In this document: positions 1 to 64,000 of the stretch, one piece after another
Layout: every line of letters starts with the position of its first letter
Numbering within the stretch: position 1 is the stretch's first letter
The notes under the pieces: model-generated
Told to the model about the DNA's origin: nothing
What the model saw: only the letters and a program-made list of their open reading frames with translations
Database searches by the model: none
DNA from: Lewinella sp. 4G2
GTDB lineage: Bacteria > Bacteroidota > Bacteroidia > Chitinophagales > Saprospiraceae
DNA: 64,000 nucleotides
Direction: 5' to 3'
Assembly (NCBI RefSeq): GCF_001625015.1
Contig: NZ_LVWJ02000014.1
Span: forward strand, 3,968,001-4,032,000
Program-made: the position numbers and the translations under genes

Positions 1-831
1 ATGCGTGGCAAACACGTGAGCCGCCCCATTGAGGAATTGGTGAAACAAGCCACCCATTTCGCCAAGAACGGCGTGAAGGAATTGATGCTGATTGCTCAGG
101 AACTGACTTATTACGGACTGGACATCTACAAAGGCCGCGCCCTCCCCGAATTGCTGGAAGCCCTGGCCGCCGTGGAAGGAATCGAATGGATCCGCCTGCA
201 TTACGCCTACCCCAGCAAATTCCCCCGGGAGATATTTGACGTGATGGCCGCCCAACCCAAGGTGTGCAATTACCTGGATATTCCTCTACAGCACGGTAGT
301 AACGCCGTGCTGCAACGAATGCGCCGACAAATCACCCGCCAGGAAACGGAGGACCTTATTGCCTACGCCCGCGAGGTCGTCCCCGGCATCGCCATCCGTA
401 CGACCTTCCTGGTTGGCTACCCCGGCGAAACGGAAGAAGAGTTCCAGGAGATGTGCGACTTCGTATCCGAGATGCGGTTTGAACGCTTGGGTGTATTCAT
501 GTACAGCCACGAAGAAGACACCTCCGCCCACGAAGTGGAAGACGACGTACCGGCCGAAGTAAAAGCCGAGCGCGCCAACCGCCTCATGGAATTACAGAAG
601 GAGATCAGCCTCGAACTCAACGAAGCCCGCGTCGGCGCGGAACTCCGCGTGCTGATTGACCGTAAGGACGACGAGTTTTACGTCGGCCGCACCGAATTCG
701 ATAGCCCGGACGTAGACAACGAAGTACTCATCCCCGCCGGCCAGGCTTACCTGCGCACGGGGGATTTCGTGAAGGTGAAGATTACTGAGGCTACTGAGTA
801 TGATCTTGTAGGAAGTATTATAGTCGGGTAG
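1..831 (+). CDS. rimO: Ribosomal protein S12 methylthiotransferase RimO (C-terminal part)
   Basis: This is the last 276 residues of RimO, the radical SAM enzyme that methylthiolates a conserved aspartate of ribosomal protein S12. The reading frame is open to the left edge, so the N-terminal UPF0004 domain and the CxxxCxxC iron-sulfur motif lie outside the window. Visible here are the family segments MRGKHVSRPIEE at the start, DIPLQHGS near residue 93, VGYPGETEEEF near residue 138, and a C-terminal TRAM-like beta domain (about residues 205-276). RimO rather than MiaB is favoured by the MRGKHxSRP segment and the TRAM sequence. The stop codon lies inside an inverted repeat at 821-872. Confidence 0.93.
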   Translation: MRGKHVSRPIEELVKQATHFAKNGVKELMLIAQELTYYGLDIYKGRALPELLEALAAVEGIEWIRLHYAYPSKFPREIFDVMAAQPKVCNYLDIPLQHGSNAVLQRMRRQITRQETEDLIAYAREVVPGIAIRTTFLVGYPGETEEEFQEMCDFVSEMRFERLGVFMYSHEEDTSAHEVEDDVPAEVKAERANRLMELQKEISLELNEARVGAELRVLIDRKDDEFYVGRTEFDSPDVDNEVLIPAGQAYLRTGDFVKVKITEATEYDLVGSIIVG

Positions 832-872
832 TCGGGTAGCACGTACTACTCGACTACGCAACTACCCAACTA
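821..872. repeat. Inverted repeat spanning the rimO stop codon
   Basis: Arms 821-839 (TAGTCGGGTAGTCGGGTAG) and 854-872 can pair over 19 positions with a few G-T or mismatched positions, leaving a 14-nt loop. The left arm is itself a direct repeat of TAGTCGGG. It could act as an mRNA 3'-end hairpin, but no T-tract follows. Confidence 0.6.
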
Positions 873-913
873 ACCCCTTGTCCAAATATTTTACCGTAAT
901 GATGCCCCATAAG

Positions 914-944
914 GTTGCAAAATCCCCAGGGGCTATTACCTTTG
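914..944 (+). promoter_or_regulatory. Bacteroidota-type promoter of the tRNA-Leu pair
   Basis: GTTG at 914-917 is followed after 19 nt by TACCTTTG at 937-944, matching the TTTG / TAnnTTTG consensus of the Bacteroidota primary sigma factor. The first tRNA begins 67 nt downstream. Confidence 0.7.
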
Positions 945-1011
945 CACCCGCTTCAAAAGAGAAGCCCGCAACTTTTGATTATTCGTAGAAAGTTGTACCG
1001 TAGTAGTACTC

Positions 1012-1093
1012 GCCGGTGTGGCGGAATTGGTAGACGCGCTGGATTCAAAATCCAGTTCTTTCGAGAGTGTGGGTTCGATTCCCACCGCCGGTA
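1012..1093 (+). tRNA. tRNA-Leu (anticodon CAA)
   Basis: An 82-nt class II tRNA cloverleaf. The acceptor stem is GCCGGTG/CGCCGGT, with wobble pairs at 1-72 and 6-67. The anticodon stem-loop is CTGGA-TTCAAAA-TCCAG, giving CAA (reads UUG). A short variable arm precedes a T arm GTGGG-TTCGATT-CCCAC, and the discriminator is A. CCA is not encoded. It is the first of two leucine tRNAs, apparently in one transcript ending at the terminator near 1370. Confidence 0.93.
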
Positions 1094-1229
1094 CTCACTA
1101 TTCAGCCAGTCTTCGGGCCGGCGATCATCAGTAAGGGAAATGTCCTTTGCTACGGATAACAAATAGCATGCTCAGCGTAGCGCGCCTCCCCTGATTCAAG
1201 GTGCGCAATTCATACGCAGAACGACTTCA

Positions 1230-1313
1230 GCCGAAGTGGTGGAATTGGTAGACACGCACGTTTCAGGGGCGTGTGCTAGTGATAGCGTGGGGGTTCGACT
1301 CCCCCCTTCGGCA
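1230..1313 (+). tRNA. tRNA-Leu (anticodon CAG)
   Basis: An 84-nt class II tRNA with acceptor stem GCCGAAG/CTTCGGC, anticodon loop TTCAGGG (anticodon CAG, reads CUG), a variable arm, T arm GGGGG-TTCGACT-CCCCC and discriminator A. CCA is not encoded. It lies 136 nt after tRNA-Leu(CAA), with no recognisable promoter between them, so co-transcription is likely. Confidence 0.94.
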
Positions 1314-1335
1314 CAACACTTCCTACGTGTTAATT

Positions 1336-1370
1336 GGCCCAACCCTCCCCCGCGAGGTTTGGGCCTTTTT
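1336..1370 (+). terminator. Rho-independent terminator after the tRNAs
   Basis: Stem arms GGCCCAACCCT and AGGTTTGGGCC pair with one mismatch around a CCCCGCG-type loop and are followed directly by five Ts. Confidence 0.85.
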
Positions 1371-1462
1371 ATTTGGTGGAAGCACTTTTAAAAGAGCACC
1401 ACCCAAGTCAATTTTTCAGTTTGTTGCTGCCTAAATCTGAAAGTTTCTGGTAAGGGTCGACG

Positions 1463-1494
1463 GTTGGGGAAAGCCCCTTCCCGTCGTACATTTG
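1463..1494 (+). promoter_or_regulatory. Promoter of the ribF fusion gene
   Basis: GTTG at 1463-1466, a 20-nt spacer and TACATTTG at 1487-1494. The TTG at 1492 that could open the reading frame is part of this -7 box, so the ATG at 1504, 9 nt downstream, is the better start. Confidence 0.7.
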
Positions 1495-1503
1495 CCCCAC
1501 CTA

Positions 1504-3531
1504 ATGCAGACTCATTTTTCACTTGACGCCCTCCCCCGTTTTCGCCGCTCCGTCGTGACGATCGGTAGTTTCGACGGCGTCCACCGCGGCCACCAGCAGC
1601 TGCTGCGGCGCATCGTGAAAATGGCTCAGCACCGGCAGGGGGAATCGATCGTCATCACCTTCGATCCCCACCCCCGCAGCGTCCTCCGGCCCGACGATGA
1701 TTCTTTGCGTTTACTGAGCACCACGGCCGAAAAAGCCAGGTACTGCGCAGAAATGGGCATCGACCACCTAATCGTAGTGCCCTTCACGTTGGACTTCGCC
1801 GGGCAAACCCCGGAAGAGTACATCGATAACTTCCTCGTCCGGTACTGTCAGCCGGAAAGAATCGTGATTGGCTACGACCACCGCTTCGGAAAGGACCGCA
1901 TGGGCGACATCGAATACCTCAGCCACCGGGGCCGCGAAAAGGGCTACGAGGTGATTGAGATTGACGCGCAGGAAGTCAACAACATAACCGTTAGTTCGAC
2001 CACCGTTAGGAATGCACTTTTAGAGGGTGACGTACGAAAAGCCCAGGAACTCACCGGCCGGCCCTACGAACTGAGCGGTCGGGTGGTACGTGGCCAGCAG
2101 ATCGGCCGGTCGATAGGGTTTCCCACCGCGAATCTGGCCATTGGGCACCCCCTAAAATTGATACCCGCTGAGGGTATTTATGCCGTCCACGTTCGTCGTG
2201 GCCAGCAAGCGTTGGAGGGGATGCTATACATCGGCAACCGCCCCAGCCTGGAGGATGGACGTGGCACTACCATCGAACTCAACCTATTCGATTTCGACGA
2301 AGACATCTACGAAGAAGACCTCACCGTTTACTTTCACACACACCTACGGGGTGACCTGAAGTTGGACGGGCTAGCCGCACTTCGTGATCAACTCGCCAGG
2401 GACGAGGTTGCCGCCCGCGCTGCACTCGCTCAACCCCAACTGAAGGAACGGAAGAGCAATTACGCACCGGATACCGCGGTCGTCATCCTGAACTATAATG
2501 GCCGGGATTACCTCGAAGAATTCCTACCCAGCGTAATCAAACACTCCCCCGATTATGCTCGTGTTATTGTTGCCGACAACGCCAGCACCGACGACTCCGT
2601 AGCGTATTTACGGGAGCACCATCCGGACGTTGAGCTGATCATCCTTCCCGAAAACTACGGTTTTGCCAACGGGTACAACATGGCGATGATGCAGGTAGAT
2701 GCGGAGATCTACGTCCTGCTAAACAGCGACGTCCGGGTGACACCCAACTGGATCGAATTCATCATCCCCGTTTTTGAAGATGGCGAGGTGGGGGCGGCCC
2801 AACCAAAGATCAAGGCGGAACACGCACCGGACCGCTTTGAGTACGCCGGCGCGGCGGGCGGTTATATGGACTACCTAGGTTATCCATTCTGCCGGGGCCG
2901 TGTCTTTGAGCATACCGAGCGGGATGAGGGGCAGTACGATGGCGTCAAGGAAGTGTTTTGGGCAACCGGGGCCGCCTTCTTCTGCCGGGCCGACCTCTTT
3001 CACGCCCTCGGTGGTTTTGAGCCTGAGTACTTCGCCCACGCTGAAGAGATCGATCTCTGCTGGCGGATGAAACGCGCGGGGTATAAGATCCTTGCGGTTC
3101 CGAGCAGTACTGTATACCACGTCGGCGGTGGTACGCTTTCGTATAACACCCCCCGAAAGACCTACTTGAATTTCAGGAATACCCTTACTACCAGCTTTAA
3201 AAATGAACCGCTGAGCCGCCTATTCTGGTGGTTACCCGTCCGGCTTTTACTGGATGGTGCCGCTGGCGCGCTGTTCCTTAGCCAGGGCAAGTTTGAGCAC
3301 ATCGCGTCCATTTTACGGGCTCATTTTCATTTCTACGGGCACTTCAATCTGTGGCTTGGCCGGCGTAAAGAGCGGTCTCAACAGATCAAAGCCGCCAGCA
3401 TTGGCCGCGACCGCACGGAGATTGGCCGGGTGGCGGATAGTGTGATCGTTCACCACTATTTACTGAGGCACAAACGCTTTAGTGACATCTACCGGAAACA
3501 AATTACAACCGAGCGGGTGACGCCAGTCTAA
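1504..3531 (+). CDS. ribF: RibF (riboflavin kinase/FAD synthetase) fused to a family 2 glycosyltransferase
   Basis: A 675-residue two-part protein. Residues 1 to about 315 are a complete bifunctional RibF, which phosphorylates riboflavin to FMN and adenylates FMN to FAD. Visible motifs are FDGVHRGHQ near residue 23 (nucleotidyltransferase) and GRSIGFPTAN near residue 201 (kinase). From about residue 324 a full GT2 domain follows: TAVVILNYNG at its start, LLNSDVRV near 405 as the metal-binding DxD-like site, AEEIDLCWR near 512, and a weakly hydrophobic C-terminal region. Both halves look intact and the frame is continuous, with no in-frame ATG at the junction. The two activities have no obvious biochemical link. 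Separate genes are usual in the phylum, so this is either a true fusion or a lost stop codon. Start chosen at ATG 1504 because of the overlapping promoter. Confidence 0.9.
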   Translation: MQTHFSLDALPRFRRSVVTIGSFDGVHRGHQQLLRRIVKMAQHRQGESIVITFDPHPRSVLRPDDDSLRLLSTTAEKARYCAEMGIDHLIVVPFTLDFAGQTPEEYIDNFLVRYCQPERIVIGYDHRFGKDRMGDIEYLSHRGREKGYEVIEIDAQEVNNITVSSTTVRNALLEGDVRKAQELTGRPYELSGRVVRGQQIGRSIGFPTANLAIGHPLKLIPAEGIYAVHVRRGQQALEGMLYIGNRPSLEDGRGTTIELNLFDFDEDIYEEDLTVYFHTHLRGDLKLDGLAALRDQLARDEVAARAALAQPQLKERKSNYAPDTAVVILNYNGRDYLEEFLPSVIKHSPDYARVIVADNASTDDSVAYLREHHPDVELIILPENYGFANGYNMAMMQVDAEIYVLLNSDVRVTPNWIEFIIPVFEDGEVGAAQPKIKAEHAPDRFEYAGAAGGYMDYLGYPFCRGRVFEHTERDEGQYDGVKEVFWATGAAFFCRADLFHALGGFEPEYFAHAEEIDLCWRMKRAGYKILAVPSSTVYHVGGGTLSYNTPRKTYLNFRNTLTTSFKNEPLSRLFWWLPVRLLLDGAAGALFLSQGKFEHIASILRAHFHFYGHFNLWLGRRKERSQQIKAASIGRDRTEIGRVADSVIVHHYLLRHKRFSDIYRKQITTERVTPV

Positions 3532-3701
3532 GGGGTATTGAGCGTCTTATGGCCTCATCGAGGAATCATTCCAGCGGAACTTTTTTGTTCCCGCCACTAA
3601 CCGTTGAAGATCGTAATTGCTTAGAATTCAAAATAAGTCCTTCCCCTACCCTTTTATCGGCTTTGCTCATCTTTGGCGGACCACCAAAAAATAATGGAAA
3701 G

Positions 3702-4748
3702 ATGGCAATGCTAAATTTCGGCGGAACGGAAGAAAAAGTCGTTCTGCGTGAAGAATTCCCCCTGGAAAAAGCGCGGGAAACCTTGAAGGACGAAACCATT
3801 GCCGTAATTGGCTACGGCGTTCAGGGCCCGGGCCAGAGTATGAATCTGCGCGACAATGGCTTTAACGTCATCGTTGGCCAGCGTAAGGGCGGTGCATCCT
3901 GGGATAAGGCGGTCGCCGACGGCTGGGTGCCCGGCGAAACGCTATTCCCCATCGAGGAGGCGGCAGCAAAGGCCACCATCATTCAGTACTTACTGTCCGA
4001 CGCCGCTCAAATTGAGGTTTGGCCTAAACTGAAGCCCCACCTCACGCCGGGTAAAGCGCTGTACTTCAGCCACGGTTTTGGCATTACCTACAACGACCAA
4101 ACGGGCATCGTTGCTCCCGAGGGCGTCGATGTCATCCTCGTGGCTCCCAAGGGTTCTGGCACTTCGCTCCGCCGGATGTTCGTGGCGGGTCGCGGTCTTA
4201 ACTCCAGCTACGCCATTGCGCAAGATGCTACCGGCCGTGCTTACGAGCGCGTCATTGCACTCGGTATCGGGGTCGGTTCCGGCTACCTTTTTGAGACGGA
4301 CTTCAAGCGGGAGGTATACTCCGACCTTACTGGCGAGCGCGGTACGCTGATGGGTTGTATTCAGGGTATTTTCGAAGCCCAGTACGACGTCCTGCGCGCC
4401 AACGGCCACTCCCCATCCGAAGCGTTCAACGAAACGGTGGAAGAATTGACGCAGTCCCTCATGCCCCTGGTTGCCGAAAACGGAATGGATTGGATGTACG
4501 CTAACTGCTCCACCACCGCCCAACGGGGTGCGCTCGACTGGAAGGATAAGTTCCGCGACGCTACGAAGCCCGTCTTCGAGGAATTATACCAGAGCGTTGC
4601 GACTGGCGCCGAGGCTAAGCGGTCCATCGACTCCAACTCCCAGCCCGACTACCGCGTCAAGTTGGAGGCGGAACTCAAGGAGTTGCAGGATAGCGAAATG
4701 TGGCAAGCCGGCCGCACCGTTCGCAGTCTGCGCCCTGAAAACAACTAA
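3702..4748 (+). CDS. ilvC: Ketol-acid reductoisomerase (NADP+)
   Basis: Acetohydroxyacid isomeroreductase of valine, leucine and isoleucine synthesis: it isomerises and reduces acetolactate or acetohydroxybutyrate. The 348-residue protein starts MAMLNFGGTEE, the usual opening of the Bacteroidota form. The frame is open upstream to 3549, but those 51 residues do not resemble the family. The dinucleotide-binding loop GYGVQGPGQ lies near residue 37; the helical C-terminal domain with the metal-binding acidic residues (TDFKREVYSDLTGERGTL region) follows. A weak -7-like CATCTTTG lies at 3668-3675. It precedes ilvA on the same strand, consistent with a branched-chain amino acid cluster. Confidence 0.94.
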   Translation: MAMLNFGGTEEKVVLREEFPLEKARETLKDETIAVIGYGVQGPGQSMNLRDNGFNVIVGQRKGGASWDKAVADGWVPGETLFPIEEAAAKATIIQYLLSDAAQIEVWPKLKPHLTPGKALYFSHGFGITYNDQTGIVAPEGVDVILVAPKGSGTSLRRMFVAGRGLNSSYAIAQDATGRAYERVIALGIGVGSGYLFETDFKREVYSDLTGERGTLMGCIQGIFEAQYDVLRANGHSPSEAFNETVEELTQSLMPLVAENGMDWMYANCSTTAQRGALDWKDKFRDATKPVFEELYQSVATGAEAKRSIDSNSQPDYRVKLEAELKELQDSEMWQAGRTVRSLRPENN

Positions 4749-4832
4749 ATTATAAGGGGCTCCATCCGGGCCTGAGCTGATATTACACCTTTGCGGTGGG
4801 TCCTTATTACCGGGGGCCCACCGTCTTTATAT

Positions 4833-4850
4833 AGCACCTGCGCCAGCGCC
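4833..4850 (+). repeat. 18-bp dispersed repeat, copy 1
   Basis: AGCACCTGCGCCAGCGCC, two differences from the consensus GGCACCYGCGGCAGCGCC. It lies in the ilvC-ilvA gap in opposite orientation to copy 2, about 70 nt away. Confidence 0.65.
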
Positions 4851-4921
4851 CTGATGGCGTAGATTAGCCGTCGTTAATTCGGCGCCTTACTCCACTTTTG
4901 CTTTACTTGCGTAAGCATCCG

Positions 4922-4939
4922 GGCGCTGCCGCGGGTGCC
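4922..4939 (-). repeat. 18-bp dispersed repeat, copy 2
   Basis: GGCGCTGCCGCGGGTGCC, the exact reverse complement of the C-form consensus, 55 nt before the ilvA start. With copy 1 it makes an inverted pair that could form a large hairpin in the ilvA leader. Confidence 0.85.
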
Positions 4940-4994
4940 AGGCAAAGGACCAAGAAAACAGGAACGACTGCGAACAGGAAGACCGACCCCAACA

Positions 4995-6251
4995 ATGAAT
5001 ACGCAACTTATGCCCTCCGTATCCGTCGAAGACATCACCCGCGCCCACCTGCGGTTGAAGGGCATTGTGCTGGATTCGCCCCTGCAGTATAGCCACCGGC
5101 TAAGCGAAATCTACGGCGCGAATATCTACCTGAAACGGGAGGATTTACAGGAAGTGCGGTCGTACAAGATCCGGGGGGCCTACAACAATATGTCGTTACT
5201 CTCCGACGCTCAACGCGCCCAGGGCGTAGTGTGCGCCAGCGCCGGAAATCACAGCCAGGGAATGGCGCTCGCCTGCGCAAAAATGGGCGTCCGGGGGACG
5301 ATCTTCATGCCCTCCGTCACCCCCCAGCAAAAGGTAAAAAAGGCAAAAGCATTCGGTAAGGAATTCGTTGAAGTCGTCCTCGTCGGCGATACCTACGACG
5401 ACGCGTACGCCGAAGCAATCAAGGCGGCCGAAACGAATGGTTGGACCTTTGTACACCCCTTCGACGACCTGAATACCATCGCCGGACAGGGAACGGTGGG
5501 CCTGGAGATCTACTCCGCAGCGAACTTCCCGATCCACAAAGTGGTGATGGCCATCGGTGGTGGTGGCCTGAGTGCTGGAGTGGGTAGCTTTTTCAAAGCC
5601 CTGAGCCCGGAAACGGAGATCATCGGCGTCGAACCAAAGGGGGCCCCGTCGATGTACGAAAGCCTGCGGGCGGGCAAGATCGTAAACCTGGAGAAAATTG
5701 ACTCCTTCGTCGACGGAGCTGCCGTCCGCCAGGTGGGTAAGATCAATTTCCCCATCGTACAGGAAGTAGTCAAAGAAGTTATTCTAGTGCCGGAAGGGCA
5801 GGTTTGCGCGACGATGTTGGACTTGTACAATGAGGACGGGATCGTGGCCGAGCCCGCCGGTTGCCTTTCCGTTGCCGCCCTGGCTAAACTCGGAGACATC
5901 CGGGGCCAGAACATCGTCTGCGTAATTGGGGGCGGGAACAACGACATTGCCCGCACGTCGGAGATCCAGGAACGCGCCTTGTTGTGGGCCGGCTTGAAAC
6001 ACTACTTTATCGTCGAATTCCCCCAACGTGCCGGTGCGCTGCGCGACTTCCTCCACGTACTCGGGCCGGACGACGACATCACGCACTTTGAGTACACGAA
6101 GAAACATAACCGAGCCGTTGGCCCAGCACTGGTCGGCATCCAATTGTCGGACCCGGCGACTTACGACGACACGATGAAACGGATGGCGGAAAGCGGTTTC
6201 AAGACCCGCGCCATCAACAAAGATTCTACGTTATTTGAGATGTTCATTTGA
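4995..6251 (+). CDS. ilvA: Threonine dehydratase (biosynthetic)
   Basis: PLP-dependent deaminase converting threonine to 2-oxobutanoate, the first step to isoleucine. The PLP lysine lies in SYKIRGAYN near residue 56, the phosphate-binding glycine loop GGGGLSAG near residue 188, and an ACT-like regulatory region occupies roughly residues 330-418 (from about HYFIVEFPQRAG). The chosen start ATG 4995 gives 418 residues; the frame is open to 4935, but that extension runs through a dispersed repeat and low-quality sequence. ATG 5010 is an alternative. The single ACT-like domain suggests feedback control by isoleucine, inferred from the family. Confidence 0.93.
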   Translation: MNTQLMPSVSVEDITRAHLRLKGIVLDSPLQYSHRLSEIYGANIYLKREDLQEVRSYKIRGAYNNMSLLSDAQRAQGVVCASAGNHSQGMALACAKMGVRGTIFMPSVTPQQKVKKAKAFGKEFVEVVLVGDTYDDAYAEAIKAAETNGWTFVHPFDDLNTIAGQGTVGLEIYSAANFPIHKVVMAIGGGGLSAGVGSFFKALSPETEIIGVEPKGAPSMYESLRAGKIVNLEKIDSFVDGAAVRQVGKINFPIVQEVVKEVILVPEGQVCATMLDLYNEDGIVAEPAGCLSVAALAKLGDIRGQNIVCVIGGGNNDIARTSEIQERALLWAGLKHYFIVEFPQRAGALRDFLHVLGPDDDITHFEYTKKHNRAVGPALVGIQLSDPATYDDTMKRMAESGFKTRAINKDSTLFEMFI

Positions 6252-6273
6252 TGGGTTAGCGCGGAGCGGGGCT

Positions 6274-6281
6274 TACCTTAG
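6274..6281 (+). promoter_or_regulatory. -7 element of the AddA-like helicase gene
   Basis: TACCTTAG, one base off TAnnTTTG, 5 nt before ATG 6287. TTTG at 6247-6250 is a possible -33 element with a long 23-nt spacer. Confidence 0.45.
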
Positions 6282-6286
6282 CCCGC

Positions 6287-9200
6287 ATGTCTTTACCCAA
6301 CCTGAAACTCATTTCCGCTGGCGCCGGTAGTGGAAAAACCTACCGCCTCACCCAGGAACTTTCGGCCCTGCTGACGGAGGGCAAAGTCAAACCCGCGGGC
6401 ATTATTGCGACCACCTTTACCAAGCGAGCAGCCGCGGAATTACGGGAACGCGTACGGGTGAAATTGCTGCGGGAGGGGATGTCCGCCGAAGCCAATGAAC
6501 TGAAGAATGCCCTCATCGGCACCGTGCACGGGCTGGGCGTAAAACTGCTCAAACGATTTGCCTTTGAGGCGGGGGTTAGCCCGCAAGTTGACATCATCGC
6601 TGACCAGGATCACCAGCGCCTGTTTAACCTCAGCATGGCCAGCGCCATCTCAGTGGATGACATCGAGCAGATCGAAGCGCTCTGCGATCGGCTCTCCCTC
6701 AGCAAGGATGGTGAGGTATACGATTGGAGGAAGGATGTTCTCCGCCTGGTTGACGTCCTGCGCGGAAACAACTTCTCGAGTGCGGACATCCAAAATAGTA
6801 AGGAGAAAAGTTGGGCCTCACTTGCGGAGTACCTACCCTCCGTTGATGATGGTCTAAGCCTCGAGCAGTACACGAACCGTGCCAAGATCGTCCTCACCGA
6901 AACGATCGCCGCCCTTAAGAATAATGAGGCAGACGGTACGAAAGCTACCCTCAGCACAATTAGTAACCTGAACCGCCTCAGCTTCACCCTGAAGCGGGGT
7001 GAACAGTTGCCGTGGGAGGAATACGCCAAGCTATCCGGCATTGTAAAAAAAGTCGGCGCTAAAAGCCGGGAACTGGTGGACTCCCTGGTCGAATTGGGAG
7101 AACGCCACGTCAGCCTTCCGGACTTCCAGGACGACATCCGCAGCTACATTGGCTACATGTTCGACTTCGCCGACCAAGCCATCCAGGAGTACGATAGTTA
7201 CAAGAAAGCCAGAGGTAGGATTGACTACACGGATATGGAAGTCCTCGTCCTGGATTTGCTAGCTAACCCGATGGTCCAGGAGACGCTCAAAGAAGAGCTG
7301 GACCTACTCATCGTGGATGAGTTCCAGGATACCAGCCCTATTCAATTAGCGCTATTCCTCAAGTTGAGCAGGCTTGCCAAGCAGAGTATTTGGGTGGGCG
7401 ACCCCAAGCAATCCATCTACGGCTTCCGGGGTGCCGAACCCCGGTTGATGAAGGCCGTCATGGACGCCACCGGCCCCATCAAACCGGAGAACATCCAGCG
7501 GCAGAGTTGGCGAAGCCGGGAGGACATCGTCCACGCCTGCAACGCCATTTTCGTAAAAGGCTTTCCCGAGATTGATGAGGAAGCCGTGGTACTGGACCCC
7601 GTCCGAACTCGTAGTGGAGGCAAATTTGGTAAACCGGCCGAGGGGCAGGAACTAGCTCAGACCTCCGCCATTCGCCACTGGCACTTTAACCTGGAGGGCA
7701 AGGGACGGTACGCAAAGGCTTGGTTCCACGACGTGACGGCGAAGGCCATCGGAGAAATGCTGGCCAATCCACCAATGATCTTGCCCAAAGATGGGACTGA
7801 AGAAAGAAGGCTAATCCCATCCGATATCGCCGTCCTGTTCCGTAGTAACCGCGATGCGGAAGCCTTCGCTGGTGCGCTGGCCAATCAGGGTATCTCAGCG
7901 GCGATCGCCCGCACAGGTTTGCTGGCCACGGCCGAGGCTACGCTGATCCTGGCCTGCCTGAAGTACTTACTGAACTCAAGCGACAGCCTTTCAGTAGCGG
8001 AGATTTTGCTGTTCGGCAGCCGCCTCCCCTTAGCGGAGATCGTTGAGCGGCGGCTGGACTTTCTGGAGAATGAGCAGCAAGAAAAGGTAGGACCTAAATG
8101 GGGAGACGAGCACGGCATCCTCGAAAAGCTACGGCAGCTACGGGAGGAGACCAATGACTATTCCACCAACGAATTGATCAACATCCTTTTAGAGCGGCTG
8201 GACCTTCGCCGCACCATGGTGGCCTGGGGGGAAGGTGTCCAGCGCCTGGGTAACGTGGACGAACTCCGTCGCTTGGCCGTTGAGTACGAGGACCAATGCC
8301 ACCGAGCTCACCGCGCAGCCTCGCTTCCGGGTTACCTACTGTACCTGGATAGCTTGCAGCGAGGGGACGCCGATAGCCAGGGTGCCGGGGAACGGCCCGA
8401 AGCCGTCAACATCCTGACTTACCACCGCAGTAAGGGCCTGGAGTGGCCAGCGGTCATCGCCATGCAACTGGACCAGTCACCACGGGAAGATGTGTGGGGA
8501 ATGAGCGTCGTCCCGGAGCAGGAGCACGTCGATCTGGACGCGCCACTCGCCGGCCGTTGGATCAAGTACTGGGTAAAGCCCTACGGCCGGACGAAATCTG
8601 GCGTCCCCTGGCTGGAGGCCATCGACGAAAGCCCGTGGAAAGAGCAGGCCGTCGCCGAAGAGGCCGCCGAAGAAACGAGATTGCTCTACGTTGGTCTGAC
8701 GCGGGCGCGGGACTACCTCATCCTTCCTACTGCTAAACCCGGCGCTCCCTGGTTAGACCGGGTTTTCGCCCGCGGTGGCGGTACCGTACCGGTGTTGGAC
8801 CCCAATTCTACGGACGCTCCTTTCGATTGGAAGGATCACGAGGTCACCAAATTCTTGAAAACCTGGACGGAGCCGCGGAATATTCCGGGCGCGGAGGCGC
8901 AACTGCTTGCGACCCAGTTCATCGTCCCTTCCCGACCGGGCCGTTTACGCTTTGAGCCGCAGGGGCCGGACCAAGCCTGGTTATTGGACCGCTACGCAGA
9001 AGTAAAAAGCAGTGAGGGATCGAGCTATTTTACTCCGCCGGACATTGACCCGGAAGTTAACGAACGTATTTACGGTTCGGCCATCGATGCTTTTCTAAAG
9101 GGCGACTACCCTACCCTGCCCTCGGAGATAAGGCGGGAGCGAGCGGCCGACATGCTCAAAGCTTACTTGCCCACCACGCCCGTTCCGGTGGAATACCTGT

Positions 9201-9520
9201 TGGATCATTCTACTGCCTTCAAAAATACCTTGACTGCCCCCAGCGGGGTTCGCCACGGCGTAGCACTTACCGCCACCGTTGGGGGGCGCCAGGTGCGGAT
9301 TACGGCGGACTGGTTGATCTTCACCAAAGAGGTCATCACCTTTTATCGGACGGTCAACGTAACCCGCAAGGTATTTGAGGAACAACACGATCAGCGTGCC
9401 CTTTTTTACGCAGAGGCTGCTCTGCTCAAAGAGGTCTGCCAGCAGCATTACGGGACGGAGGCCGTGCTCGGAAGCATCCACCTACCGCTTGCGGGGAAAC
9501 TGTACGGGGTAGTGGGCTAG
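6287..9520 (+). CDS. AddA/RecB-like UvrD-family helicase with degenerate nuclease domain
   Basis: A 1077-residue superfamily 1 DNA helicase of the RecB/AddA type, expected to process double-strand breaks with an AddB-like partner, which is not in this window. Helicase motifs in order: AGAGSGKT (residues 12-19), TTFTKRAAAEL (motif Ia), LLIVDEFQDTS near 340 (Walker B), GDPKQSIYGFRG near 371 (motif III), TYHRSKGLEW near 711 (motif V) and LLYVGLTRARDY near 799 (motif VI). The C-terminal PD-(D/E)XK region is recognisable by ITADWLIF near residue 1006 and QRALFYAEAAL, but the usual DYKT is replaced by FYRT, so two catalytic residues look lost. Probably helicase only, or it relies on a partner nuclease. 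Confidence 0.85.
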   Translation: MSLPNLKLISAGAGSGKTYRLTQELSALLTEGKVKPAGIIATTFTKRAAAELRERVRVKLLREGMSAEANELKNALIGTVHGLGVKLLKRFAFEAGVSPQVDIIADQDHQRLFNLSMASAISVDDIEQIEALCDRLSLSKDGEVYDWRKDVLRLVDVLRGNNFSSADIQNSKEKSWASLAEYLPSVDDGLSLEQYTNRAKIVLTETIAALKNNEADGTKATLSTISNLNRLSFTLKRGEQLPWEEYAKLSGIVKKVGAKSRELVDSLVELGERHVSLPDFQDDIRSYIGYMFDFADQAIQEYDSYKKARGRIDYTDMEVLVLDLLANPMVQETLKEELDLLIVDEFQDTSPIQLALFLKLSRLAKQSIWVGDPKQSIYGFRGAEPRLMKAVMDATGPIKPENIQRQSWRSREDIVHACNAIFVKGFPEIDEEAVVLDPVRTRSGGKFGKPAEGQELAQTSAIRHWHFNLEGKGRYAKAWFHDVTAKAIGEMLANPPMILPKDGTEERRLIPSDIAVLFRSNRDAEAFAGALANQGISAAIARTGLLATAEATLILACLKYLLNSSDSLSVAEILLFGSRLPLAEIVERRLDFLENEQQEKVGPKWGDEHGILEKLRQLREETNDYSTNELINILLERLDLRRTMVAWGEGVQRLGNVDELRRLAVEYEDQCHRAHRAASLPGYLLYLDSLQRGDADSQGAGERPEAVNILTYHRSKGLEWPAVIAMQLDQSPREDVWGMSVVPEQEHVDLDAPLAGRWIKYWVKPYGRTKSGVPWLEAIDESPWKEQAVAEEAAEETRLLYVGLTRARDYLILPTAKPGAPWLDRVFARGGGTVPVLDPNSTDAPFDWKDHEVTKFLKTWTEPRNIPGAEAQLLATQFIVPSRPGRLRFEPQGPDQAWLLDRYAEVKSSEGSSYFTPPDIDPEVNERIYGSAIDAFLKGDYPTLPSEIRRERAADMLKAYLPTTPVPVEYLLDHSTAFKNTLTAPSGVRHGVALTATVGGRQVRITADWLIFTKEVITFYRTVNVTRKVFEEQHDQRALFYAEAALLKEVCQQHYGTEAVLGSIHLPLAGKLYGVVG

Positions 9521-9660
9521 TTGCGGGAAGAAATAAAGATTAAACGTGTGCCCAGCAGCGTAGTCCAGTAAAGGATATTTCAATTTTCCACAGCGCTGTA
9601 AGGGGGTTAGAGTGAACACGAGAGGGTTTGGCTTCCGTTCTACAGGAAACTATCAACCTT

Positions 9661-10341
9661 ATGAAATCCTTACTTCCCTTTTTGCTCATTGCATTTTTGA
9701 TGGCTTCCGGTGCCCTACTGGCGCAATCCCCGACTTACCAGGCTTCACGCGTTAGTGAAGTGGGCAGCTACCCAGTTCAGACTCCCGTTGAGGGAGAAGC
9801 CCAGGCTGCTTTTGACCTTACCTTCCCCGAGCAGACCGTCGGCTTTCTGCACGTATACGCCCAGCCCAGCCCCGACCCAATGGGGAACTACCTACTGAGT
9901 GGCAATGAACTGGCCGGCGCCGCCAAGGACCTCCTGCCCACCAAAGTCCAGCAGATGATGTTCAACGCGGACGCGACACCTTATGCCGCTGCGGCCATCC
10001 GTGGCGTCAACGAAAATCTTTACCTGGTTCGCCTCGACGGTGCCAAGGAGGATCGGATTGAAATGCTTGCCTTACGGGGCGACGAGGTCATCCACCTCAA
10101 AACGCTGGCGGTGATGAAGAAGAGCTACGACGGCCACTTAGTGCAGACGGACAGTTACATTACTGACATTGACGGCAACAGCTACCTCGACCTGGTCACC
10201 ATTGAAAGAGACGCCAATGGGGAGATTGGTAAAAAATCCGTTTACGTCCTGGACCGAGACTCCAGGAACTGGATGGAAACAACCTCCTTGGATGTCCCGT
10301 GGTCAAGCATCGAGCTTTACGAGCCGGACACCAAGAAGTAA
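9661..10341 (+). CDS. Secreted protein of unknown function
   Basis: 226 residues. ATG 9661 places a clear signal peptide at the N-terminus (MKSLLPFLLIAFLMASG, cleavage probably after ALLAQ); the frame is open upstream to a TTG at 9628, but an extension would bury that signal. The mature part is mixed alpha/beta with an acidic DIDGNSYLDLV segment. No family was recognised. A strong bidirectional terminator follows immediately, so it is probably monocistronic. Confidence 0.75.
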   Translation: MKSLLPFLLIAFLMASGALLAQSPTYQASRVSEVGSYPVQTPVEGEAQAAFDLTFPEQTVGFLHVYAQPSPDPMGNYLLSGNELAGAAKDLLPTKVQQMMFNADATPYAAAAIRGVNENLYLVRLDGAKEDRIEMLALRGDEVIHLKTLAVMKKSYDGHLVQTDSYITDIDGNSYLDLVTIERDANGEIGKKSVYVLDRDSRNWMETTSLDVPWSSIELYEPDTKK

Positions 10342-10367
10342 TTCCGATTCTGATACGAATAAAAACT

Positions 10368-10401
10368 TCCCCTGCTGTCTTCGGACGGCGGGGGATTTTT
10401 T
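10368..10401. terminator. Bidirectional rho-independent terminator
   Basis: Twelve-bp stem (TCCCCTGCTGTC / GACGGCGGGGGA, two G-T pairs) closed by a TTCG tetraloop, with six Ts on the plus side and five As upstream that would serve the minus strand. It separates the convergent genes ending at 10341 and 10430. Confidence 0.92.
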
Positions 10402-10429
10402 ATTGCTACTCTGCGTGATAATGCCGTAG

Positions 10430-10720
10430 CTACTCCTCCTCTTTACTCCCGATGCCGAGGAACGGTTTGAGTTTTTTCCACAGTTTGGCGGACTTATCGT
10501 CCATTTCTTCAGGCGTCTCACCACGGAAATTGCTGAGGATGTCGTAGAGCACGTTGAGCCGCCCTTCGACGTCGTAGAAACGGTTGATGATAGCGATCTT
10601 ACGGCTTTCGACGAGGCAGTAGCCGGACTGAAAGTTGCCTTTCTCGTAACGGACCGTGTAGCCCAGTTCTTTGGCCAGGGTCTCGACTTTCTTGAGATTA
10701 TGTTTTGTCGGGCTAAGCAT
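10430..10720 (-). CDS. Small conserved-type protein of unknown function
   Basis: 96 residues, soluble, charged, no signal peptide. It begins MLSPTKHNLKKVETLAKELG and carries a central segment with GNFQSGYCLVESRKI, then a helical, lysine- and glutamate-rich tail. Proteins of this look are common in Bacteroidota, but I know no function for them. A promoter box 6 nt upstream of the start (10727-10734) supports both the gene and its start. It is divergent from the outer-membrane protein gene at 10776. Confidence 0.75.
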   Translation of the reverse strand: MLSPTKHNLKKVETLAKELGYTVRYEKGNFQSGYCLVESRKIAIINRFYDVEGRLNVLYDILSNFRGETPEEMDDKSAKLWKKLKPFLGIGSKEEE

Positions 10721-10726
10721 TGGGCG

Positions 10727-10734
10727 CGAAGGTA
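10727..10734 (-). promoter_or_regulatory. -7 element of the 96-residue protein gene
   Basis: Minus-strand TACCTTCG, 6 nt before the ATG at 10720. It lies back to back with the plus-strand box at 10761-10768. Confidence 0.55.
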
Positions 10735-10760
10735 ATTGGTTTGGCCGTTATGCTTTACGT

Positions 10761-10768
10761 TAACTTTG
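10761..10768 (+). promoter_or_regulatory. -7 element of the outer-membrane protein gene
   Basis: TAACTTTG, an exact TAnnTTTG match, 7 nt before ATG 10776. TTTG at 10740-10743 is a candidate -33 element with a short 17-nt spacer. Confidence 0.6.
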
Positions 10769-10775
10769 CCCCCGC

Positions 10776-11414
10776 ATGAATTTACGTTTTGCCCTTACCC
10801 TATTATTCCTGGCTGGCCTCACGGCCGTAAGCAAGGCCCAGACCTTCCGGGGCTCCGTAATTGCCGGCGCCAACTTCAATCAGATTGACGGGGATGACCT
10901 GCAGGGATTTCACCACTTTGGGGCCAACGCTGGCCTACGGGTCGTTGCGGTGCTGGACGAGCGATGGCGCGTCGGCCCGGAGATATTGTACACCCAGCAG
11001 GGTGCCCGGCGCAACGCCAACTCCATCAATAACAGCGCATTCGACCGGTTTGAGCTCACGACGCTGGAAGTGCCATTGATGGTGTTCTTCAAGGATTGGC
11101 GCATCACCGCCGAGGCTGGTCTGAGTTTTCAGCGGCTTTTTGATTACACCATCACGGATAGAAACGGTGAAGACATCACGGCAACTTCTCCGCTGAAGGA
11201 AAATCTATTTGCCTTCAAAGCCGGGGTAAGTTTTCTGGCCACGGAGAATTGGAGTTTTAACTTTCGGTGGTCCAAACACATCTCCGACATCGACGTCGAT
11301 AGTCAGGTTTCGGATTTCTTGCGGGGGCGGACCATCAGTCTGCGTGCCGTTTATACCTTTGGCGACGGGGAGACCCTTCCCCCAAAACCTCAGGACAGTG
11401 AATTTGACCAGTAA
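10776..11414 (+). CDS. Outer-membrane beta-barrel protein (PorT-like)
   Basis: 212 residues: a signal peptide (MNLRFALTLLFLAGLTAVSKAQ) followed by alternating amphipathic strands typical of the eight-stranded outer-membrane barrel families of Bacteroidota, for example GSVIAGANFNQIDG, FGANAGLRVVAVL, WRVGPEILYTQQG and NWSFNFRWSKHI. The last strand ends ISLRAVYTFG before a hydrophilic tail. Substrate or partner cannot be told. The downstream lipoprotein gene overlaps its last 17 nt, so the two are probably co-transcribed. Confidence 0.8.
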   Translation: MNLRFALTLLFLAGLTAVSKAQTFRGSVIAGANFNQIDGDDLQGFHHFGANAGLRVVAVLDERWRVGPEILYTQQGARRNANSINNSAFDRFELTTLEVPLMVFFKDWRITAEAGLSFQRLFDYTITDRNGEDITATSPLKENLFAFKAGVSFLATENWSFNFRWSKHISDIDVDSQVSDFLRGRTISLRAVYTFGDGETLPPKPQDSEFDQ

Positions 11415-11904
11415 ATTATCCCTTTGGCGTGGCGGTGCCCTTTCATTACTTGCCCTCTTGCTTTGCACCTGCGGCAGCGCCGAAAAGCCCGCTGAAGTTG
11501 TCGAGGAAAAACCTGCCACTTCGGTAGCTACATCTTCACCCGCTTACGAATCACTTTCGTTTGACCGCCTGAAGCACATCTACGAAAACGCGACCTACAT
11601 GGACGCGACTTTCTACGATTTGCCCATTTCCATCAACCAGAACGAGACGGCCCAAATCCAGACTACGCTGGCGGGCATTGGTAGCCAACCAATGGCTTAC
11701 CGCCCGGACTGTAAACCGATCGGCCATATCTGGTTTCAGATCAACGGGAAGAACGTGGAAGAGGCCGATATCTACTTTGAAAAAGGCTGCGTTGGCTACG
11801 TCTGGTACGACGCCGGCAAACCCGCGTTTTCGAATGCCATGACGGAAGATGGTGCCCGCTTTTACTTAAACATCATGTCGCAAGTCCCGGAGGATTTACG
11901 CTAG
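11398..11904 (+). CDS. Putative lipoprotein overlapping the outer-membrane protein gene
   Basis: 168 residues from GTG 11398, inside the end of the preceding gene in another frame. The first 30 residues form a lipoprotein-type signal (WRGGALSLLALLLC, then TCGSAEKP); an ATG-initiated form would have to start at 11344, deeper in the barrel gene, with a poorer N-terminus. The mature part has no recognised domain; it holds cysteines in YRPDCKPIGH and FEKGCVGYVWYD that could pair. An 18-bp dispersed repeat encodes the CTCGSA stretch at the end of the signal region. Overlap suggests translational coupling to the barrel protein. Confidence 0.7.
   Translation: MNLTSKLSLWRGGALSLLALLLCTCGSAEKPAEVVEEKPATSVATSSPAYESLSFDRLKHIYENATYMDATFYDLPISINQNETAQIQTTLAGIGSQPMAYRPDCKPIGHIWFQINGKNVEEADIYFEKGCVGYVWYDAGKPAFSNAMTEDGARFYLNIMSQVPEDLR
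11464..11481 (+). repeat. 18-bp dispersed repeat, copy 3 (in CDS)
   Basis: TGCACCTGCGGCAGCGCC, one difference from consensus. In frame within the lipoprotein signal region, where sequence constraint is low. Confidence 0.8.
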
Positions 11905-11914
11905 TTCTACGCTA

Positions 11915-12826
11915 ATGACCGAATTTAAACGCCGTGCGGTAATCGACCTCGGCACCAATACCTTCCACCTGCTGATTGCAGACCTAAAGGGCGACCAGAT
12001 ACTGGAAGTATACCGGGAGAGAATTTTTGTAAAGCTGGCCGAAGATGGGATCGAAACCCTGGGAGCCAATCCCTTCCGGCGGGGGCTGAACGCACTTGTT
12101 CACTTTGCCGGCAAGCTGAAGGAACACGATTGTGATGAGGTCACGGCATTTGGTACAGCTGCACTGCGCACGGCAAGCAACGGCAATGAATTTGTCAAGG
12201 CAGCCCAAGAAGAAGCGGGCATCAACATTCAATTGATCCCCGGAGACGAAGAGGCCCGCCTGATTACCAAAGGCGTCCTGGCCGCCATTCCCGCGCTGGA
12301 AGAACGCGTCCTCATCATGGACATCGGCGGCGGCAGCACCGAATTCATTATTGCCGATGACAGCGGGGTTTATTTCCGCGAGTCCTACCCCATCGGGGTG
12401 AGCGTGCTGTACAACGGGTTTCACCATTCGAACCCCATCACTTGGGAAGAAACGGTAACGTTGCAGGAGCACCTTCGCAACATCACGGCTACGCTTCAGG
12501 AAGCTTTGATCAAACACCCCACTCATCACCTCGTTGGAGCGGCGGGTACCTTTGATGTGCTGGCGACCGTCCTTCAGGATCACTCGGTAGCTGCTCACCC
12601 TACGAGTCATCAGTTGGAGCTTAGCGGCTTGAAGGGCTTACAAACGACCATCATCAAGGCTACGCTGCAGGAAAGATTAGCCATGCCCGGTATCCCTGAG
12701 CAACGCGCCGACATGGTGGTGGTGGCCATGATCCTGCTCGACTTCATCATTCAGATTGCTGGCATCCAACAAATCACGGTCAGCGACTGGGCGATGAAGG
12801 AGGGAATCCTGCTGGATCAGGCTTAG
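11915..12826 (+). CDS. Ppx/GppA-family exopolyphosphatase or pppGpp phosphohydrolase
   Basis: 303 residues of the ASKHA fold. Phosphate loop 1 is DLGTNTFHLL (residues 11-20), the second loop DIGGGSTEF lies near residue 140, and GAAGTFDVL near residue 209 is the third. The protein matches the short two-domain form, without the C-terminal HD-like domain of E. coli Ppx. It would hydrolyse polyphosphate ends or pppGpp; which one cannot be decided from sequence. It starts 10 nt after the lipoprotein stop and overlaps the PAP2 gene tail by 4 nt. Confidence 0.88.
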   Translation: MTEFKRRAVIDLGTNTFHLLIADLKGDQILEVYRERIFVKLAEDGIETLGANPFRRGLNALVHFAGKLKEHDCDEVTAFGTAALRTASNGNEFVKAAQEEAGINIQLIPGDEEARLITKGVLAAIPALEERVLIMDIGGGSTEFIIADDSGVYFRESYPIGVSVLYNGFHHSNPITWEETVTLQEHLRNITATLQEALIKHPTHHLVGAAGTFDVLATVLQDHSVAAHPTSHQLELSGLKGLQTTIIKATLQERLAMPGIPEQRADMVVVAMILLDFIIQIAGIQQITVSDWAMKEGILLDQA

Positions 12827-13416
12827 GCCGCGACCTTCTTCCGTGGTAATCGTGGCGGTTTGATGGCATCATCACCCACCAATTTCCGGTAAATTAGGAT
12901 ACCACCGTACGCTAAGATCAAGCCTAAAATTCCGCCACCCACCACGTCGGCGGGCCAGTGCTTTCCTACGTAGACCTGCGCGAAGCAAATGCTGGCCGCC
13001 CACGCGTAGAAGATCCATTTGAAGACCAGCTTATCCCGAAAAAGCGTGAGCGCAAGAATACCTGCCAGCGCAAAATGATTGGTCGCGTGGTTAGAGGGAA
13101 AGCTCAGTTTCCCGCCACAGCCCACGAGGGACCGCACGGTATCCGCCACCGCCGGCTCGGCGCAAGGGCGGATGCGGCCAATCCAGGGTTTCAGGACCGA
13201 GGCTGCCAACTGATCCGCAACGCCCATGATAATGGCAACGGCAACCAGGAAATACAGGGTTTGCTTCAGCCCGTAAGTTCGGTTCACGTAGAAGATCAAC
13301 ACGCCGTAGAGCGGTACCCAAGTTGTCTTCTCCCGATAAACGGGGAGCAGCCAATCCAGAAATCCGTTGGCCAAATCCTGGTTGATAAATTCAAATATGG
13401 CGTAGTCGATACTCAT
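12823..13416 (-). CDS. PAP2-family membrane phosphatase
   Basis: 197 residues with about six transmembrane helices and the three phosphatidic-acid-phosphatase motifs: KPWIGRIRP near residue 75, PSNH (in SFPSNHATNH) near 105, and YVGKHWPADVVGG near 152 with the catalytic histidine. It would dephosphorylate a lipid phosphate such as undecaprenyl pyrophosphate or phosphatidylglycerol phosphate. The ATG at 13416 is chosen over 13470 because a -7 box sits 5 nt before it and the longer form would start inside the divergent promoter region. The C-terminus is basic (PPRLPRKK). Confidence 0.86.
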   Translation of the reverse strand: MSIDYAIFEFINQDLANGFLDWLLPVYREKTTWVPLYGVLIFYVNRTYGLKQTLYFLVAVAIIMGVADQLAASVLKPWIGRIRPCAEPAVADTVRSLVGCGGKLSFPSNHATNHFALAGILALTLFRDKLVFKWIFYAWAASICFAQVYVGKHWPADVVGGGILGLILAYGGILIYRKLVGDDAIKPPRLPRKKVAA

Positions 13417-13421
13417 CGCCG

Positions 13422-13429
13422 CAAAGGTA
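13422..13429 (-). promoter_or_regulatory. -7 element of the PAP2 gene
   Basis: Minus-strand TACCTTTG, an exact consensus match, 5 nt before ATG 13416. It fixes the start and implies an almost leaderless mRNA. Confidence 0.65.
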
Positions 13430-13451
13430 GCCGAAGGCAGGGGAAACGTCT

Positions 13452-13459
13452 TACCTTCG
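13452..13459 (+). promoter_or_regulatory. -7 element of glmM
   Basis: TACCTTCG, 22 nt before ATG 13482, in the divergent region shared with the PAP2 gene. Confidence 0.5.
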
Positions 13460-13481
13460 TCCCCCATCAAAGCAAACCAGC

Positions 13482-14846
13482 ATGCCCCTTAAGAAATCAA
13501 TCTCCGGCTTCCGTGGCACCATCGGCGGCAAAGCCGGCACCAACCTGACGCCCGAAGACATCGTCAGTAACGTCGCGGGCTACGGCGCGTGGCTGAAGGA
13601 ATCCGGGGCCAAACCGGTGGTGGTCATTGGCCGCGACGGACGCCCCTCCGGCCCAGTCGTTAAAGCACTCACGGCGGCGACTTTGCAAAGCGTGGGCATC
13701 GACGTGATTGACTGCGATTTTGCGACCACGCCTACAGTAGAAGTCTGCGTAACCCGCCACGAAGCGGGTGGTGGAATCATTTTATCCGCCAGCCATAACC
13801 CCAAGGAGTACAACGCTTTAAAGCTACTGAACGACAAGGGAGAATTCATCAGCGCTGCCGCAGGTGCCAGGTTGATGGAGATCGCGGCGGCCGGCGATAT
13901 TGAATACGCCACCGTAGACGAACTAGGATCCCTGACCACTGACGGAACGGCGCTACAGTACCACGTGGATTTGGTCCTGAACCATCCGCTCGTCAACGTT
14001 GAAGCCATTCGCGCCAAAGGCTTCCGCATTGTACTGGATGCCGTGAACTCCGTAGGCGCACTCGCCATCCCCGCCCTCTGCCGCGCCTTGGACGTGACCT
14101 GCGAGACCCTCAACGGGGAGCTCAATGGCGAGTTTGCCCACGACCCGGAACCCCTCCCCAAAAACATGACCCAACTCCTGGAACGGATGCAGGAAAGTGA
14201 AGCCGACCTCGGCGTCGCGGTGGATCCCGACGTAGACCGCCTCGCCCTCGTCGGCCCGGGCGGCACCTGGATTGGCGAAGAGTACACCCTGGCTACGGTG
14301 GCGGATTACGTGCTGCGCCACACGCCCGGCCCGGTGGTCTCCAACCTCAGCAGCAGCCGGGTAGTAGCGGACATTGCCAAACGCTACGGTCAGGAATACC
14401 ACGCCTCCGCCGTGGGGGAAGTCAACGTCGTAGCAAAAATGAAGGAAGTCGGCGCCGCCATCGGCGGAGAAGGGAACGGCGGCATCATCGATCCGCAGTT
14501 GCACTACGGACGGGACAGCCTGATTGGGCTCGCCCTCGTACTGAGCCACCTTGCCACTTCCGGAAAGGGGATCAACGACCTGCGTGCCTCCTACCCCGAT
14601 TACGAAATGATCAAGGACAAGAAAGCCGTGAGCGATGATTACGATCTCGCTTCCGCGTTCGTGCGGGTCGAGCAGAAATTTAGCGACGTCCCTGCTAACA
14701 AGGTAGATGGTTTGAAACTGGATTTTCCCGATGGCTGGGTCCACCTCCGTGCGTCCAATACGGAGCCCATCGTCCGGGTATACGCGGAGGCGCCCACGGT
14801 GGCCCGTGCGCAGGAACTCGCCCAGGCGGTGATGGCGGAATTGTAA
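13482..14846 (+). CDS. glmM: Phosphoglucosamine mutase (alpha-D-phosphohexomutase family)
   Basis: 454 residues. It interconverts glucosamine-6-phosphate and glucosamine-1-phosphate for UDP-GlcNAc, peptidoglycan and LPS synthesis. The phospho-serine loop is ILSASHNP near residue 101, the magnesium loop DPDVDR near 247-252, and the phosphate-binding loop RASNTEPIVR near 424. Bacteroidota members of this group are usually called GlmM; phosphomannomutase activity cannot be excluded from sequence alone. It follows the divergent PAP2 gene and has its own -7 box. Confidence 0.88.
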   Translation: MPLKKSISGFRGTIGGKAGTNLTPEDIVSNVAGYGAWLKESGAKPVVVIGRDGRPSGPVVKALTAATLQSVGIDVIDCDFATTPTVEVCVTRHEAGGGIILSASHNPKEYNALKLLNDKGEFISAAAGARLMEIAAAGDIEYATVDELGSLTTDGTALQYHVDLVLNHPLVNVEAIRAKGFRIVLDAVNSVGALAIPALCRALDVTCETLNGELNGEFAHDPEPLPKNMTQLLERMQESEADLGVAVDPDVDRLALVGPGGTWIGEEYTLATVADYVLRHTPGPVVSNLSSSRVVADIAKRYGQEYHASAVGEVNVVAKMKEVGAAIGGEGNGGIIDPQLHYGRDSLIGLALVLSHLATSGKGINDLRASYPDYEMIKDKKAVSDDYDLASAFVRVEQKFSDVPANKVDGLKLDFPDGWVHLRASNTEPIVRVYAEAPTVARAQELAQAVMAEL

Positions 14847-14867
14847 TCAGGCCTCAATCCAGCTGAA

Positions 14868-15182
14868 TCAATCTTTCAGTTTTCCCCGGTAGCGGAGGGA
14901 TTGTTCGTTGAGTTTGACGGTCAGTTCCCGATCGTCGACCATGGCTTCTCCGGTGACGATTGCTTCGTCCAATTGCGCTGCGGAGAGTTGGTGAATGGCG
15001 GGTTTACCCTTTGCTAGTTGGTGTTGCCACTTATCCTGAAACACGTTGTCGTACACAACCCTCAGGAAGCAATGGTTGAAGCGAATGGGGTACTTCCCCG
15101 CCCGGGCGGCTGCCGGAAATTCCTCGTTAGCGAGTTCCTTCAGGCGTTGCTTCTTTGCTTCCAGGTTAATACTTTCGTTCAT
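14868..15182 (-). CDS. Small protein of unknown function with PIRFNHCFLRV motif
   Basis: 104 residues, soluble, no signal. It starts MNESINLEAKKQRLKELANE, has a hallmark segment YPIRFNHCFLRVVYDNVFQD near residues 31-50, and ends basic. I have an impression of similar small proteins in other Bacteroidota but know no assigned function. It ends 21 nt from the convergent glmM stop and is divergent from the Sua5 gene. Confidence 0.7.
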   Translation of the reverse strand: MNESINLEAKKQRLKELANEEFPAAARAGKYPIRFNHCFLRVVYDNVFQDKWQHQLAKGKPAIHQLSAAQLDEAIVTGEAMVDDRELTVKLNEQSLRYRGKLKD

Positions 15183-15230
15183 TGCTCACGTGCTTGCACG
15201 CTACTTATAACCGCGTAAATTTCCATTCGT

Positions 15231-16214
15231 TTGCCCGCTCAGGTAACTCAGGACGTTCAGCTCGCCGCCGATCTTTTGCGGCGCGGTCAGTTGGTGGCCA
15301 TCCCTACCGAAACGGTCTATGGCCTGGGAGCGAATGCGCTCGATCCGTCGGCCGCGGCCAGTATTTTTTCGGCGAAGGGCCGCCCCGCCTTTGATCCGCT
15401 GATCATCCATCAAGCCTCGGCGGAGCGCTTATTTGCTTTCGCATCCGACGTCCCCGCTGCCGCCCGCAAGCTGGCTACTGCATTTTGGCCGGGGCCGCTG
15501 ACGCTGGTGCTGCGTAAGGACCGAAAGGTACCGGACCTCGTCACCGCAGGACTGAGCACCGTCGCAATGCGCGTCCCCGATCATCCACTGACACTCCGGC
15601 TACTGGAGGGATTGGACTTCCCCCTGGCTGCCCCCAGCGCCAACCCCTTTGGTTTCGTAAGCCCCACAAGGGCCGGCCACGTGATGGACCAACTTGGAGA
15701 GAAGATCGCCGGTGTCCTCGATGGTGGCCCCTGCCGCGTAGGGCTGGAGAGCACCATCATCGGCTTCCCCGACGGGGTAGCGACCGTCTACCGGAAGGGG
15801 GGGTTACCGATCGAGGAAATTGAAGCCGTTTTAGGGCAAACCCTGGCCGTACGTGAGCACAGTTCCTCCCAACCCGAAGCGCCGGGAATGCTGAGCAAGC
15901 ATTACTCCCCCGGTTGTAAGATCCACCTGGTTACAGACCTGGAGAAAGTAATTTCTGGGAACAATCCAGCAAAGAAAAAAGCCTACGTAGGCTTCGGCCA
16001 TTTTGCGGTAAAAGAACATCTCTTGTCTGAAGAAAGGGTTTGGCAGTTTGATCTGTCACCCGCTGGTTCGCTGGAGGTGGCGGCTACCCAGTTATTTAGT
16101 GTTCTCCGCCGGTTGAATGCGGAACGGATCGACGAAACCTGGGTACAGATCCTGCCCGAGCGCGGTTTGGGCCGGGCCATTAACGACCGGTTGCGTCGGG
16201 CGGCGGCTAGTTAG
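15231..16214 (+). CDS. Threonylcarbamoyl-AMP synthase, Sua5 type
   Basis: 327 residues. It makes threonylcarbamoyl-AMP from threonine, bicarbonate and ATP for the t6A37 modification of ANN-decoding tRNAs. The YrdC domain fills residues 1 to about 205 (PTETVYGLGANALDP, KGRPAFDPLI, SANPFGFVSPT), and the long-form Sua5 C-terminal domain follows after the linker PGMLSKHYSPG. The only usable start is TTG 15231; an in-frame stop is at 15216 and no ATG or GTG is near. The TTG overlaps a promoter-like TTCGTTTG (15227-15234), so the exact start is uncertain. Confidence 0.9.
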   Translation: MPAQVTQDVQLAADLLRRGQLVAIPTETVYGLGANALDPSAAASIFSAKGRPAFDPLIIHQASAERLFAFASDVPAAARKLATAFWPGPLTLVLRKDRKVPDLVTAGLSTVAMRVPDHPLTLRLLEGLDFPLAAPSANPFGFVSPTRAGHVMDQLGEKIAGVLDGGPCRVGLESTIIGFPDGVATVYRKGGLPIEEIEAVLGQTLAVREHSSSQPEAPGMLSKHYSPGCKIHLVTDLEKVISGNNPAKKKAYVGFGHFAVKEHLLSEERVWQFDLSPAGSLEVAATQLFSVLRRLNAERIDETWVQILPERGLGRAINDRLRRAAAS

Positions 16215-16290
16215 TCCGGCTGCCATTGACGAGATCGTTAACTTTTGCCGTACTCTTACGTTCGTCCAACCGTATAACCTGACCTACCGA

Positions 16291-16650
16291 ATGCGTTTTC
16301 TACTTCCCGTTTTGCTGCTGCTCATCGTCTCCCTGCCTTCTTGCGTAAAGGATGTCTCCGACACGCCCGCCACCATCGAAGGGCGGTGGGAATTGCAGAA
16401 GGCAATGCGCAACAATATGGAGACCGAAATGCTGGAGGGTCTTTACTACGAGTTCTCCCCCAAAGGTGGGCTGAATACGAATTTGATGGGGAACGAAAGC
16501 CCCGGCTCCTACATCGAGGAGGAGGGGACCATTATTACCCAGGGGGTCATCCCACCCCTTACGTACGACGTACTGGAGTTGACGGATTCTACCCTGCACC
16601 TCCGCACGGAGCTACAGGGATTTCGGTTCGACTTTGAGTTGGTCCGATAA
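16291..16650 (+). CDS. Small lipocalin-like lipoprotein
   Basis: 119 residues from ATG 16291. The N-terminus MRFLLPVLLLLIVSLPSC is a lipoprotein signal with lipobox LPSC. The mature part begins with IEGRWELQKA, the typical opening of small Bacteroidota lipocalin-like domains, and continues as short beta strands (LYYEFSPKGGL, TYDVLELTDSTLHLR). Likely anchored in the outer or inner membrane facing the periplasm; ligand unknown. The longer reading frame from 16117 overlaps the Sua5 gene and lacks support. Confidence 0.75.
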   Translation: MRFLLPVLLLLIVSLPSCVKDVSDTPATIEGRWELQKAMRNNMETEMLEGLYYEFSPKGGLNTNLMGNESPGSYIEEEGTIITQGVIPPLTYDVLELTDSTLHLRTELQGFRFDFELVR

Positions 16651-16677
16651 GTAGAGATTAGTTCATCCCAATTCCCC

Positions 16678-16695
16678 GGCACCTGCGGTAGCGCC
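16678..16695 (+). repeat. 18-bp dispersed repeat, copy 4
   Basis: GGCACCTGCGGTAGCGCC, one difference from consensus, in the 56-nt gap between the convergent lipocalin-like and ACP-like genes. Confidence 0.85.
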
Positions 16696-16706
16696 CTAAA
16701 ATAAAA

Positions 16707-16958
16707 CTAGCGCAGGAAGAAAGACTGGATGTCACCTACCGTCTCGATCTGAGCCATTTCCTCTTCGGTGAGGTAGTACTCCAGCTTACTTTCGAGGCTG
16801 GCGATGAGGAGCTTGACGTCCATAGGGTCGAGGAAAAGATCGTCCTGTAAACGGATGAAACCGTGAAGGCGGTGGTTGGGGACGCGGAGCTCATCACTCA
16901 GGGTGTGCATGAGTTGGGTGGAGCGGGCGGTTTGGGCGGATGTTTGGGTCAGTGTCAT
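16707..16958 (-). CDS. Acyl-carrier-protein-like protein lacking the phosphopantetheine serine
   Basis: 83 residues. Helices and spacing resemble acyl carrier proteins: an N-terminal helix, then DDLFLDPMDVKLLIASLESK and a final EEMAQIETVGDIQSFF helix. Where ACPs carry DSL with the phosphopantetheine-bearing serine, this protein has DPM, so it cannot be loaded in the normal way. It stands alone, without fatty-acid or polyketide genes. It may be a structural or regulatory ACP paralogue. The start at 16958 is the first ATG; the 272-nt region upstream shows no gene I can support. Confidence 0.7.
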   Translation of the reverse strand: MTLTQTSAQTARSTQLMHTLSDELRVPNHRLHGFIRLQDDLFLDPMDVKLLIASLESKLEYYLTEEEMAQIETVGDIQSFFLR

Positions 16959-17191
16959 TAGTAAGGTTTACGTGGCGGGGCCGGCTTTGGCATTTGAGAG
17001 TTAAGCTGCACGGCGAATATTCGCTGGAAAGAACGAACTGAGACCGTAAAGCGTTGCCCGACTTGGAAAAAATAATTGAGTAATCCTGCTTTGATTGCCG
17101 TGGTAAGACGTCGGACCATTGTTGGCCGCCTTGCGAAGTACCATCTGCCAAGTGGTAGCGTTTGTCCTTCACCTACTCTTTCCACGGGCGT

Positions 17192-17199
17192 TATCTTTA
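17192..17199 (+). promoter_or_regulatory. -7 element of the LOG-family gene
   Basis: TATCTTTA, one base off TAnnTTTG, 31 nt before ATG 17231. Confidence 0.45.
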
Positions 17200-17230
17200 G
17201 CGCCGCTGATACCAAGAAAAAACCCCAAGC

Positions 17231-17950
17231 ATGAATAACGAACAAGGCCTCAATCGCCTAGCCCCTCGCCGCTGGAACAATAACTCAACCGGAGAGAACT
17301 CCTGGACGATGTTCAAAGTCATCTCCGAATTCGTAGAAGGCTACGAAGTGATGAATAGCGTTGGCCCCTGCGTCTCCATCTTCGGCTCCGCCCGCACTAA
17401 ACCGGACCACAAATTTTACAAGATGGCCACCGAAATCGGCCGTGCCCTGGTGCGGGAAGGTTACGGCGTCATCACCGGTGGCGGCCCCGGCATTATGGAG
17501 GCCGGCAATAAGGGGGCGCATTTGGAGAAGGGCGCCAGCATCGGCCTCAACATTGAACTGCCCTTCGAAGCCAGCTCCAACAAGTACGTTGACCTGGATA
17601 AGAACATTGATTTCCGCTACTTCTTCGTCCGGAAAGTGATGTTCGTGAAGTACGCCCAGGCTTTTGTTTGCTGCCCGGGCGGCTTCGGCACCCTGGATGA
17701 GTTATTCGAAGTGCTGACCCTGATTCAGACGGGTAAGATCACCAAGGTACCCGTCATTTTGGTAGGCTCCGAGTTCTGGTCCGGCATGCGTACCTGGATT
17801 CAGGAAACGATGGCGGATAAGGAAAAGACCATTAGTGCGCATGATATGGACCTGATCCCCGTGGTGGATTCTCCGGAGGAAGTGCTACAGATCATCCGCG
17901 ATTTTTACGACCGGGACGGGCACGTGTTGGAGCCTAACTTTAAGTTGTAG
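17231..17950 (+). CDS. LOG-family Rossmann-fold protein (TIGR00730 group)
   Basis: 239 residues with the two family signatures GGGPGIMEAGNKGA near residue 80 and PGGFGTLDELFE near residue 150, the latter at the nucleotide-binding active site. LOG proteins hydrolyse nucleoside 5'-monophosphates to base plus ribose phosphate; some make cytokinins. The family was long mislabelled lysine decarboxylase. No partner gene points to a substrate here. The following membrane protein gene starts at the next base after its stop. Confidence 0.87.
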   Translation: MNNEQGLNRLAPRRWNNNSTGENSWTMFKVISEFVEGYEVMNSVGPCVSIFGSARTKPDHKFYKMATEIGRALVREGYGVITGGGPGIMEAGNKGAHLEKGASIGLNIELPFEASSNKYVDLDKNIDFRYFFVRKVMFVKYAQAFVCCPGGFGTLDELFEVLTLIQTGKITKVPVILVGSEFWSGMRTWIQETMADKEKTISAHDMDLIPVVDSPEEVLQIIRDFYDRDGHVLEPNFKL

Positions 17951-18547
17951 GTGGTGGCGATTTCCAGCAAGCGTATTCTGACTCTAAACCCGATCGTACT
18001 GGGAGCGATCGCGTTTGGTCCTCTGGCCTTCGCCTCGCTTATAATCATTGTAGTAAATATCTTCAATGAGGATATTGTGGGAGGAGGGAGTTTGCATGGC
18101 CTATTAATACTCATTCCTCCAGCCCTTTACTACCTCTGGCACTTGAGCGTGATTCGCAATTTCAGCGCGAAACGCTGGGTTAGAACTTTAGCTATCGTTC
18201 TAGGAATTATGGGCCTCGCCCTTATGTGTTTTGTAGGATACCTATTGGTACTTGACAATCCTTTCGATTTACTACCCAGTGAATCAGAGGACCTCAATGA
18301 CGATATAACTATCATCGTCGCGGCGGCGATGATTATGATTTTGTTCCTTCCAGTTTGGCTGACGCCACTCATCTCTGTGACTGTGATGTGGCGTCATCTA
18401 CCCATCAAGCGATCTTCCAAAATCATTAAGATTGCTTTAGCTGTCTATATACCATTCGTAGGTATGATGACCGTACACCCATACATCCTCAAAGCGCTGG
18501 GGCTGTACCCTAAAAAGTCAACGCAAGACCATTTAATCGATCCATAG
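17951..18547 (+). CDS. Polytopic membrane protein of unknown function
   Basis: 198 residues with about five hydrophobic helices (roughly residues 14-36, 48-66, 78-100, 122-144, 158-180), no signal peptide and no motif I recognise. The first usable start is GTG 17951, immediately after the LOG-family stop (TAG-GTG-GTG), which implies translational coupling. Base composition is more AT-rich than the neighbours, which may mark a recently acquired or poorly conserved gene. No ATG start exists near the N-terminus. Confidence 0.6.
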   Translation: MVAISSKRILTLNPIVLGAIAFGPLAFASLIIIVVNIFNEDIVGGGSLHGLLILIPPALYYLWHLSVIRNFSAKRWVRTLAIVLGIMGLALMCFVGYLLVLDNPFDLLPSESEDLNDDITIIVAAAMIMILFLPVWLTPLISVTVMWRHLPIKRSSKIIKIALAVYIPFVGMMTVHPYILKALGLYPKKSTQDHLIDP

Positions 18548-18608
18548 CTCACCGTCGCTTCGGATAATCCGCCGCATTTGTATCCTTCCCAGCCCCCCTA
18601 ATTTTCGT

Positions 18609-18616
18609 TATCTTCG
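18609..18616 (+). promoter_or_regulatory. -7 element of fbaA
   Basis: TATCTTCG, 9 nt before ATG 18626. Confidence 0.55.
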
Positions 18617-18625
18617 CCCCCGAAA

Positions 18626-19711
18626 ATGAAAACTATGACAAAGCAAAAATTCCGCGCCGGCGTCCTTCACGGAGACGAAGTAACCCAACTCCTGCGCTAC
18701 GCCAACGAAAATAAGTTTGCCCTGCCCGCCGTCAACGTGACGAGCAGCTCCACGGTAAACGCCGTACTGGAGACCGCCAAGGCACTCAACAGCCCGGTAA
18801 TCATCCAATTCTCTAACGGCGGTGCCCAGTTCTTCGCCGGAAAGGGACTCGGCAACGAAAACCAGAAGGGTGCCATTCAGGGCGGCCTCTCCGGTGCCAT
18901 GCACGTCCACACGATGGCCGAAGCCTACGGTGTACCGGTGATCCTGCACACGGACCACTGCGCCAAGAAACTCCTCCCCTGGATCGACGGACTGCTTGAC
19001 GTCGGTGAGAAATTCTACGCCAAGCGCGGCATGCCCCTCTACTCCAGCCACATGCTGGACCTCAGCGAAGAGCCCCTGGAAGAAAACCTGGAGATCAGCG
19101 CCAAGTACTTCGAGCGCATGAACAAGATCGGCATGACGATCGAGATCGAACTCGGCGTCACCGGCGGTGAGGAAGATGGTGTCGACAACAGCGATGTCGA
19201 TTCCAGCAAGCTCTACACTCAACCAGAGGAAGTATTTGAAAGCTACCAGGCCCTCAGCAAGATCGGCGAACGGTTTACGATCGCCGCCGCCTTCGGTAAC
19301 GTCCACGGCGTCTACAAGCCCGGCAACGTTGAGCTGACGCCCAAGATCCTGAAGAACAGCCAGGACTACCTGAAAGAAAAGCTCGGTATCGAGCAGGACA
19401 ACCCCATCAACTTTGTCTTCCACGGTGGCTCCGGCTCCAGCGAAGCGGAAATCAAGGAAGCCATCGACTACGGTGCCGTCAAAATGAATATCGACACCGA
19501 CCTCCAGTGGGCTTACTGGGACGGCGTCCGGAGGTTCGAAGCAGAGAAGAAAGACTACCTCCAGTCACAGATCGGTAACCCCGAAGGCGAGGAGAAGCCG
19601 AACAAGAAGAACTACGACCCCCGCAACTGGGTCCGCAAGGCGGAGGTCAGCTTCTCCGAGCGCCTCAAGAAAGCGTTCGAGGATTTGAACTGCGTGGACG
19701 TTCTCGGTTAA
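18626..19711 (+). CDS. fbaA: Class II fructose-bisphosphate aldolase
   Basis: 361 residues. Zinc-dependent aldolase splitting fructose-1,6-bisphosphate into glyceraldehyde-3-phosphate and dihydroxyacetone phosphate in glycolysis and gluconeogenesis. Zinc and catalytic segments are visible: HTDHC near residue 111, FGNVHGVYKPG near 230, FHGGSGSS near 268, and the phosphate-binding NIDTDLQWA near 290. Length and the insert around EEDGVDNSDVDSSKLYTQP fit the FbaA subgroup of E. coli type. ATG 18626 and the ATG three codons later are both possible. A strong terminator follows. Confidence 0.95.
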   Translation: MKTMTKQKFRAGVLHGDEVTQLLRYANENKFALPAVNVTSSSTVNAVLETAKALNSPVIIQFSNGGAQFFAGKGLGNENQKGAIQGGLSGAMHVHTMAEAYGVPVILHTDHCAKKLLPWIDGLLDVGEKFYAKRGMPLYSSHMLDLSEEPLEENLEISAKYFERMNKIGMTIEIELGVTGGEEDGVDNSDVDSSKLYTQPEEVFESYQALSKIGERFTIAAAFGNVHGVYKPGNVELTPKILKNSQDYLKEKLGIEQDNPINFVFHGGSGSSEAEIKEAIDYGAVKMNIDTDLQWAYWDGVRRFEAEKKDYLQSQIGNPEGEEKPNKKNYDPRNWVRKAEVSFSERLKKAFEDLNCVDVLG

Positions 19712-19731
19712 ACCACCGTTTCACACAAAGC

Positions 19732-19772
19732 AAAGGGCACGAAGGAATCATTCCTCCGTGCCCTTTCTCTTT
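19732..19772 (+). terminator. Rho-independent terminator of fbaA
   Basis: A 17-bp stem with one mismatch: AAAGGGCACGAAGGAAT pairs with ATTCCTCCGTGCCCTTT, essentially without a loop between the arms, followed by TCTCTTT. Confidence 0.88.
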
Positions 19773-19794
19773 AGCCTAAATCGTCTGTTCTTTC

Positions 19795-20142
19795 CTAATC
19801 CCGATCGCGCAACACCTTAAAGAGGGTACGCAGCGAATGAACGCGGGGAAACTTCTCCGGGTGCCAGGTCAGCAAGGGATCGTCGCCGATTGTAACCTCT
19901 ACCGTCTGCACCAAGGGAGAGCGGAGTCGCCGCAACCCTTTCAGGTTGAACTGGGTCGTCCCCAGTGCGTTGGCCAGGCGAAATAGGTCCCATACGGCAC
20001 TGCCTTCGGAGCAGCGGACGCGCAGGTTACCAGTACTTTCGGCCGTTCGTACCTGCACCAGACCACCACTTGGCGCTTCCATCTTCAGCTCAGCGTCGAT
20101 CCCGACCTTCGCCAGGATGCGGTATACTTTATCAATGGTCAT
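19795..20142 (-). CDS. Unknown protein, second gene of a small pair
   Basis: 115 residues, soluble, no signal, alpha/beta with a basic C-terminus (HSLRTLFKVLRDRD). A central stretch FNLKGLRRLRSP is strongly positive. No family recognised. It lies 50 nt downstream of the 70-residue gene on the same strand, suggesting a two-gene transcript. The start ATG 20142 is the only one that keeps the whole frame. Confidence 0.6.
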   Translation of the reverse strand: MTIDKVYRILAKVGIDAELKMEAPSGGLVQVRTAESTGNLRVRCSEGSAVWDLFRLANALGTTQFNLKGLRRLRSPLVQTVEVTIGDDPLLTWHPEKFPRVHSLRTLFKVLRDRD

Positions 20143-20192
20143 GCGGGTGGTGGTAAGGTGGGTACGATCAAAAATGGTTAGGGCTGAGGGTG

Positions 20193-20405
20193 TTAGTCTT
20201 CCTTGCTCCGGTCGACGTTATCCGCCGTGCGGATGCGCAGCGTGCCGTTCATCTTCCACTTGGCGGAGTCGGCGTCATCGTTAGTAGAGCTCGGTACGAA
20301 GACTTCGAACTGGTCGAATTCGTAGGTGATTTCCGCGCCACGGCCGGTGAGCTTGTCGTAGAGGCCGATGGCCAGTTCGGGCCAGTTATTGGTGTTGTTT
20401 GCCAT
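20193..20405 (-). CDS. Unknown 70-residue protein, first gene of a small pair
   Basis: 70 residues: an N-terminal helix NNWPELAIGLYDKLTGRGAE, then strands YEFDQFEVFVPS and KWKMNGTLRIRT, and an acidic end DRSKED. It looks like a compact folded domain rather than a chance frame. No family recognised, and no signal peptide. It heads the minus-strand pair, which sits between the fbaA terminator and the divergent glpF-like gene. Confidence 0.6.
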   Translation of the reverse strand: MANNTNNWPELAIGLYDKLTGRGAEITYEFDQFEVFVPSSTNDDADSAKWKMNGTLRIRTADNVDRSKED

Positions 20406-20575
20406 AATGCATCAGGTTGTTTTGGTTAAGAAATGCTTGGATGCTGGAAGGCTAACTGGAATTAGCCGGAAGTGTTCCGGCGGGCCTCACCTAACAAATT
20501 GAGTACGTGTAGATTGGGCGTCATTCGCTGCGGCTGCTTACTTTACCGTCCGCTTTCACCATCGCCCACCCACTC

Positions 20576-21298
20576 ATGCACAGTTACCTCTCAGAATTTA
20601 TCGGAACCGCCGTCCTCTTGCTCTTGGGTTGCGGCGTCAACGCCAACGTCAGCCTCAAGGGCACTTACGGAAAGGCAAGCGGCTGGATCGTTATTTCTTT
20701 CGGCTGGGCGATGGCCGTTTTCGTCGGCGTTTTCATCTCGGCCGAGGCCAGTGGCGCTCACTTGAATCCTGCCGTCACGCTGGCCCTGGCGATGGCCAAG
20801 GATTTTCCCTGGGCGGAAGTCCCCGGTTACCTGTTGGCCCAGGTGGCGGGCGGCATAACCGGTGCCAGCCTGGCGTGGTTGCAGTACCGGCCGCACTACG
20901 CGGCGGAGACGGAACCAGCTACTATTCTGGGCACCTTCAGTACGGGCCCCGCCATCAAGGATACCGTTTCGAATTTCGTGAGCGAGGTGCTCGCCACGTT
21001 CGCTTTCGTGTTGGCCGTGTTGTTCCTGGCCGGTCCTTCATTTGGGGATCAGGAGGTAGGCCTCGGGTCACTCGATGCCCTTCCCGTCGCCCTGCTGGTA
21101 CTCGCTATTGGCCTTTCCCTGGGTGGCACGACGGGGTACGCCATCAACCCAGCGCGTGACCTCGGTCCGCGGATCGCCCACGCGTTTTTGCCCATCCCCG
21201 GCAAGGGAGGGAGCAACTGGGGCTATGCCTGGATTCCCATCGTAGGTCCCCTGGCCGGCGCTGCCCTCGCCGCGCTGGCGTTTTTGGCCCTCGCCTGA
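20576..21298 (+). CDS. glpF: Aquaglyceroporin (MIP family, GlpF type)
   Basis: 240 residues, six membrane helices plus two half-helices carrying the paired motifs GAHLNPAVT near residue 64 and GYAINPARDLGPR near 190. The aspartate after the second NPA (NPARD) is the usual mark of glycerol-conducting rather than water-only channels. It would let glycerol or other small polyols diffuse across the inner membrane. No glpK or glpD is adjacent, so the physiological substrate is not confirmed by context. Confidence 0.9.
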   Translation: MHSYLSEFIGTAVLLLLGCGVNANVSLKGTYGKASGWIVISFGWAMAVFVGVFISAEASGAHLNPAVTLALAMAKDFPWAEVPGYLLAQVAGGITGASLAWLQYRPHYAAETEPATILGTFSTGPAIKDTVSNFVSEVLATFAFVLAVLFLAGPSFGDQEVGLGSLDALPVALLVLAIGLSLGGTTGYAINPARDLGPRIAHAFLPIPGKGGSNWGYAWIPIVGPLAGAALAALAFLALA

Positions 21299-21357
21299 TC
21301 CACCGTTTGCGAAGCAAGTAGCCAACCCGGCAGACGGAACACGCGGCAATCCTTCGC

Positions 21358-21365
21358 TACCTTTG
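21358..21365 (+). promoter_or_regulatory. -7 element of the membrane glycosyltransferase gene
   Basis: TACCTTTG, exact consensus, 4 nt before GTG 21370; supports that GTG as the start of a leaderless mRNA. Confidence 0.6.
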
Positions 21366-21369
21366 CGCC

Positions 21370-22560
21370 GTGACGGTTGCCCTGACAATTATCCTGATTT
21401 TATGCGTACTTGGCGTGCTGCACACGTACGTCATTTACCCCTTCCTGACGATCAGGCGGGCGCTGCCGCAGGTAGAAAGAGATTGGAATGAACCCATCCC
21501 CACGGCTGACTGGCCACCGGTTTACGTACTGATGGCCGTCCACAACGAGGAAGCGGTCCTCCGGGAGAAAATGGAGTCACTCCTCACCCAGGATTACCGG
21601 GGTCAACTTAATTTTCTGATCGGCAGCGATAACAGTAGCGACGCCACCAACGATATTCTGAGGGAATACCAGCAGCGGGAATCCCGTCTCTCCCCTACCC
21701 TCTTTACTTCCCGCCAGGGGAAGCCCGCCATCATCAACCAACTCGCCCATCAGGCGGGGCCGGAGGGCGTTTACATCATCACCGACGCCAGCGTAATGCT
21801 GCGGCCGGACACCATCACCGAGCTCGTCCAACCGATGTTGCGGGATGAGCAACTGGCCGTCGTCGATACCACCATGGTCCAGACCGGCGGCACGGCCACG
21901 GGCATCGGCGCGGCGGAAACGGAATACATCGACCGTGAAGTCCAACTCAAGCGGGCCGAGGGTATGCTGTACGGAACGATGATTGGCCCTTTCGGTGGCT
22001 GCTACGCCCTGCGCGCCGCCGCGTTTCGCCCCGTACCGGATCGGTTTTTGGTGGATGATTTCTACCTGTGCATGTCCGCCTACGAATTAGGTTACCGCGG
22101 GATTAGCAGCCCTACGGCCATTGTAGAAGAAAGCGTCGGGCAGCACATCCACGAAGAGTTCCGCCGGAAGGTGCGCATAAGTAGTGGGAACTGGCAGAAC
22201 CTGATTCGCTTTCGCAGCTTGTGGTGGTTCCCCACGAAATCCAAGTTGGCCTGGAGTTTCTTCAGCCACAAGGTCCTCCGATGGTGGACGCCCTTTTTGC
22301 TCCTAATTGGCGCTTTGGCCTGGCTGGGATTAGCCCTTTGCACGGGCAACCATTGGGTGTGGTTATCGTTTACTGTACTCAGCGGTTTGGTCCTCACGGG
22401 TGCGCTTGCGGACGTATTGTTGTCCGATGCTGGCATCCACGTCAGCGCCCTTCGAAAACTGCGTTATTTTTTGGCGATGAACGTGGCCCTCCTGGTCGGC
22501 TTCTACCGCTACCTCACCGGAATCTCTACCAATGTCTGGCAACCAAGCAACCGTCACTAG
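21370..22560 (+). CDS. Membrane-anchored family 2 glycosyltransferase
   Basis: 396 residues. An N-terminal transmembrane helix (residues 4-22), a cytoplasmic GT2 domain with VLMAVHNEE, GSDNSSDATND, ITDASVML (DxD-like) and DDFYLCM, then QHIHEEFRRKVRISSGNWQNL, and three C-terminal helices. The layout is that of processive or lipid-linked GT2 enzymes of cell-surface polysaccharide synthesis; donor and acceptor are unknown. Start GTG 21370 follows a perfect -7 box. The last 29 nt overlap ribBA in another frame. A partial dispersed repeat lies in RRALPQVERD. Confidence 0.85.
   Translation: MTVALTIILILCVLGVLHTYVIYPFLTIRRALPQVERDWNEPIPTADWPPVYVLMAVHNEEAVLREKMESLLTQDYRGQLNFLIGSDNSSDATNDILREYQQRESRLSPTLFTSRQGKPAIINQLAHQAGPEGVYIITDASVMLRPDTITELVQPMLRDEQLAVVDTTMVQTGGTATGIGAAETEYIDREVQLKRAEGMLYGTMIGPFGGCYALRAAAFRPVPDRFLVDDFYLCMSAYELGYRGISSPTAIVEESVGQHIHEEFRRKVRISSGNWQNLIRFRSLWWFPTKSKLAWSFFSHKVLRWWTPFLLLIGALAWLGLALCTGNHWVWLSFTVLSGLVLTGALADVLLSDAGIHVSALRKLRYFLAMNVALLVGFYRYLTGISTNVWQPSNRH
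21459..21473 (-). repeat. 18-bp dispersed repeat, copy 5 (partial, in CDS)
   Basis: GGCGCTGCCGCAGGT, the first 15 bases of the reverse-complement consensus without change, in the juxtamembrane part of the glycosyltransferase. Only 15 of 18 bases, so this copy is less certain. Confidence 0.5.
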
Positions 22561-23707
22561 CCAAGCCGAAGCCGGCCGCGCTACCTACCAACTCAACACC
22601 ATCGAAGAGGCCGTCGCCGACATTCGCGCCGGCAAAGTCGTCATCGTGGTAGACGACGAGGACCGTGAAAACGAAGGCGATTTCGTCTGCGCCGCCGAGC
22701 GGGTGACGCCCGAGATCATCAACTTCATGGCCACCTACGGCCGCGGGCTCATCTGCACGCCCATCGCAGAAGAACGGGCCGACCGCCTGGGGCTGACCAA
22801 AATGGTGGAGACGAATACGGACGTCCACGAAACGGCCTTCAGCGTAACCATCGATTTAATTGGCCACGGCTGTACAACGGGCATTTCAGCCTACGACCGC
22901 GCTACCTGCATTCGCCGTATGACGGAGCATTCCGCGAAACCTTCGGACTTCACCCGCCCCGGCCACGTCTTCCCCCTCCGGGCCGTCAAGGGTGGCGTGC
23001 TACGCCGCACCGGCCACACCGAAGCCGCCGTCGATCTGGCGACGATGGCCAACCTCTACCCCGCCGGCGTGATAGTAGAGATCCTCAAGCCCGACGGCGA
23101 AATGGCACGGATGCCCTACCTCATGGATTTGGCGAAGGAGCACGACCTCAAGATCGTCAGTATCGAAGACCTCGTAGCCTACCGCCTGCAGATGGAGCGC
23201 CTGGTAGAGTGCGAATTCAGCATGGACCTTGACACTCGCTACGGCCCCTTCAAGCTCTACGCTTACCGGCAGACGACGAATAATGACGTACACCTCGCCC
23301 TCACCCACGGGGAGTGGGCAGTGGATGAACCCGTCCTGACGCGCGTCCACTCCAGTACCTCCAGCCGCGACTTGCTGCACAGCCTTCTTTCGGGCTACAG
23401 CACTGGCCTCCACGGTCCGCTCGAAAAGATCAGCGAAGCGGGCAAAGGAATTCTTCTCTTCATGCGTCCCCACCAAGACGGTAGCGAGGTTATTGCCGGG
23501 CTGCGGCTCCTTAAGTCTCGCATGCAGGACGGTCGGAAGGCCAGCATCTCCCAGCCGGCCAGTATGGACCAGCGGGACTTCGGTATTGGTGCCCAAATGC
23601 TTAGGGACCTGAAGGTGAGTAAACTGCGCATTCTCTCTAACAATCCCAAAAATCGGATTGGCCTGGAAGGTTACGGATTAGAGGTCGTCGAATTCGTGTC
23701 GATGTAG
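22532..23707 (+). CDS. ribBA: RibBA: DHBP synthase with inactive-looking GTP cyclohydrolase II domain
   Basis: 391 residues. The N-terminal domain (about 20-220) is 3,4-dihydroxy-2-butanone-4-phosphate synthase of riboflavin synthesis, with [10 protein letters not shown] and [12 protein letters not shown]. The C-terminal half keeps the RibA fold ([28 protein letters not shown]), but the zinc cysteines are gone: where GTP cyclohydrolase II has HSECLTGD and RCDCG, this protein has HSSTSSRD and LSGYSTG; the QEGRGIG loop is HQDGSEV. Only DHBP synthase activity is expected, so a separate RibA should exist elsewhere. It overlaps the upstream glycosyltransferase gene by 29 nt. It is the second riboflavin-related gene in the window after ribF. 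Confidence 0.92.
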
Positions 23708-23723
23708 ACCTGTTTGATGTGTA

Positions 23724-24251
23724 TTACCGGTTGTTTAAGTCGGGTAGCGTCCACTTTGTATCCTTCTTTCCTTTGGGTTTACGCAGTTCGGATTGGTCTT
23801 GCACGGCGCTTTTATCGGTGGCGCGGTACTTTCGCTGCTTACCCGTTCGCTGGTCCTTCAGGATCAAGTGTTCTTCATTGACCGCGACGATATCGTAAAC
23901 GATATAAAAATCACGGCCCCGCTTGTAGCGTGGATGCACGAGCCCTTCGCCCATGAAACCATCCACGGAAAGGGTAAGCGCAATCCCTTCTTTTTTCCAA
24001 CGCCCGAGCAGGTGGCGGTACTTTCTGGCGGACTCCTTTACGGCGTCCTCAGCAAAATTCAAGTCGTCCGTTAAGCTGAGCAGGTAGCCGGGGTGCAGTG
24101 ACCCTTTTTCCTCTTCCCACGCTGGTGTTGTTAGCAGCATTAGCGTATCCACCACCGGCGCAGCATCAACTAATAAAGCAGGCTGTTTGACCTGGGCGCT
24201 AGCGCAGGTACTCAGGCAAAGGGCAAGCAGACAAAGGGTCAAGAATCGCAT
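23724..24251 (-). CDS. Secreted protein of unknown function
   Basis: 175 residues from ATG 24251; the 18 residues before it do not look like a signal, whereas MRFLTLCLLALCLSTCASAQ is a good one (cleavage after ASAQ or, if LSTC is a lipobox, before the cysteine). The mature protein is charged with a helical KESARKYRHLLGRWKKEG segment and strands around DFYIVYDIVAVNEEHLIL, and a lysine-rich C-terminal region. No family recognised. It is convergent with ribBA, 16 nt away. Confidence 0.65.
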   Translation of the reverse strand: MRFLTLCLLALCLSTCASAQVKQPALLVDAAPVVDTLMLLTTPAWEEEKGSLHPGYLLSLTDDLNFAEDAVKESARKYRHLLGRWKKEGIALTLSVDGFMGEGLVHPRYKRGRDFYIVYDIVAVNEEHLILKDQRTGKQRKYRATDKSAVQDQSELRKPKGKKDTKWTLPDLNNR

Positions 24252-24481
24252 GGTGAATAACTTAAAGTTGAGGGTGTGGCCCGACACTTGTGACGTAGTC
24301 CGCATTTAAGACGGCTCTGCTACTGAAAGGGAGCGCATCCCGTCTGTGTTTAAGGTCCTTTTAACTAAGGGAAGTGGCTAGGCCAGGCCTTGGGATTAGA
24401 CAACGCAATCGGTGCGCTTCTACGCCCGCAAATTGATACTTTTTTGGGGTCACGACACATACAATCCGTGTGCGCCTTGAT

Positions 24482-24489
24482 TATCTTTG
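24482..24489 (+). promoter_or_regulatory. -7 element of carB
   Basis: TATCTTTG, exact consensus, 27 nt before ATG 24517. The TTG at 24487 that opens the longer frame is inside the box and is rejected as a start. Confidence 0.65.
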
Positions 24490-24516
24490 CGCGAATTTAC
24501 CCATACCCACTCTGCT

Positions 24517-27354
<2,838 letters not shown>

Positions 27355-27422
27355 GTAATGTCCTATAGTACTGATTATGCATTACTAGTCTTTGCTGTTT
27401 AACAGTAGTGCGAAAAAGTTTA

Positions 27423-27463
27423 AAGCCGCAGTATCCCGCATGGTTACTGCGGCTTATCTTTTG
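27423..27463 (+). terminator. Rho-independent terminator of carB
   Basis: Perfect 11-bp stem AAGCCGCAGTA / TACTGCGGCTT with an 11-nt loop, followed by ATCTTTT. A smaller hairpin (27378-27410) lies just before it. Confidence 0.85.
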
Positions 27464-27578
27464 AGAGACTTGCTCAAACTACGTTCTTCTCGAGAGACAT
27501 TTTTGCCTCTCCGTCACCTGCGGACGGACATGGCAGCTACGGCTAAATAATGGATTGGTTTGGACCTACCTTGCACGT

Positions 27579-28376
27579 ATGCTAAGACTACTCAAGCAAC
27601 TTTTCGGGTTCTTCTGTTTGCTGGCTACTGTATTTGCCTGCTCCGGCAAGCCCACACAACCCAGTACGATGCCTATGGCCACTCCCGCGAAAGACTTACT
27701 GAACCGCGCCCTGCAAGCCCACGGTTACGCCGGCGCGGATAAGCTCGCGTACCGTTTCACGTTCCGGGGCGTGGACTACAGTTTCAACCGTGACTTAGAA
27801 AGGAGCCTGTACACGCGCACAACTTACGTAGAGAGTGACACCATCCTGGACGTGCTGACCAACGGCCGCCTGGTACGATTCACCAATGGCGTACCGGTAA
27901 GCTTGCCGGATACGATGGCCGCCAAGTATGGCCGTTCGGTGAATTCCGTAATCTACTTCGCATCCCTCCCCGATAAGCTAACGGATGCTGCAGTCAACTT
28001 GTCTTTGGACGGAAATGCAACAATCAAGGGTAAAGAATACCAGTTGCTACGGATACACTTCGACGAGGAGAATGGGGGCGACGACCACGACGACAATTTC
28101 CTGTACTGGATCAACGACTCGACGGACCGCGTCGACTATCTGGCATACGATTACCGGGTGGATGGCGGAGGCGTTCGCTTCCGCTCGGCCTATAATCCAC
28201 GAGTTATCGACGGGGTGCTATTTTCGGATTACGTGAACTACAAAGCGCCAATGGGTACCCCCTTGAATGATCTACCCCAGCTCTACGAGCGAGGGGAGCT
28301 GAAAGAACTCTCCCGGATCGAACTTGAAGAAGTTGCGGTGGTGGAGGAGGTATGGCAGGCTAGTCCTCCGAAATAG
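27579..28376 (+). CDS. Putative lipoprotein, DUF6503-like
   Basis: 265 residues from ATG 27579. Lipoprotein signal MLRLLKQLFGFFCLLATVFAC with lipobox VFAC. The mature part starts with a helix containing LLNRALQAHGYAGADKL and continues with many beta strands (FTFRGVDYSF, LLRIHFDEEN, YDYRVDGGG), resembling the DUF6503 group of Bacteroidota lipoproteins (LolA/LolB-like fold expected). Function unknown. A TACCTTGC just upstream resembles a -7 box. The 3' end overlaps mqnD by 17 nt, convergently. Confidence 0.72.
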   Translation: MLRLLKQLFGFFCLLATVFACSGKPTQPSTMPMATPAKDLLNRALQAHGYAGADKLAYRFTFRGVDYSFNRDLERSLYTRTTYVESDTILDVLTNGRLVRFTNGVPVSLPDTMAAKYGRSVNSVIYFASLPDKLTDAAVNLSLDGNATIKGKEYQLLRIHFDEENGGDDHDDNFLYWINDSTDRVDYLAYDYRVDGGGVRFRSAYNPRVIDGVLFSDYVNYKAPMGTPLNDLPQLYERGELKELSRIELEEVAVVEEVWQASPPK

Positions 28377-29226
28377 GAGCGGGCAACACGCCGCGTTCCC
28401 TACCCTGCTCCAGGAAGGCCTTTACGGCGGCGTGGCCTTCGGTGCCGAGGTCTCGGGAGAACTCATTGACGTATAGCTCGATGTGTTTGCGCCGCACTTC
28501 GGCGTCCATTTCCTGGGCGTGCTCAGCGACGTAGGCAGCGGAGGCATCCGGATTTTCGAAAGCGTAACGGACCGAACGCGCGAGCACCCGGTCGAAGGTT
28601 TCCCGTACCTCCTGAGGCAGATTTTTACGAATCACAATACCGCCGAGGGGAATCGGCAGGCCCGTTTGTTCTTCCCAGTACTCGCCCAGATCCGCGATTT
28701 TGTGGAGGCCCCTTTCGTGGTAGGTGAAACGGTTTTCGTGGATCAGCAGGCCGGCGGTAAATTCTCCACTCAGTACGCGGCCCTCAATGTCGGAGAACAA
28801 CACTTCCTCTTTGTTTACCAATCCCGGATAGGCCAGCCCCAGCAGGTAGTTTGCGGTGGTGTACTTTCCTGGGATTGCGACTTTAGGGTTAGGATATTTC
28901 CACCAGTTATTTGCCGGTTCATCCCCATTACTAACCACCTGCGGCAGCGCCAATTCTTTGTTTGCCGTCACTAAAAGCGGACCGACACCACGGCCCAGCG
29001 CGCTGCCGGCGTTGAGCAAAGCATACTGATCGGTAAGGTGGCCGTAAGCGTGGTAACTGAGTTTGGTGACGTCCATCTCACCCCGAAAGGCAAGTTGATT
29101 GAGCTCTTCTACGTCACCAAGATGCACCTCAAACTCCAGGCCTTCCGTGTCGATGCGGTGGTGAACCAAGGCATCGAAAATGAAGGTATCGTTCGGGCAG
29201 GGGCTATAGGCCAGGGTCAGTTTCAT
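28360..29226 (-). CDS. mqnD: 1,4-dihydroxy-6-naphthoate synthase (MqnD)
   Basis: 288 residues from ATG 29226. Futalosine-pathway enzyme forming 1,4-dihydroxy-6-naphthoate from cyclic dehypoxanthine futalosine, towards menaquinone. The periplasmic-binding-protein-like fold is recognisable by LAYSPCPNDTFIFDALV at the N-terminus, TKLSYHAYG, IPGKYTTANYLLGL and HENRFTYHERGLHKIADLGE. The chosen start lies 4 nt after a perfect -7 box. A dispersed 18-bp repeat encodes LALPQVVS around residue 96, just before an insert-like segment NGDEPANNWW. This implies menaquinone synthesis by the futalosine route rather than MenA-H. Confidence 0.92.
   Translation of the reverse strand: MKLTLAYSPCPNDTFIFDALVHHRIDTEGLEFEVHLGDVEELNQLAFRGEMDVTKLSYHAYGHLTDQYALLNAGSALGRGVGPLLVTANKELALPQVVSNGDEPANNWWKYPNPKVAIPGKYTTANYLLGLAYPGLVNKEEVLFSDIEGRVLSGEFTAGLLIHENRFTYHERGLHKIADLGEYWEEQTGLPIPLGGIVIRKNLPQEVRETFDRVLARSVRYAFENPDASAAYVAEHAQEMDAEVRRKHIELYVNEFSRDLGTEGHAAVKAFLEQGRERGVLPAPISED
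28934..28951 (+). repeat. 18-bp dispersed repeat, copy 6 (in mqnD)
   Basis: ACCACCTGCGGCAGCGCC, two differences at the outer end from the consensus; in frame in mqnD, in a probable surface loop. Confidence 0.65.
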
Positions 29227-29230
29227 GCGG

Positions 29231-29238
29231 CAAAAATA
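29231..29238 (-). promoter_or_regulatory. -7 element of mqnD
   Basis: Minus-strand TATTTTTG, exact consensus, 4 nt before ATG 29226. A dispersed repeat starts 11 nt further upstream, within the region the polymerase would cover. Confidence 0.65.
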
Positions 29239-29249
29239 CGGCGGATTGG

Positions 29250-29267
29250 GGCGCTGCCGCGGGTGCA
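29250..29267 (-). repeat. 18-bp dispersed repeat, copy 7
   Basis: GGCGCTGCCGCGGGTGCA, one difference from the reverse-complement consensus, between the mqnD promoter and the end of the T9SS protein gene. Confidence 0.85.
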
Positions 29268-29290
29268 AAGTTCAGGATCAAGTAACCGGA

Positions 29291-31141
29291 TCAGCGCTTG
29301 ATTACCCGACGGGTAAGCCGTTGCTTTCCATCGGATAACTCCAGGAAGTAGGCGCCCGCGGGAAGGTGAGCCATGGGGATATCAACGGTTCCGTTGGCTT
29401 GGCCGATAGGAATCCGCCGCTGCAAAACCGATTGGCCGACGGAGTTGAATATCCGGTAAGACACTTCAGTACCTTCCACCGCGAGGTAGCTGACGCGCAG
29501 GTCAGTGGTGACCGGGTTGGGTTGTACGGACTGCAGGAAAAGATCGGTCTGCTTCCGCTCCAATTGCAGGGTGTTGGATACGGACTCCGTTCCGTCAAAA
29601 TCAATACTTCGGATACGGTAGATGCTGCTGGGGAGCGGCGACTCGTCCACGGCTTGGTAGGTAATGGCTCGATCGGATTCGCCCGCCGCTTCAAGCGTTA
29701 CCAGGCTCTTCCACGAATTGTCCTGAGGGTTGGCTCGTTCGAGCACGTGAAACTCGGTATTGGCTTCGGAGGCGGTCGTCCATTCCAGCAGGTTGTTTTT
29801 GGTCCGGCTTTCTCCGGTAAAATCGGCAAATTCGACGGGAAGGCTGGCGGCGGACTGGCTTAAGCAAAGATCAAAAGTAGTCGTGGCGCCGCCCGCGCTG
29901 CTCCAGGTGTTGATACGGACGTAGTAGCGTTGCCCCACGTTAAGGCCTGCCAGGGTACTATTATCGGGGTTATCCGTACAGGCGAGTTGCGTAAGGTTGT
30001 TGCAGGTGCCGGTGTAAACGCTGTGGACGATATCCCGGATGTTACCCCGCACCCGGAGGATGGAAATATCCACGGCGGAGGAGGTAGCAAGAAAGGAGTA
30101 CCAAACGTCGTTGTTCTCCGTACCGGTGCAACGCGCGTTATTCCCCGATGAAGTAGCACCTTCGAGGCTTCCCCGAACGGTATTATCGCACCCGGGGTTA
30201 TTGCCCATGAAAACGTTGACCGCATCAATGCAATCATCGTTGATCGGTGGCGGCACGATGCGGCGGGCGCAGAGCCGGAAGTTCGTCCGGAGCGATGGAG
30301 AGGCCGTGTGGATTTGAACGAGATAGGTTTGCCCGGCAACTAAATCAACGCGGGAACTGGTTGTAGCCAGGCAGTTTCCAATACGCGTTAAATTTCCACC
30401 ACACACGCCGCTGTAAACGTGGACGTACGTTTGTTGCTCAAAATTACTCAGCTCAAATAGGTAAGGGTCGGTCGTTGGGGCTACGAAGCGGAACCAGACG
30501 TCATCGTCGTTGGCGGTACTGCAAACGTTGGTTTCGGGGCCGCGGGTGGCGCCGAAAGTGGTGGCATTGAATCCTGCGGTACAGGTACTGTTCTCCGAAA
30601 GGAGTAAGGGGAAAGCCGCGCCGCAATCGTCATTGTCCGGTGGTGGCGAGGGCAATTGAACGCAGACGTTAAAAGTTGTCGCCGCGGGCAGATTTTCAAA
30701 AGTGAACACCCGGATGTAGTATGCGGCCCCTACGGTGAGATTGAAGAGCGTACTCGTGTTAGGGTCCGAACAGCTGATGCGCGTAAGGTTATCGCACGTA
30801 CCCGAATACACCTCGTGGACGAAATCGCTATCCCCACCAAGGATATTGGTAAGCCGGATGGTCGTGCCCGTAGCGCCGGCAGTGAAACGGAACCAAACGT
30901 CATTATTAGCCGTACCCAAACAGGCCACCGGCCCAGGAGAAGCAGTTGCAGCATTCAATGTTCCCGCACCTACGGAGGTGCACGTCTGGGGCGCATTGAC
31001 CAAGATGAGAGTGGCTGATCCGCATTCGTCGTTGCCGGGCATCAAAGCACGATCGAGCTCAGTGGCGGAAAGCGTACAAAATCCGGCGATTAGCAAAACC
31101 AGCAGGCTAAGGAAGCGGCTGAGTTTAAGTGAGTGAGTCAT
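29291..31141 (-). CDS. T9SS-secreted protein with three pre-peptidase-like beta repeats
   Basis: 616 residues. Signal peptide (LSRFLSLLVLLIAGFCTLSA), then three related modules of about 130 residues, starting near NDECGSAT, DNDDCGAAF and NDDCIDAVN. Each carries a DVWFRF or DVWYSF core, a VYSGxC or VYTGTC segment and a YYxRxxT strand, with conserved cysteine pairs. A linker (about 440-530) and a type A T9SS sorting domain follow: LQSVQPNPVTTDLRV, then YFLELSDGKQRLTRRVIKR. It is predicted to be exported through the outer membrane and attached or released at the surface. Function otherwise unknown; the modules resemble carbohydrate- or protein-binding add-ons of secreted enzymes. Confidence 0.85.
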   Translation of the reverse strand: MTHSLKLSRFLSLLVLLIAGFCTLSATELDRALMPGNDECGSATLILVNAPQTCTSVGAGTLNAATASPGPVACLGTANNDVWFRFTAGATGTTIRLTNILGGDSDFVHEVYSGTCDNLTRISCSDPNTSTLFNLTVGAAYYIRVFTFENLPAATTFNVCVQLPSPPPDNDDCGAAFPLLLSENSTCTAGFNATTFGATRGPETNVCSTANDDDVWFRFVAPTTDPYLFELSNFEQQTYVHVYSGVCGGNLTRIGNCLATTSSRVDLVAGQTYLVQIHTASPSLRTNFRLCARRIVPPPINDDCIDAVNVFMGNNPGCDNTVRGSLEGATSSGNNARCTGTENNDVWYSFLATSSAVDISILRVRGNIRDIVHSVYTGTCNNLTQLACTDNPDNSTLAGLNVGQRYYVRINTWSSAGGATTTFDLCLSQSAASLPVEFADFTGESRTKNNLLEWTTASEANTEFHVLERANPQDNSWKSLVTLEAAGESDRAITYQAVDESPLPSSIYRIRSIDFDGTESVSNTLQLERKQTDLFLQSVQPNPVTTDLRVSYLAVEGTEVSYRIFNSVGQSVLQRRIPIGQANGTVDIPMAHLPAGAYFLELSDGKQRLTRRVIKR

Positions 31142-31401
31142 TATCTAATTTGTTTGTCAAGTGTCTAAAGCGGAAAACCGGAAAGGGCACCAAGGCGGTG
31201 CAAATGCTAAGGCTATAATCTATTTGTAAGGTCAAGGTTCTTCGGAGTAGATGCAAATGATAATTTTAACTATGTTCCAATTTTCCATACAGTTTGTTAT
31301 GGTGAGACAGTATCCGTAAAATAATGTTTAGTGTATTCTGAGCACACGGTAGGTCTCGCAAAATCCAAATTCTGGTCGCCTTGTAAGCCTTTGCTTTAAG
31401 C

Positions 31402-31409
31402 TACCTTTG
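31402..31409 (+). promoter_or_regulatory. -7 element of the pseudouridine synthase gene
   Basis: TACCTTTG, exact consensus, 26 nt before ATG 31436, with TTG at 31381-31383 as a possible -33 element. The 294-nt gap before the gene (31142-31435) is AT-rich and shows nothing else I can name. Confidence 0.65.
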
Positions 31410-31435
31410 CCTCCGAATCTAATTCAACCGACCGT

Positions 31436-32140
31436 ATGCAGTTGCAGGTACTTTTTGAGGACAATCACCTGATCGCCGTGAATAAGCCCGCGGGCATTCT
31501 CAGCCAGAGCGATAAAACGGGTGATACCACAGTCATGGACTGGGTGAAGGCCTACATCAAGCACCGCTACGACAAGCCGGGCGCCGTTTTCCTGGGTGCT
31601 ATCCACCGTCTGGATCGGCCGGTTTCCGGAGTCATCCTTTTTGGCCGGACGAGCAAGGGGCTAAAGCGCATGAACGAACTCTTTCGGGAGCGTAAAGTCC
31701 AGAAAACCTACTGGGCCATCGTGAACGAACAGCCCAAGCCGATAGAAGGAAGCCTGACCGGATACATCTTTAAGGATACGGACAAGAACCGCAGCAAAAT
31801 GCTTCCGAAAGCAGACTCCAACCGCCACCAAGGAGCCAAAAGAGCGCACCTGGACTACCGGCTGCTGGGTCGGGTTGGTTCAAACATCCTGCTGGAAGTC
31901 AAACCAGAGACGGGCCGGCCGCACCAGATTCGTGTCCAATTGGCTTCCCAACTGAAAACACCCATTCACGGTGATCTGAAGTATGGCTCGGCCCACCGCA
32001 ATGAGGACGGTAATATCAACCTACACAGTCGCAAGCTCTCCTTCACCCACCCGGTGACCGGAGAGGACGTCTCCATTACGGCCCCCGTGCCCGAGCAGGA
32101 CCAACTTTGGGGACTGTTCTCGGAGATGACGGAGTGGTAA
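31436..32140 (+). CDS. RluA-family pseudouridine synthase
   Basis: 234 residues. It isomerises uridine to pseudouridine in rRNA or tRNA. The catalytic aspartate is in HRLDRPVSG near residue 60; further family motifs are VNKPAGILSQ near the start and ETGRPHQIRVQLA near residue 162. No S4 domain is present, and the length fits the RluA/TruC side of the family rather than RluD. The target site cannot be deduced. It has its own promoter and precedes glnS. Confidence 0.88.
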   Translation: MQLQVLFEDNHLIAVNKPAGILSQSDKTGDTTVMDWVKAYIKHRYDKPGAVFLGAIHRLDRPVSGVILFGRTSKGLKRMNELFRERKVQKTYWAIVNEQPKPIEGSLTGYIFKDTDKNRSKMLPKADSNRHQGAKRAHLDYRLLGRVGSNILLEVKPETGRPHQIRVQLASQLKTPIHGDLKYGSAHRNEDGNINLHSRKLSFTHPVTGEDVSITAPVPEQDQLWGLFSEMTEW

Positions 32141-32211
32141 CTCCGCAACTTCTTCCCCTACCCCATTTGTACCATATCCATTACTTTGGAGAGCTAGCTT
32201 AACTAATACGT

Positions 32212-33873
32212 ATGTCCACTATTCCCGAAGCCGATAATTTTATTGAGGAGATCATCGTCGAAGACCTGCAAAACGGTAAGCACGATGGTCGCATTCTAAC
32301 GCGCTTCCCACCCGAACCTAATGGGTACCTCCACATCGGGCACGCCAAGGCGATCACCATCAACTTCGAAACGGCAAAGAAATACGGCGGCACCTCCAAC
32401 CTGCGGATGGATGATACCAACCCGATCACGGAGGAAACTCACTTCGTAGAATCCATCGAAAATGATATTCGTTGGTTGGGTTACGAATGGCAGGGGGATA
32501 CCCTCTACGCCTCCAACTATTTTGAGGAGTTGTACCAACTGGCCCTTCGTCTCATCGATAAGGGATTGGCCTTCGTCGACGACTCCACCGCCGAGGAAAT
32601 TGCGGAGCAGAAGGGTGACATTGGCGTCCCAGGTACCAACTCTCCCTACCGCGATCGTAGCGTAGCCGAAAATCGGGACCTGTTCGAGAGAATGAAGGCC
32701 GGAGAATTCCCCGACGGTGCTAAAGTGCTACGGGCTAAAATCGACATGGCCCACCCCAACCTGTTACTCCGGGACCCAGCACTCTACCGGATCAAGCACG
32801 CTACCCACCACCGGACGGGTGACGAATGGTGTATCTACCCCCTTTATGACTTTGCCCACGGGCAGAGTGATTCCATTGAGCACATCACCCACTCGCTTTG
32901 TAGTTTGGAGTTCCGCCATCACCGGGATCTCTACAACTGGTTGATCGATGCCTTGGAGATCTTCCCCAGCCGCCAGATCGAGTTTGCCCGGATGAACGTG
33001 GATTACTTCATCACCTCCAAGCGCCGCCTTAAGCTCCTGGTGGAGCAAGGCATCGTCGCTGGGTGGGATGATCCCCGCATGGGCACCATCGCCGGAATGC
33101 GCCGCCGCGGCTACCCCGCCGAAGCGATCCGTAATTTCTGTATGCGGACGGGCGTCACCAAACGCGACAACCAGCAGGAGTTTGACTTCCTCGAACACAA
33201 CGTGCGGGAAGTCCTGAACAGCAAAGCGGACCGGTATATGGCCGTCATGAACCCGGTGAAGCTGGTCATTACTAACTATCCAGAAGGCGAGAGTGAAGTC
33301 TTTACTTCCGACAATAACCCTGAGGACGAAAGCCGTGGCCAACGCGAAATCCCCTTCGGTCGGGAGATCTGGGTGGAGCGGGAAGACTTCCGCAAGGAAC
33401 CCCAGAATCGGAAATACTTCCGTTTGGCGCCGGGCAAGGACGTTCGTCTAAAATCTGCCTACATCATTCACGTGGAAGGCCACGAGGAAGATGAGCATGG
33501 CGAGGTAACCCAGATCAACGCTACTTACTATCCTGATTCCCGGTCCGGCTCGGACACTTCGGGCGTCAAGGCGAAGGGCACCATCCACTGGGTGAGCGTG
33601 GAGAAGGGAATTGACTTCGAAGTGCGCCAGTACGATAAGCTGTTCACGGACCCAACACCAATGGACCATGAAGACCGAGATTTCCTGGAATTCGTCAATC
33701 CAGACAGCTTGAAAGTGGTCACCGCCAAGGGGGAACCCGGACTAGCTGACGTAGCGAAAGGCGATGCCGTTCAATTCTTGCGCAAAGGTTACTACACCGT
33801 AGATGATGATAGCACGGCTGATGCAGTCGTCTTCAATTTCACCTGTGGATTGAAGAGCAGCTGGAAAGGCTGA
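32212..33873 (+). CDS. glnS: Glutaminyl-tRNA synthetase
   Basis: 553 residues. Class I synthetase charging tRNA-Gln directly with glutamine. Motifs: PPEPNGYLHIGHAK (HIGH motif, near residue 33), the ERMKAGEFPDGAKVLRAKIDM segment typical of GlnRS/non-discriminating GluRS, HSLCSLEFRHHRDLYNW, and ITSKRRL near residue 268 in the KMSKS position. The C-terminal beta-barrel anticodon-binding domain runs from about 345. Presence of GlnRS suggests this organism need not rely on the transamidation route for Gln-tRNA. Confidence 0.95.
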   Translation: MSTIPEADNFIEEIIVEDLQNGKHDGRILTRFPPEPNGYLHIGHAKAITINFETAKKYGGTSNLRMDDTNPITEETHFVESIENDIRWLGYEWQGDTLYASNYFEELYQLALRLIDKGLAFVDDSTAEEIAEQKGDIGVPGTNSPYRDRSVAENRDLFERMKAGEFPDGAKVLRAKIDMAHPNLLLRDPALYRIKHATHHRTGDEWCIYPLYDFAHGQSDSIEHITHSLCSLEFRHHRDLYNWLIDALEIFPSRQIEFARMNVDYFITSKRRLKLLVEQGIVAGWDDPRMGTIAGMRRRGYPAEAIRNFCMRTGVTKRDNQQEFDFLEHNVREVLNSKADRYMAVMNPVKLVITNYPEGESEVFTSDNNPEDESRGQREIPFGREIWVEREDFRKEPQNRKYFRLAPGKDVRLKSAYIIHVEGHEEDEHGEVTQINATYYPDSRSGSDTSGVKAKGTIHWVSVEKGIDFEVRQYDKLFTDPTPMDHEDRDFLEFVNPDSLKVVTAKGEPGLADVAKGDAVQFLRKGYYTVDDDSTADAVVFNFTCGLKSSWKG

Positions 33874-33878
33874 TCTGA

Positions 33879-33955
33879 GACTTTAGATTTTAGACGTTAG
33901 ACCTTAGAGGCTAAACCCCACAACGTCTAATGTCCAAAATCTAACGTCTAAAGTC
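33879..33955. repeat. AT-rich inverted repeat of the TCTAAAATCTAACGTC type
   Basis: Arms starting GACTTTAGATTTTAGACG and ending with the reverse pattern around AAAATCTAACGTCTAAAGTC; they pair over about 24 bp with a 7-nt bulge and two mismatches. It lies between the convergent glnS and SUI1-like genes and shares AAAATCTAACGTC with the element at 45021-45076. Confidence 0.8.
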
Positions 33956-33957
33956 TT

Positions 33958-34368
33958 TCATCCGCCCGCTTTTTTGGCTCCACGGTAACCCTCGGCTGTG
34001 AGGATCTCCATCACCTTATCGCGCTTATTCCCCTGAATGACGATCTCGCCATTTTTTGCGGATCCGCCTACGCCACACTTCTTTTTTAGGGTCTTGGCCA
34101 ATTCGGTTAGTTGGTCATCGGTACCATCGAAACCGGTGATCAGGGTTACTGCCTTACCACGGCGTTGTTTCCGGTCGATGTAGACCCGTAGGGCCATTGT
34201 TGCTCGCCCCATTACCTCGGCACCTGCGGCAGCGCCCTCTTCTTGTGCTGGCAGATCTTTGGGTGCATCGGGCAGGCCACTGAGACCGGAGAGTGCTGCG
34301 AATGGATTATCGGCCGCGCCATCGCCCGTACTGAAACTGGTCTTTCCCTTTTGTTTCTTCTTGCTCAT
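33958..34368 (-). CDS. SUI1/eIF1-like translation factor (YciH family)
   Basis: 136 residues from ATG 34368 ([12 protein letters not shown]). After a disordered, glycine/alanine-rich N-terminal half, the eIF1 fold begins near residue 62: [48 protein letters not shown] and [18 protein letters not shown]. YciH-type factors bind the small ribosomal subunit and influence initiation fidelity. The linker contains EEGAAAGAE, encoded by a dispersed 18-bp repeat. The gene follows DUF983 by 10 nt on the same strand; the longer upstream frame overlaps that gene. Confidence 0.88.
34219..34236 (+). repeat. 18-bp dispersed repeat, copy 8 (in SUI1-like gene)
   Basis: GGCACCTGCGGCAGCGCC, exact T-form consensus; read on the coding strand it encodes Gly/Ala residues of a disordered linker. 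Confidence 0.88.
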
Positions 34369-34378
34369 GGTCAATTTT

Positions 34379-34810
34379 TTAGGTACCGCTGACGATGGTA
34401 GGGACTGATTTAGTGATCGTACCGGCATCAACGGCGGCGGTTGCCTGGGGGCGGTATTTTTGAACGATGTGAAAGTACAGCGACCGCGATAGGCGGAACC
34501 ACCAAACAAAAAACAAGGTACCCCACAGCAGCAAGAACAGGAAGGACATCGCGAAACCTACGCCCAGAACCCAGTGTAGCAGCATGACGAAGCCCAGGCT
34601 GAAAAAGCCCGAACCGATGTAGGAGATGAACATGGCCCCGTAATAGAAGCCCGGTTCCGGGAAGTAATTCTGGCCACACTTCGGGCAATGCTCGTACTGT
34701 TTGAAGGGCAGCCGCAGCGAAAATGAGCTGGTGGGGAAGAGATCACCCCGTCGGCAACGCGGGCAAGTCATGCGGAATACGGAACCGATCCAGGTGGGGT
34801 TATTGGGCAT
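34379..34810 (-). CDS. DUF983 zinc-ribbon membrane protein
   Basis: 143 residues. An N-terminal zinc ribbon ([10 protein letters not shown] near residue 16 and CPKCGQNYF near 42) is followed by two or three transmembrane helices (about 57-80 and 84-105), the DUF983 arrangement. Function unknown; members occur near cytochrome oxidase or envelope genes in other phyla. Here it leads a two-gene transcript with the SUI1-like gene. Confidence 0.85.
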
Positions 34811-35055
34811 TGGCGGGGTTTGTTGACCGAACGGCTGGAGGGTCTAAAAGTTGGTACAAATTGGGCCACTGAGTACTGACTCAACTGCTTGTTGGTACAC
34901 TGATGACGACCGCACAACTTTTTCCGTCAGGCTGCCGTCTATACCCAAAGAGGGTTAATCAAAAATTTGATATATTGTAATCCTAATTTGAGCATAAAAT
35001 GTTTCTAAGTGTGTTACTGCTTTTAGTCCTCTCTACCCGAAAATAGCCTATCCCT

Positions 35056-35922
35056 ATGCGCCAACTGAAGATCAGCAATAAGATTACCTCCCGCGAGAGC
35101 ATTGCGTTGGAGAAGTACTTGTCCGACATCGGCAAGATCGATCTGCTGACGCCAGAGGACGAGGCCCGGCTGGCCCGGCAAATCCGGGAAGGTGACGAAC
35201 AGGCACTCGAGAAACTGACGCGGGCCAACCTGCGCTTCGTGGTATCGGTAGCAAAGCAGTACCAGAATCAAGGCCTGAGCCTCGCGGACCTCATCAATGA
35301 AGGCAACGTAGGTTTGATCAAGGCCGCCAAGCGCTTCGACGAAACCCGTGGTTTCAAGTTCATCTCCTACGCCGTCTGGTGGATCCGCCAGAGCATCATG
35401 GCCGCCATCGTGGAATTCAGCCGCCTCGTGCGGATGCCCAACAATAAGGCCGCGGGATACACTAAAGTGACGAAAGCCATCGCCGCCTTCCAACAGCAAT
35501 TCGAGCGCGAGCCCGAACCCGAAGAGCTCGCTGAAGCACTGGACATTTCCCTTGCGGACGTCAACCGCGCCCTCAGCGGCCGCATGCGCCACCTCTCCTT
35601 CGACGCTCCAATTGCCGGTGACGATTCGGACATCACCATGCTCGACACCCTCCCCACCGACGAGCAAAACAACCCTACCCGCAACGTGATGGCCGAAAGC
35701 CTCACCAAGGAGATCGCCGCTAACCTCAACATGCTGGCCCCTCGCGAGCGGACGGTCCTGGCCTGCTACTTCGGCCTCGACGGCGAACAACAGCTTAACC
35801 TGGAAGAGATCGGTGACCGCTTCGACCTCACGCGCGAACGCGTCCGCCAAATCAAGGAGCGTGCCATTCGCCGTTTGCGTCGGTCACAAAGCCGCGACGC
35901 GCTGAAGAATTACCTGGGCTAG
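35056..35922 (+). CDS. rpoD: RNA polymerase primary sigma factor (RpoD/SigA)
   Basis: 288 residues, the short Bacteroidota form lacking region 1.1 and the non-conserved insert. Region 1.2 covers about residues 12-45, region 2 contains LRFVVSVAKQYQNQGLSLAD and KFISYAVWWIRQSI, region 3 lies at about 125-190, and region 4 with LEEIGDRFDLTRERVRQIKE binds the -33 element. It recognises the TTTG/TAnnTTTG promoters seen throughout this window. The 245-nt upstream gap is AT-rich and may carry a complex promoter; TAATTTG near 34984 is a weak -7 candidate. Confidence 0.95.
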   Translation: MRQLKISNKITSRESIALEKYLSDIGKIDLLTPEDEARLARQIREGDEQALEKLTRANLRFVVSVAKQYQNQGLSLADLINEGNVGLIKAAKRFDETRGFKFISYAVWWIRQSIMAAIVEFSRLVRMPNNKAAGYTKVTKAIAAFQQQFEREPEPEELAEALDISLADVNRALSGRMRHLSFDAPIAGDDSDITMLDTLPTDEQNNPTRNVMAESLTKEIAANLNMLAPRERTVLACYFGLDGEQQLNLEEIGDRFDLTRERVRQIKERAIRRLRRSQSRDALKNYLG

Positions 35923-36033
35923 ATCGTAATTATCGGCCAGTCCGCCGATCAAATATGTTTTGGGCGAACGCTAGCGTTTACTTCGGGTAACAAACGGAAA
36001 TCGCGTTCTTTGCGGTCAAATTGCCTGCCCCTG

Positions 36034-36993
36034 ATGCGTAACTTGCTCCTGCTCTATCTGTCTCTGCTATTGTGCGTCTCTTCGTACGGTCAGGGTGCCC
36101 TCGATCAGGGGCGATTGGGTACGGGACAGCAAGCCGATCCGTATTCCGCGGATCTGGAAGAACGGATCCTCGATAATGCAGTGGCTCAGCCCATTCGGCG
36201 CGACGTAGTTCAGGATACCAGCCAATTGACCACCGCCTGGATCGGTGCCTTTCGTGGCGGGTATAAAGTCAAAAGAAAGGATGGTAAAATGGGACTCTTG
36301 CGCCAAGATCTGACCATCTGGGTGCCCTTCCTTTACGCTGATATCCAGGCCGTTGTAACGGGAATTGACCCGCAGCGTGATTACGTGCTGCTCGCACGCC
36401 GATCATCCCACGGTAGGTACGGCATCATTAACGACGAGGGGGAGCCGGAAAGTGAATTCGTCCTCAGCTTCAACGAGCGGCTCCTGATTCTAGATGAGTT
36501 CATCCTGGACGCCCCCTACCTTGGCCGGACCTTCATCCGTCACCGCTCCGGGGCACCCGGTTACACGGAGGGCTTCTCCCGCGTGTGGACGCACCCCATC
36601 CTCAACGGGGAAGGCATTCGCATCCTCAATGTTCGCCAGGGAGCGGCACCCGAGCTCGCCCTTTTTAACCTGGATGAAGAAGCCGTGGTCACGCCATTCG
36701 CCTACTCCAGGATTTCTCGGGTTGAGCCCATCGTTGGCGAACGCCGCTTCATCCCCTTGCTGGAAGGCCACACGAAGGAAGGGATAGAGCTGGTACGGCC
36801 CTCCGGGAAAGTACTGAGCCCGCTAAAGTTTGCCGGCGTAGAAGGCTACAACAACTGGAAGCAACTGCGCGACTACTTCGGCCTACCCGACGACCCCGCT
36901 GCGGAGGCCATCGCCTGGACGAGCGACTTGGAAGTTTACGTCGTATACGCGGATGACCGGGTCGTACACCTCGGGAAATACACCGATTTGTAG
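36034..36993 (+). CDS. Secreted WG-repeat-like protein
   Basis: 319 residues from ATG 36034. Signal peptide MRNLLLLYLSLLLCVSSYGQ. Part of the mature chain looks like WG repeats, for example YKVKRKDGKMGLLRQDL followed by WVPFLYADIQAV and HGRYGIINDEGEPE, arranged as short beta hairpins; the rest is unassigned. Function unknown; such proteins are usually periplasmic or surface structural proteins. The TTG at 36010 is part of a promoter-like TTCTTTG and is not a credible start. Confidence 0.72.
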   Translation: MRNLLLLYLSLLLCVSSYGQGALDQGRLGTGQQADPYSADLEERILDNAVAQPIRRDVVQDTSQLTTAWIGAFRGGYKVKRKDGKMGLLRQDLTIWVPFLYADIQAVVTGIDPQRDYVLLARRSSHGRYGIINDEGEPESEFVLSFNERLLILDEFILDAPYLGRTFIRHRSGAPGYTEGFSRVWTHPILNGEGIRILNVRQGAAPELALFNLDEEAVVTPFAYSRISRVEPIVGERRFIPLLEGHTKEGIELVRPSGKVLSPLKFAGVEGYNNWKQLRDYFGLPDDPAAEAIAWTSDLEVYVVYADDRVVHLGKYTDL

Positions 36994-37028
36994 GGGCGCT
37001 TCTTCCACCCCGCTCCGGCCGGATTCGG

Positions 37029-37036
37029 TACCTTTG
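37029..37036 (+). promoter_or_regulatory. -7 element of metZ
   Basis: TACCTTTG, exact consensus, 4 nt before ATG 37041. Confidence 0.65.
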
Positions 37037-37040
37037 GCCC

Positions 37041-38213
37041 ATGCCGAAGAAATTACATCCGCAGACCCAGGCCATCCGTGGCCAGATGGAAAAAACGGGC
37101 TTTCGTGAGCACTCCGCTCCCCTGTTTTTGACCAGCAGTTTTACCTTCGATTCCGCGGAATCCATGGCCGCTTCCTTCCGGGGAGAGGGCGACGGCATCA
37201 TCTATTCTCGGTACAACAACCCCAGCGTGGACGAGCTCGTAGCTAAAGTGTGCGCGCTCGAAGGGCTGCCAGCGGGGTTCGCTACTGGCTCCGGCATGGC
37301 GGCGGTTTTTGCCAGTATTGCCGCCCTCGTGCAACAGGGAGACCACATCATCGCTACGCGCGCATTGTTTGGAAGCACCCACCAGATTTTGACTTCGATC
37401 CTGCCCAAGTGGGGAGTTAGGTTCACCTACGTAGACCCGGAAAACCCGGAGACCTGGTCGGCTGCTCTCCGCCCGGAGACCGTGATGTTCCTCACCGAAA
37501 CCCCTTCCAATCCGGGGTTGAAGCTGGTTGACCTGAAAGCAGCGGGTAAATTCAGCAAGGACAACGATCTACTGTTCGTAGTAGACAATTGCTTCGCCAC
37601 CTCTATCATTCAGCGGCCAGCGGACTACGGGGCGGACCTCGTGACCCACTCCGCAACAAAGTGGATGGACGGGCAGGGGCGCGTCCTTGGCGGTCTACTC
37701 GTCGGCACGGAGGAGGTGATGGAAAAGGTGACCTTCTTTTGTCGCCACACTGGTCCGGCCATGTCGCCCTTCAATGCTTGGGTAATTTCCAAAAGTCTCG
37801 AAACCCTCCACGTTCGCCTGGCCGCGCACTGCGCCTCTGCCCTCAAACTGGCCGAATGGTTGACGGATCTGCCGATGGTCAAGGCGGTCCACTACCCCTA
37901 CCTACCCAGCCACCCACAGTACGAACTAGCCCGACGGCAAATGACAGCTGGCGGCGGCATCGTCACTTTTGAATTGGCCGGCGGAATTGAGGCGGCCAAT
38001 GCGCTGCTTAATCGGGTCGAAATCTGTACCCGTAGTTCCAATCTCGGTGATACCCGAACCATCCTCACCCACCCGGCTACGACGACACATTCGAAGCTGA
38101 CGCCGGAGGAAAGGGCCAGCGTTGGCATCAGCGATGGCCTCGTCAGAATGAGCGTCGGCCTCGAGCACGTCGATGATCTTAAAACGGATTTGCTACTTGG
38201 CTTGCAGCCTTAG
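37041..38213 (+). CDS. metZ: O-succinylhomoserine sulfhydrylase (Cys/Met metabolism PLP family)
   Basis: 390 residues. PLP enzyme condensing an activated homoserine with sulfide to homocysteine for methionine synthesis. The PLP lysine is in HSATKWMDGQGRVLGG near residue 210, a segment characteristic of MetZ rather than MetB or MetC; YSRYNNPSVDELVAKVCALEG and ATGSGMAAVFASIAAL are shared by the family. Acetyl- versus succinyl-homoserine preference cannot be fixed from sequence. It has a promoter box 4 nt upstream and is convergent with dnaG, 8 nt apart. Confidence 0.87.
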   Translation: MPKKLHPQTQAIRGQMEKTGFREHSAPLFLTSSFTFDSAESMAASFRGEGDGIIYSRYNNPSVDELVAKVCALEGLPAGFATGSGMAAVFASIAALVQQGDHIIATRALFGSTHQILTSILPKWGVRFTYVDPENPETWSAALRPETVMFLTETPSNPGLKLVDLKAAGKFSKDNDLLFVVDNCFATSIIQRPADYGADLVTHSATKWMDGQGRVLGGLLVGTEEVMEKVTFFCRHTGPAMSPFNAWVISKSLETLHVRLAAHCASALKLAEWLTDLPMVKAVHYPYLPSHPQYELARRQMTAGGGIVTFELAGGIEAANALLNRVEICTRSSNLGDTRTILTHPATTTHSKLTPEERASVGISDGLVRMSVGLEHVDDLKTDLLLGLQP

Positions 38214-38221
38214 CCTAAAAT

Positions 38222-40399
38222 CTACAGGATCACCGTTCCCAGCTCCGCCGCCAATTCTTTGCGCATCTGGTCCAACTGCTGCTGCACCTTAAGGTGTAGG
38301 ATCAGCCCGTCTTCGTCTCCGGCGCGATCCAGTTCTTTGATTTTCGCAATGTTTTCCCGGCACTTACGATCGATCTTTTCCATCCGGAAGATGCGTAGGA
38401 AATTATCCGCGTAGGCCCGCTGGTTGTCCTCGGGTAATTTTTGGCGCAGGATGACGTCGTACTTTTCCCGCCAGTTCGGGCTCATGGAATACTTTTTGGT
38501 AGTCGCCTCAATGGCGAGTTGACGGATCTTTTCGTCCTCGTGGTTCAGGAAAAATTCTGGTGGCGGGGCCAGCTCATTGGCGGAAACTTCCATCACCATC
38601 AGCACGACCTTGCGCGCGATGGGGGCATCAAAATCATTGAGGAGGTCGGCGATATTTCTGGTCAGAAAAGTACCGACGCTTAGGTGTTGCTCTTCGTCGT
38701 AATGGCTGCTTCCGTGGCGGATCAGCAGGCGGGCGAGGTCGAGCTCCTGGTAGGTTTCCCCCGTCAGAATTAGTGGGCTACCGACCCGGTCGAGGGAATC
38801 CTCGCTGGGTGCCGGTCCGGGGTCAGGGCCAAATCCAGGTTCCGGGCCAAAGTAGGCGTCCGGCGGGCCACCCCAGCCATCTTCTTCGCCACCACCGGCC
38901 CAGCCCATGTCCTCCATTCCGGCCCAATTCTCGTCACTGCTATCGGCCTTCGGCGGGGGCGCTGCCGCGGGTGCGGAGTTAGGGGGTGGAGTACCGGGGA
39001 AGGGCGCATGATCGTACCCTTCCTTTTGCCGACGGGCCGGCCGTTGACCAACGGGGCCACGCTGGCGACGCCGCGCTTCGCGTTCCGCATCCCGTTTTGC
39101 CTTTTCCCGTCGCTCAGCCACGGCGGTATTGACGAGGTTGATGAGTAAGGACTCCTCCAACCCCAGGCGGCCGGAGAATTGCTGGACGTAGCCCTGCCGC
39201 TTGAGGGGATCGTCCACCAAAGCCAGCGTGGAGATGCTGGACCGGATCGCTTCGCTCCGCGCGGCGACGTCATCCCCCGCCTCTTCCAGCAGGAGATCGG
39301 ATTTAAAGAACAGGAAGTCCCGTCGGGAATCGACCAGAAATTTTTCGAAGGCCGTCGTCCCTACCTTCTGCATGTAGCTATCGGGATCTTCCCCGTCGGG
39401 GAGGATGACTACGCGGACGTTCAGCCCTTCAATGAGTAGTACGTCCACCCCGCGGAGGGCAGCTTTGATTCCCGCCTTGTCTCCGTCGTAGAGGAGGGTG
39501 ACGTTCTCCGTTTGTCGCTTAACCAGACGAGCCTGCCCCGGGGTAAGGCTGGTGCCGGAGGTCGCTACGACGTTGGTCACCCCGTGCTGGTGCAGGCTGA
39601 TGACGTCGGTGTAACCCTCCACCATATACACGTTGTCCAACTTACGAATCGACTGCCGCGCCTGGTAGATCCCGTAGAGGACGTCCGACTTATGGTAGAC
39701 CTCCGTTTCCGGGCTGTTGACGTACTTGGGCGCCTTGACGTTCGTCTTCAGGATGCGCCCGGCAAAGGCAATCGGCTTCCCCTGAAGGTTGTGGATGGTG
39801 AACATCACCCGGTCAAAGAAGAAATCCTTCTTGTTGCGGATGAGCCCCAGTTTGTCGAGCTGCTCGGGCTTATACCCAGCCGCCGTTGCGGCTTTGAAAA
39901 GGGCATCCCTTTTGAAGGGTGCGTAACCGAGCCCAAACTTTTGCATGACGTCCTTACGGAAGCCCCGGCTCTTGAAATAGCTGAGCCCGACGCTCTTGCC
40001 CTCGTCCGTATTATAGAGTTGGTCCTCGTAGAACTGCCGTGCGAATTCGTTGACAAGCAGTAGGCTTTCCTTTTCCCGGCGCTCCTCCTTTACCTCCTCG
40101 CTGACTTCAACTTCTTCCAGTTTGAAGTTGTAGCGGGCGGCGATTTTCCTAATGGCTTCGGGGAAGCTGAGTTGCTCCAGCGTCATCAGAAATTTGACGG
40201 GGTCCCCACCCTCGCCGCAGCCAAAACACTTGTAGATGTTTCTGGCTGGGTTGACGTTAAAGCTCGGCGTTTTCTCATTATGGAAGGGACACAGACCGAT
40301 CATGTTCTGGCCCCGGCGACGCAGATTTACGTAGTCGCCAACGATGTCTTCCACGCGGGCCATCTCGATGACTTCCCGTACGCTATCCTCTTTGATCAT
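38222..40399 (-). CDS. dnaG: DNA primase
   Basis: 725 residues. It makes RNA primers for replication. The N-terminal CHC2 zinc finger (CPFHNEKTPSF and YKCFGCGEGGD, residues 37-65), the core and Toprim catalytic domain (VEGYTDVISLHQHG, YDGDKAGIKAA, PDGEDPDSY) are intact. A long proline-, glycine- and aspartate-rich linker (about 455-545, with SAPAAAPPPK and GPDPGPAPSED) separates them from a helical C-terminal DnaB-interaction domain. A dispersed repeat encodes part of the linker. A perfect -7 box lies 5 nt before the start codon. Confidence 0.95.
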   Translation of the reverse strand: MIKEDSVREVIEMARVEDIVGDYVNLRRRGQNMIGLCPFHNEKTPSFNVNPARNIYKCFGCGEGGDPVKFLMTLEQLSFPEAIRKIAARYNFKLEEVEVSEEVKEERREKESLLLVNEFARQFYEDQLYNTDEGKSVGLSYFKSRGFRKDVMQKFGLGYAPFKRDALFKAATAAGYKPEQLDKLGLIRNKKDFFFDRVMFTIHNLQGKPIAFAGRILKTNVKAPKYVNSPETEVYHKSDVLYGIYQARQSIRKLDNVYMVEGYTDVISLHQHGVTNVVATSGTSLTPGQARLVKRQTENVTLLYDGDKAGIKAALRGVDVLLIEGLNVRVVILPDGEDPDSYMQKVGTTAFEKFLVDSRRDFLFFKSDLLLEEAGDDVAARSEAIRSSISTLALVDDPLKRQGYVQQFSGRLGLEESLLINLVNTAVAERREKAKRDAEREARRRQRGPVGQRPARRQKEGYDHAPFPGTPPPNSAPAAAPPPKADSSDENWAGMEDMGWAGGGEEDGWGGPPDAYFGPEPGFGPDPGPAPSEDSLDRVGSPLILTGETYQELDLARLLIRHGSSHYDEEQHLSVGTFLTRNIADLLNDFDAPIARKVVLMVMEVSANELAPPPEFFLNHEDEKIRQLAIEATTKKYSMSPNWREKYDVILRQKLPEDNQRAYADNFLRIFRMEKIDRKCRENIAKIKELDRAGDEDGLILHLKVQQQLDQMRKELAAELGTVIL
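38958..38975 (-). repeat. 18-bp dispersed repeat, copy 9 (in dnaG linker)
   Basis: GGCGCTGCCGCGGGTGCG, one difference from the reverse-complement consensus; encodes APAAAP in the disordered primase linker. Confidence 0.82.
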
Positions 40400-40404
40400 T
40401 GTTT

Positions 40405-40412
40405 CAAATATA
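40405..40412 (-). promoter_or_regulatory. -7 element of dnaG
   Basis: Minus-strand TATATTTG, exact consensus, 5 nt before ATG 40399. Confidence 0.65.
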
Positions 40413-40524
40413 CGAAAATCGGGTGTCCGGGTAGCGTCATTTAGGTGACCTTCCCCGACTTGAAACCTAGTGTTTACCAGGGTTTTGGAGCACCTTAACG
40501 TTATTTAACGCTTAGCCGTAGACA

Positions 40525-40701
40525 CTTTTGCCTGGTTTAAGCGTCTCTTAAGCAACAGCAGTAGGGAAAGCTTTCTATTCTTCCCGAAACTGCTTAGACG
40601 GAAGCTTCATATCAATTTGTTTCCGGCAAGATTTAATGGGTGTTCTCATAGTGTGTGGACTGTCCCGGCATCGTTAACTCGATGACCGGGGCAGTTTTTT
40701 T
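40525..40701 (+). ncRNA. Candidate small RNA ending in a strong terminator
   Basis: The 453-nt gap between dnaG and hemL, both minus-strand genes, holds a plus-strand rho-independent terminator with no protein gene before it. Upstream, 40543-40599 can fold into a nested hairpin: GTCT with AGAC, GCAGT (40558-40562) with ACTGC (40589-40593), and GGGAA (40564-40568) with TTCCC (40581-40585) around a 12-nt loop. The RNA family is unknown to me; a 6S-like RNA is possible but not shown. The 5' end is a guess: no clean TAnnTTTG box was found, though CACTTTTG ends near 40530. No credible reading frame lies in it. Confidence 0.5.
40659..40701 (+). terminator. Rho-independent terminator in the dnaG-hemL gap
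   Basis: ACTGTCCCGGCATCG pairs with CGATGACCGGGGCAGT (one wobble, one bulged base) around a short loop, followed by seven Ts. Nothing protein-coding on the plus strand uses it. Confidence 0.88.
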
Positions 40702-40782
40702 AGAGCTACAAACAGTAGAGAAGAACAAAACCGGAAAGAGTGCAAATTATAGTCGAAGTCTTTGACCCCGGGCGAAGAATAG

Positions 40783-40800
40783 CCCGACGTGGACGTCGGG
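40783..40800. repeat. Short perfect palindrome near the hemL 3' end
   Basis: CCCGACGT-GG-ACGTCGGG, 8-bp arms. It lies 53 nt beyond the hemL stop and could be an mRNA-end hairpin or a protein-binding site; no T-tract on either side. Confidence 0.6.
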
Positions 40801-40852
40801 AGCCGAGAGAATGCCTCGAAAGTCATAGACAAAGAGGCAAATTTTCAGCCGA

Positions 40853-42175
40853 CTATCCGCTGAACGCTACGTCCATCGCCCGCTTGATCTTACCTAGTGC
40901 TTCCTCCAGATCCGCGACGGAGTGAGCGCCTGACACGAAACCAACTTCGTAGCCACTGGGGCCGAGGTAGACGCCAGTCTGCAATAACTCGTGGTGAATC
41001 ATCTTAAAGTACTCCATGTTAGCGGGGTCGATCTGGTCCGAGCGGGTAATGCGCTCCGTGCCGAAAGCCAGCCAGAAAATAGAGCCGATGTGGGGAACGT
41101 GGAGGGGGTACCCTTTATCCCGTGCGTAGCCCTCAATCGCCGTAGCGAAAGCGTGGGTCTTCTTGGCCTGCACCTCGTAGAAGCCTTCCGTCAGACACAA
41201 CTCCAGCGCTGCTAAGCCAGCCGCCATAGCTACCGGATTGGCGCTCAATGTGCCCGCCTGGTAAACGGGACCAACCGGAGCGATGTGGTCCATAATGGCC
41301 TTTGATCCGGCGTAGGCGCCGACGGGGAAGCCTCCCCCGATCACTTTGCCAAAGGTGATGATGTCCGGCTGAACGTCGTAGTAACCCGCCGCGCCGGTGA
41401 AACCCACCCGGAAGCCAGAAATCACCTCATCGAATATCAGGAGAACGCCGTGTTTGTAGGCCTTGATCCGTAAACACTTCAGCCAGGAGGGATCCTGAAT
41501 CAACAGCCCGTTATTGGCGGGCACGGGCTCAACGATGATACACGCAATGTCATCAGCGTGCTCACTCAAGGTCTTTTCCAGCAGGTCCCGATCATTGAGG
41601 GGCAGGATGAGGGTATCGGCGGCTACGGACTCGGGCACCCCGGCGCTGGAGCTGGTCCCAAAAGTAGCCAGGCCAGAACCCGCCTTTACCAAAAGACTGT
41701 CCACGTGGCCGTGGTAACACCCATCAAACTTGAGGATCTTATTCTTCCCCGTCACCCCCCGCGCCAGGCGGATTGCGGACATCACCGCTTCGGTACCGGA
41801 GCTGACGAAGCGTAGGCTTTCGATGTAGGGGTGATTATCCAGGATGAGTTTACCAAGGCGATTTCCCATCTCGTTTGGGGTACCGAAACTGGTCCCCTTC
41901 CGTACGGTCGCCATCACCTTTTCTTCGATGTACTCGTTGGCGTGGCCGTGAATGAGTGGGCCCCAGGAACAGCAAAAGTCGATGAATTCGTTGCCGTCCA
42001 CATCAGTCATGCGGCTACCCTTACCTTCCTCAATGAAGAGAGGCGGGCCACTGACGCTACGGAAAGCGCGCACCGGGCTATTCACCCCACCGGGGAAGTA
42101 GGTTTGGGCTTCCGCAAAAAGGGCGGCGGATTTCTCGCGGGGGATACGTTGTTCGTAGCGGACTTCACTGGACAT
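40853..42175 (-). CDS. hemL: Glutamate-1-semialdehyde 2,1-aminomutase
   Basis: 440 residues from ATG 42175 (MSSEVRYEQRIPREKS). PLP enzyme converting glutamate-1-semialdehyde to 5-aminolevulinate in the C5 haem pathway. The PLP lysine is in TFGKVIGGGFPVGAY near residue 266; other hallmarks are PGGVNSPVRAF near 29, FVSSGTEAVMSAIRLAR near 119 and GTLSANPVAMAAGL near 301. An ATG at 42196 adds seven residues, but the TTTG two bases before ATG 42175 looks like the end of a weak -7 box. Lies downstream of ettA on the same strand, separated by 105 nt. Confidence 0.94.
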   Translation of the reverse strand: MSSEVRYEQRIPREKSAALFAEAQTYFPGGVNSPVRAFRSVSGPPLFIEEGKGSRMTDVDGNEFIDFCCSWGPLIHGHANEYIEEKVMATVRKGTSFGTPNEMGNRLGKLILDNHPYIESLRFVSSGTEAVMSAIRLARGVTGKNKILKFDGCYHGHVDSLLVKAGSGLATFGTSSSAGVPESVAADTLILPLNDRDLLEKTLSEHADDIACIIVEPVPANNGLLIQDPSWLKCLRIKAYKHGVLLIFDEVISGFRVGFTGAAGYYDVQPDIITFGKVIGGGFPVGAYAGSKAIMDHIAPVGPVYQAGTLSANPVAMAAGLAALELCLTEGFYEVQAKKTHAFATAIEGYARDKGYPLHVPHIGSIFWLAFGTERITRSDQIDPANMEYFKMIHHELLQTGVYLGPSGYEVGFVSGAHSVADLEEALGKIKRAMDVAFSG

Positions 42176-42280
42176 ACAAATCTCATTTAGGGACAATACT
42201 CAGGCCAAAGCACTGGCATCAATCGGGGTAACGGCTGGTGGCAAAAGCCACGTTAGCTCAGGTCAGGAAGTACTTCCCGA

Positions 42281-43963
42281 TTAGCGGTTGATCACGTTTT
42301 TGAAGCGGGGGCGCTTCGGTGTAACGTCACCAAGGCGAGCCTTTTTGGCCGCTTCGTACTGGCTGTAGTTACCCTCAAAGAACTGGATCTCTCCCTCATC
42401 TTCGAACGAAAGAATATGGGTAGCCAAACGATCGATAAACCAACGGTCGTGACTGATTACGAGGACACAACCCGCAAAACTGTCTAGCGCGTCCTCAAGG
42501 GCGCGGAGGGTATTGATGTCGATATCGTTCGTCGGCTCATCCAGCAGAAGTACGTTACCACCTTCCCGCAGGGTCATGGCTAGCTGCAGGCGGTTCCGTT
42601 CCCCACCGGAGAGGACGCCAACCTTTTTCTGTTGGTCGCCACCCGCGAAGTTGAACTTACTCAAGTAAGCACGAGCGTTAACGGATTTGCCACCCACTTC
42701 GATCATATCGTGCCCCTTGCTGACGATCTCGTAGATGGTCTTACTGCCATCCTGTAATTCTTCGTGGCTCTGGTCTACGTAGCTGATCTTGACGGTTTGG
42801 CCAACGTCCACAGTGCCGGCATCGGGTTCGTGCTCTTTTACTAGGAGACGGAAGAAGGTAGACTTACCCACGCCGTTGGGCCCCAGGATACCGACAATCG
42901 CGTTACGGGGGATGGAGAAGGTGGCATTCTCAAAGAGTACGCGGTCCCCAAAGCCTTTGGAGAGGTTCTGAACTTCTACCACTTTGTCACCAAGACGGGG
43001 ACCGGGTGGAATGTAGATCTCCAGGTTCTTTTCCCTTTCGCGGCCCTCTTCGCCGGCGAGTTTGTCATAAGCGTTGAGGCGGGCCTTCCCCTTGGACTGG
43101 CGGGCTTTCGGCGCCATTTTTATCCATTCCAATTCCCGCTTGAGGGTCTTGCGGCGGTTGCTCTCGGTCTTTTCTTCCTGGGCGAGGCGGGCTTCCTTTT
43201 GCTCCAACCAGCTGGAGTAGTTGCCTTCCCACGGGATGCCTTCGCCACGGTCTAGTTCAAGGATCCAGCCAGCGACGTTGTCCAGGAAGTAACGGTCGTG
43301 CGTCACGGCGATGACCGTTCCCGGGAAGCTCTGTAAGTATTGCTCCAGCCAGTGCACGGACTCCGCGTCAAGGTGGTTCGTCGGTTCGTCCAGCAGCAGG
43401 ACGTCCGGGTTGCTGAGTAGTAAGCGGGCGAGGGCAACCCGGCGGCGTTCACCACCGGAGAGGACGCTCACCTTGGCGTCGTCGGGTGGGCAGCGGAGGG
43501 CATCCATGGCCGTGTTGAGGCGGTTGTCGAGTTCCCAGGCATTTCGGTTCTCCAACTCCTCCATCAGTTCACCCTGGCGCTCGATGAGTTTATTCATCTC
43601 GTCATCGCTCATGGGTTCGGCGAACTTGAGGTTCACGGCGTCGTACTCCTTCATCAGGTCGACGGTTTCCTGAACGCCTTCCTCTACAACTTCGCGGACG
43701 GTTTTTTCGGGGTCTAGTTCTGGCTCCTGTTGGAGGTAACCAATTTTGTAGTCGCCGTCAAATACGACGTTCCCCTGGAAGTTTTTGTCTACTCCCGCAA
43801 TGATCTTCAGCAGCGTCGACTTACCGGAACCGTTCAAGCCGAGGACGCCAATTTTCGCTCCGTAGTAGAAGCTCAACCAGATATTGTTGAGGACTTTTTT
43901 ATTCGCTCCGGGAAAGGTCTTTGAGACCCGTTCCATGGAAAAGATGATCTTGTGATCGGCCAT
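42281..43963 (-). CDS. ettA: Energy-dependent translational throttle protein EttA (ABC-F ATPase)
   Basis: 560 residues from ATG 43963 (MADHKIIFSMERVSKTF). Soluble ABC-F protein with two ATPase domains: Walker A GLNGSGKST and GPNGVGKST, signatures LSGGERRRVALARLL and LSGGERNRLQLAMTL, Walker B VLLLDEPTNHLD and VLLLDEPTNDID. The charged linker between them includes KMAPKARQSKGKARLNAYDKL. EttA binds the ribosomal E site and gates entry into elongation according to the ATP/ADP ratio. The 23-residue upstream extension is not EttA-like and contains the promoter. Confidence 0.93.
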   Translation of the reverse strand: MADHKIIFSMERVSKTFPGANKKVLNNIWLSFYYGAKIGVLGLNGSGKSTLLKIIAGVDKNFQGNVVFDGDYKIGYLQQEPELDPEKTVREVVEEGVQETVDLMKEYDAVNLKFAEPMSDDEMNKLIERQGELMEELENRNAWELDNRLNTAMDALRCPPDDAKVSVLSGGERRRVALARLLLSNPDVLLLDEPTNHLDAESVHWLEQYLQSFPGTVIAVTHDRYFLDNVAGWILELDRGEGIPWEGNYSSWLEQKEARLAQEEKTESNRRKTLKRELEWIKMAPKARQSKGKARLNAYDKLAGEEGREREKNLEIYIPPGPRLGDKVVEVQNLSKGFGDRVLFENATFSIPRNAIVGILGPNGVGKSTFFRLLVKEHEPDAGTVDVGQTVKISYVDQSHEELQDGSKTIYEIVSKGHDMIEVGGKSVNARAYLSKFNFAGGDQQKKVGVLSGGERNRLQLAMTLREGGNVLLLDEPTNDIDINTLRALEDALDSFAGCVLVISHDRWFIDRLATHILSFEDEGEIQFFEGNYSQYEAAKKARLGDVTPKRPRFKNVINR

Positions 43964-43984
43964 TTTATTACTATTTCTGGCCGG

Positions 43985-43992
43985 CGAAGGTA
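43985..43992 (-). promoter_or_regulatory. -7 element of ettA
   Basis: Minus-strand TACCTTCG, 21 nt before ATG 43963. Confidence 0.5.
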
Positions 43993-44027
43993 AGCCAAAA
44001 TGAAGCCGTCTTGGTTGGGCGAATGTC

Positions 44028-44076
44028 AACAAAACCAGGACGCCCGCACTACTGGTATCAGCAATGCGGGCGCCCC
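44028..44076 (-). terminator. Terminator-like hairpin after the DUF6438 gene
   Basis: Arms CGCCCGCA (44041-44048) and TGCGGGCG (44065-44072), 8 bp or more, with GGTTTTGTT following in the minus direction. It lies 17 nt beyond the stop codon at 44093. Confidence 0.65.
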
Positions 44077-44092
44077 GATAAAGTAGCAGGTA

Positions 44093-44887
44093 TTACTTCT
44101 CCCAGCGCTCTTCGTCGAGCATGATCTGGACTTCTTCCATCAAGTCCTTGAACTGGATGGGTTCGCCGTACCAAACGGTGATTTCCCGCTCCTTGCCCTT
44201 GTCATCAAAGTAGGTCAAAACGGTAGTGGTGGCATCCGCAGGGCCGTCGTCTGCATTTGGGTAGAACTCTTGGGGTTGCATGGCCATAAGTTCTTCAAAG
44301 CCTTCCACCAGGCGGGCAAATTTGAATCCCATCGGTTCCGTGTAGAAAGTGCCGCGCAGTTTAGTATTCTCGCGGCCATCGAGCCGGAGGATGCCATTTT
44401 CAAAGACGTCGAGGCGATACTCTTCGCACTTACCCCGGCAGGGTGTCTTCGTGATACTGAATATCAGTTGGTCATCGTCGATCATTTTAGCCAAGTCTTT
44501 TGAGCGCAACATCTTTTGCTGTTGCTCAATGATTGCCCGGCGCTGGGCTTCCCGATCAGGGGTGGCGTTAGTCTGGGGTGCAGCCTCGCGACGTGGTTGT
44601 CTGTCACTGGCCATGATCTCTCGTAGCTGGTCCGCTGCGTCCACTGGTTCCGGGATCGAATGAGCGGGAGCACCAATGATGGAATCACGTTCCATCTTCA
44701 CCCGCTCCGCTTGGGCCGGGGGCGCATCAAAACGGGGCGGCGTGGTTGCCGGAGGGGTTGGATCCACGGATGGACGCACCGCGGCGGGTCTGGCGGCATT
44801 ATTATTGTTCACCACCTTATTATTTTGGCGGCTACAGGAACTGACCAACACTAAGGCACCAAATAAACCAAAAAGAAAAAATCGCAT
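44093..44887 (-). CDS. DUF6438 lipoprotein
   Basis: 264 residues from ATG 44887. Lipoprotein signal MRFFLFGLFGALVLVSSC (lipobox VSSC), then an asparagine- and proline-rich disordered stretch (to about residue 150) with a helical EAQRRAIIEQQQKMLRSKDL segment, then a DUF6438-like domain: SITKTPCRGKCEEYRLDVFE, GTFYTEPMGF and a final helix. The CxxxC pair in the domain is typical. Function unknown; probably attached to the outer membrane on its periplasmic side. A dispersed repeat and an AT-rich inverted repeat lie just upstream. Confidence 0.78.
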   Translation of the reverse strand: MRFFLFGLFGALVLVSSCSRQNNKVVNNNNAARPAAVRPSVDPTPPATTPPRFDAPPAQAERVKMERDSIIGAPAHSIPEPVDAADQLREIMASDRQPRREAAPQTNATPDREAQRRAIIEQQQKMLRSKDLAKMIDDDQLIFSITKTPCRGKCEEYRLDVFENGILRLDGRENTKLRGTFYTEPMGFKFARLVEGFEELMAMQPQEFYPNADDGPADATTTVLTYFDDKGKEREITVWYGEPIQFKDLMEEVQIMLDEERWEK

Positions 44888-44995
44888 GCTTGATGTAGTT
44901 AATTCTATTGGGTAAGACGTTCGTCCACAGGGAGAAGTTACTTCGTCAGCGTACAAGGAAATCCTAAAGTTTGCGCTTGCCCGGCCCAATGGCTT

Positions 44996-45013
44996 GGCAC
45001 CTGCGGCAGCGCC
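44996..45013 (+). repeat. 18-bp dispersed repeat, copy 10
   Basis: GGCACCTGCGGCAGCGCC, exact T-form consensus, directly beside the AT-rich inverted repeat at 45021-45076 in the gap between yidC and the lipoprotein gene. Confidence 0.9.
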
Positions 45014-45020
45014 TTTTTGA

Positions 45021-45076
45021 GACGTTAGATTTTAGAAGATAGATTTTAGACATGCACCAATCTAAAATCTAACGTC
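45021..45076. repeat. AT-rich inverted repeat, second copy
   Basis: GACGTTAGATTTTAGA (45021-45036) and its exact reverse complement TCTAAAATCTAACGTC (45061-45076) flank a 24-nt loop that contains AGATTTTAGAC again. It ends 5 nt from the yidC stop codon. Confidence 0.85.
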
Positions 45077-45081
45077 CTTAA

Positions 45082-46977
45082 TTACTTCTTCTTCTTTTTC
45101 GCTTCCGCCTCTGCGGCTTGACGCTGCTGCTCTTTCAAGGCTTCCTGCAGACGTGCGCTGAAGCCCGACTTTTTCTTCGGCTTCTTCTTGTTGGCGTTCA
45201 TCTTTTTCTTCAGCTTATCGTGGTCGATGAGGAAATTCTTCGTGATGATGGTCTGGGCGATGTTGAACGTATTGGAGAAGAATAGGTAAGCCGTAAGGCC
45301 CGCCGCGAAGCTGTTGAAGAAACCGAGGAAGAGCAACGGCATCACGTACTGAAAGTACTTCATCATGGGCTGGGCGGAGTAATCCATGTGCTTACTGTTG
45401 TAGTAGGCGTAGATGACCGTGGTAACCGCCCAGAGTACGGCAAATAGGCTGATGTGGCCCTGCATGAAGGGGATCCATTCCGGGATCTTCGTGAGTACGT
45501 CGTACGTACTCAAGTCATTTGCCCACAGGAAATTCTCCTGGCGGAACTCAATGCTGGCGGGGAAGAAGCGATAAAGGGCAAACCAGATTGGCATCTGTAA
45601 GACCATCGGGAGACAGCCTCCTAACGGGCTCGCGCCGTACTCCTGGTACATCTTCATTTGCTCCATCTGCTGGGCCTGAGCGTCGTCCTTGTGCTTGGCC
45701 TTCATCTTTTCCAGCTCCGGCTTTAGCAGCTGCATCTTTACGTTGGAAACCAGCATCTTATAGGTAAGCGGGTAAACCAGTAGTTTAACCAGTATGGTCA
45801 GTACGAGGATTGCGATACCCATATTGCCGATGAAGCTGCTCAGGAACTGGAAGAGCGGCCGAATCACCCAGCGGTTGATGGCACCGAAAATGGACTGACC
45901 AAAGGAAATCACATCGCTTAGATCGTGGCCGATAGCGCGCAGACGGTCAAATTCATTCGGTCCGACGTACAGCTGCATGCCGATGATATCGGAATTTGGG
46001 TTGGTAACGGGTAACTGGACGCGGGCCGAGACCTTCTTGAGGTTCTCCGCCACATCCACGTCGTCGTAAGTCTCCGTTTCCAGCACGGCGCCCTTGGCAA
46101 AACCATCGTTTGCGATGAGGGCGGAGGTGAAGAATTGCTGGGAGCCGGCGATCCACTTCAGGCGCTGCTCTTCGACTTCTTCGGTGTCGCTGCTCGTACA
46201 GGAGCAGTAATCCGTGCCATCGTCAATCGGCTTGAAGTACATCGTAGAGTAGTTCGCTTCGTACTGGCTGTTCTTCTCGATCTTATCGAAGTAGTTGTCC
46301 CACTGTAGCGTCAGTGCCCCACCCTGGGTGTTCAGCGCCTGGCCGAGGCCTTCCATTCGTACGTCGTAATCCAGTAGGTAAGTGCCGTCCTTAATGGTGT
46401 AACGTTGTTCAAAGTAGCCCCCTGTACTGGTGCGGGCGCGCATGGAAATGGTGTTGCCGCTCACTTCAGGGGTGAAATAGAGCGCGGAGGTCTTGATGCC
46501 TTCTCCCGCCACGCCGACGGCCGGCAGGGTGTACTCAAAGCGGTTGCGCTCATCTTCCAGCAGGTAGAGGGGAAGCTTGGATTCGTTGCCTTCCTCATCC
46601 TCAATGATCTTCGCGTACTCCTTCAATTCCACCTGCTTGATGTGGCCCCCCTTCGTGGCGAGCGTAACGATCATCAGGTCATTCTCCAGGGTGACGGTCT
46701 CGTCCGTACCCACGGCGCTGCTGGCGAACTGGCCAAAAGTGGCGCCGAACTGGGCCTGGCGGGTGCTGTCGTCGATGCTGCTGACCTCGTCGGCGGTGAA
46801 GGCCGGCGCTACTTCCTCGGGGGCGATCAACGCCGCTTCGTTGAGGGCGGCGATGCTATCCTGGTAGCGTTGCTGGGCGTCAATCTCTTCCTGGCTGGGA
46901 GCAACGACGAAGTTCCAAACGGCGAAAATGCCGAGAATCAAAACCAAGCCGATGATGGTACTGCGGTCCATCTCCAT
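45082..46977 (-). CDS. yidC: Membrane protein insertase YidC
   Basis: 631 residues. It inserts and folds inner-membrane proteins with or without SecYEG. The first helix is STIIGLVLILGIFAVWNFVV, followed by a large periplasmic domain (about 55-365) with an unusual YCSCTSSDTEEVEE loop carrying two cysteines. The conserved insertase core comes next: IGNMGIAILVLTILVKLLVYPL, the cytoplasmic hairpin LEKMKAKHKDDAQAQQMEQM and GCLPMVLQMPIWFALYRFF. It ends in a lysine-rich tail (KKKPKKKS, AEAKKKKK) that would bind the ribosome. Start supported by EMDRSTI directly before the first helix. Confidence 0.95.
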   Translation of the reverse strand: MEMDRSTIIGLVLILGIFAVWNFVVAPSQEEIDAQQRYQDSIAALNEAALIAPEEVAPAFTADEVSSIDDSTRQAQFGATFGQFASSAVGTDETVTLENDLMIVTLATKGGHIKQVELKEYAKIIEDEEGNESKLPLYLLEDERNRFEYTLPAVGVAGEGIKTSALYFTPEVSGNTISMRARTSTGGYFEQRYTIKDGTYLLDYDVRMEGLGQALNTQGGALTLQWDNYFDKIEKNSQYEANYSTMYFKPIDDGTDYCSCTSSDTEEVEEQRLKWIAGSQQFFTSALIANDGFAKGAVLETETYDDVDVAENLKKVSARVQLPVTNPNSDIIGMQLYVGPNEFDRLRAIGHDLSDVISFGQSIFGAINRWVIRPLFQFLSSFIGNMGIAILVLTILVKLLVYPLTYKMLVSNVKMQLLKPELEKMKAKHKDDAQAQQMEQMKMYQEYGASPLGGCLPMVLQMPIWFALYRFFPASIEFRQENFLWANDLSTYDVLTKIPEWIPFMQGHISLFAVLWAVTTVIYAYYNSKHMDYSAQPMMKYFQYVMPLLFLGFFNSFAAGLTAYLFFSNTFNIAQTIITKNFLIDHDKLKKKMNANKKKPKKKSGFSARLQEALKEQQRQAAEAEAKKKKK

Positions 46978-47051
46978 AAGCGTACTTCTTTAACCGTTAT
47001 CTTGGGCGCACCGGCGGCAAATTACTCGCCGGGCGTGGCCCATTCGGGCCG

Positions 47052-47059
47052 CAAAGGTA
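47052..47059 (-). promoter_or_regulatory. -7 element of yidC
   Basis: Minus-strand TACCTTTG, exact consensus, 74 nt before ATG 46977, giving yidC a longer leader than most genes here. Confidence 0.55.
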
Positions 47060-47073
47060 CGGAAAGCCAAACT

Positions 47074-47526
47074 ATGCATCTTCCCGGCGTCGCCCCTGCG
47101 TTCCACCCCGCATTGCACCGCGAGTATTGTGCCAGCGTCTACGTCTGCCACAATTTCCGGCTGCGTTCCGGTTCCCCCAACGCGTCGTTTACGGATTGGA
47201 TCGCCGCGCGCGGCTATTCGTCCTATGCCTTTCTGACGGCCTACAATCCCTATTCCAACCGCCAACTATCCCGCGCGGACAATTTGGCGCTGGCGCAGGT
47301 GCTAAGAAATAGGATCAAGGACCTAGCCATCGACGCCGTACCCGCCGCCGCCGTGGACGTGACCGGCACCTGGCCAGAGGAAGTAGGCCTAATGCTATTA
47401 GGGGTGGACCTGGGTACCGCCCTCCAGCTCGGACGGGAGTTTCAACAGAATGCCATCCTCTACGGAAAGACTGGAAACGCAGCTGCCGTGCTCTGGTGCG
47501 AATGCCGGCTCCCCTCCCCTATCTGA
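47074..47526 (+). CDS. DUF3293-family protein
   Basis: 150 residues from ATG 47074. The segment FLTAYNPYSNRQLSRADNLALAQVL near residues 53-77 matches the DUF3293 pattern; the rest is compact alpha/beta, ending WCECRLPSPI. Function unknown. The frame is open upstream to 46405 antisense to yidC, but that part is not protein-like. It is divergent from yidC and overlaps the convergent lamin-tail gene by 8 nt. The annotation rests on the short motif. Confidence 0.65.
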   Translation: MHLPGVAPAFHPALHREYCASVYVCHNFRLRSGSPNASFTDWIAARGYSSYAFLTAYNPYSNRQLSRADNLALAQVLRNRIKDLAIDAVPAAAVDVTGTWPEEVGLMLLGVDLGTALQLGREFQQNAILYGKTGNAAAVLWCECRLPSPI

Positions 47527-48247
47527 CCTGGATCAGCTTGGCCGTACGGCCGACGCGCAGCACGTAGTTACCCGCCGGAAAACCGGAGACGTCGATACGT
47601 AAGTCACGGCGCAACTCGCCCTCGAACAGGATGTGGCCAGTCATGTCATACAACTTAACGGGCAGGTCTAGCTGACGCTCAGCTTGTAAGAAAAGCGTTT
47701 CCGTTGCCGGATTCGGGTAGGCCCGCAGGCCCAATTCTTCGAGGGTGGTGACGGAGGTCGAGGAGTTGTCCGCGTTGAAGGTAGGTGCCTGCATGCGGAA
47801 TTCACCCGTACCGTTGGGGACGCGGGCGAAAGCGACGTCAGTTTCCTGCTGGCCAAATTCCACGTTATCTACCACATTACCGTTTGGGTCACCGAGGGCG
47901 AGGGTCTCCCCACCTGCCGAAAGTTTAAAACTGGCGTGGAGTGGCCCTTGATCTTCATCGCCATCTTCGTCCGCCCAGACGATGAGGTAGCCGTTGGCTT
48001 CGATAGTAGTCCCATCCGGGAATTGCCATTTGGCGATATTCTCCGGGTTGTCGGACAGGGTGTAGCCCGTTAAGTCGATGGCGGCGCTGGTATTATTGTA
48101 AAGCTCAATCCAATCGTCGAACTCACCCGCCTCATCGGCGGCGGAGGCATCGTTGGAGGCTACGAATTCGTTGATGGCAACGGCTGGCTGCGCGCTCAGA
48201 GCTGAGCAGAGACCAACGGTAGCTAAGGCGGATAAAAGTCTTTTCAT
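47519..48247 (-). CDS. T9SS-secreted lamin-tail-domain protein
   Basis: 242 residues. Signal peptide MKRLLSALATVGLCSALSAQ, a lamin-tail (LTD) domain at about 21-145 (VAINEFVASNDA, DDWIELYNNTSAAIDLTGYTL, WQFPDGTTIEANGYLIVWAD), and a type A T9SS sorting domain (RAYPNPATETLFL, YDMTGHILFEGEL, PAGNYVLRVGRTAKLIQVR). In Bacteroidota LTDs occur on secreted surface proteins and nucleases; no catalytic domain is present here. Confidence 0.88.
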   Translation of the reverse strand: MKRLLSALATVGLCSALSAQPAVAINEFVASNDASAADEAGEFDDWIELYNNTSAAIDLTGYTLSDNPENIAKWQFPDGTTIEANGYLIVWADEDGDEDQGPLHASFKLSAGGETLALGDPNGNVVDNVEFGQQETDVAFARVPNGTGEFRMQAPTFNADNSSTSVTTLEELGLRAYPNPATETLFLQAERQLDLPVKLYDMTGHILFEGELRRDLRIDVSGFPAGNYVLRVGRTAKLIQVR

Positions 48248-48303
48248 GGTGCTGGTTTTGGGAGTAGGGTAAAGTCAGGATTAACAGGAGTTAGGGTATG
48301 AAA

Positions 48304-49269
48304 TCAAAAGCAATCGAAGCTCTCTTCCGAGTTGATACTAGCGTCAAACTTGCCGGAGGAGTCGATCTGATTGCCAAAGGTACAGCGATCCAGAAAACCG
48401 GGGCCGTCGAAATCTTCGTCATCCGTAGAAAATTCCGGGCAGGAGAAGACACAAAGTTGGTTGCGTAGTCGGGCGTTAGTGCCGTCCGTAGCTGTTACCC
48501 ATATATCAACCAAAGCGGAGAAAGACTCTCCTCCGGTAAAATTCGATGCCGAAAATCCATTTTCCTCGGTCATGGTAGTCAATCCGTCTGCGCTAAACAG
48601 GAGAAAGCTATCCTGGCTAGCGTAGATTCGGATGGAGTCGATACCAGCAATGTTCTCGTCAGTAATTACCCGAAAGACGTCATTGCGGGCATCATCGTTG
48701 GGACTAAAGGCGGTAGGTACGTACACGTACCCGTTTCCGATAGTCGTATCAATGGGCTCCTGGATACAGCAATCCACCACGGGCCCAACGAATGGGAAGG
48801 GTTCTTCTACTGAAGTGGCGATAAAGGCAATGGAAGCTACGCCCATGATCGCATAGGTCAACACTGGCCGGAGACTACGGGCGACTCGCTTAAATTGAAA
48901 GTAAGCTGGCCGCTGCATCACCCAGGCAGCAAGAGGAAGAATTGTGAATGCATATAAGTCAGTGTAATCCACTACCCTACCGTAGTTGAGCGGCGTCCAG
49001 GCGTTGAACAGCTCAATTGCCGGTGTGGAAAATGAGGACTTCCACCAGGCAAAGAAGATGACGGTGAAGGCAATAAGGGAAGAAGTCCGCCACCCCGTCA
49101 GGTATTTAAGGAAGAGAGGTAGAATCAAAACGCCCGCAAAATCGGATAGCTTGCCAGTGATCGAGTTGCCAAAGGCCTCCTTTAGCAGGTGGTCATTAAT
49201 GACGAGGAGCAATAGCCCCCCAAGGAAGACTACGTTTAAAAGGTAGGTAGCACGTTCGGTTTTCAGCAT
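48304..49269 (-). CDS. Membrane protein with a CHU_C-like extracytoplasmic segment
   Basis: 321 residues. The N-terminal half has about five hydrophobic helices (roughly 8-28, 42-60, 63-80, 104-118, 135-152). After the last helix comes a cysteine-containing extracytoplasmic part with YVPTAFSPNDDARNDVFRV near residue 188, the signature opening of the gliding-motility-associated (CHU_C) domain, then strands ending QLCVFSCPEF and an acidic tail. A CHU_C-type segment on a polytopic membrane protein is odd, because such domains normally end secreted T9SS cargo. No function recognised. Confidence 0.7.
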   Translation of the reverse strand: MLKTERATYLLNVVFLGGLLLLVINDHLLKEAFGNSITGKLSDFAGVLILPLFLKYLTGWRTSSLIAFTVIFFAWWKSSFSTPAIELFNAWTPLNYGRVVDYTDLYAFTILPLAAWVMQRPAYFQFKRVARSLRPVLTYAIMGVASIAFIATSVEEPFPFVGPVVDCCIQEPIDTTIGNGYVYVPTAFSPNDDARNDVFRVITDENIAGIDSIRIYASQDSFLLFSADGLTTMTEENGFSASNFTGGESFSALVDIWVTATDGTNARLRNQLCVFSCPEFSTDDEDFDGPGFLDRCTFGNQIDSSGKFDASINSEESFDCF

Positions 49270-49506
49270 TGGGTCAGATGGTTTAGGGATAGGACGCGCA
49301 ACGATAGCGAACCGTTAGTATTAACGTAGAATTTGTATAAATAAAGTTTTGCGGGATCCTCAATTACGCAGTTTTACTTGTCTTGAAAAGAAGAAGTAAG
49401 GTGTCCGGCGTTCTTCCTGTCGCAAGAGGAGCAATCCTTAAAGCGCAGCATTAGACTTGGCGCTTGATACGATAACGCAAAGCAGCCACCAATTGCCGCC
49501 CCCCCC

Positions 49507-49547
49507 AAAAAAAGAAAGCGGCTTACCTCCGAGTGGAGATAAGCCGC
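49507..49547 (-). terminator. Rho-independent terminator of dnaK
   Basis: On the minus strand, GCGGCTTATCTCC pairs with GGAGGTAAGCCGC (one G-T pair) around ACTC, followed by TTTCTTTTTTT. An 8-base C run (G on this strand) at 49499-49506 comes directly after. The rest of the 301-nt gap up to 49269 holds only a weak -7-like box (49299-49306) for the membrane protein gene. Confidence 0.9.
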
Positions 49548-49570
49548 AAATTCTTGAAGACCGGACAGGA

Positions 49571-51484
49571 TTACTTGCCCTCGACTTCTTCGTATTCGAC
49601 GTCCTGAACGTCGTCAGCACCGGCTGAGTCGGTACCTGCACCAGCGCCGGCATCGGCACCCGCCTGGGCACCACCGTCGGCCTGCTGGGCCTGGTAGATA
49701 TCCTGGCTGGCGGCGTTCCACGCTGCCGTCAGTGCTTCGGTAGCGGTAGAGATGCGGTCCAGGTCTTCTGACTTGTGGGCATCCTTCAGATCACTGAGGG
49801 AGGAATCAATCGTGGCCTTCTTCTCGGCGGGAATCTTCTCACCGAATTCGGTCAATTGCTTCTCCGTTTGGAAGATGAGTTGGTCAGCACCGTTGATCTT
49901 CTCTACACGATCCTTCGCTTTGGCATCTTCCTCGGCGTTGGCTTCGGCTTCGGCCTTCATGCGCTGGATGTCAGCGTCGCTCAGACCGGTACCGGCCTCG
50001 ATCTTGATGGACTGCTCCTTACCCGTGCCCTTATCCTTGGCGGCTACTTCAAGCATACCGTCAGCGTTCAGGTTGAAGGTCACCTCAATCTGAGGTACGC
50101 CACGGGGTGCCGGCGGGATGTCACTCAGTACAAAGCGACCGATCGGCCGGTTGTCCTTGGACATGGAGCGCTCGCCCTGAAGGACATGGATCTCAACGCT
50201 TGGCTGGTTGTCCGTAGCGGTAGAGTACACTTTCGACTTCTTGGAAGGAATCGTAGTGTTGGCTTCGATGACCTTGTCGAACATGCCACCCATTACCTCG
50301 ATACCGAGGGAAAGCGGGGTTACGTCCAGCAGGAGAACATCCTTTACGTCTCCGGAAAGTACACCACCCTGGATGGCGGCACCTACGGCAACTACTTCGT
50401 CGGGGTTGACACCTTTATTAGGCTTCTTGCCAAAGAACTTCTCAACGGCCTCCTGGATGGCGGGAATACGGGTGGAACCACCAACGAGGATTACTTCGTC
50501 GATCTCGTCCTTGTCGAGGCCAGCGTCTTTGAGTGCTTCCTGACAGGGCTTTAGGGTACGCTGTACTAGTTCGTCGGCAAGTTGCTCGAACTTGGCGCGG
50601 CTGATCTTCACGACGAGGTGCTTAGGCACACCGTCTACTGCCGTGATGTAAGGCAGGTTCACTTCCGTTTCTGTGGAGGAACTCAATTCGATCTTGGCTT
50701 TCTCGGCGGCTTCCTTGAGGCGCTGGAGGGCCATGGGATCTTTCGTGAGGTCAATGTTTTCCTGGCTCTTGAATTCGCCGGCGAGGAAATCGATCAACAC
50801 GCGGTCGAAGTCATCACCACCAAGGTGGGTATCACCGTTGGTGGACTTTACTTCGAAGACACCGTCACCCAAGTCAAGGATGGAGATATCAAACGTACCG
50901 CCACCGAGGTCGTACACCGCAATGGTCATATCCTGACTGCGCTTGTCCATACCGTAGGCCAGTGCGGCTGCGGTTGGCTCGTTGATGATGCGGCGGACTT
51001 TGAGGCCGGCAATCTCACCAGCTTCCTTAGTCGCCTGACGTTGGCTATCGTTGAAGTAGGCGGGTACGGTAATTACCGCTTCCGTCACTTCTGTACCGAG
51101 GAAATCTTCGGCGGTCTTCTTCATTTTCTGGAGGACCATCGCGCTGATCTCCTGGGGTGTGTAGAGGCGGCCGTCGATGTCTACGCGGGCTACGCCGTTG
51201 TCTCCTTTCTTTACGTCGTACGCAACGCGGCCAACGTCGTTCTTGGCTTCGTCGAAACGCATACCCATGAAGCGCTTGATGGAAGCTACCGTACGGGTGG
51301 GGTTAGTGATGGCCTGGCGCTTGGCGGGTTCACCGATCTTGCGTTCGCCACCGTCGAGAAAGGCAACGATGGAGGGGGTGGTGTTACGCCCCTCTTCATT
51401 ATAGATGACCGTGGGTTCACTACCCTCCATTACGGCGACGCAGGAGTTGGTAGTACCGAGGTCGATTCCGATAATCTTGCTCAT
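49571..51484 (-). CDS. dnaK: Chaperone DnaK (Hsp70)
   Basis: 637 residues. ATP-driven chaperone for protein folding and heat-shock response. Nucleotide-binding domain: [17 protein letters not shown] at the N-terminus, [16 protein letters not shown] near 190 and [14 protein letters not shown] near 330; the linker [18 protein letters not shown] and substrate-binding domain follow. The C-terminus is a glycine/alanine-rich tail ([14 protein letters not shown]) with the conserved final EEV-like end [13 protein letters not shown]. dnaJ and grpE are not adjacent. The gap upstream carries a palindrome that may be the heat-shock operator. Confidence 0.96.
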
Positions 51485-51625
51485 AGTTATTTATATTTTA
51501 GTTGTGTTGTTATCGTTTGTGCTCCTACTAAAGCAATCCACGTGCCAGGCTTGAGGTTCGCACCGGTGGTGTCTTTAGGTCAGTTTTCGCCCAAATTTGA
51601 CTGTCATTCCGCTCAAGCGGTTTGG

Positions 51626-51648
51626 GGACATATTGACATTTTGTCAGC
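51626..51648. promoter_or_regulatory. Possible heat-shock operator upstream of dnaK
   Basis: A perfect palindrome TGACA-TTT-TGTCA (51634-51646) with a further GGACAT half-site next to it (51627-51632), about 150 nt before the dnaK start. It is not the CIRCE element. Regulatory role is inference from position alone; it could equally serve the divergent gene at 51821. Confidence 0.35.
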
Positions 51649-51747
51649 TACTAAACACTTTCCGTAGGGACAGGCCATTGCCACCCGAGCTTCCCATTCT
51701 GCATTGGCTACTAACTGATTATGAAGGAAGCCACTTCCCCATCTCTT

Positions 51748-51765
51748 GGCACCCGCGGCAGCGCC
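51748..51765 (+). repeat. 18-bp dispersed repeat, copy 11
   Basis: GGCACCCGCGGCAGCGCC, exact C-form consensus, in the dnaK-surface protein gap, 55 nt before ATG 51821. It makes the TTG at 51746 look like a start codon, which is rejected. Confidence 0.9.
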
Positions 51766-51820
51766 AACTTATAATATTCGATATTTGTCCTTGGTCTCAT
51801 GTTTCTTTCAAAGCACACTG

Positions 51821-54800
51821 ATGAACACCGCCTCCGTAAAATTTCTCCTGACGCTAAGCTTCATGCTTTATTGCTGCTTACTGAGTGACGTGCTTAATGG
51901 TCAGCGCGTTACCTCGATTACGGCGAATCGGGTAGTGGTCTGCGACACGGTCGGTGGTCGGTTTCAACTGAGTATTGACAATGGTGCTACCGCGGTGAAC
52001 GACGCCAGTCTGCAGGTCCGGTTGGGATTGGACGTTGAGTATATACCCGGCAGCTTGGTGCAGATGGCCGGCCCAATGCTGGAATTTGACCCGGCGAGTG
52101 ACGGCCGCGCTCCGATCTTCAATATCGTGGAGACCTGGGCGCCCGGTCAACAGATTTCATTCAGCATCGGTAAGCAAGGGGGATGTGCTGCGCGGGAGAG
52201 CAGAATTAATAATGAGTTGTTTATTGATACCATCCGCTTGCTGGATGGGGCTGCCATGGAGTTGCCGCTTAACGGGCAGGACACCGTACCGTTCAACGTT
52301 ATCTACGCGGAACTGACCACGTCGGTACTGGCTACCGATCCACCAGTCATCACACAGCCGCAGGATACTGTGACCCGAAGGGTGCAAATCACTAACGGTA
52401 GTTTTGGATTCCTGCGAGAATTTACGTTCGGGGAAATTGACTCTACCGGGCAGAGCACGTACGCCAACTTCGTACTGGATCCGGATGGCGCCGCCGTGCC
52501 ACTCGGAGATGGGATAGTGAACGGCCTTGAGACTACCGTTACTATTGACAGCGATGACATGGTACAGGTGGCCGGATTTACCGGAGGCTTATTCCGCTCC
52601 AACCGGCGCCTGACGCTGGAGTACGACGTGATCGTCTCCACCTGTTCGAATGCCGGCATTACCTCATTTCCCTATTCCCAGTACGACTGTTTCGGGGAAG
52701 TCTGCCAGGGGGACACCACCATTGCAAACATCGGTAATCTGCAAGCCCAACCCGACGTCAGTGTAGATGTCTCTCGTAACTACAGCTTCTGTTATGGGTA
52801 CGATGAGGCGCCGGATACCACCTTCGTTACGCTAATCAACAGTGGCGACGGTCCCGCAACGGATTTATCCGTCCTGTACCGGGTTGCGCGTACGGAGACG
52901 AGTGCGCTCGACACGATGAACATCAATTATCGTATCGGGCAGGAGCCGCTGCGAGATATAGCTGCCGCAGAAGTGTTCGATACCCGCGGTAATGAGAACA
53001 CGAATCTTTTCGGTTGTGAGGACCAAGAAGCTCAATTGGGCCTAGGCAACCTGGCCAACTTTGGTTTTCGGGTCAACTTCCCCGACACCCTGGCTGCTGG
53101 AGATACTTTGACGCTACGCATCTTTAGCTATAAGTGTTGCCCGGAGGACTGTATTCAGGATCCGTTTTACGGGTTTCTGCGTTTTGGCGGGGCTAACACT
53201 AACGAAACGGATTACCGGTATAATAACCTATGCCGGACGAGCCCCGTTATTGGCCGCCTGCCTGGGTACAGCAGCTTTTTCACCTTCGATAATAACGTGA
53301 CGCTCCCCACTACCTTTTTTGTGGGTGACACCTTCCCCGCCCGTATTGACTTTCCACGCCTGGGCCTGACAGCCGATTTTCCTTTTGACGAAGACTCGGG
53401 CTACCTGGAGATCTTGGCCCGCACTTCGGACCGGACGGACCCTGCCAACGTAATGTTCTTTAACCAGAATGGCGATTTTATTCCGGCACTGAATGCGGTG
53501 ACTTCTACGGATGATAGTATCATCTACCGTATTCCCCTGGAAATGGGAGAGACGTACGATGGATCCTTTTTAAGCTTTGACGTTAACATCGACTGTAGTG
53601 AGCCGGCAGTGAACGAAACCTTTTCGTACGAAATTCGCCTCGTCACGTCTACAGCATCGACTTGTGCTTCCAACTGTAGTTTCCTCGTAGCGTGTGAAAA
53701 TTTTGGCGTGGCTACGAACTGCCCCGGGCCCTGTGAGGGAGCGGCTTACCGTAGTTATACGGTGCAACGGACTAATATTGGAGAGTTCGACATGGACGAC
53801 AATGGCTGTCCCGATGATGATAACAACTGTGATAATGTGCCTGGCGATAGTTCCGGAGCGCCCCCTCCACCCGCTCCCAATATTGACAGCCTAGCCCTCG
53901 ACCGGGTGATACGGGGTGATACGCTCGAGACACGCCTCACCTTCATTATTGGCGATACACTACCGAGACAAGGTTTCCCATTCCTGTACGTCCAGGATAG
54001 TCTGCAGCAGAACCTTTTTTCTTACCTCGAGGCTACGGCCACGGTCACCCGGGCGGCGGGGCCGGAAATCACGGTGGACAACGTCCCCAACCAAAGCAGC
54101 GGTGATTTGATTCGCTTCGATCTTAGCCCCAGCACCTTCCCGGGTTTTGTAGGCATTTACGAACGGGGTGACAGCCTGACGTTTATGGCTACCTACGTAG
54201 TCGGCGCTACTAATACAACGGTAGCCACGACCTACGAAATAGGAAATAATATCGCCGCGTCGCTGGTGGCGAAGCCAAATCCGGCCATCCCCTTTCAATA
54301 CGATGTGGAAGATTTCTCCTGTGGCGAGGTTGCCGGAACGATTTTGGTGAACGACGCCATTTTTACCAACAACAGTAATGAGGATGATCTATTCAACTCA
54401 TGCCGGGCCCAAGACATCGTCGGTTCCTTCAGTTTACGACTGAGCCCCAGCTCGCTAACTGGCGTGAATTACTTTCCTAACGAATATCGTAATCTGTTTA
54501 CGGTAGAGACGGTTACCGCCAGCGTTCCTCCCGGTTACGAGTATTTTATTGCGAGGATTCGTACTCAGCGGACGGCAGGCTCGGGTATGTCGCGCAATTC
54601 CCGCTTGTTTCTCCCTACCCCGACGACCATCACGGAAAGAAATGGGTACCAGGTATACACATTTGATTTCACCCAGGGCCCTAACGCAGAATTCTTCGAG
54701 TCCTTTGCTTTCCCTTCAGATGACTCCTTCAACGTTCTGTTCGACTTCTTCGTCAACCCAACCTGTGAGGCGGGTGACCGACTTACCGGAGGCAGCGCTA

Positions 54801-56956
54801 CTACGCGCCCCTCGCTGACGGGCACCACGTTTGATGGTATTCAGGTCACTCGTCTTTCCAATTATATAGTTGAATACAACCCTCCGGGCTACCAAGTATC
54901 AACTAATGAGGCCGTCCAAATTGGCCGCAGCAGATTAGTACGCTGGCCACTCACCGTCTCCAATCTTTCGCCCGTCACCCCAGCGGATAACGGATGGGTC
55001 TCCTTCAACGTCCCCTCCGGCCAAATTGGCAACGACAGCCTTAGCCTCAGTATCGTTGAAAATGGCGTCATCACCGGCACCGTGGAACCCGACGCGAATG
55101 GGATCTACCAGCTGGGAGACTTCGATGAGGGTGATGTGCGCCAGTACCTCGTGACGGCCACCTACGAAAGCTGCCGGCGTGATCGTTTGCAGGTGTTCAG
55201 CGGTTGGGACTGTTCGGGCTACCCCACATCAACGGCCGGGCTGACGGATCGGTGTATCGACACCCTGGTCCTCGGCATTCAGCCGGAACGTGCCAGTCTT
55301 TCGCTGGACATTACGGAACTAGCGGATACGCCTTCCGACCCGAGCGACGGCGGTAGTGCGCCATTTGGTACTGACTCCGTAACGATTTGTGAGCCCTTCC
55401 CAGTGGAGTTAAGTATCATTAGTGGTGCGCAAGGTTTCGCGCTTAACCCGCGGGTCATCATTACCAATGCGCTGGGAGGCGGCACACCAGGCTTGGAATA
55501 CATCGTTGGCAGTGGCACCATTGAATATCCAGTGGGTACGCCACCGCGTCCCTTCCCTGCAGCTGCGGATGCGGCCTTGGCCGGTAGCCCACGACAGTGG
55601 GACCTTACTCTATCCGAGATTGACCCTGACAACTTTGGTATGGATACGGAAATGGCGTTGCCGGGCGTAACCCAGATCCCCTTGAACCAGGCCATCCTCA
55701 GGTTTGAATTGCAGGCGGGGTGTGACATCTCCAGCGGGGAAAGATTCACTGCTCGAGCGCAGGGTTCAGAAATTTGCGGGCAGCGCGTCCGGGGCTTCAA
55801 CGAGCGCAACCTGGGCTTCCCCATTAATATTGAGGGCGTCGTCAATCCCTACGAAACTGACGTGTCGGTCACGGTGACCGATACCGTAGCGATCTGCACG
55901 AACGAGCCGCTATTGATTTCTACCCGCCTCATCCACATCGGGTCGGCGGTGAGTTCCAGTAACACGGACAGCGTTACCGTCATCGTGCCCAACTACCTGG
56001 ATGCCACTACGGATTTTAGTGACATTGATTGCAGCACCACCTTCTGCCCCATTTTACCACCAGTCGTAGTGCGGCGAACTGACGGTTTGATTGAAGTGAA
56101 GTATGCCCTTCCCAGCGGGATGCAAAACAACGATAGCCTGAAGTTTGACCTGAACGTTTTCTTCCCCGACACCCTGGGGTGCGACTTTGAGGTCACCCAA
56201 GAGGTAGCCGTGCAGACTACCGTGGCTACCTCCGTTTTCTGTGATGACATCGGCCGCAACTGTGATAACTTTCAAACGATCACGGGTGGGACGGCTACTA
56301 ATTTCTCCACCCAGAAGCCGGTCGTTTCGCTCGATGCTATCGAAATCAATTGTATCCGGGACGGCTCATTCATTTACACTGGAGAAATCCAGGTGGACAG
56401 CTTCCCTCTCTCCGCGCAGAACCGATTCATCGTAAGCCTATTTTGTCAGGACGCCAGCACGGGAGAACTTACGTTGGTGGATACCACCTCCGTTGGCGGC
56501 CCAGTGGCGGAAGGAGATTCGATCACGTTCACCGGAGCCTTCCCGCCGGGCTGTGACCCGGACGGTCAATACCGAGTACTGCTAGACGATGCGGACAATT
56601 GTATCTGCTCCGACGCGGAAGAGATCACAATGGCGGATAAGTGCCCCTTCCCCGTTGTCTCAGGTCCACAAAATGGATCAACCATTTGTGGTGGCCGCCC
56701 CATTCCGCTGGAAGTAACTATTCTGGGAGACCTCCCCGCAACCGGTAGTTGGACGACGACCGGGGCCGGCACGATTGAGGCACTGGATAGTCTAAGTACG
56801 GTCTATCGCCCCGTACCGAGCGATGGCAACCGGCTCCTTACCTTTGTGTTTGAGATTGATGATCCCGAGGGCCAGTGCCCCATTGAAGCAGACTCTACGA
56901 CGGTTACACTGCTCAAGGTTGATTGTGGTTCCTTCCCGTGGGAGGGTAATGAGTAG
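51821..56956 (+). CDS. Large cysteine-containing secreted surface protein without a visible T9SS sorting domain
   Basis: 1711 residues from ATG 51821; the hydrophobic start VKFLLTLSFMLYCCLLSDVL serves as signal peptide. The mature chain is almost wholly beta-rich, built of repeated conserved-repeat/DUF11-like units such as FVTLINSGDGPATDLSVLYR and WPLTVSNLSPVTPADNGWVSF with regularly placed cysteines. An acidic linker DMDDNGCPDDDNNCDN near residue 675 resembles a calcium-binding thrombospondin-type loop and is followed by PPPPAPN. The C-terminus (DSTTVTLLKVDCGSFPWEGNE) is neither a type A nor a CHU_C sorting domain. Probably an adhesin or surface-layer protein; export route uncertain. Confidence 0.75.
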   Translation: MNTASVKFLLTLSFMLYCCLLSDVLNGQRVTSITANRVVVCDTVGGRFQLSIDNGATAVNDASLQVRLGLDVEYIPGSLVQMAGPMLEFDPASDGRAPIFNIVETWAPGQQISFSIGKQGGCAARESRINNELFIDTIRLLDGAAMELPLNGQDTVPFNVIYAELTTSVLATDPPVITQPQDTVTRRVQITNGSFGFLREFTFGEIDSTGQSTYANFVLDPDGAAVPLGDGIVNGLETTVTIDSDDMVQVAGFTGGLFRSNRRLTLEYDVIVSTCSNAGITSFPYSQYDCFGEVCQGDTTIANIGNLQAQPDVSVDVSRNYSFCYGYDEAPDTTFVTLINSGDGPATDLSVLYRVARTETSALDTMNINYRIGQEPLRDIAAAEVFDTRGNENTNLFGCEDQEAQLGLGNLANFGFRVNFPDTLAAGDTLTLRIFSYKCCPEDCIQDPFYGFLRFGGANTNETDYRYNNLCRTSPVIGRLPGYSSFFTFDNNVTLPTTFFVGDTFPARIDFPRLGLTADFPFDEDSGYLEILARTSDRTDPANVMFFNQNGDFIPALNAVTSTDDSIIYRIPLEMGETYDGSFLSFDVNIDCSEPAVNETFSYEIRLVTSTASTCASNCSFLVACENFGVATNCPGPCEGAAYRSYTVQRTNIGEFDMDDNGCPDDDNNCDNVPGDSSGAPPPPAPNIDSLALDRVIRGDTLETRLTFIIGDTLPRQGFPFLYVQDSLQQNLFSYLEATATVTRAAGPEITVDNVPNQSSGDLIRFDLSPSTFPGFVGIYERGDSLTFMATYVVGATNTTVATTYEIGNNIAASLVAKPNPAIPFQYDVEDFSCGEVAGTILVNDAIFTNNSNEDDLFNSCRAQDIVGSFSLRLSPSSLTGVNYFPNEYRNLFTVETVTASVPPGYEYFIARIRTQRTAGSGMSRNSRLFLPTPTTITERNGYQVYTFDFTQGPNAEFFESFAFPSDDSFNVLFDFFVNPTCEAGDRLTGGSATTRPSLTGTTFDGIQVTRLSNYIVEYNPPGYQVSTNEAVQIGRSRLVRWPLTVSNLSPVTPADNGWVSFNVPSGQIGNDSLSLSIVENGVITGTVEPDANGIYQLGDFDEGDVRQYLVTATYESCRRDRLQVFSGWDCSGYPTSTAGLTDRCIDTLVLGIQPERASLSLDITELADTPSDPSDGGSAPFGTDSVTICEPFPVELSIISGAQGFALNPRVIITNALGGGTPGLEYIVGSGTIEYPVGTPPRPFPAAADAALAGSPRQWDLTLSEIDPDNFGMDTEMALPGVTQIPLNQAILRFELQAGCDISSGERFTARAQGSEICGQRVRGFNERNLGFPINIEGVVNPYETDVSVTVTDTVAICTNEPLLISTRLIHIGSAVSSSNTDSVTVIVPNYLDATTDFSDIDCSTTFCPILPPVVVRRTDGLIEVKYALPSGMQNNDSLKFDLNVFFPDTLGCDFEVTQEVAVQTTVATSVFCDDIGRNCDNFQTITGGTATNFSTQKPVVSLDAIEINCIRDGSFIYTGEIQVDSFPLSAQNRFIVSLFCQDASTGELTLVDTTSVGGPVAEGDSITFTGAFPPGCDPDGQYRVLLDDADNCICSDAEEITMADKCPFPVVSGPQNGSTICGGRPIPLEVTILGDLPATGSWTTTGAGTIEALDSLSTVYRPVPSDGNRLLTFVFEIDDPEGQCPIEADSTTVTLLKVDCGSFPWEGNE

Positions 56957-57010
56957 ATCCGTTCGTGCCCTACCTATTACCAATAAAACTTAGGTGTGTA
57001 AGGATTCGCT

Positions 57011-58951
57011 TTATTGTCCCTTACCAAAAAGCACGGCCAGGTCTCGACCCAGGGAGTAGTCCCTCGCGTAAAGCAGGTTGAGATGGTTAAGGGTTCGGTC
57101 GTTGGATTTGGGGTGCTTCCAGCCGGGATGAACCACTCCGGGGCGTAGTTTAGGAAGGCGGCGATCGGCTTCCGTTACCGTTGCGTACCCCACCCAGGTT
57201 TTTTGACCGGTCAGTACAGACCAAGCGTTACCAAGCGACCATTTGCCGCCTCCCGTAAACATGGCGTGGAAAGGCCAGGTAAGCAGTACAGTTAAAGACA
57301 GGGCCTTATCAAAAAGCCATTTTGCCCTCCGGTTGACCGGTTCTTCGATCACCCAGTGTACGTCAATTGTATACAGCGTGCCGGGGCTATTCTTTCCGCG
57401 GCTACCAATAATGGAGTTGCTCCCTGGAGGCAGGATCCGGTGCGCATAGGCAGGGCCAAGTTGAGACATCCACCGCTGGATACTTCCATTCGAGACATCG
57501 TGAGCGCAATAGATGAGTTCCTCTGCGCGGTACAGTCGTACGTAATCGACCAATTGGTCCGTGAAACCAATGGCTGCTTCCGTTTGCTTGTCCTCTTCTA
57601 CTGGGTGAATTCTACCCAGAAAATTCCGCATTGCCCCGGCACGTTGCAATAGGTTGAGGGTGCGCTTTGCTTCGTCTTCGTTACCAACAATCAGCAGCCG
57701 GGGTTGGTGGTCATTACTGAAATTAACGGTGCCGCGTTCCCAGTACTGAAGAGCGGTCCGGACAATCAGCATCCAACCGGCTGCCCAGGCTGCACCTAGA
57801 AGTAAGAGGGCGCGGCTGGGTCGATAACCTTCGGGCAGCAAGCCGTAAATGGAAAATACCACCAGGGTACCAATCCCCAGACTTTTGAAAAGACGACTTA
57901 AGTCGGCCGGCCTTTCGTAGCCGCCACCCAGAAATACGCTGGCCGTCCAGAGCAAAGTATAGATTGGAAAATGAACGTAGTGCAGCGTATCCGGAAAATA
58001 GGTCGCATCTCCAAAATGATACTGGGCCCAGAGATATTTAATCACCCGCAGGCCACAGTATATCCCCACAGCGTCAATGAGCGGGAAACGAAGCGCTCGC
58101 CACACATTTCCGCCAATAGTCAGCAAGGCTCGCAGGTAGATGGCCACCTGCATCAGCTTTACGTAGAGTTGGGCACCAGAGCCAGCGAAATGCTTCTTAG
58201 CGAAGATGATCATCGCCTGGTAGAAGACCTTGACGTAGTTCAGGCTCCCCCGCTTCGTGCTTTCTCCTTTGTAATGGATTATACTCGTCTCCGGAAAATA
58301 GTAGTTGCGGTATCCAGCTAATTCAAACCGATAGCTCCAGTCAATATCCTCCCCGTACATGAAAAAGGCTTCGTCCAACAGCCCAACTTTGGGGAGCGCC
58401 GACGCTCTCACCCACATGAAAGCCCCCGCTAAAATGGGTACGGGGTGCGTCTCGTGCTCCTCCAAGTACTTGAGGTGGTAACCACCAAACTTGCGAGATT
58501 TGGGAAACAGACTCGCTAGCCCAAACGCTTTCGTGAATGCCACCCAGGGCGTTGGTAGCCCCCGTTTGCTCTCCGGCAAAAATTGTCCCGTCCCGTCGAT
58601 CATTCGGACGCCCAGGGCACCGGCATCCGGGTGGGCCTCCATAAACGCAAAGCACTTCGTGAAGGTGTCCTCCTCCACTACGGTGTCCGGGTTAAGGACA
58701 AGCACATATTTACCCTTCGCTTGTCGGATGGCCTGGTTATTAGCCACCGCGAAACCGGGGTTATCCGTATTTGCAATGACTTTGACCCAGGGAAAGCGAT
58801 CCCGGACCATGGCGACGGAGCCATCCACAGAAGCATTATCGACTACGAAAACCTCCCCATCAAGCCCGCGTAGTGCTCGTTCCACGCTGATCAGCGCTTG
58901 CTCCAGAAAATACTGGACGTTGTAGTTGACGATGACTACGGAGAGATCCAT
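57011..58951 (-). CDS. GT2 glycosyltransferase fused to a membrane and sugar-transferase-like region
   Basis: 646 residues. The N-terminal GT2 domain (rhamnosyltransferase-like) opens DLSVVIVNYNVQYFLEQAL, with VLNPDTVVEE as DxD and MYGEDIDWSYRFELAGYRN. Hydrophobic helices follow (about 270-400), then a Rossmann-like part (RLLIVGNEDEAKRTLNLLQRAG near 420). The last 100 residues (NRRAKWLFDKALSLTVLLTWPFHAMF, then LRPGVVHPG) recall the start and end of bacterial polyprenyl-phosphate sugar transferases, but the catalytic middle is absent. It is likely to act in surface glycan or O-antigen assembly. Promoter box 4 nt upstream. It sits between two giant surface proteins. Confidence 0.8.
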   Translation of the reverse strand: MDLSVVIVNYNVQYFLEQALISVERALRGLDGEVFVVDNASVDGSVAMVRDRFPWVKVIANTDNPGFAVANNQAIRQAKGKYVLVLNPDTVVEEDTFTKCFAFMEAHPDAGALGVRMIDGTGQFLPESKRGLPTPWVAFTKAFGLASLFPKSRKFGGYHLKYLEEHETHPVPILAGAFMWVRASALPKVGLLDEAFFMYGEDIDWSYRFELAGYRNYYFPETSIIHYKGESTKRGSLNYVKVFYQAMIIFAKKHFAGSGAQLYVKLMQVAIYLRALLTIGGNVWRALRFPLIDAVGIYCGLRVIKYLWAQYHFGDATYFPDTLHYVHFPIYTLLWTASVFLGGGYERPADLSRLFKSLGIGTLVVFSIYGLLPEGYRPSRALLLLGAAWAAGWMLIVRTALQYWERGTVNFSNDHQPRLLIVGNEDEAKRTLNLLQRAGAMRNFLGRIHPVEEDKQTEAAIGFTDQLVDYVRLYRAEELIYCAHDVSNGSIQRWMSQLGPAYAHRILPPGSNSIIGSRGKNSPGTLYTIDVHWVIEEPVNRRAKWLFDKALSLTVLLTWPFHAMFTGGGKWSLGNAWSVLTGQKTWVGYATVTEADRRLPKLRPGVVHPGWKHPKSNDRTLNHLNLLYARDYSLGRDLAVLFGKGQ

Positions 58952-58955
58952 ACGG

Positions 58956-58963
58956 CGAAGGTA
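58956..58963 (-). promoter_or_regulatory. -7 element of the GT2 fusion gene
   Basis: Minus-strand TACCTTCG, 4 nt before ATG 58951. Confidence 0.55.
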
Positions 58964-59026
58964 AGTAGTCTACCGCCCGGCACTCGTGGCGCCACTGCGA
59001 TAAACTACTTACGGTTCGAAATTGCT

Positions 59027-62000
59027 TTAACGCATCAGAACGAAGTCGCCCTTATAGACTACTGATTCTCCATCGGAGAAATTGACGCGAGCGGTATACA
59101 CCAGCACCTGTGGATTCATGTATACGCCGTTGTGGCGTCCATCCCACCCAAAGTTGGGGTCGTTCGGTGGGAAACGGCCTTCAAAGTCACCAATTCCTTC
59201 AATGGAGTTGCTGGAGTAGACCAATTCTCCCCAGCGCGTATAGATCTCGAAGTCCTGGATGGAGGTGATGAGATCAGCATCCGCGTTGATGAAGTAGATA
59301 TCATTATTACCATCGCCATTCGGGCTGAAAGCAGAGGGGAAGTAGACCGGGCGCACTTTCCTGACGATCAACATCTGGTTATCCGTCGCGCGGCAGCCCA
59401 ACTCATCTACTACCGTTACCGAGATCATGCGCGTTTCGTCCGCAATAAACTCGATGCCGCTGTTACCTTCCGTAGTGGTCTTCAGGCTATCGGGTTGCCA
59501 AAGTAGCGTATCGATTACGTTCCCACCGTTGATGGTAGCCGTGATGAATACCTGGTCCCCAAAATTCACTTCGGAAGAATCACCGGGGAAGCGCAGGGAG
59601 ATGGTCAATTCCTCCGGCTCATCCAGGTCAATGATCAGGTCGCTGAAGCAGCCTTTTGCATCCGTTACCCGGATGGTGTACTCGTCCGGCGCCAACCCGT
59701 TGAACAGGGTCGATTCACCCCGTGGCTCACCGTTGAGGGTGTAACTGTAAGGGGCGAGACCACCATTTACGGCCGTCACCAGGATGGCACCATCATCGTT
59801 GGCAAAACAGGTGATGTTGCTGATCTCTACTTCGAGGGTCGGCGCTTCTACGTCTACTGTTACCAGGACGCTGTCGCGGTTGATACAGCCAGCGCTATTA
59901 GATACCTCCAGGTAGTAAACGCCCGGCTGGCTAACGTCAATCATCGGCTGGTCGGCATCGACGATCATTGCGTCGGGGTTATTGCTCGTCCACTCATAGG
60001 CGAAGCCGGGGCCGTTTTCACTGCCGCTGCCGTCCAGGGTCACCATCCCCATCTGGCAGGTAAGGGTTTGGTCGGGTCCGGCCTCTACTACCGGGTCGGC
60101 CAGCAAGGTGAGGCTCACTTCTGCTACGTCAACCGGGCAGCTGTTACCACCTACCGTGTAGCTAAATACATAATTCCCCGCGGCAAGATTACCCCGCGAA
60201 AGCGTGCCAGTCACGGCGTCCAGACTGCTGGAGGGCACGTCGCCAGTCACGGCTGCCCAGGTACCGCCGGCATCCGCATTCATGAGACGCGTGCTCAATT
60301 CGATGGGGCTGGGGTCGCCGACACAGAGTTCAAAGTTACCACCAACGGGGTCACCGGCAGTGCTGGATTCCTGAGCGGTGATGACCACCGAAGCAAAGTC
60401 CGTACAGCCATTCAGTTCCGTAGAAATGGTGACCGTGTACTCACCGAGGGAGGGGAAGGTTACGACGTATTCTCCGGGTGCCACTTGTGTTCCCGTACCG
60501 CCGCCGAAGTCTGGAGTCACTACGGCCGAACCGGGTGCATCGTTCATCGTAATCCTGACTTCACCGTCGGCACAAACGACCAATTCAGAAGCGGAGAACG
60601 CTGCGGCGGGCGTCGCGAAGACGTTCATGACCATCGTGTTGTCATAGCTACACAGCACTTCCTGAACGTAGCCGACGGTAAGCGTATGGCTACCCACGCC
60701 AGCTGCGACGGGGTCAAAGCTGAAGGTGCCATCACCGTTATCTACTACTCCGTCTCCTGACCAGGTTGTAGTCCCAGTGCCATCGTCTCCGGAGATCGTC
60801 ACGTTGAGGGCAACGGCCATTACGTCATCATCACAAAAATCAGTTTGCGCTGCCGCAGGTGCCAGGGAAATGGTCGGGCACTCCCGGGCGGAACAGGTAG
60901 CTTCAGCCGCAGGGCTGGTATTACAGTCCGTACCAGACCGTACGCTAATTACTGAGATGGTAACCGTTTCTCCACGCTCAAGCCCACTGACTTCGAAGAA
61001 AGGATCGGTCTGTACGGGCCCAAGTGGTCCGCCGTTGACGCTCACCTGGTAACCTTCGGAGGCCGCCCCTACGAGGGGCCACTCAAAGCGAACGCCGTCG
61101 AGGTCCTGCCGCACACAAGTTGGTACCGGAGCGTCCAGGGTGGGCGTTACGTCGATTACGAAGGAATCTTCATTGGAACAAGCCCCCGTTGCGGTTAGGC
61201 GGACGGTCTTGGAGCCGGGCGTATCCCAGCTTACTTCGTATTGCTCGTTACCCAGGGCAGTAGGTGTTCCACCATCCCAATCCCATACGTAGGTAGTGAG
61301 CGGATTGACGACGACGTCGAGGCCAACACTGATGGTCGTACCGGCGCAGACGGTAGGTGGAGTGGTTGAGATGACCGCTTCGGGTGGAGGAAGCAAGGTA
61401 AAGACCACGCTATCCCGCGTATCACAGATGGAAGGCCCATCGTAATCCACGAAGATGGTATAAATTCCTTGGGCCAAGCCAGCAGGATCAAAGATTTCGG
61501 AGCCGGGCGTACCCGTGACCCCCGCGCCGGACCAAACAATGGTCCCCATGAGCGGGCTACCGTCGTCCAGTGCAGCGGATAGTGATACTGCGGCTTCGGT
61601 GCCATCCAGACAGATGCCGGTATCTGGCGTAAGGGCGTCGATAGCGTTCGGCGGGCAGTCCATGGTCGTACACATTGCCGTAGCGGCGGGGCCGTTACCA
61701 CAAGGGCCAGTCCCCTGAGCGATGACGGTGAGTTCCGCGCTTTCACCCGGTAGTAAGTTACTGATGGTGTAGGTCCGTTCCCCAAGTGGGAGTGTTTCCA
61801 TTACGCCCGAGGGGGAGGATATAACCCATCCCTCCGCACCCGCGACAGCGCCCCATTCGAAGGTGACGGTGGTGAGGGTAGCCGCAGCGTCGTTGCAGGT
61901 GATGACCGGTGCTGCGAGGGAATCGAACACCGTAACCGGAAGCGTTTCTTCCAGACTCTCACAACCACTGATGTTGCTAACGACTGATCCAGTGATCGTT

Positions 62001-64000
62001 TTATTTCCGGAAGTAGCCCAGGCAACCCGGTAGACATTATCGTCGGGGTTGCCATCATCGATGACGGTGCCGCCGTCAAAATCGAGGGTAATATCATCGT
62101 TAGCTACCAGGTTGGTGGAACCAACGGTGATGGTGACTTCCCCGTTAACGCAGACTTCATCAGCGCCAATGATGAACACGGAAGGCCGTTCGTAGACAAT
62201 GATGTCGAAAGTGGTGCTGTAAGGGCAGGGACCTTCTTCGACGTAGTCCAAAGTGATCGTATGCGTTGTTCCTGCTTCGCTACCACCGGCGGCAGCAGCA
62301 TCGAAAGTAGTACCCATCACGCCGGGGCCGGAGAAAGAAAGCGTGGACATAATCCCGCTTCCACCTTCGACGGTGATGCCGGAAAGGTCAATCGTTTCGT
62401 CGCCGTTAAGGAGACAGATGTTGTCAACCAGCCCGTTGTAGTTCGCAACTAGATTGGGGCAGAGCGCCGCAAAACAAGACTGTGTGCTGGCTTCTCCATC
62501 ACCGCAGATACCAGTGCCCAGGGCACGGATGGTAATGACGACTTCCTGGTTTTCCGTAAGGCCGGAGAGGCCATAATTCGTGTCCGTGATGGTAAACGGA
62601 GCGCCGCCGTCGATCGTCACTTCGTAGCCGGAAGCTCCGGCCTGAGCGTCCCATTCAAAATTGACGCTGAGCACGCCAGCCGGGCCACAGGTGATGACCG
62701 GTGGAGTAAGGGGTGCAATGACTTCAATTCCACCCGCCGCATCTACGTTGCCACAGACGGGATCTACCAGCACCAGGTTTACATCCTGGAACCCTGCATC
62801 CGTATCGAACTGAGCGGTGATGGGGCCGGCAGTGGTAATATCTCCGCTAATGACGGTAACCCCGGCGGGGAACTGCCACTCAAACGTAAGGCCCGTCGCA
62901 TCGGCCACGTACTCAAACGATGCCTCACCGCCCTGACAAACCTGGGGAGCGCTGACCACGAAATCTCTTTCGGGCGGCGCAACCACGTCCAGTACGACCG
63001 TACGGTCAAACGTACACACACCCGCGAAAGAGACGTGATTAGCTACAATGGTATAGGTACCCGTGCGGACGCCAGCGGCCAATGGGGGCAGGCTGATGGT
63101 CGTTGTACCGGAAGGATCGGCGGGGAGGCTATCCAGGCCAAGTTCCGGGCTGGTGAGGAAAATGTCCCCATCCTCCATTGCGGTGATGGTGAAGTCATAC
63201 TCCTGCGGGTCATCCAACAAACAGATCGGCGCGGGCTGGGTGAACTGCCAGCCGGGGCTGAAACAGTTCAGCACCTCACAGGTCTGACTATTCTCCGGGC
63301 CAAAACAGGTTTCCGCACCGGCAATGATCTTCGGAATTACCCGCATAGTCACAATTTGCCCGGGTGTAGTCGGCGCGACGGTGTAGCTCGTAGCCATGTA
63401 GTCGAGATCAACCAAGACCTCGGGATCGGTTCCAATAGTGTAGTAGACCTCGAATTGGGTTTGGCCCACGTCACTCCAGGTGAAGGTGATGCTGGACACG
63501 TCGGAATCATCACAATCACCAAAAACCACCGGTGGAAGGTCGGAGACGACATTCACGTCGACGGCGTTGGTCACGGTGGTACAGCCGTTGGCATCGGTGA
63601 CAGTCACTTGGATACCGGAAGTAACCGGGGAGGAACCATCAAACGTCTGGCGGTCGGCGGTAACGGAAGCGTCGTTGCTCCACTGGTAGGTAAAGGGCGC
63701 CATCCCTGCCGATTCGTTAACGACGAGTTCGACGGAACCCGTGTTACAGATGGTGGGGTTGGGGGGGGTGATCATCGCCACCGGATCTTCGCCAATGGTA
63801 TACGTGACGATGGTCGTGCTCTGGCAACCCTGGGGAGAGCGGATAAAGAGCTCTACATCGATGTTGCCAGGCGTCATATTCTGAGCGCCGGGGATGGAAT
63901 AGGTAGCCGTGTTATTCGCGACGCTACCGGCCCAACGGAATTGGGTGCCGATGGGGAAAGCGCTTCCGTCCTGCATAGTCGCACTGAGGGTAATATCGTC
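59027..64000 (-). CDS. Giant modular surface protein with CHU_C / type B T9SS sorting domain (5' end outside window)
   Basis: At least 1658 residues; the frame stays open to the right edge (DDITLSATMQDGS reads through the first Met), so the N-terminus is missing. Four fibronectin-III-like units are spaced 260-278 residues apart, with cores FTWSDVG, FEWDAQAG, FEWGAVAG and FEWPLVG. Each is followed by an Ig-like unit (for example GVMGTTFD and GVTGTPGSEIFD) and a PKD-like unit with VCxN/G-type cysteines. After SprB-like segments (APYSYTLNGEPRG) the protein ends with YFPSAFSPNGDGNNDIYFI to VVYKGDFVLMR, a complete CHU_C domain, the type B sorting signal of T9SS. Probably a cell-surface adhesin involved in attachment or gliding. 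Confidence 0.88.
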   Translation of the reverse strand, partial: DDITLSATMQDGSAFPIGTQFRWAGSVANNTATYSIPGAQNMTPGNIDVELFIRSPQGCQSTTIVTYTIGEDPVAMITPPNPTICNTGSVELVVNESAGMAPFTYQWSNDASVTADRQTFDGSSPVTSGIQVTVTDANGCTTVTNAVDVNVVSDLPPVVFGDCDDSDVSSITFTWSDVGQTQFEVYYTIGTDPEVLVDLDYMATSYTVAPTTPGQIVTMRVIPKIIAGAETCFGPENSQTCEVLNCFSPGWQFTQPAPICLLDDPQEYDFTITAMEDGDIFLTSPELGLDSLPADPSGTTTISLPPLAAGVRTGTYTIVANHVSFAGVCTFDRTVVLDVVAPPERDFVVSAPQVCQGGEASFEYVADATGLTFEWQFPAGVTVISGDITTAGPITAQFDTDAGFQDVNLVLVDPVCGNVDAAGGIEVIAPLTPPVITCGPAGVLSVNFEWDAQAGASGYEVTIDGGAPFTITDTNYGLSGLTENQEVVITIRALGTGICGDGEASTQSCFAALCPNLVANYNGLVDNICLLNGDETIDLSGITVEGGSGIMSTLSFSGPGVMGTTFDAAAAGGSEAGTTHTITLDYVEEGPCPYSTTFDIIVYERPSVFIIGADEVCVNGEVTITVGSTNLVANDDITLDFDGGTVIDDGNPDDNVYRVAWATSGNKTITGSVVSNISGCESLEETLPVTVFDSLAAPVITCNDAAATLTTVTFEWGAVAGAEGWVISSPSGVMETLPLGERTYTISNLLPGESAELTVIAQGTGPCGNGPAATAMCTTMDCPPNAIDALTPDTGICLDGTEAAVSLSAALDDGSPLMGTIVWSGAGVTGTPGSEIFDPAGLAQGIYTIFVDYDGPSICDTRDSVVFTLLPPPEAVISTTPPTVCAGTTISVGLDVVVNPLTTYVWDWDGGTPTALGNEQYEVSWDTPGSKTVRLTATGACSNEDSFVIDVTPTLDAPVPTCVRQDLDGVRFEWPLVGAASEGYQVSVNGGPLGPVQTDPFFEVSGLERGETVTISVISVRSGTDCNTSPAAEATCSARECPTISLAPAAAQTDFCDDDVMAVALNVTISGDDGTGTTTWSGDGVVDNGDGTFSFDPVAAGVGSHTLTVGYVQEVLCSYDNTMVMNVFATPAAAFSASELVVCADGEVRITMNDAPGSAVVTPDFGGGTGTQVAPGEYVVTFPSLGEYTVTISTELNGCTDFASVVITAQESSTAGDPVGGNFELCVGDPSPIELSTRLMNADAGGTWAAVTGDVPSSSLDAVTGTLSRGNLAAGNYVFSYTVGGNSCPVDVAEVSLTLLADPVVEAGPDQTLTCQMGMVTLDGSGSENGPGFAYEWTSNNPDAMIVDADQPMIDVSQPGVYYLEVSNSAGCINRDSVLVTVDVEAPTLEVEISNITCFANDDGAILVTAVNGGLAPYSYTLNGEPRGESTLFNGLAPDEYTIRVTDAKGCFSDLIIDLDEPEELTISLRFPGDSSEVNFGDQVFITATINGGNVIDTLLWQPDSLKTTTEGNSGIEFIADETRMISVTVVDELGCRATDNQMLIVRKVRPVYFPSAFSPNGDGNNDIYFINADADLITSIQDFEIYTRWGELVYSSNSIEGIGDFEGRFPPNDPNFGWDGRHNGVYMNPQVLVYTARVNFSDGESVVYKGDFVLMR
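60846..60863 (-). repeat. 18-bp dispersed repeat, copy 12 (in CDS)
   Basis: TGCGCTGCCGCAGGTGCC, one difference from the reverse-complement consensus; encodes LAPAAAQ between two modules of the giant surface protein. Confidence 0.8.
61835..61852 (+). repeat. 18-bp dispersed repeat, copy 13 (in CDS, doubtful)
   Basis: CGCACCCGCGACAGCGCC, two differences from consensus. It encodes GAVAGAEG of a fibronectin-III-like core that has similar residues in sister modules, so the match may be partly coincidental. Confidence 0.45.

What the first reader, a model, noticed from the sequence alone, without database searches (positions are those of the whole stretch)
4833..61852. Eighteen-bp sequence dispersed about 13 times, in gaps and inside genes
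GGCACCYGCGGCAGCGCC or a close variant occurs at 4833, 4922(-), 11464, 16678, 21459(-, 15 bp), 28934, 29250(-), 34219, 38958(-), 44996, 51748, 60846(-) and 61835. Four copies are perfect to either the T or C form and most others differ at one base. An exact 18-mer should not recur by chance in 64 kb. The core CTGC-G-GCAG is palindromic, with GGC/GCC at the ends. Copies lie in both orientations at roughly 5-kb spacing. It could be a REP-like mobile short repeat, a binding site for a chromosome-organising protein, a recombination hotspot or an uptake signal. No described element was recognised.
Basis: seen in the sequence. Interest (0 to 1): 0.78.

Follow-up and report, generated by a model that had tools for sequence, protein, structure and literature searches.

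The report
Strand-spaced 18-base genome-wide DNA signal
An 18-letter DNA word is written about a thousand times across this marine-type bacterium's genome, spaced every several thousand letters on each strand independently and spelled in a different 'dialect' in related species; it is probably a self-recognition signal for taking up or recombining DNA, which would be new for this branch of life.

Summary
GGCACCYGCGGCAGCGCC (≤1 mismatch) occurs 754 times in the 5.2-Mb genome, reversed control 0. A relaxed form occurs 113 to 1357 times in 18 of 21 genomes of the genus and hardly outside it. The genus is most likely Neolewinella, Bacteroidota.

Copies match almost perfectly (154 exact, 30 one-off in 800 kb). 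In 21 orthologous pairs with another species, site and orientation are kept but 20 changed A to C at core position 13, a species dialect. One copy in a conserved gene arose without indels. Same-strand copies repel each other over about 3 kb: 5 gaps below 2 kb, 70 expected, 49 after strand shuffling; opposite-strand copies are nearly independent.

A REP-like insertion fits badly. Best reading: a DNA-uptake-type self signal, spread and rewritten in place by biased uptake or recombination, but read strand by strand, unlike what is reported for Haemophilus. A Chi-like polar recombination signal is the main rival. No binding protein is known and nothing was tested at the bench.

The parts
4833..4850 (+). 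copy; with 4922(-) an inverted pair in an intergenic gap
   Evidence: PWM 31.1; G019 has an inverted pair in the same gap
4922..4939 (-). copy, perfect C form
   Evidence: PWM 44.9; orthologous copy in G019
11464..11481 (+). copy that encodes the CTCGSA part of a lipoprotein-like N-terminal stretch (LLALLLCTCGSAEK)
   Evidence: PWM 43.0; orthologous copy in G019 in the other dialect; no Pfam match for the frame
13851..13868 (-). copy inside a phosphoglucomutase/phosphomannomutase gene (13482-14846 +), antisense
   Evidence: PWM 26.2; Pfam PGM_PMM domains; the stretch reads without indel in G000 and 12 relatives; G019 keeps it in its own dialect
16678..16695 (+). intergenic copy, absent in G019
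   Evidence: PWM 35.8
21459..21476 (-). degenerate copy near the start of a glycosyltransferase frame (21370-22560 +); no copy found in G019
   Evidence: PWM 20.9; Pfam
   Evidence: PWM 17.4; orthologous copy in G019 (region coordinate 164195)
28934..28951 (+). copy in the first third of a menaquinone-biosynthesis gene (called 28360-29226 -), antisense, absent in G019
   Evidence: PWM 27.5; PF02621
29250..29267 (-). copy just upstream of the called start of the same gene
   Evidence: PWM 41.6; orthologous copy in G019
34219..34236 (+). copy just before the SUI1 domain of a translation-factor frame (33958-34509 -), antisense
   Evidence: PWM 43.5; PF01253; orthologous copy in G019
38958..38975 (-). 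copy inside the DNA primase gene dnaG (38222-40399 -), sense
   Evidence: PWM 39.4; Pfam DnaG domains; orthologous copy in G019
44996..45013 (+). intergenic copy, perfect T form
   Evidence: PWM 36.6; a 2-mismatch same-orientation site in the matching G019 gap
   Evidence: PWM 37.3; Pfam; orthologous copy in G019
51748..51765 (+). copy upstream of a called gene start (51821), perfect C form
   Evidence: PWM 39.3
60846..60863 (-). copy inside a large SprB/CHU_C-type secreted-protein gene (59027-63976 -, frame runs on), sense
   Evidence: PWM 30.1; Pfam
61835..61852 (+). copy inside the same gene, antisense
   Evidence: PWM 35.3

Best explanation
The 17-bp core GCACCYGCGNC(A/C)GCGCC, with its C/T-rich 5' flank, is a self-recognition signal of the DNA-uptake-sequence type. 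A receptor or loader of the transformation pathway prefers DNA that carries it. That DNA is recombined into the chromosome more often, so the signal spreads and is rewritten in place (molecular drive), and each lineage ends up with its own dialect. Unlike what is reported for Haemophilus, it is read strand by strand: one copy serves one strand (or one direction) for several kb and does not serve the other. Shown: abundance, near-perfect matching, in-place dialect change at orthologous sites, one indel-free origin in a gene, same-strand exclusion with opposite strands nearly independent, no visible replication or gene-strand bias, ComEC and DprA present, no T2SSE-family (pilus-type) ATPase above cut-off. 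Inferred: that the selective step is DNA uptake or strand transfer, that a protein binds the site, and that the drive is recombinational.
For: Abundance and near-restriction to the genus. Excess of perfect over one-off copies. 21 orthologous pairs, 20 with A to C at position 13, positions 4, 5, 8, 9, 10, 15 and 16 without any difference, ungapped identity 0.80 in the core against 0.36-0.53 in the flanks. Same-orientation copies in 14 of 20 inter-block gaps, null mean 2.2. No indel at the PGM site. Both strands used equally along the chromosome; sense 70, antisense 75 in called genes. About 5-fold denser between called genes, and in tolerant coding places such as signal peptides and Ala/Pro/Gly stretches. 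None in a low-GC 20-kb stretch or in a giant frame. Same-strand exclusion repeated in G002 and G019; of three hand-set simulation rules only the strand-specific one fits. ComEC, DprA. Precedents, passages seen: DUS dialects (PMC3630211); molecular drive and even distribution (PMC7811141); a weak strand preference of single-stranded DUS cited in PMC12061091; pilus-less competence in Riemerella, also Bacteroidota (PMC8459023), and own-DNA preference in R. columbina (PMC7965970, section 16 read).
Against: Competence of Neolewinella was not shown here. ComEC is present in 21 of 21 genomes, including G001 and G011 with about no copies, so it does not explain presence or absence. No receptor was identified. 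USS of H. influenzae act irrespective of orientation (PMC1939737, passages), whereas this signal is spaced by strand. The core is longer than the ca. 9-12 nt of DUS/USS (PMC12616744, passages). 12 of 35 mappable sites have no copy in G019, and three G000-only in-gene sites lie in gappy alignments, so insertion is not excluded for them. Spacing in G002 is less regular (CV 0.83).
Confidence: 0.45

Rival explanations
1. A Chi-like signal: an AddAB/RecBCD-type helicase-nuclease entering from a DNA end reads the motif in one orientation only and switches to recombination; each orientation is therefore needed every few kb, independently.
For: Orientation-specific exclusion with opposite strands nearly independent is what a polar signal predicts. 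Two PDDEXK_1 proteins are present, one with UvrD helicase domains; the other has a relative in 21 of 21 genomes.
Against: Known Chi sites are 5-8 bp (recalled); this core has about 14 fixed of 17 positions. E. coli Chi, 77 sites in 300 kb, shows little exclusion: 13 same-strand gaps below 2 kb, 19.4 expected, CV 0.95. The second PDDEXK protein is equally present in the copy-poor G001 and G011 and matches no NCBIfam model. A dialect change at hundreds of sites is hard without a drive (inference).
Confidence: 0.22
2. An asymmetric binding site for a chromosome-organising or DNA-translocating protein (loop barrier, loader or similar) acting in one direction.
For: Even spacing per strand, presence all along the sampled chromosome; a direct repeat GCRCC 12 bp apart within the core (seen in the sequence).
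Against: No visible ori/ter or strand trend over 39 sampled stretches. Three genomes of the genus have few copies (G001 7, G011 5, G007 43). Concerted dialect change without drive is hard to explain (inference).
Confidence: 0.15
3. A REP-like short mobile repeat copied by a RAYT (Y1) transposase.
For: Dispersed, often inverted pairs at short range; six Y1_Tnp genes in the genome; one of them (L010, 254 aa) has copies on both sides, 402 bp (-) and 502 bp (+) away.
Against: Those two L010 copies lie inside neighbouring open frames; the other five Y1 genes are not flanked on both sides, and L006 and L009 have no copy in their 1.5-kb flanks. Pair 7:13 not kept. 145 of 264 copies in called genes. 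Indel-free origin at the PGM site. Old yet near-perfect orthologous copies in another dialect.
Confidence: 0.05
4. A coding or regulatory by-product: a preferred signal-peptide end (CTCxSAQ) or a promoter-linked element.
For: 21 of 264 copies read in frame 0 within 130 bp of a called start, mostly as a signal-peptide end; divergent gaps hold twice the density; within 100 bp of called starts 41 copies point with the gene and 15 against.
Against: 75 of 145 in-gene copies are antisense and 110 of 264 are intergenic by the caller; strand exclusion over kb.
Confidence: 0.04

Closest known systems
DNA uptake sequences (DUS) of Neisseriaceae
   Same: Many copies in genes and gaps, inverted pairs, species dialects differing at few core positions (PMC3630211, passages)
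   Different: ca. 9-12 nt and a type IV pilin receptor ComP (PMC12616744, PMC12061091, passages); here a 17-bp core, no T2SSE-family ATPase above cut-off, strand-specific spacing
Uptake signal sequences (USS) of Pasteurellaceae
   Same: Core plus weaker flanking tract (recalled), relatively even distribution, no orientation bias, under-represented in newly acquired DNA (PMC7811141, PMC1939737, passages)
   Different: Uptake there does not depend on orientation; here same-strand copies exclude each other and opposite ones do not
Chi sites (RecBCD/AddAB)
   Same: Polar, orientation-read, roughly similar number per genome (recalled)
   Different: Much longer motif; E. coli Chi shows no comparable exclusion
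REP/RAYT repeats
   Same: Dispersed short repeats, inverted pairs; one of six Y1 genes has copies on both sides at 400-500 bp
   Different: No conserved hairpin, over half of copies in called genes, evolution in place

Membership tests
DNA uptake sequence (DUS/USS) | Strongly over-represented short motif, both strands, no orientation bias along the chromosome | tested here: met
DNA uptake sequence (DUS/USS) | Species dialects differing at few core positions | tested here: met
   (20 of 21 orthologous pairs differ at position 13)
DNA uptake sequence (DUS/USS) | Action and spacing independent of orientation (reported for H. influenzae) | tested here: not met
   spacing: exclusion is same-strand only; action not testable
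DNA uptake sequence (DUS/USS) | Type IV pilus uptake machine | tested here: not met
   one sub-threshold T2SSE match (only this family was searched); ComEC and DprA present. Pilus-less competence is reported in Riemerella
DNA uptake sequence (DUS/USS) | Motif raises uptake or transformation of a fragment | not testable with these tools
   needs a competence assay
Chi | Motif alters a RecBCD/AddAB-type enzyme in one orientation | not testable with these tools
   candidate helicase-nuclease genes exist
Chi | Short 5-8 bp motif | tested here: not met
   17-bp core, about 14 fixed positions; Chi lengths recalled
REP/RAYT | Conserved imperfect palindrome | tested here: not met
   pair 7:13 standard in 178 of 334
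REP/RAYT | RAYT gene flanked by copies | tested here: inconclusive
   1 of 6 Y1_Tnp loci (L010) has copies on both sides at 402 and 502 bp, inside neighbouring frames; 5 of 6 do not
REP/RAYT | Copies arise by insertion | tested here: inconclusive
   not so at the PGM site; three G000-only in-gene sites lie in gappy alignments (123650, 131369, 168934)

The most novel reading that the evidence does not exclude
A new class of chromosome-wide, strand-read signal: each DNA strand carries its own ladder of rungs every 5-10 kb, laid down by a process that handles single strands of several kb, for example a pilus-less, strand-selective DNA import or export in which the site fixes where a strand starts or ends. 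As far as my searches show it would be the first such self signal in Bacteroidota and the first with strand-specific spacing.
Probability: 0.3. Interest if true: 0.93.

Novelty: new variant of a known kind. Interest (0 to 1): 0.8.

Why it matters
Self-recognition sequences for DNA uptake are described, in the papers seen, from Neisseriaceae and Pasteurellaceae. A further, independent case in Bacteroidota that apparently lack the pilus machine would help find the unknown outer-membrane DNA importer of that phylum and test whether molecular drive is general. The strand-specific exclusion is directly testable and would say whether the signal is read as double- or single-stranded DNA. It also gives a practical handle, since motif-tagged DNA may transform these bacteria.

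Tried and rejected
REP/RAYT: disfavoured on hairpin, transposase neighbourhood and orthologous evolution; on checking, one of six Y1 genes does have copies on both sides at 402 and 502 bp, so this rival was raised from 0.04 to 0.05. RNA element: the only Rfam matches above gathering score in the window are two tRNAs. Chance or codon bias: rejected by shuffled patterns and reversed controls. Signal-peptide motif: 21 of 264 copies only. Exclusion caused by deletion between direct repeats: not favoured, because it reaches about 3-4 kb, beyond what slippage between 18-bp repeats is expected to do (inference). Presence of ComEC or the second PDDEXK protein as an explanation of the copy-poor species: both are in 21 of 21 genomes. 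k-mer search for another dialect in 200 kb of G007: nothing clear; Markov-based k-mer enrichment was uninformative. Simulation with hand-set parameters gave alternation 0.51 under an orientation-blind rule, 0.71 under a strand rule, 0.50 with no rule; observed 0.74.

Rows dropped before counts: two of the 23 same-site hits (94257 and 162432 = window 22432) were dropped as ordinary coding conservation, leaving 21 pairs; 11 hits printed as GAPX had no clean interval, and hits outside the outermost blocks were skipped. In one search, 98 of the 100 listed G002 places were used (two contigs with one copy each left out), and the 50 listed plus-strand places of G019; both are capped lists. In one search, 13 of 15 rows were readable; Spr20G08 and G019 were out of register and not used (G019 is taken). 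L050 was left out because it overlaps the contiguous region. Genes were called by a home-made script that misses some, e.g. the SUI1 frame at 33958-34509, so gene/gap counts are approximate.
Full report
Observation. The 13 listed places are real, and 17 matches at three mismatches or fewer stand against 0.25 expected. In the whole genome 754 copies are found with at most one mismatch and none with the reversed pattern. The best-matching named relatives of a window protein are Neolewinella and Lewinella records, so the genome most likely belongs to Neolewinella (Bacteroidota); the held genome itself is unnamed.

Distribution among relatives. Of 40 genomes searched, 18 (the window's own and 17 of 20 others of its genus) hold the form with at most one mismatch and 0 of 19 outside the genus do. 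The pattern GCACCNGCGNCNGCGCC occurs 993 times in the own genome, 774 in G002 and 31 in G017; of the other 117 family genomes drawn, 11 have 1 to 5 matches. A still broader pattern gives 113 to 1357 copies in 18 of 21 genomes of the genus, 43 in G007, 7 in G001 and 5 in G011, with control counts of 0 to 14.

Anatomy. From 184 copies (at most two mismatches) in 864 kb, positions 2-6, 8-10 and 12-18 are almost fixed, position 7 is C or T, 11 is mostly G; a G-poor, C/T-rich stretch lies upstream (about -17 to 0) and C follows. GCACC at 2-6 and GCGCC at 14-18 form a direct repeat 12 bp apart (seen in the sequence). The apparent palindrome is not kept: 7:13 forms a standard pair in 178 of 334 copies. 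Dialects: position 13 is A in G000 (0.87), C in G019 (0.80) and G006 (0.72), mixed in G002; position 11 and the flank also differ. Loci of N. litorea, N. marina, JB7, N. maritima and N. aquimaris show forms with C at position 14 (few copies).

Copies are maintained, not decaying. In 800 kb, 154 sites fit the degenerate consensus perfectly, 30 are one off and 21 two off; six permuted patterns give 0 perfect, 0 to 2 one-off and 1 to 29 two-off, so part of the two-off class is background. About 115 kb of the own genome around the window is collinear with 129 kb of G019, alignable blocks being mostly 64 to 83% identical. Of 35 mappable sites, 23 have a same-orientation site at the matching place and 12 have none. 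In inter-block gaps it is 14 of 20, where random placement gives 2.2 on average and at most 8 in 20000 trials; opposite-orientation copies occur in 4 of 20. After dropping two ordinary coding matches, 21 pairs remain: 20 differ A to C at position 13, while positions 4, 5, 8, 9, 10, 15 and 16 never differ; ungapped identity is 0.80 in the core against 0.36-0.53 in the flanks. So these sites are old and still near-perfect, yet written in the local dialect.

Origin in place. The copy at 13851 lies in a phosphoglucomutase/phosphomannomutase gene. In 12 relatives the protein stretch reads without gaps, and the DNA differs from the motif by substitutions only; G019 has its own dialect at the site. 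Against this, three in-gene sites without a G019 copy lie in gappy alignments, so insertion is not excluded for them.

Where copies sit. With a home-made gene caller, 145 of 264 copies are in genes (75 antisense, 70 sense), at 0.15 per kb of coding DNA; gaps between called genes hold 0.61 (tandem), 0.62 (convergent) and 1.21 (divergent) per kb. In-gene frames give GAAAGA, ALPQV or APAAAP stretches, and 21 copies lie in frame near gene starts, mostly as signal-peptide ends such as LFLCTCDSAQ. Window copies lie in dnaG, a SUI1 factor, a menaquinone gene and a phosphoglucomutase-type gene. No trend or strand bias is visible along 39 sampled stretches of 20 kb; counts are more even than random (variance/mean 0.63), and the two stretches without copies are a 37% GC stretch and a frame of at least 19 kb.

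The strand rule. In 1.384 Mb, 334 copies give 328 same-strand gaps with mean 8.3 kb and CV 0.59; 5 are below 2 kb where an exponential predicts 70, and the commonest gaps are 5-8 kb. Shuffling strand labels over the same places gives 49 ± 5, never under 31. Opposite-strand pair counts scatter around expectation, apart from an excess of divergent pairs within 2 kb, so neighbours alternate (246 against 85), slightly more than two independent regular ladders would (0.74 against 0.70, 8 of 1000 simulations as high). In capped lists, G002 has 0 of 88 same-strand gaps below 2 kb (11.8 expected; CV 0.83) and all 14 neighbours within 1 kb are inverted; G019 has 0 of 49 (7.3 expected). In simulation an orientation-blind rule fails and a strand rule fits. 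E. coli Chi does not show it. Unexplained: adjacent opposite pairs 0.6-1.4 kb apart point away from each other 31 times and towards each other 5 times.

Transposase check. Of six Y1_Tnp loci, L006 and L009 have no copy in their 1.5-kb flanks, L005, L007 and L008 have copies on one side only, and L010 has one on each side, 402 and 502 bp from the frame, both inside neighbouring frames. At the overall density such an arrangement in one of six genes is not surprising (my estimate), but it is the one fact in favour of a RAYT link.

Mechanism. Near-perfect copies, differing together by dialect across orthologous sites and lying in tolerant places, are what molecular drive by biased uptake predicts, and DUS dialects are the precedent (passages). 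The genome has ComEC and DprA and no T2SSE-family ATPase above cut-off. Riemerella, also Bacteroidota, is competent with no pilus homologue found (passages), and R. columbina prefers its own DNA, with only A/T-rich words of up to 10 bp listed as candidates (section read). The strand rule is not what is reported for USS, whose action is orientation-free (passages). It implies that one copy serves one strand or direction, as in a single-strand step of transformation or a Chi-like reader. Genes for helicase-nuclease-like proteins exist. I favour an uptake-type signal at 0.45 and Chi-like at 0.22.

Limits. No assay, no receptor, no close strains, about 37% of the genome sampled. That this motif is not in print rests on searches, seen as listings except for the papers named; the library lacks most subscription journals.

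Noticed in passing
G000 sampled regions; e.g. L016:12091, L026:3728, window 11464: About 21 proteins share a nearly identical N-terminal signal-peptide-like end (often CTC-x-SAQ) because the motif is read through in frame.
   Followed up: partly
334 copies in 1.384 Mb of G000: Adjacent opposite-strand copies 0.6-1.4 kb apart are divergent 31 times and convergent 5 times; no explanation.
   Followed up: no
intergenic copies of G000: Within 100 bp of called gene starts, 41 copies point with the gene and 15 against.
   Followed up: no
L010 (G000:C11:337908-341138): A 254-aa Y1_Tnp frame has motif copies 402 bp (-) and 502 bp (+) away on its two sides, each inside a neighbouring frame.
   Followed up: partly
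L047 (G000:C14:3300001-3320000): A 20-kb stretch at 37% GC, against about 55% in its surroundings, without any copy; looks acquired.
   Followed up: partly
L041 (G000:C14:2100001-2120000): One open frame of at least 19 kb without copies, possibly a giant surface protein.
   Followed up: no
G002 sampled contigs: Another repeat, containing TCTTAATCCTTCTTGTGATGGAT, is counted 56 to 58 times in 200 kb.
   Followed up: no
G019 sampled contigs: CCTACCGCCTA and CGATAGCTATC are also over-represented.
   Followed up: no
G000 sampled stretches: CAACTCGCAACTC-type and TCTAAAATCTAA-type repeats are over-represented; the latter kind follows the copy at window 44996.
   Followed up: no
G001, G011, G007, G015: Four genomes of the genus have few copies (7, 5, 43, 113) although ComEC and the second PDDEXK protein are present.
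   Followed up: partly
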